From IMG/VR virus record IMGVR_UViG_3300009091_000209, positions 1 through 29,278 of that record: a DNA stretch of 29,278 nucleotides. One strand, given 5' to 3'. The notes beneath the pieces were generated by a model. That model worked only from the letters and a program-made list of their open reading frames with translations. It ran no database searches and had not been told where the DNA came from. The position numbers were made by a program, and so were the translations under genes. This stretch comes from a virus. Positions 1 to 29,278 of this stretch are shown one piece after another; positions within the stretch are counted from its first letter, which is position 1; the number at the start of each line of letters is the position of its first letter.

Positions 1-1
1 A

Positions 2-265
2 TTAATATCACAAGCCTCAAGTGCTCTATCCACTACACAAATTGCTTCTGAAGTAATATCACAGGCTGTAAGTTCTTTATCTACTACACAAATTGCTTCT
101 GAAGTAATATCACAGGCAGCAAGCACTTTATCTACTACACAAATTGCTTCTGAAGTAATATCACAAGCAGCCAGTACTTTATCCACTACACAATTAGTAT
201 TTGAAATAATATCACATACACTTCCTCCACCACCTAAGCGTATTGTATTATATGTAAATACCTAA
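2..265 (+). CDS. 3' end of a repeat-containing (probably tail fibre) protein
   Basis: An open frame enters from the left edge and stops at TAA 263-265, giving the last 87 residues of a protein. Four copies of a 17-residue unit (ISQAVSSLSTTQIASEV and close variants) are followed by a degenerate stretch and a short tail with four prolines (HTLPPPPKRIVLYVNT). The unit is rich in Ser/Thr/Gln/Ala with regularly spaced Ile, Leu and Val, which suits a fibrous or coiled trimeric shaft, but I recognise no family. Its place directly upstream of three tail fibre genes makes a structural tail or fibre role the likeliest inference. The start codon and most of the protein lie outside the window. Confidence 0.6.
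   Translation, partial: LISQASSALSTTQIASEVISQAVSSLSTTQIASEVISQAASTLSTTQIASEVISQAASTLSTTQLVFEIISHTLPPPPKRIVLYVNT
5..211 (+). repeat. 51-bp tandem repeat, four copies plus a decayed end
   Basis: The same phase point (ATATCACA) recurs at 5, 56, 107 and 158, and a decayed copy begins at 209, giving an exact period of 51 bp (17 codons). The inner copies are nearly identical and differ mostly at a few positions after ATATCACA; the fourth copy diverges in its second half. The array is in frame within the partial gene at 2-265, so unit gain or loss would lengthen or shorten the protein without breaking it. Confidence 0.9.
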
Positions 266-276
266 TCTTTAATAAG

Positions 277-328
277 AGGAAAAGACCTTAACTTTTCCTA
301 AATATATATTATAACACATTTAGGAAAA
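277..328 (+). promoter_or_regulatory. Two competing hairpins; the second covers the ribosome binding site of fibre 1
   Basis: AGGAAAAG (277-284) can pair with CTTTTCCT (292-299) around a 7-base loop. Alternatively TTTTCCTAAA (293-302) pairs perfectly over 10 bp with TTTAGGAAAA (319-328), which contains the AGGA Shine-Dalgarno (322-325) of the ATG at 333. The two stems share 293-299 and exclude each other. The second stem would hide the ribosome binding site in read-through RNA. No U-tract follows the first stem, so it is not a classical terminator. Confidence 0.55.
298..305 (+). promoter_or_regulatory. Candidate T4-type late promoter for fibre 1
   Basis: CTAAATAT contains the TAAATAT core (299-305) also seen at 7696, 12121 and 18444, each 33-42 bp before a start codon. 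It resembles the T4 late promoter TATAAATA. Initiation a few bases downstream would remove the left arm of the hairpin that hides the ribosome binding site. Confidence 0.35.
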
Positions 329-332
329 CCAA

Positions 333-2420
333 ATGAAGATCGACTTTCAACAAGGAATTATAACATATCCAATTTCTAATGGACAACAAGTTTTTCTTGC
401 AAAAATTGGTGATTATGTCTCCCTACAAACAGCAAATGGTAGAACTGATATTACTTTTGCTCATGGAACAGAAAACTACTTATTAACTGAAGCCTCTGAT
501 GTTAATAACGCCTGGGGTCCTCTTTTACCAAATACAGATTATTGGTTATATTGGAATCTTGATCTATTAACAGCTGTTAGAACTTTTGGTTTTACCACAG
601 TAGCACCAGTTTATGGACCAACTCAACCAACAGCAGTTAATGGATTACATTGGTTTGATACTGTTAATCATAAAATGTTTTTATATCAAACTGGTGGATG
701 GCGTGAAGTTGTTCGGTTATTTGCTGCTAAAGTTAATAATGCTATCTTTACTGGATTAGGTGAAGGAATAACAGGACAACCTTTTGCTGGTTCACAGGTT
801 AGATTAGTAAATTTTGGTCTTACTGCCGGTCGTATTATAGTTGATGAAACTGGTACACCAATTCGTAGAACAAATAATTTATTCTTCACTTCAGAAGATG
901 AATTTTTTATAAATGGTTCTCCTGTTAATACAATTAGATTAGAGGCTAATATAGTAAATGCAACAGCAAAAGAAAATATTGCTCGATATCAAGTTGTAAA
1001 ATATACAAGTTTTGGACATATTCATTTAGCAACATATAATGATATTCAAACTACTATGCTTGCTATGTCAATGGAAGATATCCTACTTGAACATACAGGT
1101 ACTCTATGTGTTCAAGGTGTTATTACTAATCCAGAGTGGAATTGGCAAACTGTTGGTGCTTCTTTGTGGGTAAACGGATATGGTTTATTATCTGAAACAA
1201 ATCCATTTGTTGTTGACCCTATAACACATCCAGAAGGTAAAGTTCCTGTTGCTAGAGTTCTTACTCAAACATCTATTTTCTTTGATCAAGGGTTAGGGGG
1301 GAAAGGAGATAAAGGAGATAATGCAGTAGCTACTCCATTTGCTTCTGCAACAGTATTTGGTATTACAAAATTATCAGTAGATCCTGCTGTCACAACTAAT
1401 CCAATCGCAGTTGGAATTAATGATCCAATATTAACTCCATATACTCATCCAGCAACTCATCCAGCAACGATGATTACTACAGACACTTATGGAATATTAA
1501 CTGGATTAAACGCTCAAACTCAATTACACCAATTAGCTGATAGAACATTAGATAGTTTAGTTCCAACTCCAACTCTTAATGATTATTTAAAATGGAATGG
1601 AACTAATTGGGTTAATAGTGCGATTACTTTTCCGTTTATACCAACTACTTTAGATAGTTTAAGTGATGTAATTGTTCCAACTCCAACTCTTAATGATTAT
1701 TTAAAATGGAACGGAACTAATTGGGTTAATAGTGTGTTAACTATTCCACCATCTGGAGTAACTTCAGTTGATGTGGTTGGAGGAACAACTGGATTAACAA
1801 CTTCTGGTGGTCCTGTTATTTCTTCTGGTACTATAACATTTGCTGGTACGTTAAATATTGCAAATGGTGGAACAGGACAAACAACAGCTAATGCAGCTTT
1901 TAATGCATTAGCTCCTTCTCAAGCAACTAATATTGGAAAATATTTAACAACGAATGGAACAAACACAAGTTGGGGAACAATATCTGGTGGTGGAGTAACA
2001 ATATCTGATGATACTACAACAAACTCAACATTCTATCCAACATTTATAAATGCTATTACAGGATCAATGACTATAGCAACTGTATCATCTACCAAATTAA
2101 CATATAATCCATTTTCTGGTACTATGTTTGCAACAAATTTCCATTCAACATCTGATGAAAATTTAAAAACAGATATTAATACAATAAATGATGGATTATC
2201 GGTAGTACGACATCTTACAGGAGTTGGATTTAAATGGAAAGATACAAATATTAAATCTTTTGGTGTTATTGCTCAACAAGTAGAAAAAGTTATTCCAGAA
2301 ATAGTATTAACATCAACATTAGATGGTTCAAAAAGTGTAGAATATGATGCTATTACAGCATTTTTAATTGAAGCAATTAAAGAATTAGCTGACAGATTGG
2401 AAATATTGGAGAACAAATAA
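333..2420 (+). CDS. Tail fibre 1 with C-terminal S74 chaperone
   Basis: A 695-residue tail fibre. Residues 1 to about 330 form an N-terminal module shared with the two other long fibres here (a Phe-Gln/Arg-Gln-Gly start, an AWGPL/TWGPF block, a tDYWLYWN/DYWLYFD block, a HWFDT block, then an R-LFAAK block); it probably attaches the fibre to the tail. The shaft holds a Gly-rich segment, two copies of a TPTLNDYLKWNGTNWVNS unit and a GGTGQTTANAAFNALAP linker. The last 90 or so residues are a Peptidase_S74 / intramolecular chaperone domain: Ser607 and Lys612 (SDENLK) match the Ser/Lys pair with +5 spacing known for self-cleavage, and a GVIAQQVEKVIPE motif and a C-terminal helix follow. The domain is expected to drive trimerisation and then cut itself off. 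There are no RCC1 repeats. The start has AGGA at 322-325; the stop overlaps the next ATG. Confidence 0.88.
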   Translation: MKIDFQQGIITYPISNGQQVFLAKIGDYVSLQTANGRTDITFAHGTENYLLTEASDVNNAWGPLLPNTDYWLYWNLDLLTAVRTFGFTTVAPVYGPTQPTAVNGLHWFDTVNHKMFLYQTGGWREVVRLFAAKVNNAIFTGLGEGITGQPFAGSQVRLVNFGLTAGRIIVDETGTPIRRTNNLFFTSEDEFFINGSPVNTIRLEANIVNATAKENIARYQVVKYTSFGHIHLATYNDIQTTMLAMSMEDILLEHTGTLCVQGVITNPEWNWQTVGASLWVNGYGLLSETNPFVVDPITHPEGKVPVARVLTQTSIFFDQGLGGKGDKGDNAVATPFASATVFGITKLSVDPAVTTNPIAVGINDPILTPYTHPATHPATMITTDTYGILTGLNAQTQLHQLADRTLDSLVPTPTLNDYLKWNGTNWVNSAITFPFIPTTLDSLSDVIVPTPTLNDYLKWNGTNWVNSVLTIPPSGVTSVDVVGGTTGLTTSGGPVISSGTITFAGTLNIANGGTGQTTANAAFNALAPSQATNIGKYLTTNGTNTSWGTISGGGVTISDDTTTNSTFYPTFINAITGSMTIATVSSTKLTYNPFSGTMFATNFHSTSDENLKTDINTINDGLSVVRHLTGVGFKWKDTNIKSFGVIAQQVEKVIPEIVLTSTLDGSKSVEYDAITAFLIEAIKELADRLEILENK
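1560..1734 (+). repeat. Direct repeat of 61 bp inside fibre 1
   Basis: Positions 1560-1620 and 1674-1734 differ at a single base (T/C in the Trp-Asn-Gly region). They encode the doubled VPTPTLNDYLKWNGTNWVNS unit of the shaft. A related, more diverged triplet lies in fibre 3 (about 13835-14110). The near identity suggests recent duplication. Confidence 0.85.
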
Positions 2421-4606
2421 TGGCTTTTATATCAGATCCAGATGGTGGAGATTTAATGGATGTTTATATTACTGAGTGGTGGTTAGTTGACCAATATGTT
2501 GGTAGTAAATTGTTCATGTTTGGTAGTAATCAATATGGAATGTTAGGAGATGGAACTCTTATTAATAAATCGTCTCCAATTCAAATTGGTTCACTAACTA
2601 ATTGGACACAAGTATCAGCCGGACAATATTTCACAGCAGCTATAAAGACAGATGGAACGTTATGGACTTGGGGAAATAATGTATATGGTCAACTAGGTGA
2701 TGGAACTGTAAATCAAAGATCTAGTCCAGCACAAGTTGGTTCATTAACAGATTGGGCACAAGTTGTTTGTGGATATAATACATTAGCAGTTAAAACTGAT
2801 GGAACATTGTGGAGTTGGGGACATAACGGATATGGTCAACTTGGATTAGGTGATCTTATTCACAGATCTAGTCCTTGTCAAGTTGGATCATTAACTGATT
2901 GGAAACAAGTTACAATTGGAGGATCCTGTATGTTAGCTACTAAGATGGATGGAACCTTGTGGACAAGTGGATATCCATATGTAGCACAAATAGGAGATGG
3001 TGTAATTTTATCAACTTCAAGTTATATTCAATTAGGAACATTAACAAATTGGTCAAGTATTTCAAATAGTATAAGTAATTGGTCAGCTGCTATTAAAACT
3101 GATGGAACACTTTGGACTTGGGGGAAAAATAGTGATGGTCAATTAGGCAATAATAGTAGAATAGATATCTTTTCACCAATTCAAATAGGGTCATTAACGG
3201 ATTGGGCATATATTAGTTGTGGAGAAGCTACCAGTGCAATTGCTCTTAAAACTGATAAAACACTTTGGACTTGGGGTCAAAATAATCTTGGGCAATTGGG
3301 TGATGGAACAACAACCTATAAATCTTCTCCAATTCAAATTGGTTCTTTAACTGATTGGAAACAATTATCAGGTGGGGGAGGATTTAATACTGCTATTAAG
3401 ATCGATGGAACAATATGGTCTTGGGGAAATAATTCTAATGGCCAATTAGGTGATGGAACTTTAGTTAATAAATCTTCTCCTATTCAAGTTGGATTATTGG
3501 GAGATTGGAAAAACATATTCTGTGGACAACTTCATGTAACAGCTGTTAAAACTGATGGAACATTATGGACTTGGGGGTATAATGCTCAAGGACAATTAGG
3601 AGATGGAACACGAACTCGAAAATCATCTCCAGTTCAAATTGGATTATTAACTGATTGGAAACAAACATTTTGTGGTATGTCATACACAATTGCTATCAAA
3701 AATGATGGAACTCTATGGGGTTGGGGAGACAATGGAGCTGGTCAACTAGGAGATGGAACAAGATCTCAAAAATCTTCTTCTATTCAAATCGGCTCATTGA
3801 CTGATTGGAAAGATATATCCTGTGGGCAAATTCACGTAACTGCTCTTAAAATTGATGGAACTCTTTGGGCTTGGGGATGGAATGCTACTGGACAACTTGG
3901 TGATGGAACAACAACTCCAAAATCTTCACCTATTCAAATTGGCTCTTTAACTGATTGGAAACAACCATCTAGTAGTTATAAATATACAACTGCTATCAAA
4001 AATGATGGTTCACTTTGGATATGTGGATATACCGACACAGTAGCAGGGGTATATGGTCCTCCTATTAATTGTTCTAGTCCTGTTCAAATTGGATTATTAA
4101 CAGATTGGAAACAAGTTTCTGCTGGATATGCTCATTCTGCTGCTATTAAAACTGATGGAACAATATGGGCATGGGGAGATAATTTTGCTCCAATTCTTGG
4201 AAATGGAACATACAATTATTCTTTTTCACCTATCCAAGTAGGATCATTAACTAATTGGCATCTAGTGTCTTGTGGATATTATAAAACAATGTCTATCAAA
4301 ACAGATGGAACCTTGTGGGGGTGGGGAGATAATTATCAAGGGTCTTTAGGTGATGGAACTACAAATGAAAGATCTTCACCTGTACAAATTGGATTGTTAA
4401 ATGATTGGAAATATATTAATTGTGGAAATAATCATACTATGGCTGTTAAATTAGATGGGACTATGTGGGGTTGGGGAATGAATTGGTACGGAGAAATTGG
4501 AAATGGAACAATTAGTTTATTCTCGTCTCCAGTTCAAATAAGCACATTGAATAATTGGAAACAAGTAGATGCTGGACAATATCATACAGCATCTGTCTCG
4601 TTTTAG
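2420..4606 (+). CDS. RCC1-repeat protein, two predicted seven-bladed propellers
   Basis: A 728-residue protein built almost wholly of RCC1-type repeats of about 50 residues with the pattern DGTLWTWGNN-x-x-GQLGDGT, SSPIQIGSLTDW, then a Gly-rich turn and a hydrophobic strand ending IKT. I count 14 units by hand, exactly two times seven, fitting two closed beta-propellers in tandem. Blades 4, 11 and 12 are the most divergent. About 35 residues come first, including DVYITEWWLVDQYVG, a possible docking tag. There is no signal peptide or membrane segment. The TAATG overlap with fibre 1 indicates coupled translation and a joint role; the likely job is a receptor- or glycan-binding tip, by inference. 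RCC1 is best known from a eukaryotic nucleotide exchange factor, but the fold is a general binding scaffold and no enzyme activity is implied. Confidence 0.85.
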   Translation: MAFISDPDGGDLMDVYITEWWLVDQYVGSKLFMFGSNQYGMLGDGTLINKSSPIQIGSLTNWTQVSAGQYFTAAIKTDGTLWTWGNNVYGQLGDGTVNQRSSPAQVGSLTDWAQVVCGYNTLAVKTDGTLWSWGHNGYGQLGLGDLIHRSSPCQVGSLTDWKQVTIGGSCMLATKMDGTLWTSGYPYVAQIGDGVILSTSSYIQLGTLTNWSSISNSISNWSAAIKTDGTLWTWGKNSDGQLGNNSRIDIFSPIQIGSLTDWAYISCGEATSAIALKTDKTLWTWGQNNLGQLGDGTTTYKSSPIQIGSLTDWKQLSGGGGFNTAIKIDGTIWSWGNNSNGQLGDGTLVNKSSPIQVGLLGDWKNIFCGQLHVTAVKTDGTLWTWGYNAQGQLGDGTRTRKSSPVQIGLLTDWKQTFCGMSYTIAIKNDGTLWGWGDNGAGQLGDGTRSQKSSSIQIGSLTDWKDISCGQIHVTALKIDGTLWAWGWNATGQLGDGTTTPKSSPIQIGSLTDWKQPSSSYKYTTAIKNDGSLWICGYTDTVAGVYGPPINCSSPVQIGLLTDWKQVSAGYAHSAAIKTDGTIWAWGDNFAPILGNGTYNYSFSPIQVGSLTNWHLVSCGYYKTMSIKTDGTLWGWGDNYQGSLGDGTTNERSSPVQIGLLNDWKYINCGNNHTMAVKLDGTMWGWGMNWYGEIGNGTISLFSSPVQISTLNNWKQVDAGQYHTASVSF

Positions 4607-4630
4607 TAACAAATTAAAGGAAATTAACAT

Positions 4631-5317
4631 ATGTATGTACTAATAGAAAACGAACAAATTATTCACATTGGACCAATTCATTGGAATCAAAAAATGTTCC
4701 AAAATTATATTAAAGATGATTTAGAACTGGATATATCTCTTTCAATTCAAAATACTTCTTTAGATCCAATTGTTATTAATAATACTTTAAAAATTCTTCC
4801 TGCTATACTTGAATATCCAGCAACTCACAATCCAAAAATTGAACAATTTGCTGGACCTTTTTGGAATGTTGTTGATAATTTCGCTACGGGAACATTTACA
4901 AATGTTCCAAAAGATGTTAATGTGGTTAAAGGAGAACTAAAAAATGTTGTTGCTACTAATAGATGGATAGAAGAAACAAAAGGAATAACTATTAATATTC
5001 AAGGTCAAGATGTATCAGTATCAACAAATCGTGGTGAACGAGATATATTTTTACAAGCCTTACAATTAATGACCTCTGCTGATACTAAAAATTGGAAATT
5101 TGGTGATATTTGGTTAACTTTAACTTACACAGATTTACAAACTATCGTTAATGCTATTGTTGCTCATATTCAATCTGTGTTTGATTGGGATAAAGCTAAA
5201 TGTATTGAAATTGATAACGCTAATACATTACCAGATTTAGATACCATTCAGTTAACTATTATTGATCAACTACTAGAACCAGGAAATAGAAGAATAGGAA
5301 GAAGAAATGCCATCTAA
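4631..5317 (+). CDS. DUF4376-type tail fibre-associated protein
   Basis: A 228-residue protein. Residues about 98-195 match the DUF4376 pattern as I know it from phage tail fibre loci: a basic/aromatic lead-in (NRWIEETKGITINIQG), a central Ser/Thr-Asn-Arg block followed by a helix (FLQALQLM), then W-K-hydrophobic-strand (NWKFGDIWLTL) and a helix VNAIVAHIQSVFDWDK. The N-terminal 90 residues are not recognised. In other phages this domain lies in small proteins next to fibres and is often thought of as a fibre assembly or capping factor; that role is an inference. AAAGGA at 4616-4621 precedes the ATG. Its 3' end overlaps the next gene by 11 bp, so expression is probably coupled to the RCC1 protein after it. 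Confidence 0.7.
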   Translation: MYVLIENEQIIHIGPIHWNQKMFQNYIKDDLELDISLSIQNTSLDPIVINNTLKILPAILEYPATHNPKIEQFAGPFWNVVDNFATGTFTNVPKDVNVVKGELKNVVATNRWIEETKGITINIQGQDVSVSTNRGERDIFLQALQLMTSADTKNWKFGDIWLTLTYTDLQTIVNAIVAHIQSVFDWDKAKCIEIDNANTLPDLDTIQLTIIDQLLEPGNRRIGRRNAI

Positions 5318-6464
5318 TTTTATATTTGATGAACTTGATAACCATTTAACATATGATTTTGATGATGTTTTTATTAAAAAAACATTTTTCACAGAGTATG
5401 GTCAATTATGGGGATATGGTGCTAATTTTATTGGACAATTAGGTAATGGAACAACAAATGATGAAATTTCTCCTATCCAACTTGGTTCATCAACAATACT
5501 TTGGAAAGATATTGGGTTAAGGTTTCGTTCTTCTGCTGGTATTAAATCTGATGGAACTTTGTGGACTTGGGGAGAAAACAACCAGGGACAATTAGGTGAT
5601 GGAACAACTACCAATAAATCTTCTCCTGTTCAAATTGGTTCGGCTACTAATTGGAAACAAGTTGCTTGTGGATATTACTTTATGGCAACTATTAAAAAAG
5701 ATAATACTCTTTGGACTTGGGGGAACAACAGATATGGTGGATTAGGTGATGGTACAATTGTTAAAAAATCTTCTCCTATTCAAGTAGGGAGTTTAACTGA
5801 TTGGAAACAAGTTTCGTGTGGATATTACCATATATCAGCTGTTAAAACTAATGGAACTTTGTGGACTTGTGGATATAATTCTGCTGGACAACTTGGAGAT
5901 GGAACATTAGTACATAACTCTTCTCCTATTCAAGTTGGTTCTTTAACAGATTGGAAATCAGTTGCTTGTGGATACTCATGGACATTAGCACTTAAAACTG
6001 ATGGAACTTTGTGGGGTTGGGGAACTAATTGGTGGGGACAACTTGGTAATGGTATATCTAATAATTATTATGTAAGTCCAATTCAAATTGGTTCTTTAAC
6101 AGATTGGAAACAAATATCTACTGGATATTATCATTCAGCAGCAACTAAAACAGATGGTACTTTATGGATTTGGGGGTTGGGTACTTACGCAAGACTTGGG
6201 TTAGGTGATCTCACTAGTAAATCCAGTCCAACTCAAGTTGGTGCTTTAAATAACTGGAAACAAGTTAGTTGTATATACAATAATACAGCAGCTATTAAAA
6301 CAGATGGAACACTATGGATTTGTGGAGATAATACTTGGGGATTACTTGATGATGGATCTGCAGGTAGTTATGGAGTTTCAAGTTTTATTCAAGTTGGTTC
6401 ATTAACTAATTGGAAACGAGTAGAAAGTTCGTATGTCGATATATTAGCTCTTAAATATTATTAA
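5307..6464 (+). CDS. RCC1-repeat protein, one seven-bladed propeller
   Basis: A 385-residue protein with exactly seven RCC1-type units. The first is atypical (YGQLWGYGANFIGQLGNGT); units 2-7 start with DGTLW, DNTLW or NGTLW. The N-terminal 30 residues begin MPSNF and contain DFDDVFIKKTFF; the RCC1 protein at 17217 starts the same way (MPSNF ... DLFIIKPIF), so the pair share a short tag that may dock the propeller onto a fibre tip. The AGGA at 5296-5299 lies inside the upstream gene, and the ATG overlaps it by 11 bp. The last blade has lost the usual GQLGDGT (it reads GLLDDGS). A receptor-binding role is inferred from the fibre context. Confidence 0.85.
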   Translation: MPSNFIFDELDNHLTYDFDDVFIKKTFFTEYGQLWGYGANFIGQLGNGTTNDEISPIQLGSSTILWKDIGLRFRSSAGIKSDGTLWTWGENNQGQLGDGTTTNKSSPVQIGSATNWKQVACGYYFMATIKKDNTLWTWGNNRYGGLGDGTIVKKSSPIQVGSLTDWKQVSCGYYHISAVKTNGTLWTCGYNSAGQLGDGTLVHNSSPIQVGSLTDWKSVACGYSWTLALKTDGTLWGWGTNWWGQLGNGISNNYYVSPIQIGSLTDWKQISTGYYHSAATKTDGTLWIWGLGTYARLGLGDLTSKSSPTQVGALNNWKQVSCIYNNTAAIKTDGTLWICGDNTWGLLDDGSAGSYGVSSFIQVGSLTNWKRVESSYVDILALKYY

Positions 6465-6474
6465 AGGAAAATAA

Positions 6475-7656
6475 ATGGCAACCCCTAGATATACAACACA
6501 TTTTATTACATCTGATAATTCAGATTGTGGAACTCAATTTTTAGATAAAGATTATATGATTTCTGTTTATCCAGAACTTATTCCATCTTGGAAACTACCA
6601 AGATTATGGGCATGGGGGTCAAACAACGCAGGACAACTAGGAGATGGAACAATAACTCCTAAATCATCTCCAATTCAAATAGGTTTATTATCAGATTGGA
6701 AACAAATTAGTAGTGGGCTTGGAAGTAATTCAGCAGCTGTTAAAAATGACGGAACATTATGGACTTGGGGGGATAACCCCCAAGGACCGTTGGGAGATGG
6801 AACAATAATTAAGAAATCTTCTCCTATTCAAATTGGTTCTTTAACAGATTGGGCTAATGTGTGTATAACAGCTAGTACAACAGCAGTTAAAAAAGATGGA
6901 ACTCTTTGGTCTTGGGGAAGTAATTCTTGGGGTCAACTAGGTGATGGAACAACTACTCCAAAATCTTCTCCTATTCAAGTAGGTTTATTAACTAATTGGA
7001 AACAAGCTAATGGTGGACAAAATTTTACCATGGCTATTAAAACAGATGGTACAGTATGGAGTTGTGGATATAATGGTAGTGGTCAATTAGGTGATGGAAC
7101 AAGAACTAATAGATCAAGTCCAGTTCAAATAGGATTATTAACAGATTGGAAATCTGTTAATGCTAGTTATTTTACCACATATGCTATTAAAATTGATGGA
7201 ACATTGTGGAGTTGGGGAGGTAACAGCTTCGGACAAATTGGTGATGGAACAAGAACTAATAACTCAAGTCCAGTTCAAATTGGTTCATTAACAAGTTGGA
7301 AACAAATTAGTGGTGGATATAGTCACGTAGCAGCGGTCAAAACTAATGGAACCTTATGGGCTTGGGGGGATAATACCTATGGGCAACTTGGTAATGGAGC
7401 TACTTCTAATATAAGTAGCCCAGTTCAAATAGGATCATTAACAAATTGGAAACAAGTCAGTAGTGGAAGTTATTTCAGTATGGCAATTAAGACTGATGGA
7501 ACTTTATGGGGTTGGGGGTATAATGGTAATGGTCAACTTGGTATTGGTGGAATATCTTCAAAATCAAGTCCAGTTCAAATCGGATCGTTAAATAATTGGA
7601 AATTAGTTGCTTGTGGAAACTTCACAATAGCAATTAGTGAAGGTAGTGGTTTTTAA
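6475..7656 (+). CDS. RCC1-repeat protein, one seven-bladed propeller
   Basis: A 393-residue protein with about 45 unique N-terminal residues (MATPRYTTHF ... KDYMISVYPELIPSWKLPRLW) followed by exactly seven RCC1-type units and a short GSGF tail. It is close in sequence to the propellers on either side, with many identical runs such as SSPVQIGSLTNWKQ, so it is a duplicate of the same ancestor. The start follows the previous stop by 10 bp with AGGA at 6465-6468. It is the last gene of the first fibre operon; a late promoter motif follows before fibre 2. An adhesin role is inferred, and no enzymatic residues are evident. Confidence 0.85.
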   Translation: MATPRYTTHFITSDNSDCGTQFLDKDYMISVYPELIPSWKLPRLWAWGSNNAGQLGDGTITPKSSPIQIGLLSDWKQISSGLGSNSAAVKNDGTLWTWGDNPQGPLGDGTIIKKSSPIQIGSLTDWANVCITASTTAVKKDGTLWSWGSNSWGQLGDGTTTPKSSPIQVGLLTNWKQANGGQNFTMAIKTDGTVWSCGYNGSGQLGDGTRTNRSSPVQIGLLTDWKSVNASYFTTYAIKIDGTLWSWGGNSFGQIGDGTRTNNSSPVQIGSLTSWKQISGGYSHVAAVKTNGTLWAWGDNTYGQLGNGATSNISSPVQIGSLTNWKQVSSGSYFSMAIKTDGTLWGWGYNGNGQLGIGGISSKSSPVQIGSLNNWKLVACGNFTIAISEGSGF

Positions 7657-7693
7657 AATATTAAATATTATATCAGGTTAGAAGACAACAATA

Positions 7694-7702
7694 GATAAAT
7701 AT
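7694..7702 (+). promoter_or_regulatory. Candidate T4-type late promoter for fibre 2
   Basis: GATAAATAT differs from T4 TATAAATA by its first base. It lies 27 bp upstream of the GGAG-led ATG at 7729, in the 72-bp gap after the first RCC1 cluster. The same element stands before fibre 3 at 12119. Confidence 0.5.
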
Positions 7703-7728
7703 ATTCATTGTATTATGGAGAACTTTCA

Positions 7729-10707
7729 ATGAGAATAAATTTTAGACAAGGTCTTGTACGTGTTCCAACTAACTTTCTTAGCTTTTCTGGTGGATTTGTT
7801 AGTTTGGTTATACCAGCAGCTGAAACACTTGTTGCAACATTTGCGGACGGCATTAACGATTACTTAATCACAGAACGAAGTTCTATATCACCATCTACTT
7901 GGGGGCCATTTACCGCTGGTACTGATTATTGGTTATATTTTGATATCAATCCAAGTACTGGTCAAAGAACATTTGGATATACACTATATGAACCAGTAGA
8001 AACAGCACAACCACCTCTAACCCCATTAACAGGACAATGTTGGTTTGATACAAGTACTACTACTTTTAAAGTTTGGTCTGGAGCAAGTTGGGTTCGCAAG
8101 ATTCGTGTATTTGCAGCTAAATTAAGTTCTGGTGCTATACTTGTTAGTATGAGTATCAATTCTCCATCTTATACTGGAACACAAGTTGGTATTCTGAATA
8201 ATATTTCTAGTAATGCTGGTGCTTTAGTTTTTGATGCAGTTACTGGTTTTCCAATTAAGAAAAGTGATGGAACCTTCTTTACAACTGAAGATTTAGCTAT
8301 TACTGGTATTGCTTCTAGTTCCCATGTTAAATTTGGTAGTATTATTATTGAAGCAGAAGCACAAAGTAATATTCCAGCATATTCAATTGTACGCTTCACA
8401 GATTTTAATAAAGTTATTGTTGCAAATAACTACTTGATTGATAACGGAACTTATGGTATTGTTGATTATGAAGCTGCAACTGGTAATTTAGTAAATGTAA
8501 CCTTAGAAGGTTTAATTGAAAATCTTGCTTGGGATTGGACTACTGCTGGTATTAATGCTCCATTATATGTTGATATAAATGGTTATTTAACTACAAGTAT
8601 CCCACCAACTCCTATTATTGTTGCTGCTGTGGTAGATAAACATACTATTTTACTTCGTCCATCTTCATTATTCTTGAATACTTCTAATGACCCAGCAACT
8701 CCTACAAATCCTGGTTCAGTTAAAATAAGTGTTCCTGCTGTTAACCCATTAGATCCTATTGTTGTCGGAGATAATGACCCACGTTTTGTTTCAGCATATG
8801 GACATGTTTCAAATGTTGATGTTCATTTAACATCAAATGAAAATATCTTCTTGGATAGCTTAGTTAGTTATTCTGGTGGGATAACAGTAATGAAAAATGA
8901 TCACACTGGTATTACAAGAACATTACAAGCACCTGCTGCTGGTTTTACTATTACAAATAGTGATGCAACAGCAGGAAATCCAACATTTGTATTAACAAAT
9001 GATTTAGCTGCTATAGAAGGATTAGGAGCAGCAGGATTAGCTGTTCGTAGAGCACCTGATGTTTGGACAACCCGTTCTCTTGTACCACCTACTAATGGCC
9101 TTACAATCACTTTTCCTGATGCCGTTGACGGTAATCCAACATTCGCCTTAGCAGATGATTTGGCACAAGTAGAAGCATTATCTACTTATGGTATAACTGC
9201 TCGTACACTTATTGATGGATGGATAACTCGTACATTACAAGCTCCTGCTGAAGGATTTACTATTACCCATCCTGACGGATCAGGTGGTGATCCAACTTTT
9301 GTATTAGCAAATGATTTACTTGGACTTGAAAGTTTAACTGGTAATGGTGCTGCTTTCCGTACAACTACTGGATGGCAAACTCATTCATTAACAGTTAGTG
9401 GTGATGGTATAGCAATCGCAAATCCTGGTGGTGAACTTGGTGCTCCAACTTTTTCGTTAAATCATGATTTAGCACAAATCGAAGGATTAACTGGTATTGG
9501 TTTTGCTGTACGTACAAATAATAATCCAGAAATCTGGACAACACGTTCTATTACTGCTGCTTCTGGTCAAACAACAGTTACATATCCTGATGGACAAGCT
9601 CAAGATGTTATAGTTGGACTTCCAAATATTGGAACTCCAGTTGTTGCTGCTTTTGAAAAAATTACAACAGATGTTCAAGGTCGTGTTTCAGCAACAACTG
9701 CTGTAACTCCAACAGATATTACAACAGCATTAGCATATACCCCAGTTAATAAAGCTGGTGATGTAATGACTGGAGCGTTAATATTAAATGCTGACCCTAG
9801 TGCTGCTCTTGGTGCAGCAACTAAACAATATGTTGATAATTTAGCTTCTGGATTAGATCCTAAAGGTTCAGTTACTGCTGCTACTACTGTTCCTATTACA
9901 TTAGCTAATAACCAATCTATCGATAATATTCCTGTTACAACTGGTATGCGTGTATTGGTTAAAGACCAAGGTGATCAAACAACAAATGGTATATATGATG
10001 TTCAGGCAGCTAATCCTTGGACTCGTTCTGTCGATGCTATTCCAGGAACAACATTAACTGGTGGAGCTTATGTATTTGTTGAACAAGGTGATACTTATGC
10101 TGAAAGTGGATGGGTATTAACTACTGATGATCCAATTACTGGTGCGTCTTTACTTGTTTTCCAACAATTTAGTGGTGCTGGTCAAATAACTGCTGGTGTT
10201 GGATTACAAAAAACAGGTAATAATTTACACGTTATTACCCCAACAGTTGGTAATATTACTATTAATGGTGCAGGTGTTGATTTAACACCAACTGGTATAG
10301 TTCCAGGTACATATAAATCTTTATATGTTGATACATATGGTCGTATTACATCAGCAACTAATCCAACTACTTTAGGTGGATATGGTATTATAGATGCACA
10401 ACCATTAAATACAAACTTAACTGATATTTCAGCATTTTCTGGTGTAGGGTTTGCAGTAAGAAATACAGGAGGTACTTGGTCACAACGTTCTATTACTGGA
10501 ACAGCAAATCAAATTGTTGTTACTACTGGTGGTGGTGATGGTGCTAATCCAAGTTTATCATTAGATAGTTCATATGTTCAATTTCCAGGAACTAATGCTA
10601 CTTTTGTTCCAATTGGTACAACTGCACAAGCAGTTACAGTACTTAATGGTGGTTTAAGATATGATTCTACCACCAATAATATGCGTATGGTTGAAAGTGG
10701 TGCTTGA
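7729..10707 (+). CDS. Tail fibre 2, N-terminal part (frame broken at its end)
   Basis: A 992-residue open frame. I take the ATG at 7729 (GGAG at 7717-7720, protein starting MRINFRQG like MRIPFRQG of fibre 3) over a TTG 21 bp upstream. Residues 1 to about 330 are the shared fibre-attachment module. Residues about 380-650 hold several copies of a fibre-shaft repeat of about 47 residues (GNPTFVLTNDLAAIEGLG, then AVR, W-TTRSL, GFTIT). A DVMTGALIL / ATKQYVDN collar motif follows, then a common phage fibre domain (VLVKDQGDQTTNGIY, YVFVEQGDTYAESGWV). The frame ends RYDSTTNNMRMVESGA-stop just where related fibres continue W-x-x-(V/I); the downstream frame continues the same pattern. There are no RCC1 repeats. 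Confidence 0.85.
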   Translation: MRINFRQGLVRVPTNFLSFSGGFVSLVIPAAETLVATFADGINDYLITERSSISPSTWGPFTAGTDYWLYFDINPSTGQRTFGYTLYEPVETAQPPLTPLTGQCWFDTSTTTFKVWSGASWVRKIRVFAAKLSSGAILVSMSINSPSYTGTQVGILNNISSNAGALVFDAVTGFPIKKSDGTFFTTEDLAITGIASSSHVKFGSIIIEAEAQSNIPAYSIVRFTDFNKVIVANNYLIDNGTYGIVDYEAATGNLVNVTLEGLIENLAWDWTTAGINAPLYVDINGYLTTSIPPTPIIVAAVVDKHTILLRPSSLFLNTSNDPATPTNPGSVKISVPAVNPLDPIVVGDNDPRFVSAYGHVSNVDVHLTSNENIFLDSLVSYSGGITVMKNDHTGITRTLQAPAAGFTITNSDATAGNPTFVLTNDLAAIEGLGAAGLAVRRAPDVWTTRSLVPPTNGLTITFPDAVDGNPTFALADDLAQVEALSTYGITARTLIDGWITRTLQAPAEGFTITHPDGSGGDPTFVLANDLLGLESLTGNGAAFRTTTGWQTHSLTVSGDGIAIANPGGELGAPTFSLNHDLAQIEGLTGIGFAVRTNNNPEIWTTRSITAASGQTTVTYPDGQAQDVIVGLPNIGTPVVAAFEKITTDVQGRVSATTAVTPTDITTALAYTPVNKAGDVMTGALILNADPSAALGAATKQYVDNLASGLDPKGSVTAATTVPITLANNQSIDNIPVTTGMRVLVKDQGDQTTNGIYDVQAANPWTRSVDAIPGTTLTGGAYVFVEQGDTYAESGWVLTTDDPITGASLLVFQQFSGAGQITAGVGLQKTGNNLHVITPTVGNITINGAGVDLTPTGIVPGTYKSLYVDTYGRITSATNPTTLGGYGIIDAQPLNTNLTDISAFSGVGFAVRNTGGTWSQRSITGTANQIVVTTGGGDGANPSLSLDSSYVQFPGTNATFVPIGTTAQAVTVLNGGLRYDSTTNNMRMVESGA

Positions 10708-12053
10708 AAGATGTTGGTACTATTAGAAATATAACATTTACTGACCCATTAGAAGGTATTACTCATAGTGGAGTATTAACTAATAGCACATATGCTATTA
10801 CAACAACTCTTACTGGGGATCTTCAAGCATTAGAAGCATTAACTTCAACTGGGTTTGTAATTCGTACTGGTGCTGATACATATCGTTTAGGTCAAATTGC
10901 AGGTACAGCTGGTAGAATTTCTGTTGCTAATGGTGGTGGTAATATAGATCCAGTTATAGATTTAGTAGCAACTGGTGTTACTGCTAATACTTATACAAAA
11001 GTTACTGCTGACATTTATGGTCGTATAACTTCTGCTGTTGTTCCAGGTACTCCAGGGGCCAATACATTATCTGATTATGGTTTATCAGCTGTAGCTCAAC
11101 CATTAGCAACTAATTTAACAAACTTATCAACATTTAATACTAATGGTATTATGTGTTATACCGGTTCAAACTCTTTTAATGGTCGTCAACTTGTTTCTGC
11201 TGCAGGAACAACTGTTACAAATATGAGTGTTACAAATCCTGCTGGTCAAGGTGGAGATATCACTCTTAATTTTATTGGTGATTTAGGTCCATTCTTAGCA
11301 GCTCAAACTGCTACTGGTTTTCCAGTTCGTACAGGAGCTACTGCTTGGTCACAACGTCAAATTGCTGGAACAACTAATAGAATTTCTATTACTAATCCAA
11401 CAGGTTCATTTGGTGATCCAACTATTGATATTGATGCAACATATGCAGGTCAAGCAACTATTGCTACAGTAGGTACTATTACTTCTGGTACATGGCATGG
11501 TAATCCAATTGCTCCAGTATATGGTGGTACAGGTATTTCTTCAAACGGTACAATTGACCAATTCTTAACGGTTAGTCATACTAATGCTACAGTTTGGGAA
11601 TATAAAACATTAAATGGTACATCAAATCAAGTGATTGTTGCTCAAGCTGCTGGTGTAACTACATTATCATTACCACAAAGTATTAATACAGCTGCTGATG
11701 TTGTTTTTAATAGTGTTAATGCACCAATCATTAAATCTGCTATATTAACATTAACCGATGCTGCTAATATTTCTTGGAATATGGCTCTTGGTATTAACGC
11801 AACAGTTACATTAACAGCAAGTCGCACATTAGATAATCCAACTAATTTACAATCTGGTGCTATTGTTGTATTAAAAGTTGTTCAAGATGGTGCTGGTGCT
11901 CATACATTAGCATATGGTACAGCATATAAATGGGTAGGTGGAGTAGGTGGAACTCCTGTAGTTGCTGCTGGTGTAAATGCTGTTTCTATTCTTACTTTCT
12001 TATGTGACGGTACAAACTTATATGAAATGTCAAGAGCTCTTGATGTAGCATAA
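10704..12053 (+). CDS. Tail fibre 2, C-terminal part (other frame)
   Basis: An open frame of 449 residues with no credible start: the only one near its beginning is TTG at 10704 without a Shine-Dalgarno, and the next in-frame Met is deep inside. It continues the same 47-residue shaft repeats as the upstream frame (GDLQALEALTSTGFVIRTG, GPFLAAQTATGFPVRTG). It ends in a trimeric tip domain common in phage fibres (AANISWNMALGINATVTL, LDNPTNLQSGAIVVLKVVQDGAG, AYKWVGG, LTFLCDGTNLYEM). Restoring one G at 10706/10707 (TGA to TGG) would give SGAWKDVGT and a single fibre of about 1442 residues. It is therefore the C-terminal part of the same gene, separated by a one-base loss that is either real or a sequencing error. 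Confidence 0.8.
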   Translation: MKDVGTIRNITFTDPLEGITHSGVLTNSTYAITTTLTGDLQALEALTSTGFVIRTGADTYRLGQIAGTAGRISVANGGGNIDPVIDLVATGVTANTYTKVTADIYGRITSAVVPGTPGANTLSDYGLSAVAQPLATNLTNLSTFNTNGIMCYTGSNSFNGRQLVSAAGTTVTNMSVTNPAGQGGDITLNFIGDLGPFLAAQTATGFPVRTGATAWSQRQIAGTTNRISITNPTGSFGDPTIDIDATYAGQATIATVGTITSGTWHGNPIAPVYGGTGISSNGTIDQFLTVSHTNATVWEYKTLNGTSNQVIVAQAAGVTTLSLPQSINTAADVVFNSVNAPIIKSAILTLTDAANISWNMALGINATVTLTASRTLDNPTNLQSGAIVVLKVVQDGAGAHTLAYGTAYKWVGGVGGTPVVAAGVNAVSILTFLCDGTNLYEMSRALDVA

Positions 12054-12074
12054 TCTTAAATAATAAAACCTAAC

Positions 12075-12105
12075 AAAAGGGAATAGATTGCTCTATTCCC
12101 TTTTT
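12075..12105 (+). terminator. Factor-independent terminator after fibre 2
   Basis: AAAAGGGAATAGA (12075-12087) pairs perfectly with TCTATTCCCTTTT (12092-12104) around a TTGC loop, giving a 13-bp stem that runs into a T-rich tail. It lies 22 bp after the stop of fibre 2 and before the late promoter of fibre 3. Confidence 0.9.
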
Positions 12106-12118
12106 CTTTGTCTGAATA

Positions 12119-12127
12119 GATAAATAT
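12119..12127 (+). promoter_or_regulatory. Candidate T4-type late promoter for fibre 3
   Basis: GATAAATAT, identical to the element at 7694-7702, lies directly after the terminator and 32 bp before the ATG at 12159, which has AGGA at 12146-12149. Confidence 0.5.
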
Positions 12128-12158
12128 TCTTATATATTAATTAACAGGAATAGTTCAC

Positions 12159-15100
12159 ATGCGTATCCCATTTCGTCAAGGTATAGTTTCCTACCACCAT
12201 CCACAATTTGTGCAAGTTGACTTTATGTATGTTAACCTGATTGCAAGTAACGAATCTCCTCTTATTCTCAATATAGCATCTGATACAACAGATTACTTAC
12301 ACATTGAAAAAAGTAATATTACACATGCTTGGGGTCCTATAACAGTTGGTTCAGATGTTTGGTTATATGTAGATATTGATCGTCATACTGCGCAACGAAC
12401 TTTTGGAACTACTTATTCTGAACCAACTGTTGGTGCTACAGCTCCTCTTGCTCCATCTAATAATAAACATTGGTTTGATACTACTATAAACCAAATGAAA
12501 GTATGGAATGGCACTAATTGGGCTATTAAAATTAGAATATTTGCTTGTAAATTACAAAATGGAACTATTCCAATTAGTATGAGCATATTATCTCCTGATT
12601 TTAGTGGAACACAAATTGGAAATACTAATAGTGTATTAGCTGGTTATATCTTATTTGATACTAACCAGAATCCACTAAAATCAGTAGAAGGTCAATTTAC
12701 CACATCTGAAGATGTTCTTAGAGTAAGTTCAGCATCAGCGAGTGATGTAAAAGTAGCAAGTTTAGTTGTTGAAGCAATGGCACAAGTTAACTTTCCAGCC
12801 TATACAATTGTAGAATTTACTAATTTTGGAATAGTTAAACCAGCAACAGCATTTGTAACACAATCTAAAAAACAATATGGTATAGTTCAAACGAACGCGA
12901 CTACAGGGGATATTGTAAATGTTAATGTTGACGGGTTAATCACAAATTCTACATGGGATTGGACATCTGTTGGAGTAAACACTTATCTGTATAATGATGA
13001 TAATGGTTTTATTAGTGCAACTTCTACTATTCCTGATCAACAACCAGTTGGTATTGTGGTTGATATTCATACAATAATGCTTGTAACAAAAATTATTTTA
13101 ACTAACGCTCCAGTGTTTATTGCTACTGATACCATAGCTGGTATATCAAAATTATCAGTAATTTCTGATTTTCCAAATAATCCTGTGGTTGTTGGGGACA
13201 ATGATTTAAGATTGACTAATGCTCGTCATCCGTTACCACATAGTCATCCTATTTCTGATACAACAAACTTACAATCCACCTTAGATGCTAAATTAAATTT
13301 AGCAGGTGGAATTATGACTGGAACTTTAATTTTACATAGTAATCCATCTGGGAATCTTGATGCTGCTACTAAACAATATGTAGATGCTGCTATTACTGGA
13401 TTATTTTGGCAAACTCCTATTAATGACCCTGATTTAAAAAATGATATTTTGAATACTCCTCCAGTAACTCCTGGGTTAGAAACTTATATTGTTGGTGGAA
13501 CTCCTACTGGATTGTGGATTGGATTAGCTGGACATTTTGTAAGATGGAATGGTTCTGTTTGGATAGATATACTTAACCGACCTGTTGCTATTGGTGATAG
13601 ATTTGGGGTAGGGTTGGAATTGGCTGGTGTACCATCTGGTGGATTAACTGGGCAAAAGGACAAAATTGCTCAAGTAACTGCAAATACTCCTGGAAGTATC
13701 ACATATGATTTTACTACCCCAACTAAAGGATATGCTACATTAGTTGATGCACAATTATCATCACATTTTGGACATCAATACACCTATAACGGAACTGAAT
13801 GGGTTGAATTATCTGGAGAACAAGCCTTAGATACTCTTACAGATGTCTTAATAACCTCTCCAATTGCAGGACAAGCACTAACATATTCAGGAGTTAATTG
13901 GATAAATGCTACCCCAACTACTACATTAGTTGGATTATCTGATGTATTATTATCTACACCAACTACAGGACAAGCTTTAACTTATAATGGAACTCATTGG
14001 ATTAATTCAACACCAGCAACTTCTTTATCTGGATTAAATGATGTAACATTATCCACTCCAGTTTCTGGACAATTATTATCATATAATGGGACAAAATGGA
14101 TTAATTCTCCAAATGTCAATAGTAATGTTGGATCTTTTGGAACAAATTCTCAAGTAGGAACATTTACTGTAAATGGACAAGGATTAGTAACAATAGCAAG
14201 TAATACTCCAATTTCTATTAATGCTATTGTTCCAACACAAACTGGGAATGCTGCTAAATTTTTAAAAACAGATGGAACTATTGTAAGTTGGGATGCAATA
14301 ACTACTCCACCAGTATATGGTATGTTAACTGCTGGTGGGAATGCAGGTGGTACACTCGGTGATGGAACACAAATCAATAAATCAAGTCCAATTCAAGTTG
14401 GATCTTTAACAGATTGGAGTACTACAGACGGAACGTTAGGTGGAACATATAGTGATGTTATGAGCATCAAAACAAATGGATCTTTGTGGGGGTGGGGAGC
14501 TAATCCTTATGGAGAACTTGGAAATGGAGTAGCAGGTGTTGCAATATTATCTCCTATTCAAATTGGTTCTGCAATTGATTGGAACCAACTATCAAAAGGT
14601 GGATATTATCACGTAGCAATTATCAAAACAGGGGGAACGTTATGGGCTTGTGGATATAACGGACAAGGACAACTTGGTTTAGGAGATATTAATCATAGAT
14701 CCAGTTTAACTCAAGTTGGGTTAGATACAAATTGGAGACAAGTTGAATGTGGAGTTTATACCACAATTGCGATTAAAAACGATGGAACTTTATGGAATTG
14801 GGGATTTAATTCTTATAATACACTTGGTGATGGAACAACAATAGGTAAATCCTCTCCAATTCAAATTGGTTCGTTCACAACCTGGAGTCAAATATCAGGT
14901 GGAGGGGGACATAATGCTGCCATTGACATAAACGGAAAGTTGTATATCTGGGGATGGAATCTATATGGACAACTGGGTGATGGAACACAAAATAATCAAT
15001 CAGTTCCAACTCAAGTTGGTTCATTAACAGATTGGAAACAAGTTTGTTGTACATATACACATAGTGCAGCTCTTAAAACTGATGGAACAATATGGACATG

Positions 15101-17201
15101 GGGGGATAACACTAGTGGGAAGCTTGGATTAGGGGATACTATTCCTAGATCAAGTCCTGTACAAGTTGGTTCTGCTACAACTTGGAAACAAATAGTTTGT
15201 GGATATGGTAATACTTGTGCTATACGAAATGATGGAACTTTGTGGGCTTGGGGTAGTAACGCTAATGGAGAACTTGGTGATGGGACAACAATTGATAAAT
15301 CATCACCTATCCAAATTGGTTCTTTAACTGGTTGGCAACAAGCTCAATATGGAATGTCTTTTTTGCGTGCTATAGGTCAAGTTATTGTTCCTACAGATAT
15401 ACCACATGGAGGAACAGGTCAGGGAAGTGCAATTGCTGCTTTTAATGCTTTAGCTCCTGTTCAAACAGGAAATATTGGTAAGTATTTAACAACTGATGGA
15501 GCAAATGCAAGTTGGGGAGTTATTAGCACTATTCCATCTCAAACAAATAATGCTGGTAAGTATTTAACAACTGATGGAGCAAATGCAAGTTGGGGAGTTA
15601 TTAGCACTATTCCATCTCAAACAAATAATGCTGGCAAATATTTGTCAACTAACGGAACAACAACACTCTGGTCAACAGTAGCAACAGGTGGTGGAGGAGG
15701 TACTCCTCCAACAGCTGGTACACCAAATAGAATATTAAGTACATTAGATGGATTTACTAAAAAATGGATACCATATACCGTTCCAATCACATACTATACA
15801 ATGTGGACTTGGGGATACAATCTTCGTGGTCAACTTGGTGACGGAACTATAACCAATAGATTTTCTCCTATTCAATTACTAAGTGGATCAGTAAATTGGA
15901 CAACAATATCCAACGGATATCATTTTTCCACATCTGTTAAGGCAGATGGAACTCTTTGGACATGGGGGTATAACGATTCTGGACAACTTGGACAAGGAAA
16001 TATTACTCCTAAATCAAGTCCAGTTCAAGTTGGGGCATTAACTAATTGGGCATCTACAACAGCTGGCATAGATTTTATGGCTGCTATTAAAACTGATGGA
16101 ACTTTATGGACTTGGGGTAGTAATACTAGTGGAAAATTAGGTGATGGAACAACAATTAGAAAATCATCTCCTATTCAAGTTGGAGCACTAACTAATTGGA
16201 ATTCTGTATGTCTTGGAACTAATTTTATAACAACTATTAAAAATGATGGAACTTTGTGGACTTGGGGAAATAATTCTAATGGACAACTTGGGGATGGAAC
16301 AGTTACTTCTACTTCTTCTCCAAGTCAGATTGGTACATTAACAAATTGGACACAAGCATCAAATGGTGATCGTAATGCTGCGGCTGTTAAGTCTGATGGA
16401 ACATTATGGACGTGGGGATTTAACGGTAGCGGTCAATTAGGGTTAGGAGATATAGCTAGTAGAAGTAGTCCAACTCAAGTTGGTGCGTTAACTAATTGGA
16501 AACAAATAGCATGTGGATACACTCATAATGTAGCTGTTAAAACAGACGGAACATTATGGGGTTGGGGTTGGAATAGTTTAGGACAACTTGGGTTAGGAGA
16601 TAGAACTAACAGATCTAGTCCAGTTCAAATTGGTTCGATGACTAATTGGGCTTCTGTATCTTGTGGATATCAACATACAACAGCTATTAAAACTGATGGA
16701 ACTCTTTGGTCTTGGGGAAGTAATACTTATGGTCAGATAGGTGATAGTACATCAGTTGCAAAATCTAGTCCAGTTCAAATTGGTTCAATGACTAATTGGT
16801 CAATACTTTCTGACGGTTTTTATCATACAATAGCTTTACAAAAAACAGATTCTGTTGGTGTTACTACACCAACACCAAATACAGTAGCAGGAAGAGATTC
16901 CAATGCTGATTTATATGCCAATAATTTCATATCTAATTCAGATATAATATTAAAAGAACATATAAGAGATATTGAAACACCAGAAGACCTTATTAATACA
17001 TTAATTGGACATAGATTTAGAATGATTGACTCACAACAAGAATCTTTTGGTTTAATTGCTCAAGAAGTTGAATTAATATTACCAGAACTGGTATTTCAAA
17101 ACGGAGATACTAAATCTGTTAATTATATTCCAATAATTGGTATTTTAATAGAAGCTGTTAAATCATTAAAACACAAAATTGACATATTGTCAAACAAATA
17201 A
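12159..17201 (+). CDS. Giant tail fibre 3 with two internal RCC1 propellers and S74 chaperone
   Basis: A 1680-residue fibre. Residues 1 to about 330 are the shared attachment module. An HPLPHSHP segment and a collar motif (GIMTGTLIL, ATKQYVDA) follow, then a RWNGSVW domain and three copies of a shaft unit of the type LSDVLLSTPTTGQALTYNGTHWINS. Residues about 720-1073 hold seven RCC1-type blades. A GGTGQ linker with a duplicated 26-residue unit follows, then residues about 1212-1563 hold seven more blades. The end is an S74 intramolecular chaperone with Ser1594 and Lys1599 (SDIILK, +5 spacing), GLIAQEVELILPE and a C-terminal helix. Fibres with S74 ends are normally trimers cut at the serine, so a mature fibre could display six propellers. 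Having monomeric-type propellers inside a trimeric fibre is unusual. Confidence 0.88.
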   Translation: MRIPFRQGIVSYHHPQFVQVDFMYVNLIASNESPLILNIASDTTDYLHIEKSNITHAWGPITVGSDVWLYVDIDRHTAQRTFGTTYSEPTVGATAPLAPSNNKHWFDTTINQMKVWNGTNWAIKIRIFACKLQNGTIPISMSILSPDFSGTQIGNTNSVLAGYILFDTNQNPLKSVEGQFTTSEDVLRVSSASASDVKVASLVVEAMAQVNFPAYTIVEFTNFGIVKPATAFVTQSKKQYGIVQTNATTGDIVNVNVDGLITNSTWDWTSVGVNTYLYNDDNGFISATSTIPDQQPVGIVVDIHTIMLVTKIILTNAPVFIATDTIAGISKLSVISDFPNNPVVVGDNDLRLTNARHPLPHSHPISDTTNLQSTLDAKLNLAGGIMTGTLILHSNPSGNLDAATKQYVDAAITGLFWQTPINDPDLKNDILNTPPVTPGLETYIVGGTPTGLWIGLAGHFVRWNGSVWIDILNRPVAIGDRFGVGLELAGVPSGGLTGQKDKIAQVTANTPGSITYDFTTPTKGYATLVDAQLSSHFGHQYTYNGTEWVELSGEQALDTLTDVLITSPIAGQALTYSGVNWINATPTTTLVGLSDVLLSTPTTGQALTYNGTHWINSTPATSLSGLNDVTLSTPVSGQLLSYNGTKWINSPNVNSNVGSFGTNSQVGTFTVNGQGLVTIASNTPISINAIVPTQTGNAAKFLKTDGTIVSWDAITTPPVYGMLTAGGNAGGTLGDGTQINKSSPIQVGSLTDWSTTDGTLGGTYSDVMSIKTNGSLWGWGANPYGELGNGVAGVAILSPIQIGSAIDWNQLSKGGYYHVAIIKTGGTLWACGYNGQGQLGLGDINHRSSLTQVGLDTNWRQVECGVYTTIAIKNDGTLWNWGFNSYNTLGDGTTIGKSSPIQIGSFTTWSQISGGGGHNAAIDINGKLYIWGWNLYGQLGDGTQNNQSVPTQVGSLTDWKQVCCTYTHSAALKTDGTIWTWGDNTSGKLGLGDTIPRSSPVQVGSATTWKQIVCGYGNTCAIRNDGTLWAWGSNANGELGDGTTIDKSSPIQIGSLTGWQQAQYGMSFLRAIGQVIVPTDIPHGGTGQGSAIAAFNALAPVQTGNIGKYLTTDGANASWGVISTIPSQTNNAGKYLTTDGANASWGVISTIPSQTNNAGKYLSTNGTTTLWSTVATGGGGGTPPTAGTPNRILSTLDGFTKKWIPYTVPITYYTMWTWGYNLRGQLGDGTITNRFSPIQLLSGSVNWTTISNGYHFSTSVKADGTLWTWGYNDSGQLGQGNITPKSSPVQVGALTNWASTTAGIDFMAAIKTDGTLWTWGSNTSGKLGDGTTIRKSSPIQVGALTNWNSVCLGTNFITTIKNDGTLWTWGNNSNGQLGDGTVTSTSSPSQIGTLTNWTQASNGDRNAAAVKSDGTLWTWGFNGSGQLGLGDIASRSSPTQVGALTNWKQIACGYTHNVAVKTDGTLWGWGWNSLGQLGLGDRTNRSSPVQIGSMTNWASVSCGYQHTTAIKTDGTLWSWGSNTYGQIGDSTSVAKSSPVQIGSMTNWSILSDGFYHTIALQKTDSVGVTTPTPNTVAGRDSNADLYANNFISNSDIILKEHIRDIETPEDLINTLIGHRFRMIDSQQESFGLIAQEVELILPELVFQNGDTKSVNYIPIIGILIEAVKSLKHKIDILSNK
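15477..15632 (+). repeat. Perfect 78-bp tandem duplication in fibre 3
   Basis: 15477-15554 and 15555-15632 are identical over 78 bp by eye; a third, diverged partial copy follows. Each encodes 26 residues (GKYLTTDGANASW plus GVISTIPSQTNNA) of the linker between the two propellers. Perfect identity including third codon positions means a very recent duplication or ongoing homogenisation. Confidence 0.92.
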
Positions 17202-17216
17202 ACGGAGAAGATAATC

Positions 17217-18344
17217 ATGCCTTCAAATTTTAAATTTCCAATTGATGGAATACTTTATGACATACTAGATCTATTCATCATTAAACCTATCTTTGGAACA
17301 AATTCTTCTTTATGGGCTTGTGGATTTAATAATCTAGGTAGACTTGGAGATGGAACAATTATTAATAAATCTTCTCCGATTCAAGTTGGATCATTAACAG
17401 ATTGGAATACTATTTGTGCTGGAAATAGTTCATATTCTGTCAAATCTACTGGAACTCTTTGGGCTTGGGGACCAAATGGTAATGGTGAACTTGGAAATGG
17501 AACTAGAACGGCAGTATCTAGTCCTATTCAAATTGGTTCTTTAACTAACTGGAAACAAGTTAATGGTTGTAATCTAGCAGCTCACGCTATTAAAACTGAT
17601 GGAACATTATGGGGTTGGGGATTAGGAAATAGACTTGGTGATGGAACAATTATATCTAAATCTAGTCCTATTCAAATTGGTTCTTTAACAACTTGGAAGG
17701 CTGTTGCTGGTATTGGTCCTTCACTAGTAGCTCTCAAAACAGATGGAACAATATGGAGTTGGGGAACTGATGGGTATTCTGGTACTCTTGGACAAGGTAC
17801 AACAAGTACTAATCGATCAAGTCCAACACAAATTGGACTACTAACTAATTGGAAACAAGTTTCTTGTGGATATAATTTCATGGGAGCTGTTAAAACTTAT
17901 GGAACTCTTTGGGTATGGGGAGATAATTATTATGGTCAACTTGGGTTAGGAGATAGAACTAACAGATCTAGTCCAGTTCAACTTGGGTTACAAACCAATT
18001 GGTCACAAGTATCATGTGGAAATCTTCATTTGACTGCCACTAAAACAGATGGAACATTATGGGCTTGTGGATATAATGCATATGGTCAATTAGGTGATGG
18101 AACAATAATTTCAAGATCATCTCCTGTTCAAACCGGGTTATCAACAAATTGGCGACAGGTTTCAGCTAATGGTGCTAGTACTGCTGCTGTTAAACTTGAT
18201 GGAACTTTATGGAATTGGGGAGATAATTCTCAAGGACAACTTGGTGATGGAACAATTGCTAATAAATCATCACCAATTCAAGTTGGATCGTTAACGAGTT
18301 GGAGAGCTGTAGCTGTTGGAAATTATTATATACTAGCAGTATAA
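17217..18344 (+). CDS. RCC1-repeat protein, one seven-bladed propeller
   Basis: A 375-residue protein with exactly seven RCC1-type units after a 30-residue N-terminus (MPSNFKFPIDG ... DLFIIKPIF) that resembles the protein at 5307. Blade 3 is short (GWGLGNRLGDGT) and blade 4 carries an insertion (TDGYSGTLGQGT). It starts 16 bp after fibre 3 with GGAG at 17204-17207, so it is the distal gene of the fibre 3 operon, just as the 2420 gene follows fibre 1. Blade 5 shares 45 identical bases (17937-17981) with fibre 3 (16584-16628). The inferred role is a separately made adhesin tip belonging to fibre 3. Confidence 0.85.
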   Translation: MPSNFKFPIDGILYDILDLFIIKPIFGTNSSLWACGFNNLGRLGDGTIINKSSPIQVGSLTDWNTICAGNSSYSVKSTGTLWAWGPNGNGELGNGTRTAVSSPIQIGSLTNWKQVNGCNLAAHAIKTDGTLWGWGLGNRLGDGTIISKSSPIQIGSLTTWKAVAGIGPSLVALKTDGTIWSWGTDGYSGTLGQGTTSTNRSSPTQIGLLTNWKQVSCGYNFMGAVKTYGTLWVWGDNYYGQLGLGDRTNRSSPVQLGLQTNWSQVSCGNLHLTATKTDGTLWACGYNAYGQLGDGTIISRSSPVQTGLSTNWRQVSANGASTAAVKLDGTLWNWGDNSQGQLGDGTIANKSSPIQVGSLTSWRAVAVGNYYILAV

Positions 18345-18373
18345 CTAATTCATATAATTCAGAACATATTTTT

Positions 18374-18402
18374 TCTGTTGTAAGTACTTGGACTTAAACA
18401 GA
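18374..18402 (+). other. Stem-loop after the fibre operon
   Basis: TCTGTT (18374-18379) pairs with AACAGA (18397-18402), and AAGT (18382-18385) with ACTT (18392-18395), leaving a small internal loop and an ACTTGG loop. It lies 30 bp past the stop of the last RCC1 gene. No T-run follows on this strand, so it may be an RNA 3'-end stabiliser or processing site rather than a terminator. The rest of the 141-bp gap is AT-rich with no other structure seen. Confidence 0.4.
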
Positions 18403-18441
18403 GTTAGTCATACCTAAAGGTTTATATAATTAACATTTTTT

Positions 18442-18450
18442 AATAAATAT
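18442..18450 (+). promoter_or_regulatory. Candidate T4-type late promoter for the membrane protein gene
   Basis: AATAAATAT carries the TAAATAT core (18444-18450) of the other leaders and lies 35 bp before the ATG at 18486. One base differs from T4 TATAAATA. Confidence 0.4.
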
Positions 18451-18485
18451 TATTATACTAAAAATATTTAGAGAAACTATGTTCT

Positions 18486-18959
18486 ATGACAGATTATACC
18501 GACAGAAGGATAAATCCAAGACGATCCGCTTCAGATAGAAGACAAGACGACCCAGAAATGAATGACCGATTATATACTATGATATTAGACCGACTTAACA
18601 ATATAGAACAAGGTAATCGTGTCATTAATGATTCTACTAAAGGAGATCGTGTAACTTTTACCATTCCTCAAATCTTAACAGCTTTAGTTGCCGTAGTTAC
18701 TATAGGTGGATCTCTATTAGCCGCTTGGGTGAATATTAATAATCAAATAACTGCTCAAAAAGTTGGTACTGATTTAAGTATTTCTCAAATACAAAAAGAT
18801 ATAGCATATCAAGTAGGTCTTAATAAAGAATTTAATGCAAGAATGGATACACATGTAGTCAATGTCCAGACTTCTATAGATAAAATAACAAATAGAATAG
18901 ATGATTTAGACAACACTATCAATCAATTATATAATCGAAGCAACAATCAAAAAAAATAA
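18486..18959 (+). CDS. Single-pass membrane coiled-coil protein (holin candidate)
   Basis: A 157-residue protein with a charged N-terminus (MTDYTDRRINPRRSASDRR), a short helix with heptad-like hydrophobics (about 26-45), one membrane segment at about 59-82 (ILTALVAVVTIGGSLLAAWV) and a long polar, probably coiled-coil C-terminus. The Arg-rich N-terminus suggests the N-in orientation with the C-terminus in the periplasm. T4 holin (gene t) has this topology and lies directly after the tail fibre genes, as this gene does. I see no sequence similarity to T4 t, so holin is a positional and topological inference; a spanin-like or superinfection-exclusion protein is also possible. A weak GAG is the only ribosome binding site. 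An ATG 7 bp upstream is in another frame and gives only a short ORF. Confidence 0.6.
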   Translation: MTDYTDRRINPRRSASDRRQDDPEMNDRLYTMILDRLNNIEQGNRVINDSTKGDRVTFTIPQILTALVAVVTIGGSLLAAWVNINNQITAQKVGTDLSISQIQKDIAYQVGLNKEFNARMDTHVVNVQTSIDKITNRIDDLDNTINQLYNRSNNQKK

Positions 18960-18966
18960 TATTGGT

Positions 18967-19425
18967 ATGAAAAATCAAAAAATTATATTTTTATTATTGT
19001 TTATATTAATATTATTTCCTATACCATTAGTAAGTTCTCCTGGAGATGTTACTATTATATTTTCTAACTATGATTTATCAAACACGATTTTTATGAATAA
19101 AATTGCAGTACAACGTATATTTACAAGAAAAGATATTCGTTGGAGTAATGGAGATAGCATTACTGTGTTTATTAAACCAATGGAATCCATAGAAAATAGA
19201 ATGTTCATAGCAGATATATTAAATATGACCTTATATCGTTATCAAAAAAGTTTAGAAACAGCTACTTATACAGGTAAAGCTAATTCTGTAATTGAAGTAC
19301 CTGATGATGCTCATATGCACACAGCAATAGATGCTCATCCAGGGGCTATTGGATATTTAAATTATGAAATTGTAACTCACGACAAGATAATCATAATATG
19401 TGAAGATGATGGAAACTGTATATAA
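18967..19425 (+). CDS. Secreted PstS/PBP-like domain protein
   Basis: A 152-residue protein with a strong signal sequence (MKNQKIIFLLLFILILFPIPLVSS) and a likely cut near residue 24. The mature part resembles the short, single-domain family annotated in bacteria as phosphate ABC transporter substrate-binding proteins: an IFTRKDIRWSNGDSITVFIKP segment (residues 51-71) matching the family's IF-G-...-W-DG-.-hydrophobic strand, and HPGAIGYL at 124-131 matching the conserved NPGAIGY. At this size it lacks one lobe of a full PstS and may sense or scavenge rather than import. It ends with a Cys pair (C145, C151). It lies 7 bp after the membrane protein gene, with no clear Shine-Dalgarno, and directly before a porin-like gene, a pairing that suggests an envelope module taken from a host. 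Confidence 0.65.
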   Translation: MKNQKIIFLLLFILILFPIPLVSSPGDVTIIFSNYDLSNTIFMNKIAVQRIFTRKDIRWSNGDSITVFIKPMESIENRMFIADILNMTLYRYQKSLETATYTGKANSVIEVPDDAHMHTAIDAHPGAIGYLNYEIVTHDKIIIICEDDGNCI

Positions 19426-19432
19426 TAATCTC

Positions 19433-19461
19433 TTGACTTTATTTAAAATATAAGTTACAAT
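19433..19461 (+). promoter_or_regulatory. Sigma-70-type promoter before the porin-like gene
   Basis: TTGACT (19433-19438), a 17-bp spacer and TACAAT (19456-19461) match the host housekeeping consensus well. Expected initiation near 19468 would leave a leader of about 25 bases without a Shine-Dalgarno before the ATG at 19493. Confidence 0.7.
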
Positions 19462-19492
19462 ACCTATTCAAATTTAAATATATAATCATCTA

Positions 19493-20608
19493 ATGAAAAG
19501 AATAATAGTGTTAGTGTGTCTGTTAAATTATAATAATGTGTTCGCAAAAACGTATGAATTACCTTATGATATACACATTGATATTAGTGGATATGTAGGT
19601 TGGAGACAAATGTTTTCAAATGTAAAATTTGATGCTGTTCCATCTGAACCTGAACTAGGACTACTTGCAAATCTTCAAGTTACTGATAGATTAAGAATAT
19701 TTAATCAATTCAAATATGGTACAACCATTAATGAAATACTCGTATATAATAAAATTTTATACACCCCAGATATTCCCATTGATGATTTTGAATTAACATT
19801 TAGAGGTGGTAAGATACGATATGATAATTTATTATATAATGCTACAAGGGTAAATCCAAGAACAAGACAAGGGGTATTTCAACCACAAGCTATATATTGG
19901 AATCCTATGGCTCAAACTGTTACAAGTGGAACAGGAGGTGGAGTTGATATAAAATATAAAAACCTTACTGTATCTTATGTTCTAACTGACCAAACAAGTG
20001 TAAATTCAGATTTAGAAGCTAAAGCTTGGACTCGTGCAAACAATACCACTAATTATAAAACAAAATTTGGTAGTTATCAATTAGCAACTATTGGGTATGA
20101 AATACCAGAATATGGTATACGAACAAGATCATCTTGGGAGGGATTTAAAGCTACTTTTGATGTAATAAATGGTCCAAAAAATAATGATTTATCAGGTCAA
20201 CGACTTAGTACTGGTATTGAATGGATTCATAATGATTGGACATTATCTGTTGAAGGATTTTGTTTACAACGTGGTTCTAAAGTTTGGAATACTTTTAGTG
20301 GATCATTTTGTGCTATCTCTCCAACAGTTGAATATGATATTACTCCAGAATTTTCAGCTCGAATAAATTATAATCAATATCGTACACCTGGAATAACACA
20401 AGCTAAAACTCCAGGAGCTCAAGCACAAACATATTCAAAAGATTTAAACTTGGGTTTTGGTTGGCATAAAGGACAATGGTTAGCAAATGTTCAAGTTAAT
20501 TATATTCAAGGTGGTCGATTAGTTGATCCATATAATTTTGCAGCAAATCCTACTGATTATAAGAATTTTTATGTTGTAGGTACGAATTTAGTATGGTTTT
20601 GGGAATGA
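19493..20608 (+). CDS. Outer-membrane beta-barrel, porin-like
   Basis: A 371-residue protein. A signal peptide (MKRIIVLVCLLNYNNVFA, cut before Lys19) is followed by many short amphipathic strands with alternating hydrophobic residues and aromatic girdles (FRIFNQFKYG-like, LTVSYVLTDQ, ATIGYEIPEYG, WTLSVEGFCLQRG, LNLGFGWHKGQWLANVQVNYIQGG). It ends VVGTNLVWFWE; a final aromatic strand is typical of outer-membrane barrels, although the last residue is Glu rather than Phe. The size fits a 14- to 16-strand barrel. The VNPRTRQGVFQPQAIYW stretch looks like a conserved family motif, but I cannot name the family. It has its own host-type promoter. Phage-borne porins are known to replace a receptor or change permeability; which applies here is unknown. 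Confidence 0.7.
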   Translation: MKRIIVLVCLLNYNNVFAKTYELPYDIHIDISGYVGWRQMFSNVKFDAVPSEPELGLLANLQVTDRLRIFNQFKYGTTINEILVYNKILYTPDIPIDDFELTFRGGKIRYDNLLYNATRVNPRTRQGVFQPQAIYWNPMAQTVTSGTGGGVDIKYKNLTVSYVLTDQTSVNSDLEAKAWTRANNTTNYKTKFGSYQLATIGYEIPEYGIRTRSSWEGFKATFDVINGPKNNDLSGQRLSTGIEWIHNDWTLSVEGFCLQRGSKVWNTFSGSFCAISPTVEYDITPEFSARINYNQYRTPGITQAKTPGAQAQTYSKDLNLGFGWHKGQWLANVQVNYIQGGRLVDPYNFAANPTDYKNFYVVGTNLVWFWE

Positions 20609-20624
20609 TATTACTATTCTACTG

Positions 20625-20653
20625 TTGTCTTCTTAATATAAATAAGATATAAT
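20625..20653 (+). promoter_or_regulatory. Sigma-70-type promoter before the sulfotransferase cassette
   Basis: TTGTCT (20625-20630), a 17-bp spacer and a perfect TATAAT (20648-20653) lie 33 bp before the ATG at 20686. It is the start of the probable sulfotransferase - APS kinase - methyltransferase - glycosyltransferase operon. Confidence 0.7.
20637..20644 (+). promoter_or_regulatory. Exact T4 late promoter sequence inside the sigma-70 spacer
   Basis: TATAAATA matches the T4 late consensus exactly and lies inside the spacer of the host-type promoter, 42 bp before the ATG at 20686. The cassette may be read both early and late. Confidence 0.45.
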
Positions 20654-20685
20654 ACACAATAAACTATACTCTATAAGGATATAAC

Positions 20686-21462
20686 ATGAACAAACAGTTC
20701 TATTTCATTTCAGGCCTTCCACGTTCTGGAACAACCCTGTTATCAGCAATATTAAACCAAAATCCAAGATTTCAAGCAAGTATATCAGGTCCATTAGCAA
20801 GATTTGTTCGTGCTGTTATTGAACAATCATCTGCTCAAGGCGGATATCGCTATCAATGCGATGAAGCAAAACGTAAAAAAATCATTCAAGGTATGTTCGA
20901 TAATTACTATAATGATGGAACCAAAGAAGTATTCTTCGATACTAATCGTGGTTGGAATCTATTACTTCCTACTGTTAAGGAGTTATATCCAACAACAAAA
21001 GTTATTTGTTGTGTTAGAGATATTAAATGGATTTTAGATTCATTTGAACAACTCATTCGTAAAAATCCATTATCTGTCACTCCAATGTTTACATCAGATG
21101 AAAATACTAATGTGTATACAAGATGTCAAACTTTATTAAGAGAAGATAAAACATTAGGGTTTGCTTATGCTGCCCTCAAACAAGCAATTACAAGTGATGA
21201 AAAAACTATGATTATGTTGGTTGAGTATGACAAATTATGTAAAAATCCAGAACAAATGATGAAAACTATTTATAAATTTATTGGTCAAGAATATTTTGAA
21301 CATGATTTTAATAATGTTGAAACATCTTATGAAGAATTTGATAATGATGTTAATTTAAAAGGATTACACACAACTCGTAAGAAAATTTCATTTATTGAAC
21401 GACCAACTATTTTACCACCAGATATTATAGCACACGTTAAGGGGCTTGAGGTGTGGAGATGA
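20686..21462 (+). CDS. PAPS-dependent sulfotransferase
   Basis: A 258-residue protein of the Sulfotransfer superfamily. The 5'-phosphosulfate loop GLPRSGTT is at residues 10-17 near the N-terminus. The 3'-phosphate-binding element follows the strand KVICCV with Arg111 and Ser119 (CVRDIKWILDSF). A YDKLCKNPEQMMKTIYKFIG helix (the usual YEDL..P...L..I..FLG) and a C-terminal segment resembling K-x-x-x-IERPTILPPD complete the fold. It transfers sulfate from PAPS to a hydroxyl or amine; the acceptor is unknown, and a glycan is likely given the glycosyltransferase two genes on. AGGA at 20676-20679 sets the start. The stop overlaps the next ATG in ATGA, tying it to the APS kinase that makes PAPS. Confidence 0.85.
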   Translation: MNKQFYFISGLPRSGTTLLSAILNQNPRFQASISGPLARFVRAVIEQSSAQGGYRYQCDEAKRKKIIQGMFDNYYNDGTKEVFFDTNRGWNLLLPTVKELYPTTKVICCVRDIKWILDSFEQLIRKNPLSVTPMFTSDENTNVYTRCQTLLREDKTLGFAYAALKQAITSDEKTMIMLVEYDKLCKNPEQMMKTIYKFIGQEYFEHDFNNVETSYEEFDNDVNLKGLHTTRKKISFIERPTILPPDIIAHVKGLEVWR

Positions 21463-21887
21463 AAATATTAATATTTGGATTACCAGGTTCTGGAAAAACA
21501 ACTTATGCTAATGACTTGAATAAACTACTAAACTATTCAAGAATAAACGGTGATGAAGTTCGTAAAGCAGCAAATGATTGGGATTTTTCATATGAAGGTA
21601 GAATCAGACAAGCTGTAAGAATTAAAGAATTAGCAGATACAATGGAAGATGTTATTATTGATTTTGTTGCTCCTTATCAAAAAATGAGAAAGATTATTAA
21701 TCCAGATTTTACTATCTGGATGGATACTATCACAGAAAGTATATATCAAGATACTAATATAATATTTGAACAACCATATGTTGGAGAAGATTTTGGTGAT
21801 GGTTATATAAGAATAAGTAAATTTGGTGATGACATCCCAATAGTTAGTTGTCTTATAACAGACATAAAGAAATCTTTTTCGTTATAA
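21459..21887 (+). CDS. Adenylylsulfate (APS) kinase-like, phage type
   Basis: A 142-residue P-loop kinase. I take the ATG at 21459 (ATGA overlap with the sulfotransferase stop) over a GTG six bases upstream. GLPGSGKTT (7-15) is the Walker A loop. INGDEVR (29-35) and NDWDFSYEGRIRQAVRIKELAD match the APS kinase DGD-x-R / LGFS-x-x-R-x-x-x-R signature, with Asp32, Arg35, Phe43, Arg48 and Arg50 as the visible equivalents. IDFVAPYQKMR corresponds to the AFISPY-x-x-x-R strand. It phosphorylates APS to PAPS, the sulfotransferase donor. It is shorter than cellular CysC (about 200 residues) and its C-terminus after IWMDTI is divergent, as I recall from other phage versions. No ATP sulfurylase is seen, so APS would come from the host. 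Confidence 0.8.
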   Translation: MKILIFGLPGSGKTTYANDLNKLLNYSRINGDEVRKAANDWDFSYEGRIRQAVRIKELADTMEDVIIDFVAPYQKMRKIINPDFTIWMDTITESIYQDTNIIFEQPYVGEDFGDGYIRISKFGDDIPIVSCLITDIKKSFSL

Positions 21888-21896
21888 AGGATAACT

Positions 21897-22442
21897 ATGA
21901 CAAAAATTAATATTGGTGGTGGATATAAAAGATATGATGGGTTCTTAACCCTTGATATGGATCCACATACAAAACCAGATTTTTTGGTTAATCTAGAAAC
22001 TGATACTTATCCATTTGAAGATAATTCAGTAGATGAAGTAAAAGCCTATCATATTTTAGAACATATGGGTGAAGGATTCTTTCATTGTATGAAGGAATTA
22101 TACAGAATATGTAAAGATGGTGCTATCATCGATATAGTCGTTCCTCATCATAGACACGATATCTTTTTAGCTGATCCAACACATAGACGTCCTATCCTAA
22201 TTGAAGGTATGAGACTATTCAGCAAGAAATATAATAATGACCATATTGAAAAACATGGCAGTAGTTCTGGTTTAGGAATTGCTTTAGATGTTGATTTTGA
22301 AATAATTGAAACTGGATATACACTTGACCCTTTTTATGAAGAATTTGTTAGAACTGCTGAAAGAGACGTAGTAGTGGAAAAAGAACGTTCCTGTAATAAT
22401 TTTGTTCAAGAGACAAAAATGAAACTTATGGTAATTAAGTAA
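21897..22442 (+). CDS. SAM-dependent methyltransferase (class I)
   Basis: A 181-residue protein. INIGGGYKRYDGFLTLDMDP (4-23) combines the glycine-rich SAM loop (motif I) with the acidic end of strand 2 (Asp20). YPFEDNSVDEVKAYHILEHM (38-57) is the post-I/motif IV region with HILEH, typical of the Methyltransf_11 group found in glycan gene clusters. IVVPHHRHD is a later strand and loop. The substrate is unknown; the neighbours (sulfotransferase, glycosyltransferase) suggest sugar O-methylation, and nothing marks it as a DNA methylase (no DPPY or PC motif). AGGA at 21888-21891 precedes the start, and the stop overlaps the next ATG in TAATG. Confidence 0.75.
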   Translation: MTKINIGGGYKRYDGFLTLDMDPHTKPDFLVNLETDTYPFEDNSVDEVKAYHILEHMGEGFFHCMKELYRICKDGAIIDIVVPHHRHDIFLADPTHRRPILIEGMRLFSKKYNNDHIEKHGSSSGLGIALDVDFEIIETGYTLDPFYEEFVRTAERDVVVEKERSCNNFVQETKMKLMVIK

Positions 22443-23812
22443 TGTTAGATGACATCATAGATTTTTTAAAGAAAACTGATGAATTAGTAGCTGCTAACTC
22501 TTTATTAGGAACAATGTCTAAGTATGCAGTTCGTGTTGAAGAATATGATAATCTTGCTAGATGGTTTATGGAAGTAAAAAATTATCCGTTAGCCATTCGA
22601 TATGCTGAAAAGGCATTAGTCAATACAGCAACAAACGAAGGAATGTACGCTTGTCGTAGCAATTTAGCAAAATTATATAATCATATTAATGATCCTAAAG
22701 CTTCATTAAGATATTCCAATGCTAATTTGTTAATAAATCCAGGTGATTATGAATCATTAATGGAACAAGTGTTTTCATACTTTTTATTAAATGAAAAAGG
22801 GAAATCAGAAAATATTTTACGTGAAATAAAAACTCATCCAGATTTACCTGAAAATGTATTACATCGTGTCAACTTTAATCTTGGAACTTATGACTTATAT
22901 AAAGGAGAATTTCAAAAAGGTTTAAGAGGATTCTTAATTGAAGGAAAGAAAATAGGTATATGGAAAGACATAAAATTACCATTTAAGTTTTGGGATGGTG
23001 GAATTCAACCAGGTAAAACTATTGTTATATGTGCTGAAGGTGGGATTGGAGATGAACTAATCAGTTGTAGGTTTGTCAAACACTTCAAAGAATTGGATAT
23101 GAATCCAATATGGTATACTACAAGACCTGATATAATTGAAATATTTAGAAGACATGGAATTGATGCTCGTTCATCATTACACGATGTTCCTCAAGATGCT
23201 CTATGGACTTATTCAATGTCAGTTCCTGTATATCTTGATGTTCAAGTTAAAGATTTATGGGATGGTCCATATATTACAGCAGATCCTGAATATATCGAAA
23301 AATGGAAATGGATATCTGAAAAACCATTAGAAAATCATCCAGATACCCCTAATAAACCTAAAGTGGGGATTAGATGGACTGGAAATCCAGCATATGAACA
23401 TGATTTACACAGAGAAGTACCCTTAACTCTATTAAATGATATCATATATGATAGGGGGTATAAAGTATACTCATTACAACGAGATCATGGTGCTGATGAA
23501 ATTTATACAGATGCTTTATACACAGAAATAACAGATTTACAATACGAACTTGAACATATTGAAGATACACTTGCTGTTATACATCATTTAGATTTTGTAA
23601 TTACATCTTGCACATCTGTTGCTCATATGGCAGCAACAATGGGTAAAAAAACATATGTTTTAGTACCTATTACAGCATATTATACTTGGGCAAGTACAAC
23701 TGATACAAGCTCTATTTGGTATGGAGATAATGTTAAAGTACTACGTCAAATAGTGCATAAATCGTGGGCTGAACCATTAAAACAATTAGAGGATTTATTG
23801 GCAACTTCATAA
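22442..23812 (+). CDS. TPR protein fused to a GT9-like glycosyltransferase
   Basis: A 456-residue protein. Residues about 35-165 are helical TPR-like repeats (NYPLAIRYAEKALV, PKASLRYSNANLLINPGDYES, GEFQKGLRGF). Residues about 190-456 look like a GT-B glycosyltransferase of the heptosyltransferase-like type: ICAEGGIGDELI (197-207, the N-terminal Gly-x-Gly-D loop), VGIRWTGNP (308-316) and ITSCTSVAHMAATMGK (387-402), matching the D/CTxxAHLAxxxGxP nucleotide-sugar motif. Donor and acceptor are unknown. TPR-GT fusions often act on protein or lipid-linked glycans. It is the last gene of the four-gene decoration cassette and overlaps the methyltransferase stop by one base. Confidence 0.75.
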   Translation: MLDDIIDFLKKTDELVAANSLLGTMSKYAVRVEEYDNLARWFMEVKNYPLAIRYAEKALVNTATNEGMYACRSNLAKLYNHINDPKASLRYSNANLLINPGDYESLMEQVFSYFLLNEKGKSENILREIKTHPDLPENVLHRVNFNLGTYDLYKGEFQKGLRGFLIEGKKIGIWKDIKLPFKFWDGGIQPGKTIVICAEGGIGDELISCRFVKHFKELDMNPIWYTTRPDIIEIFRRHGIDARSSLHDVPQDALWTYSMSVPVYLDVQVKDLWDGPYITADPEYIEKWKWISEKPLENHPDTPNKPKVGIRWTGNPAYEHDLHREVPLTLLNDIIYDRGYKVYSLQRDHGADEIYTDALYTEITDLQYELEHIEDTLAVIHHLDFVITSCTSVAHMAATMGKKTYVLVPITAYYTWASTTDTSSIWYGDNVKVLRQIVHKSWAEPLKQLEDLLATS

Positions 23813-23832
23813 AGAGTTATCATAAATACATT

Positions 23833-23852
23833 AAGTCGAGGAGCGGCTTTTA
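23833..23852 (+). terminator. Possible weak terminator after the glycosyltransferase gene
   Basis: AAGTCG (23833-23838) pairs with CGGCTT (23844-23849), including one G-U, around an AGGAG loop, followed by two more T residues and an AT-rich stretch. The position 20 bp after the stop and just before the gp32 promoter fits, but the stem is short. Confidence 0.35.
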
Positions 23853-23877
23853 AATGGAAATAATTCCATCTCCAACG

Positions 23878-23906
23878 TTGACTTTTAAATAAAATTACTG
23901 TAATAT
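23878..23906 (+). promoter_or_regulatory. Sigma-70-type promoter of gp32
   Basis: TTGACT (23878-23883), a 17-bp spacer and TAATAT (23901-23906). Initiation near 23913 would give a leader of about 70 bases before the ATG at 23981. A perfect 6-bp hairpin (ATGGAA 23854-23859 with TTCCAT 23864-23869) sits just upstream of the -35. Confidence 0.7.
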
Positions 23907-23912
23907 ATGCAA

Positions 23913-23933
23913 ACTGCAATAGGAAATTGTAGT
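23913..23933 (+). promoter_or_regulatory. 5' hairpin of the gp32 mRNA, possible autoregulatory element
   Basis: ACTGCAAT (23913-23920) pairs with ATTGTAGT (23926-23933), eight pairs with one G-U, around an AGGAA loop, right at the predicted 5' end of the gp32 transcript. The rest of the leader to 23980 is A/T-rich and looks unstructured. T4 gp32 shuts off its own translation by nucleating at a folded 5' element (a pseudoknot) and spreading along an unstructured leader; the layout here is similar, although I do not see a clear pseudoknot partner. Confidence 0.4.
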
Positions 23934-23980
23934 AATAAATGGAAGAAGCGAAATTAGACTTGAAATTAAGGAGAATTAAT

Positions 23981-24871
23981 ATGTCTACACAAAAACATTC
24001 AATGGCGTCACTCAAATCTGCTTTTGGTGGTGACGAACAAAAAGAAAATCAAAACTCAAACTTCACAAATAATTATTATCCATTCTGGTTAATGCAAATC
24101 GGACAACGTTGTGTTCTTCGTTTTTTGCCTGACCGTAATGATGATAATCCACGTGGATTTTTAGTTGAGAAAGTTGTCCATCATTTAACTATTAATGGAC
24201 AAGAGCGTAAAATACCTTGTTTATCAATGTACGGAGAGGATTGTCCAATCTGTAAAATCTCCCAAGCCTATTATAAGGCAAAGGATGAAGTAAACGGAAA
24301 AAAGTATTGGAAAAAGAAACAAAATATAGGACAAGCACTTATCATTGAAGATCCATTACCAGCTGATGCTGAAACTGGTGAAACCCATGAAGGTAAAGTT
24401 CGTATGATTACTCTTGGTTTTCAACTTTTTAATATCATAAAAGAAGCATTTGCTGGTGATGATCTTGAAGGGATTCCTTATGATTATCAAGAAGGTTATG
24501 ATTTTATCATTAAGAAAACTGAACAAGGAAAACATGCAAGTTATACAGTTGGTACAAAGTTCTCCAATAAACAACGTCCTTTAACAGAAACAGAACTTGC
24601 TATTGCTGAAGAAGGTATGATTGATTTAGCAACATTATTACCAAAACATCCTGGACTTGAAAAAGTACAAGCTATGTTGGATGCTGAAATGAATGGTGAA
24701 GAATATGCTGATGATTCATCACGTAGAACTATTCCAACTAAACCAGCTAATGATAACGTAGAATGGGAAGGAAAACCAACAAAAACTACCGTTGCAGAAG
24801 AAGAACCATCTGAAGATGTAGATAATATGTTAGCAACTATTCGTGCTCGTCGTAAAAAAGCAGCTGAATAA
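23981..24871 (+). CDS. 32: Single-stranded DNA-binding protein, T4 gp32 family
   Basis: A 296-residue protein from the ATG at 23981, which has a strong AAGGAG at 23969-23974; an in-frame ATG 42 bp upstream lacks one. The T4 gp32 zinc motif is clear: His67-x12-Cys80-x7-Cys88-x2-Cys91 (T4 has H-x12-C-x9-C-x2-C). The DNA-binding core follows (aromatic and basic residues in YYKAKDEVNGKKYWKKKQNIG, strands ALIIEDP and FDFIIKKTEQGKHASYTVGTKFS-like). The C-terminus is acidic (EEEPSEDVDN), as in T4 where it contacts partner proteins, but here it ends in a basic segment (IRARRKKAAE). It coats ssDNA during replication and recombination and works with UvsX and UvsY downstream. It has its own promoter and terminator. 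Confidence 0.88.
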   Translation: MSTQKHSMASLKSAFGGDEQKENQNSNFTNNYYPFWLMQIGQRCVLRFLPDRNDDNPRGFLVEKVVHHLTINGQERKIPCLSMYGEDCPICKISQAYYKAKDEVNGKKYWKKKQNIGQALIIEDPLPADAETGETHEGKVRMITLGFQLFNIIKEAFAGDDLEGIPYDYQEGYDFIIKKTEQGKHASYTVGTKFSNKQRPLTETELAIAEEGMIDLATLLPKHPGLEKVQAMLDAEMNGEEYADDSSRRTIPTKPANDNVEWEGKPTKTTVAEEEPSEDVDNMLATIRARRKKAAE

Positions 24872-24896
24872 TCAATGAGTTAACATAATACTTATA

Positions 24897-24927
24897 AAAG
24901 GGAAAGTTTACTTTCCCTTTCTTTTTT
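24897..24927 (+). terminator. Factor-independent terminator between gp32 and uvsX
   Basis: AAAGGGAAAG (24897-24906) pairs perfectly with CTTTCCCTTT (24911-24920) around a TTTA loop, followed by CTTTTTT (24921-24927). It would insulate or attenuate uvsX from gp32 transcription. The uvsX Shine-Dalgarno (AGGAGG) lies a few bases after the T-run. Confidence 0.9.
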
Positions 24928-24940
24928 CAAGGAGGATGGT

Positions 24941-26041
24941 ATGGTAAAAGTAGATATGGGTTTTTTAAAAGCCTTTGATAAGCAATTAGATAATATTGAG
25001 GGGGTTGGAACATCTTCTTTACCACCAAGATATTGGTACACAACTGGAAATCATGCACTAAACAGGATTATATCTGGTAGTTTTTTTAAGGGGATTCCTC
25101 AAGGTCGTATAACAAATTTAGCTGGTAATTCTGGTGCTGGTAAAAGTTTTTTAGCAGCAAACATTATTCGTTCTGCTCAACAAGCAGGTGCTTATTGTTT
25201 AATTATTGATAGTGAAAACGCTCTTGATGATGAATTTATGACAAAAATTGGTGTTAATGTTGATAGGTCTGGTTATAGATATGCTGGAGTAACAACTATT
25301 CCACAAGTTACAGAAGTTGTGTCTTCGTTTCTTAAAGGATATAAGAAAGAGTTTGGTGAAGATAAAGAGGCTCCTCAAATAATTATTCTTATTGATAGTT
25401 TAGATATGTTAATAACTGTTACTGAACTTGATCACTATGAAAAAGGGGTCACAAAAGGTGACCAAGGTCAAAGAAATAGACAACTAAAAGCAATGCTCCG
25501 AACAATCATTCAAGATATTAAAAAATTGAATGTAGCTGTTATATGTACATCACAAGTCTATATGAATCAAGATGTTACAAATGGAGAAGGTAAATGGATT
25601 GTAAGTGAGGCTGTAAAATATGCTGCTTCACAAATTGTATTATTATCTAAATTGAAGTTAAAGGATGATAGTGGAAAAGTACAATCATATGCTGGTATTC
25701 GTATGAAATGTGAAGGGTATAAGACAAGATTTACACAACCATTTCAAACTGTTACAATTGAAGTTCCTTATGAAACTGGAATAAATCCATATTCTGGATT
25801 ATTAGAGGCTGCTAAAGACTTAGAGATTGTTGAGAGTAGTGGGGCGTGGAATTATGTAGTAGGAACTGACTATAAATTTTCAGGAGCAAAGAATATTGAT
25901 GAATTTGCTGAAGATATTTTAATCAAATGTGAAACTAAAGGTGATAAAAGATTACAAAGTTTTATGGAAGAATTTGAAGAGGATGAATCAGAAGAATTAG
26001 AAGATGTTAAAACCAGACGAAAAAACAAAGTCACCAACTAA
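24941..26041 (+). CDS. uvsX: RecA-like recombinase UvsX
   Basis: A 366-residue strand-exchange ATPase of the UvsX/RecA family. Walker A is GNSGAGKS (62-69), the Glu in IIDSENA (Glu92) matches the catalytic Glu of RecA, and Walker B is IIILIDS (147-153). A Gly/Gln stretch (KGDQGQRNRQLKAMLR) corresponds to loop L1 and the following helix, and VICTSQVY to the strand with the sensor Gln. The C-terminus is acidic (FEEDESEELED) and then basic. It loads on gp32-coated ssDNA with help from UvsY and drives recombination-dependent replication and repair. The start has a near-perfect AGGAGG at 24930-24935. The gene is followed by a terminator that overlaps the next promoter. Confidence 0.93.
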   Translation: MVKVDMGFLKAFDKQLDNIEGVGTSSLPPRYWYTTGNHALNRIISGSFFKGIPQGRITNLAGNSGAGKSFLAANIIRSAQQAGAYCLIIDSENALDDEFMTKIGVNVDRSGYRYAGVTTIPQVTEVVSSFLKGYKKEFGEDKEAPQIIILIDSLDMLITVTELDHYEKGVTKGDQGQRNRQLKAMLRTIIQDIKKLNVAVICTSQVYMNQDVTNGEGKWIVSEAVKYAASQIVLLSKLKLKDDSGKVQSYAGIRMKCEGYKTRFTQPFQTVTIEVPYETGINPYSGLLEAAKDLEIVESSGAWNYVVGTDYKFSGAKNIDEFAEDILIKCETKGDKRLQSFMEEFEEDESEELEDVKTRRKNKVTN

Positions 26042-26047
26042 TCACTG

Positions 26048-26076
26048 TTGACATTTCTTAATAACTAAAGGATAAT
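26048..26076 (+). promoter_or_regulatory. Sigma-70-type promoter overlapping the uvsX terminator
   Basis: A perfect TTGACA (26048-26053), a 17-bp spacer and GATAAT (26071-26076). The -10 lies in the left arm of the uvsX terminator. It should drive the nucleotidyltransferase - unknown - uvsY - uvsW genes. Confidence 0.75.
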
Positions 26077-26095
26077 AGTAATATTATCCTTTTTT
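26067..26095 (+). terminator. Factor-independent terminator after uvsX
   Basis: AAAGGATAAT (26067-26076) pairs perfectly with ATTATCCTTT (26083-26092) around AGTAAT, followed by three more T (26093-26095). A transcript begun at the overlapping promoter would start near 26083 and so lack the left arm, escaping termination. Confidence 0.8.
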
Positions 26096-26107
26096 ATTGG
26101 AGTCAAT

Positions 26108-27160
26108 ATGGAAATCAAACAAGCATCACAATTAATCAAAGATAACCTCATTGTTAAACACTATGCAGGTTCTATAGCCTATGGAACAAATATTGCTACT
26201 TCCGATACAGATTATCGTGGAATATTTGTAGCTGAACCAGTGAATATTAGAACTCCCTTTTTTCGTATCGAAGAAAGTAAAGATACAAATGAAGAGGATA
26301 CCGTAATATACGAACTCAATCAATTTATGAAATTAGCACTTGATTGTAATCCAAATGTTGTTGAATCATTATGGATAGATAAATCTGATATAGTGTTTTC
26401 TTCACCTGCTTACGAACATCTACGAAGTGCAGCACCTCAATTATTAAGTTCAAAAATTGCTTTTACAACAAGTGGTTATGCTCTTGCGCAATTAAAAAGA
26501 ATTAAAGGACATAATAAATGGATCAATAATCCACAGCCAGAAAAAGCACCGATGCAATCTAAATACATATCTTTAGTTCACAATTTCACTAAAGATAAGG
26601 TTTTTTCAATTGATTTGGATAATTATTGTGAAGGGTATCGATTAGTTCCATTTGCTGCTGATACATATGGAATTTATCCAATGACTGGATATGAAACTTT
26701 CAATAGAGAGACTGGTAATTTAAATACTACTTATGAAGGTGATAGTCATACATTAGGTACTCCAATGTTTATTATCAAATTAAATAAGAACGAATATAAT
26801 CACGATAAAGATATGTGGTCTAATTATTGGACTTGGAAGAAAAATCGTAATAAAACTCGTTCTGCTCTTGAAGAACAAAGTGGATATGATACGAAACATG
26901 CTATGCATTTAGTTCGATTATTAAGAATGGGTGCAGAAGTATTAGAAACTGGTATTTTAAACGTAAAAAGACCAGATGCTGCTGAATTATTAGAGATTCG
27001 TAATGGTGCTTGGTCATATGAAGAATTAGTTAAATATGCGGAAGATATGGATAACCAAGTTTGTGAGGTGTTGTATAAAACAACTTCTTTACCTAAAAAA
27101 CCTAATATTAAATTAGCAGCACAAATAATAATGGATGTACAGGATTTAATCTGGAAATGA
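26108..27160 (+). CDS. RlaP-type nucleotidyltransferase (DNA polymerase beta superfamily)
   Basis: A 350-residue protein. AGSIAYGTNIATSDTDYRG (20-38) is the superfamily's GS motif followed by the metal-binding Asp pair (Asp33, Asp35). IYELNQFMKLALDCNPNVVESLW is the conserved helix I know from RlaP (RNA ligase-associated polymerase beta-like) and COG3541 proteins. The remainder is mostly helical and lacks a recognised extra domain. These proteins are common in T4-like phages; the substrate is not established, with RNA end repair suggested for cellular relatives near RNA ligases. No RNA ligase is visible in this window. GGAG at 26099-26102 sets the start. It heads the operon leading into uvsY and uvsW. 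Confidence 0.8.
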   Translation: MEIKQASQLIKDNLIVKHYAGSIAYGTNIATSDTDYRGIFVAEPVNIRTPFFRIEESKDTNEEDTVIYELNQFMKLALDCNPNVVESLWIDKSDIVFSSPAYEHLRSAAPQLLSSKIAFTTSGYALAQLKRIKGHNKWINNPQPEKAPMQSKYISLVHNFTKDKVFSIDLDNYCEGYRLVPFAADTYGIYPMTGYETFNRETGNLNTTYEGDSHTLGTPMFIIKLNKNEYNHDKDMWSNYWTWKKNRNKTRSALEEQSGYDTKHAMHLVRLLRMGAEVLETGILNVKRPDAAELLEIRNGAWSYEELVKYAEDMDNQVCEVLYKTTSLPKKPNIKLAAQIIMDVQDLIWK

Positions 27161-27161
27161 T

Positions 27162-27749
27162 ATGGATACTGAATTAGTTCAAATGGAGGAGCTTCTCGAA
27201 CTATTTGAGGAGCGTGAACAGGCTATAAAATATACAACTTTTAAGATTTTTGATAAAATTCAAACACCAGTTTTAGAAACTCTAATGGAGTTGTTTGATG
27301 TTCCATCAGAAAATGTTGAATGGAATGATATACATTTTATTTCAGGGGCATTATTGATGATATGTACTATTACATATAATCCTAATGATATGTCTCCATT
27401 TATCGAAAAATTATTTGTTCCTTCTCCAGAAGAATATCAGTTATCTGAAGTTACTAAAATGATGCGTGTTGGTGTCCCTATCACCCACGCATTTAAATCT
27501 AAAGAAGAAATAAAAACTTTTCTAAATTATATTATTAACCAAACTACTGAAAATCTGGAAGACTCTGTTGAATTTTCTAGTAAAATCAAGGATAATACTC
27601 AATTAAAGTTTGATCCTTCTGCATTTAAAGAAGACATAAAACAATCTCTAAACAATAATCAATTAAAGTTTGATACTTCAAATTTAACAGAGGAACAATT
27701 AATACAATTAGCTCTGTATAAACATCAAGGAAGAGGAGCCAAACACTAA
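27162..27749 (+). CDS. Uncharacterised phage protein upstream of uvsY
   Basis: A 195-residue protein I do not recognise. It is acidic at the N-terminus, with a long predicted helix (ELVQMEELLELFEEREQAIKY), a central hydrophobic stretch (FISGALLMICTITYN) too polar at its ends to be a clear membrane segment, and a Gln/Asn/Lys-rich C-terminus with two QLKFD segments about 21 residues apart. It starts one base after the nucleotidyltransferase stop and its own stop overlaps the uvsY ATG (TAATG), so it is co-translated with the recombination genes. T4 has small genes of unknown role beside uvsY (uvsY.-1, uvsY.-2), but I see no sequence match to them. Confidence 0.7.
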   Translation: MDTELVQMEELLELFEEREQAIKYTTFKIFDKIQTPVLETLMELFDVPSENVEWNDIHFISGALLMICTITYNPNDMSPFIEKLFVPSPEEYQLSEVTKMMRVGVPITHAFKSKEEIKTFLNYIINQTTENLEDSVEFSSKIKDNTQLKFDPSAFKEDIKQSLNNNQLKFDTSNLTEEQLIQLALYKHQGRGAKH

Positions 27750-28207
27750 TGAGTATAATACATGCATTAGGTCAAAATATGTCAAAATTGCCAGATCTTC
27801 TTGCTCAATACGAAAAAGATCTGTCTTCCTGTTCTGAAAATATTGCTATTACTGGTAAAACCCTTGAAACAACATTAAAAGAACAAGCTGCTTGGTGTGC
27901 TTTTTATGGTGAAAGAGCTGCTGAACTTGGTATTATATTAAAATACATAGAGGCTGAAATAAAAAAAGTTCGAGGTAGATTAACTGCTCAATATAATGAA
28001 AATTATAATCCTGCGTTGTCTGAACGAATGACAGACAAATATATCGATAGAGAAAAAGAATATCTGGATATACATGAAGTCAGTCTTGAAGTCCAAGAAT
28101 TATTAGACAAATATAAAAACTTATTAGATGCTTTTAATCGTCGTGGTTTTGCCCTCCGTGATATTACACTCTGTAAAATCAACGATATTCATAAAGATAC
28201 TCTATAA
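27749..28207 (+). CDS. uvsY: Recombination mediator UvsY
   Basis: A 152-residue, largely helical, basic protein. The C-terminal part, KNLLDAFNRRGFALRDI, matches the end of T4 UvsY (LDAIKSRGFAIKHI pattern), the length is close to T4's 137 residues, and the place beside uvsW and in the same block as uvsX and gp32 supports it. It helps UvsX displace gp32 from single-stranded DNA. The middle helices (EIKKVRGRLTAQY, ERMTDKYIDREKEYLDIHEV) fit the T4 protein's helical core. The ATG overlaps the upstream stop, and its own stop overlaps the uvsW ATG, so three proteins are coupled. A second Met at residue 11 is an alternative start. Confidence 0.8.
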   Translation: MSIIHALGQNMSKLPDLLAQYEKDLSSCSENIAITGKTLETTLKEQAAWCAFYGERAAELGIILKYIEAEIKKVRGRLTAQYNENYNPALSERMTDKYIDREKEYLDIHEVSLEVQELLDKYKNLLDAFNRRGFALRDITLCKINDIHKDTL

Positions 28208-29278
28208 TGACTAAATCTGTAAAGATTAGAATTCTGAATGAAGTCCATATTATGATTATTGGACTTCACGGAGACCATCTTGAACATTTTTATAATGAAT
28301 TTGCTGTTCTAACAGATAACTATTTCTTTAATCCAAAATTTCAACTCGGTCAGTGGGATGGAAAAATAAGATATTTTGGTAAAGATGGTAAAACATACTT
28401 ATACCTATTAGATAAAATTATTCCCCAGTTAAAAAGATTTGGATATACTATTGAATTGGATGATGTTCGTGAAACTGAAGCTTTTCAACCTGATTATATA
28501 ACGGAAACGTTATTTGAACATATTAATCATCTAGATACTGGAGAACCTATTATTCTTCGAGATTATCAAGTAGAAGGTGTTAACGCTTTAATAGAAACAG
28601 GATATGGATTGTGTGTTGCTGGAACAGGATCAGGAAAAACATATTGTTGTGTTGCTTTAATTACAGCATATGATAAGCTAGGTGCAAAAAGTATTACAAT
28701 AGTTCCAAATCAAAGTTTAATCAGACAAACAAAACGTGATTATATAAATTGTGGATTAGATACAGGTGAATATAGTGGTACTGAAAAAACACTAAACCAT
28801 AAACATATTGTTTCTACTTGGCAAGCATTAAAAAATAATCCAAAAATAATGAATACGTTTGATATGGTTATTGTAGATGAATGTCACAGATTAAAAGGTA
28901 ATGTATTACAAAAAATTATCTGTGAACATGCTGCTAAAATGCCATATAGATTTGGTTTTACTGGTACATTACCTAAAGACCCATCTAGTGCAATGATGGT
29001 TCATATAGCAGTAGGTCCAAAACGATATGAAATACCTGCTTATGAATTAATTGAAAGAGGTGTATTATCTACTATCAAAATTGATATTCTACAATTGGAA
29101 GAGAACTTAACCAAAGAATATGAAGAATGGTGTGAAGAGTTTAGTGAAGAAATTAGGATAGGTAGAATACCGACATATAAAGAATTTAAAGATGGATACT
29201 TTCCTGATTATAGTGCTGAAAAATCGTATATACACAGAAAAGAAAGTAGAATAGAGTGGATTGCTAATTTAATACAAA
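28207..29278 (+). CDS. uvsW: Recombination/branch-migration helicase UvsW (5' part)
   Basis: The first 357 codons of a superfamily 2 helicase, cut by the window end. The N-terminal domain of about 110 residues includes FNPKFQLGQWDGKIRYF, typical of T4 UvsW. The helicase motifs follow in order: LRDYQ (117-121, Q-motif region), AGTGSGKT (138-145, Walker A), TIVPNQSLIRQ (Ia), DECH (224-227, motif II) and FTGTLPK (251-257, motif III). UvsW unwinds branched DNA and R-loops and shifts origin-primed to recombination-primed replication in T4. The ATG overlaps the uvsY stop (TAATG). The C-terminal RecA-like domain lies beyond the window. Confidence 0.9.
   Translation, partial: MTKSVKIRILNEVHIMIIGLHGDHLEHFYNEFAVLTDNYFFNPKFQLGQWDGKIRYFGKDGKTYLYLLDKIIPQLKRFGYTIELDDVRETEAFQPDYITETLFEHINHLDTGEPIILRDYQVEGVNALIETGYGLCVAGTGSGKTYCCVALITAYDKLGAKSITIVPNQSLIRQTKRDYINCGLDTGEYSGTEKTLNHKHIVSTWQALKNNPKIMNTFDMVIVDECHRLKGNVLQKIICEHAAKMPYRFGFTGTLPKDPSSAMMVHIAVGPKRYEIPAYELIERGVLSTIKIDILQLEENLTKEYEEWCEEFSEEIRIGRIPTYKEFKDGYFPDYSAEKSYIHRKESRIEWIANLIQ

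What the first reader, a model, noticed from the sequence alone, without database searches (positions are those of the whole stretch)
2420..18344. 49 RCC1 blades in seven complete seven-bladed propellers
Counting units by the DGTLW...GQLGDGT...SSPxQxG...W pattern gives 14, 7, 7, 7+7 (two blocks in fibre 3) and 7. No block has a partial count, although the repeats are similar enough in DNA for unequal crossing-over to make any number. This implies that only closed seven-blade rings (single or double) survive selection, so these are folded functional propellers. A phage locus devoting about 7.5 kb to seven propellers is striking.
Basis: partly seen in the sequence, partly recalled or inferred. 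Interest (0 to 1): 0.85.

Follow-up and report, generated by a model that had tools for sequence, protein, structure and literature searches.

The report
Phage seven-bladed propellers with variable faces
This phage fragment encodes seven complete seven-bladed RCC1 propellers next to and inside its tail-fibre genes, and in related phages one face of these discs evolves very fast, which suggests they grip host surfaces rather than condense DNA as their annotation claims.

Summary
In detail: exactly 49 RCC1 units, as 14, 7, 7, 7+7 and 7. An AlphaFold2 model of the 14-unit protein gives two closed seven-bladed rings; one superposes on UVR8 (351 residues, 1.4 A). The rule of seven is general: in related viral contigs 260 of 274 stand-alone arrays hold a multiple of seven (up to 49 in one ORF); by 70% identity clusters, 173 of 176. 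It is not absolute: a few arrays hold 3-6 blades, some probably assembly collapse. Seven is also normal for the RCC1 fold, so it is expected.

New here: the most variable blade positions (7, 9, 10, 20, 40, 41) coincide with UVR8's dimer face. In nine pairs of related rings they change at pN/pS about 1.2, against 0.18 elsewhere, and are Tyr/Ser/Asn/Gly-rich, not basic. The first ring gene usually starts directly behind an S74-tipped fibre gene and has a conserved N-terminal tag. Rings are homogenised within a genome.

Best reading: tail-fibre-associated binding discs, working like T2-type gp38 tip adhesins. RCC1 proteins of other phages are proven virion components, but were guessed to package DNA. 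Receptor binding itself is inferred.

The parts
333..2420 (+). Fibre 1 (695 aa) with C-terminal Peptidase_S74 chaperone domain (nt about 2151-2309), directly upstream of the first propeller gene
   Evidence: Pfam PF13884 E 2e-13, many tail-fibre PHROGs
2420..4606 (+). Stand-alone RCC1 protein, 14 blades = two rings; tag of type A1 at aa 1-29 (..DLMDVYITEWWLVDQYVGS)
   Evidence: AF2 model and fold match
4631..5317 (+). DUF4376 protein (possible tail-fibre associated protein) between ring genes
   Evidence: Pfam PF14301 E 4e-9; phrog_10508 tail fiber protein
5307..6464 (+). Stand-alone RCC1 ring, 7 blades; tag of type A3 (..YDFDDVFIKKTFF)
6475..7656 (+). Stand-alone RCC1 ring, 7 blades; tag of type A2 (..LDKDYMISVYPELI)
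7708..12053 (+). Fibre 2, in two overlapping frames (7708-10707 and 10704-12053), no RCC1
   Evidence: PHROG structural/tail matches, no Pfam match
12159..17201 (+). Fibre 3 (1680 aa) with two internal RCC1 rings and a C-terminal S74 domain (nt about 16938-17093)
14319..15386 (+). First 7-blade ring inside fibre 3
15798..16850 (+). Second 7-blade ring inside fibre 3
17217..18344 (+). Stand-alone RCC1 ring, 7 blades; tag of type A3 (..YDILDLFIIKPIF)

Best explanation
The locus encodes seven RCC1-type seven-bladed beta-propellers that are virion-borne binding discs of the tail-fibre apparatus. Two sit inside a fibre that ends in an S74 chaperone domain. The others are separate proteins with short conserved N-terminal tags, the first encoded directly behind an S74 fibre. 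I propose that the tag docks each disc to a fibre or baseplate site, and that one face of the disc, made from the WGxNxxG loop and the GxxH loop of every blade (about 42 variable residues per ring), binds host surface ligands. The scaffold is kept at seven blades because that number closes the ring; the face diversifies under selection; recombination between rings homogenises the framework within a genome. Shown here: blade counts, rule of seven, predicted closed rings, face hypervariability, conserved tags, synteny, within-genome homogenisation. Known for relatives from papers: RCC1 proteins are in virions. Inferred: tag docking, location on the fibre, receptor binding.
For: Seven-fold closure: AF2 of the 14-blade protein, pLDDT 85, 56 strands; one ring matches UVR8 over 351 residues at 1.4 A, Z 55.9, and the rest of the chain forms the second ring; Foldseek TM 0.91 to UVR8. 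Counts: 260 of 274 stand-alone arrays, 173 of 176 clusters, including a tag-anchored sample not chosen by blade number. Face: the variable columns 7, 9, 10, 20, 40, 41 hold UVR8's interface residues E43, D44, D96, D107, R146, E182, R286, R338 (PMC5091643). In nine pairs of related rings face pN 0.251 against pS 0.210, other columns pN 0.038; none of 100,000 random column sets matches. Face composition 54-57% Y/S/N/G, K+R 3-6%. Synteny: S74 end to first blade 180-222 bp in 13 of the 17 records examined that have both, 198 bp in the window; a fibre gene directly upstream in S-SRM01. Virion location in relatives: GAP32 GAP_001 (PMC5259590) and W70_237-239 of phrog_4219 (PMC11370258), a family that also matches the window proteins. 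RCC1 folds in proteins named tail fibre in PollyC and Littlefix, and RCC1 within the window's own third fibre.
Against: No binding or localisation data for this phage. The virion-proven relatives are distant coliphage and Cronobacter phage proteins whose position in the particle is unknown. Cellular RCC1 proteins vary in the same columns, so a variable face is not specific to host-receptor binding. Face pN/pS is only slightly above 1, from nine pairs of which two carry almost no changes, without a formal positive-selection test. Half of the records with rings show no S74 domain (17 of 34 have one).
Confidence: 0.64

Rival explanations
1. The RCC1 proteins organise or condense phage DNA in the capsid, as the annotation and published guesses say.
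For: RCC1 of eukaryotes binds nucleosomes; the authors on phAPEC6 and W70 suggest it; RCC1 proteins are in virions. Most related rings have a mildly positive net charge (median +6).
Against: The variable face is poor in Lys/Arg (3-6%) and evolves without constraint; window rings include acidic ones (14-blade protein -9.9); two rings are built into an S74 fibre and the first ring gene usually follows a fibre gene. A DNA-packing role would not call for a fast-changing surface.
Confidence: 0.1
2. The rings are fibre structural or decoration modules (spacers, assembly platforms) or bind general environmental ligands, without a role in host choice.
For: Several copies per genome, internal position in fibre 3, tags, widely kept scaffold.
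Against: Does not explain why change is concentrated on one face at about the synonymous rate.
Confidence: 0.18
3. The rings inhibit or capture host or competitor proteins after infection (as BLIP-II inhibits beta-lactamase), for example as antidefence proteins.
For: BLIP-II has the same fold and binds a protein (rmsd about 2 A).
Against: Virion location of relatives and fusion to fibres; stand-alone rings carry tags and sit in the fibre cluster.
Confidence: 0.06

Closest known systems
RCC1-like propellers (UVR8, RCC1, RPGR, HERC2 RLDs, BLIP-II)
   Same: Same repeat, seven-bladed closed ring, rmsd 1.4-2.5 A; the variable face corresponds to UVR8's protein-binding (dimer) face
   Different: Here in viruses with up to 49 blades per ORF, short N-terminal tags, fibre context; no sign of a nucleotide-exchange or photoreceptor role
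Phage 'regulator of chromosome condensation' proteins (phrog_4219, phrog_7220, phrog_16766; GAP32 gp1, W70_237-239, phAPEC6, S-SRM01)
   Same: Same PHROG families; several copies per genome; virion proteins by mass spectrometry in GAP32 and W70; in S-SRM01 behind the long-tail-fibre gene
   Different: Published role is a guess (DNA packaging); window rings are also fused inside an S74 fibre
T2-type gp38 tip adhesin
   Same: N-terminal attachment to the fibre, hypervariable loops on a fixed scaffold, encoded next to the distal fibre gene (gene order from own knowledge)
   Different: Scaffold is a beta-propeller, not a polyglycine-II sandwich; the fibre carries an S74 chaperone; docking to the fibre is not shown
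Receptor-binding protein of Staphylococcus phage phi11 (own knowledge; paper listed, not read)
   Same: A beta-propeller used for host binding by a tailed phage
   Different: A different, five-bladed propeller (recalled, not tested here)

Membership tests
RCC1 / RCC1-like domain (PF00415, PF25390) | RCC1 repeat profile above curated cut-off | tested here: met
   PF00415 192.9-436.9 bits and PF25390 197.9-489.4 bits against cut-offs 21.7 and 150
RCC1 / RCC1-like domain (PF00415, PF25390) | Seven-bladed closed propeller | tested here: met
   AF2 model of the 14-blade protein with UVR8 over 351 residues at rmsd 1.4; prediction, not experiment; the single rings were counted but not modelled
RCC1 / RCC1-like domain (PF00415, PF25390) | Ran nucleotide exchange or chromatin binding | not testable with these tools
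   No biochemical data; this feature defines only some members
Phage RCC1 families phrog_4219 / 7220 / 16766 | Profile match | tested here: met
   E down to 1e-124
Phage RCC1 families phrog_4219 / 7220 / 16766 | Present in the virion | not testable with these tools
   Shown for W70 and GAP32 relatives in papers, not for this phage
T2-type gp38 tip adhesin | gp38 sequence family or polyglycine-II sandwich fold | tested here: not met
   Pfam and PHROG scans of the ring proteins give only RCC1 and general tail families; the predicted fold is a propeller. It may work like gp38; it is not a member
DGR-diversified receptor-binding protein | Reverse transcriptase in the genome | tested here: inconclusive
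   No RVT_1 above cut-off in 30 related records; window not searched with that family; records may be fragments

The most novel reading that the evidence does not exclude
Phage RCC1 propellers form an antibody-like display system: a rigid seven-blade disc whose one face carries about 42 freely varying, Tyr/Ser/Asn-rich residues, present in several tagged copies per virion and kept uniform in framework by recombination between rings. If so, many phage genes now annotated as DNA condensation proteins are host-binding adhesins.
Probability: 0.5. Interest if true: 0.78.

Novelty: new variant of a known kind. Interest (0 to 1): 0.6.

Why it matters
RCC1 arrays are common, unexplained multi-copy genes of aquatic and jumbo phages and are filed as DNA condensation proteins. 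The evidence here points to a host-facing role and names the exact residues to test. It also gives a natural collection of hypervariable propeller binders, and a case where ring closure holds repeat number to multiples of seven in arrays of 7 to 49 units.

Tried and rejected
Sequence memory of blade position between rings: none found in the window, and only a weak lag-7 signal in long arrays. Fixed double-ring topology: AF2 nests ring 157-511 inside ring 28-156 + 512-728 for the window protein, but lays the rings in series (20-370, 371-720) for the 14-blade protein of L138; the topology of linker-less double rings is therefore undecided and not claimed. Tags on other domains: in the tag-anchored set 231 of 232 tag-bearing ORFs have RCC1, and the exception is cut by a contig end, so I could not show that the tags are general phage docking modules. 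DGR as the source of variation: no reverse transcriptase above cut-off in 30 records. The N-terminus of fibre 3 as a probe for relatives found only one weak locus. The first ring alignment used as query was biased towards seven; I repeated with a single-blade query and tag queries. In the window's blade comparison the two rings of fibre 3 shared a label, so 42 rather than 49 blades entered the matrix; the conclusion rests on the remaining pairs. Literature searches for RCC1 with phage hypervariability found nothing relevant.

Full report
OBSERVATION. Five proteins of the window carry RCC1 units. Counted by hand on the translations and by a profile built from the blades, the numbers are 14, 7, 7, 7+7 and 7, in all 49. 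Pfam RCC1 finds 47 of them; the two missing ones are degenerate but in phase. The whole proteins match RCC1 at E 1e-57 to 1e-134.

CONTEXT. The window is a 29-kb virus record, probably from a T4-like or jumbo-type myovirus; its RecA-like protein is nearest to those of Stenotrophomonas phages CM1/RAS14 and Xanthomonas phage XacN1 (44-48% identity). The order is S74 fibre, 14-blade protein, DUF4376 protein, ring, ring, second fibre, third fibre with two internal rings and S74, ring. Synechococcus phage S-SRM01 has a similar arrangement: long-tail-fibre distal subunit, ring, hypothetical protein, ring, and a third ring further on.

ARE THEY CLOSED RINGS? AlphaFold2 on the 14-blade protein, with 23 relatives in the alignment, gives 56 strands and mean pLDDT 85; the first 26 residues (the tag) are of very low confidence. 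UVR8, a solved seven-bladed ring, superposes on model residues 157-511 (351 residues, 1.4 A, Z 55.9), and RCC1, HERC2 and BLIP-II fit a second ring made from both ends of the chain (Foldseek TM 0.91). A second 14-blade protein from another phage (L138) is predicted as two rings in series, 20-370 and 371-720. So there are two closed rings in both cases; which blades belong to which ring in linker-less arrays is not settled. The single rings were counted but not modelled.

IS SEVEN A RULE? I counted blades in complete ORFs from three samples: ring query, single-blade query and N-terminal-tag queries, the last not chosen by blade number. Stand-alone arrays: 237 of 7, 14 of 14, 4 of 21, one each of 28, 35 and 49, two of 42; 260 of 274 are multiples of seven. 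Clustered at 70% identity, 173 of 176 clusters have a multiple of seven as their usual number. The two 8-counts are six full blades plus half blades at the two ends, that is, seven. Exceptions that look like true non-sevens: S-SRM01 gp335 with 6; L035, L097, L177 and L260 with 6; L211 and L195 with 5; L199 with 4; L210 with 3. L195 has a near-identical relative with 7 (L196), differing by 303 bp with a 114-bp exact repeat at the junction; L158 (6) and L157 (7) differ by exactly one blade with a 215-bp exact repeat, so short-read collapse is possible there. Cellular RCC1 arrays retrieved with the same query peak at 7, 14 and '8'; most of the 8s have weak half blades at both ends, again seven. 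Hence seven is a property of the fold, kept strictly in phages, with occasional exceptions.

WHAT VARIES. In 890 units from related phages the conserved positions are structural, and the positions 7, 9, 10, 20, 40 and 41 are among the most variable. Aligned to UVR8, the residues reported to hold its dimer together (E43, D44, D96, D107, R146, E182, R286, R338; PMC5091643) fall in columns 9, 10, 9, 20, 7, 41, 41, 41. So the variable positions lie on one known protein-binding face. In nine pairs of related rings these six columns (12% of positions) hold 178 of 361 amino-acid changes; pN is 0.251 against pS 0.210, while other columns have pN 0.038. No random set of five columns in 100,000 reached the count of the five paper-defined ones. 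The face is 54-57% Tyr, Ser, Asn and Gly and poor in Lys/Arg, a make-up that resembles antibody loops (own knowledge) rather than a DNA-binding surface. Cellular relatives vary in the same columns, so the face may be a general binding site of the family.

TAGS, SYNTENY AND CONCERTED EVOLUTION. Stand-alone rings begin with short tags of a few kinds. Three kinds (A1, A2, A3) recur together in related phages and in this window. In the tag-anchored set the tags occur only with RCC1. The first ring gene usually lies directly behind an S74 domain: 180-222 bp from S74 end to first blade in 13 of the 17 records examined that have both, and in 13 of the 15 with an S74 within 6 kb upstream; 198 bp in the window. 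Framework identity is higher between different rings of one genome (0.647) than between same-tag rings of different genomes (0.506), which is no higher than between different-tag rings of different genomes (0.500); face positions are equally unlike in both comparisons (0.16). So tags mark position, ring frameworks are homogenised within a genome, and faces are not. In the window itself blades average 62% DNA identity, 77% at most, with no correspondence by position.

MECHANISM. The most economical reading is a binding disc docked by its tag to a fibre or baseplate, or built into a fibre, with the variable face towards the host. It resembles T2-type gp38, a tip adhesin that attaches by its N-terminus to gp37 and carries hypervariable loops (PMC12892980), but it is not a gp38. 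RCC1 proteins are experimentally in the virions of GAP32 (PMC5259590) and W70 (three proteins, phrog_4219; PMC11370258); authors guessed a role in DNA encapsulation, as did those of phAPEC6 (PMC7247149). The face evidence, the fibre fusions and the synteny argue for the outside of the particle. Receptor binding, tag docking and location are inferred, not shown.

VERDICT. Observation confirmed; interpretation right in the main with three corrections; the added value is the variable face and the fibre pairing. A new variant of a known kind.

Noticed in passing
window 7708-12053: The second fibre is split into two overlapping frames (stop of the first and TTG of the second at 10704-10707, a -1 change); it may be one gene broken by a sequencing error or a real frameshift.
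   Followed up: partly
window 15476-15635: The linker between the two rings of fibre 3 holds about three copies of a 78-bp repeat (SQTNNAGKYLTTDGANASWGVISTIP).
   Followed up: no
L069:3092-10546: A single viral ORF of 2485 aa with 49 RCC1 blades and no linkers (seven rings); L029 has 42, L127 has 35, L100 has 28.
   Followed up: partly
L157/L158 (and L159-L162), ring at about 9735: Near-identical contigs carry 7 or 6 blades, differing by exactly one 150-bp blade with a 215-bp perfect junction repeat: either live variation or assembly collapse.
   Followed up: partly
L048: Seven stand-alone ring genes in one contig, with Pro-rich N-terminal segments of a different kind from the A-type tags.
   Followed up: no
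window 20686-22442: Downstream of the rings the translations look like a sulfotransferase-like, a kinase-like and a methyltransferase-like gene (judged by eye); S-SRM01 also has a sulfotransferase and sugar genes near its rings.
   Followed up: no
PHROG annotation of phrog_4219, 7220, 16766: Phage RCC1 families are classed under DNA, RNA and nucleotide metabolism; this is probably misleading.
   Followed up: yes

Follow-up and report, generated by a model that had tools for sequence, protein, structure and literature searches.

The window, meaning the whole 29,278-bp stretch of DNA that was analysed, is the complete IMG/VR record IMGVR_UViG_3300009091_000209, a linear fragment of a T4-like phage for which megablast found no near-identical phage. 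RCC1-repeat and S74-type fibre genes (333-18344) are followed by a small gene group, the cassette described here, and genes for gp32, UvsX, UvsY, and a helicase. All four open reading frames of the cassette were confirmed, in the order sulfotransferase, kinase, methyltransferase, and a glycosyltransferase with tetratricopeptide repeats (TPR-GT). The features are as follows:

2420-7656 and 12159-17201 (within these spans): further RCC1-repeat proteins of the tail-fibre cluster
17217-18344, + strand: RCC1-repeat protein of the tail-fibre cluster 5' of the cassette (PF25390, PF00415; PHROG fibre/RCC1 matches)
20625-20653, + strand: sigma70-like TTGTCT-17-TATAAT, indistinguishable from chance
20637-20644, + strand: T4-late-type promoter box TATAAATA, an exact match 49 nt before the sulfotransferase start
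20686-21462, + strand: predicted sulfotransferase, 258 aa, Sulfotransfer_3/TPST-like, with the 5'-PSB loop GLPRSGTT
21459-21887, + strand: short lid-less P-loop kinase assigned to the APS-kinase family, 142 aa (PF01583 and fold)
21897-22442, + strand: putative class I SAM methyltransferase, 181 aa (PF08241)
22442-23812, + strand: predicted glycosyltransferase with TPR (about residues 1-175) and GT-B/GT9-like (about 186-456) parts, by fold

The kinase ATG overlaps the sulfotransferase stop codon (ATGA, 21459-21462), 9 nt separate the kinase from the methyltransferase, and the methyltransferase stop shares one base with the TPR-GT start (TAATG), as the overlap and the one-base or short spacings of the initial annotation had it; the order implied there, with the kinase first, has to be reversed, as the sulfotransferase gene precedes the kinase gene. 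The kinase start adopted here is the ATG at 21459, versus a GTG at 21453 in the mechanical ORF list. The stretch 2420-18344 forms a single fibre cluster with five RCC1-repeat proteins. Between the last of these genes and the sulfotransferase (18967-20608) lie two proteins, neither with a Pfam match: the first is small, secreted-looking, and by eye like phosphate-binding (PstS-like) domains, and the second (371 aa) is outer-membrane-porin-like.

The four genes form a genuine cassette, which is widespread and recurrent among phage contigs. Among 80 TPR-GT loci, with genes called as mechanical ORFs, RCC1 fibre genes were present in 63, the sulfotransferase in 60, the methyltransferase in 58, a CxxCxxCC protein in 30, and the kinase in 22, and the recurrent order was S74, RCC1, fibre, RCC1, sulfotransferase, kinase and/or CxxCxxCC protein, methyltransferase, and TPR-GT, so that the cassette proposed earlier is borne out beyond the window. 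On one 363-kb contig (L029), gp32 and UvsX follow the cassette as they do in the window. In another locus (L021) the other three genes keep their order and a CxxCxxCC protein (PF03692) occupies the kinase slot, which indicates that the kinase is an optional member. TibC-type GT9 enzymes bind iron, and a metal link is conceivable for the CxxCxxCC protein of that slot (L021:6768-7130). RCC1 fibre clusters also recur in related phage contigs and may be modules of receptor-binding diversity.

The late box TATAAATA occurs in the window 40, 44, and 49 nt before 12159, 18486, and 20686, and is not enriched there (3 found versus 6.6 expected). Its position before the sulfotransferase is nevertheless retained, with ATAAATA found within 60 nt 5' of the gene in all 7 of the closest distinct relatives, the window among them (1.0 expected), and, overall, in 9 of 16 relatives (1.3 expected). 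Because the box is kept in these seven relatives, a T4-late-type promoter directing late expression is supported as a prediction, in line with the exact T4-late promoter first noted at this position. The host-type promoter noted beside it is not upheld, as sigma70-like sites in the region are at background (77 found versus 81.7, sd 10.8, in shuffles).

The assignment of the first gene product as a PAPS-type, TPST-like sulfotransferase appears sound from its sequence. It matches PF13469 (E 3.7e-17, 63.7 bits, cut-off 27) over about 200 residues as well as PHROG 27463, among solved structures it is closest to protein-tyrosine sulfotransferases (profile E 2.6e-11), and it shares with tyrosylprotein sulfotransferases and other Sulfotransfer_3 proteins the PAPS 5'-binding loop GLPRSGTT, of which GLPRSG (residues 10-15) is invariant in the sulfotransferase alignment (A3); the sulfotransferase of the initial annotation is thus retained. 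Unlike the membrane-anchored Golgi TPSTs, the phage protein begins at the catalytic domain, with the PSB loop at residue 10. The methyltransferase matches PHROG 6636 (E 3.7e-14) and, marginally and over the C-terminal half of the profile only, PF08241 (Methyltransf_11; 23.1 bits versus a cut-off of 21.2).

The TPR-GT is supported by fold, not by Pfam, as a TPR plus GT-B (GT9-type) glycosyltransferase, which is the sense in which the earlier label "TPR-GT9-like" can be kept. Its match to the GT9 profile PF01075 is below threshold (E 0.14, 11.9 bits, cut-off 22), whereas in an AlphaFold model built from 22 relatives (pLDDT 90.5) the C-terminal part best fits GT9 enzymes, with VIA Z scores of 18.1 to 3tov, 17.1 to WaaF, and 16.4 to TibC; the superposition on 3tov (3.3 A over 249 residues) ranks above the TPR-only rows in VIA. 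The top Foldseek matches are SPINDLY and the O-GlcNAc transferases (OGT), which come first because of their TPR plus GT-B arrangement. The predicted protein therefore resembles GT9 enzymes (WaaC, WaaF, TibC) in its GT-B domain and the TPR-GT41 enzymes OGT and SPINDLY in its N-terminal TPR arm, and it differs from both in sharing only 10-14% identity with them and in scoring below the Pfam GT9 cut-off. These nearest folds suggest that it would work like a TPR-guided transferase. SPINDLY, OGT, and TibC are protein modifiers.

The kinase is harder to place. Its best profile matches are APS kinases, but the match to PF01583 (E 8.9e-9, 36 bits, cut-off 21.1) covers only profile positions 5-92 of 152, the first 60%, and the curated ApsK model TIGR00455 (an NCBIfam equivalog) gives 31.4 bits, not reaching its cut-off of 138.7. 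The AlphaFold model (pLDDT 90) superposes on APS kinases with VIA Z 15.1-15.3 (2.3-2.4 A over 134-136 of 142 residues), and gluconate kinases follow close behind (Z about 14.4), so the fold alone cannot fix the substrate. In CysC of M. tuberculosis, D480, R483, F492, and R497 contact APS, and a lid (residues 552-581) with R559, K562, and F576 contacts ATP and APS (PMC4373884). The former residues correspond to D32, R35, F43, and R48 of the phage kinase, of which the last three are invariant and D32 nearly invariant in the family alignment. The lid stretch RDPKxLYKKA...FTGID, of roughly 30 residues, is absent from all the relatives aligned. Thus, the 142-aa protein shares with CysC/ApsK (PF01583, TIGR00455) the P-loop, the P-loop kinase fold, and the APS-facing D/R/F/R set, and differs from them in that a short segment ending in DTN-x-x-F stands in place of the 30-residue Arg/Lys/Phe lid and in that the usual partner of the family is NMNAT-like rather than ATP sulfurylase. 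Judged by its sequence, the kinase belongs to a separate, lid-less branch within the APS-kinase family and is no canonical APS kinase.

The association of the kinase with the sulfotransferase is recurrent. Among 83 non-redundant sulfotransferase loci, 33 also carry the kinase, which lies within two genes of the sulfotransferase in 25 of the 33 (12.3 expected under random placement in the same locus) and directly adjoins it in 15 (6.6 expected); these loci were fetched through the cassette genes and are related, so that the counts describe a tendency and not a rate. The kinase tree shows 16 changes of the sulfotransferase-linked label, versus 29 in shuffles, which suggests that the pairing arose repeatedly. 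The window kinase falls in a three-member clade (support 0.90), all members of which are sulfotransferase-linked.

Relatives of the kinase, at 47-59% identity, occur commonly in SAR11, SAR86, SAR116, and other bacteria, where they lie mostly not beside a sulfotransferase but beside an HxGH nucleotidyltransferase of 130 aa, which most closely resembles NMN adenylyltransferases and usually follows the kinase or is fused to it. This NMNAT-like partner was found in 20 of 21 kinase-bearing genomes and Sulfotransfer_3 proteins in 13; ATP sulfurylase was found as Sat in one and as CysD in two, and the same three genomes hold a separate true ApsK. No known ATP sulfurylase was found in the other 18 of these 21 genomes, which are largely partial single-cell or metagenome assemblies. 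The partner was also considered as an ATP sulfurylase by sequence and rejected, since profile A1 scored just 1.7 bits against the sulfurylase portion of 2gks and NMN adenylyltransferases were the sole matches of the partner profile (A6). Sulfotransferase-like genes adjoining the kinase in two SAR11 loci (L232, L260) have a convincing motif and no Pfam match, and were excluded from the counts. In some phages the lid-less kinase is fused to the NMNAT-like HxGH domain (L012:5995-6780, L016:5995-6780, L022:4992-5729, and L023:6001-6729), and in one of them, Stenotrophomonas phage Bhz60 (L022), the gene before the fusion is annotated as a NADAR-domain protein. As the window is a fragment, the nucleotidyltransferase partner of its kinase may lie outside it.

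These partnerships give weight to a different role for the kinase, namely that it is not an APS kinase and phosphorylates some other nucleotide or riboside, for instance in an NAD-type pathway with the NMNAT-like partner, with its sulfotransferase link being loose. The constancy of that partner, whose nearest solved relatives are NMN adenylyltransferases and not ATP sulfurylases, the 18 genomes with no known ATP sulfurylase, and the loss of the lid all point this way, as does the content of typical SAR11 kinase operons (FAD-oxidase/GCV_T, M24, and methyltransferase genes, with a homocysteine S-methyltransferase in one sampled upstream stretch). A possible precedent is Cj1415 of Campylobacter, a cytidine diphosphoramidate kinase that carries an APS-kinase annotation. 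However, the retained APS-facing arginines, phenylalanine, and aspartate, the APS kinases as best profile matches, and the repeated adjacency with sulfotransferases argue against such a role, which we consider a serious possibility, if a doubtful one. For the initial claim that the two enzymes make and use PAPS, the sulfotransferase half holds, whereas the kinase is not established as the PAPS maker given its missing lid and its 31.4 of 138.7 bits; PAPS supply by the phage kinase is plausible but unproven.

Of 58 Pelagibacterales genomes, 38 have the kinase and 5 have CysD, and no genome has both (p 0.003, uncorrected for phylogeny and with genomes partly incomplete). A sulfotransferase is present in 27 of the 38 genomes with the kinase, in all 5 with CysD, and in 6 of the 15 with neither (p 0.026 for either activator versus neither and p 0.058 for the kinase alone, uncorrected for phylogeny), an association that is suggestive only. 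Many SAR11-type genomes (G001-G021 and the Pelagibacterales G022-G077) encode Sulfotransfer_3 proteins, with neither an ATP sulfurylase nor a canonical APS kinase recognised in them, and SAR11 is known to lack assimilatory sulfate reduction (PMC5069961). The lid-less kinase and its NMNAT-like HxGH partner, fused in some phages and there directly behind a sulfotransferase, could conceivably form a compact, unrecognised PAPS synthase that supplies the sulfotransferases of SAR11 and related bacteria lacking ATP sulfurylase, and from which phages carry pieces for fibre decoration, although we regard this as quite improbable. More improbable by far is a sulfur auxiliary-metabolism set in which the kinase contributes to sulfate assimilation by the host, with the remaining genes as unrelated passengers. 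By Pfam alone the kinase would be named APS_kinase, and published work reports cysC-type genes among viral auxiliary genes; however, the recurrent co-localisation with sulfotransferase, methyltransferase, TPR-GT, and fibre genes makes such a set unlikely, no sulfate-reduction gene was recognised in the window, and the use of PAPS by a sulfotransferase is not assimilatory.

The late timing, the fibre linkage, the TPR transferase, and the TPST-like sulfotransferase together make decoration of the phage's own fibres the most likely role of the cassette. We infer the following substrates, acceptor, reaction order, and purpose. The cytosolic TPR-GT would probably use its TPR arm to recognise a structural protein of the phage, most likely a fibre, and would transfer a sugar to it from a nucleotide-sugar donor; this sugar or the protein would then be modified by the methyltransferase and, with PAPS, by the TPST-like sulfotransferase; and the lid-less kinase would most likely phosphorylate the 3'-OH of APS or of a close AMP-X analogue, boosting the donor. 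We hold this picture of a late-expressed decoration cassette on the tail-fibre (host-recognition) module tentatively, at somewhat less than an even chance. The kinase residues equivalent to R559, K562, and F576 of CysC are missing and its relatives mostly keep an NMNAT-like partner instead of a sulfotransferase, both of which weigh against it, and the pieces of the cassette may act on different targets. Virion glycosylation has a precedent in mycobacteriophages, according to work cited in PMC12619734; sulfation of virions was not found in open-access literature text, where phage sulfotransferases receive only passing mention as auxiliary genes.

The chief rival is that the cassette puts a sulfated, methylated sugar on the host surface (LPS or O-antigen), excluding competing phages or masking receptors, which we judge unlikely. 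In the host-recognition clusters of pelagimyophages and cyanomyophages, glycosyltransferases are interspersed with tail-fibre genes, as here, and those of the marine myophages were read as modifiers of the host O-chain (PMC7029224), a reading that favours the host surface and counts against the fibre; the text describing those clusters makes no mention of sulfotransferases, in contrast to the compact sulfotransferase, kinase, methyltransferase, and glycosyltransferase set after the RCC1 fibres of the window. Similarly, WaaC and WaaF, GT9 enzymes that build LPS, are among the best fold matches of the TPR-GT, and a single stretch of cyanophage S-SRM01 contains relatives of two cassette genes, the sulfotransferase and the TPR-GT, together with a glycosyltransferase and a nucleotide-sugar epimerase. 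However, the late-type promoter and the tight coupling to fibre genes fit modification of the virion better, a TPR arm is characteristic of transferases that act on proteins, and none of the window genes searched was recognised as a flippase, polymerase, or ligase. As regards the sulfated, methylated glycan originally proposed for either fibres or the host surface, the cassette, its fibre-gene linkage, and its late expression are supported; the neighbourhood and the late promoter favour fibres, and sequence does not settle the choice.

Viral cysC calls that rest on the Pfam APS_kinase profile alone need checking, and the kinase family raises the question of where SAR11 sulfotransferases obtain their PAPS. 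As a widespread, fibre-linked set, the cassette described here would add sulfation to the known glycosyltransferase repertoire of phage host-recognition modules.
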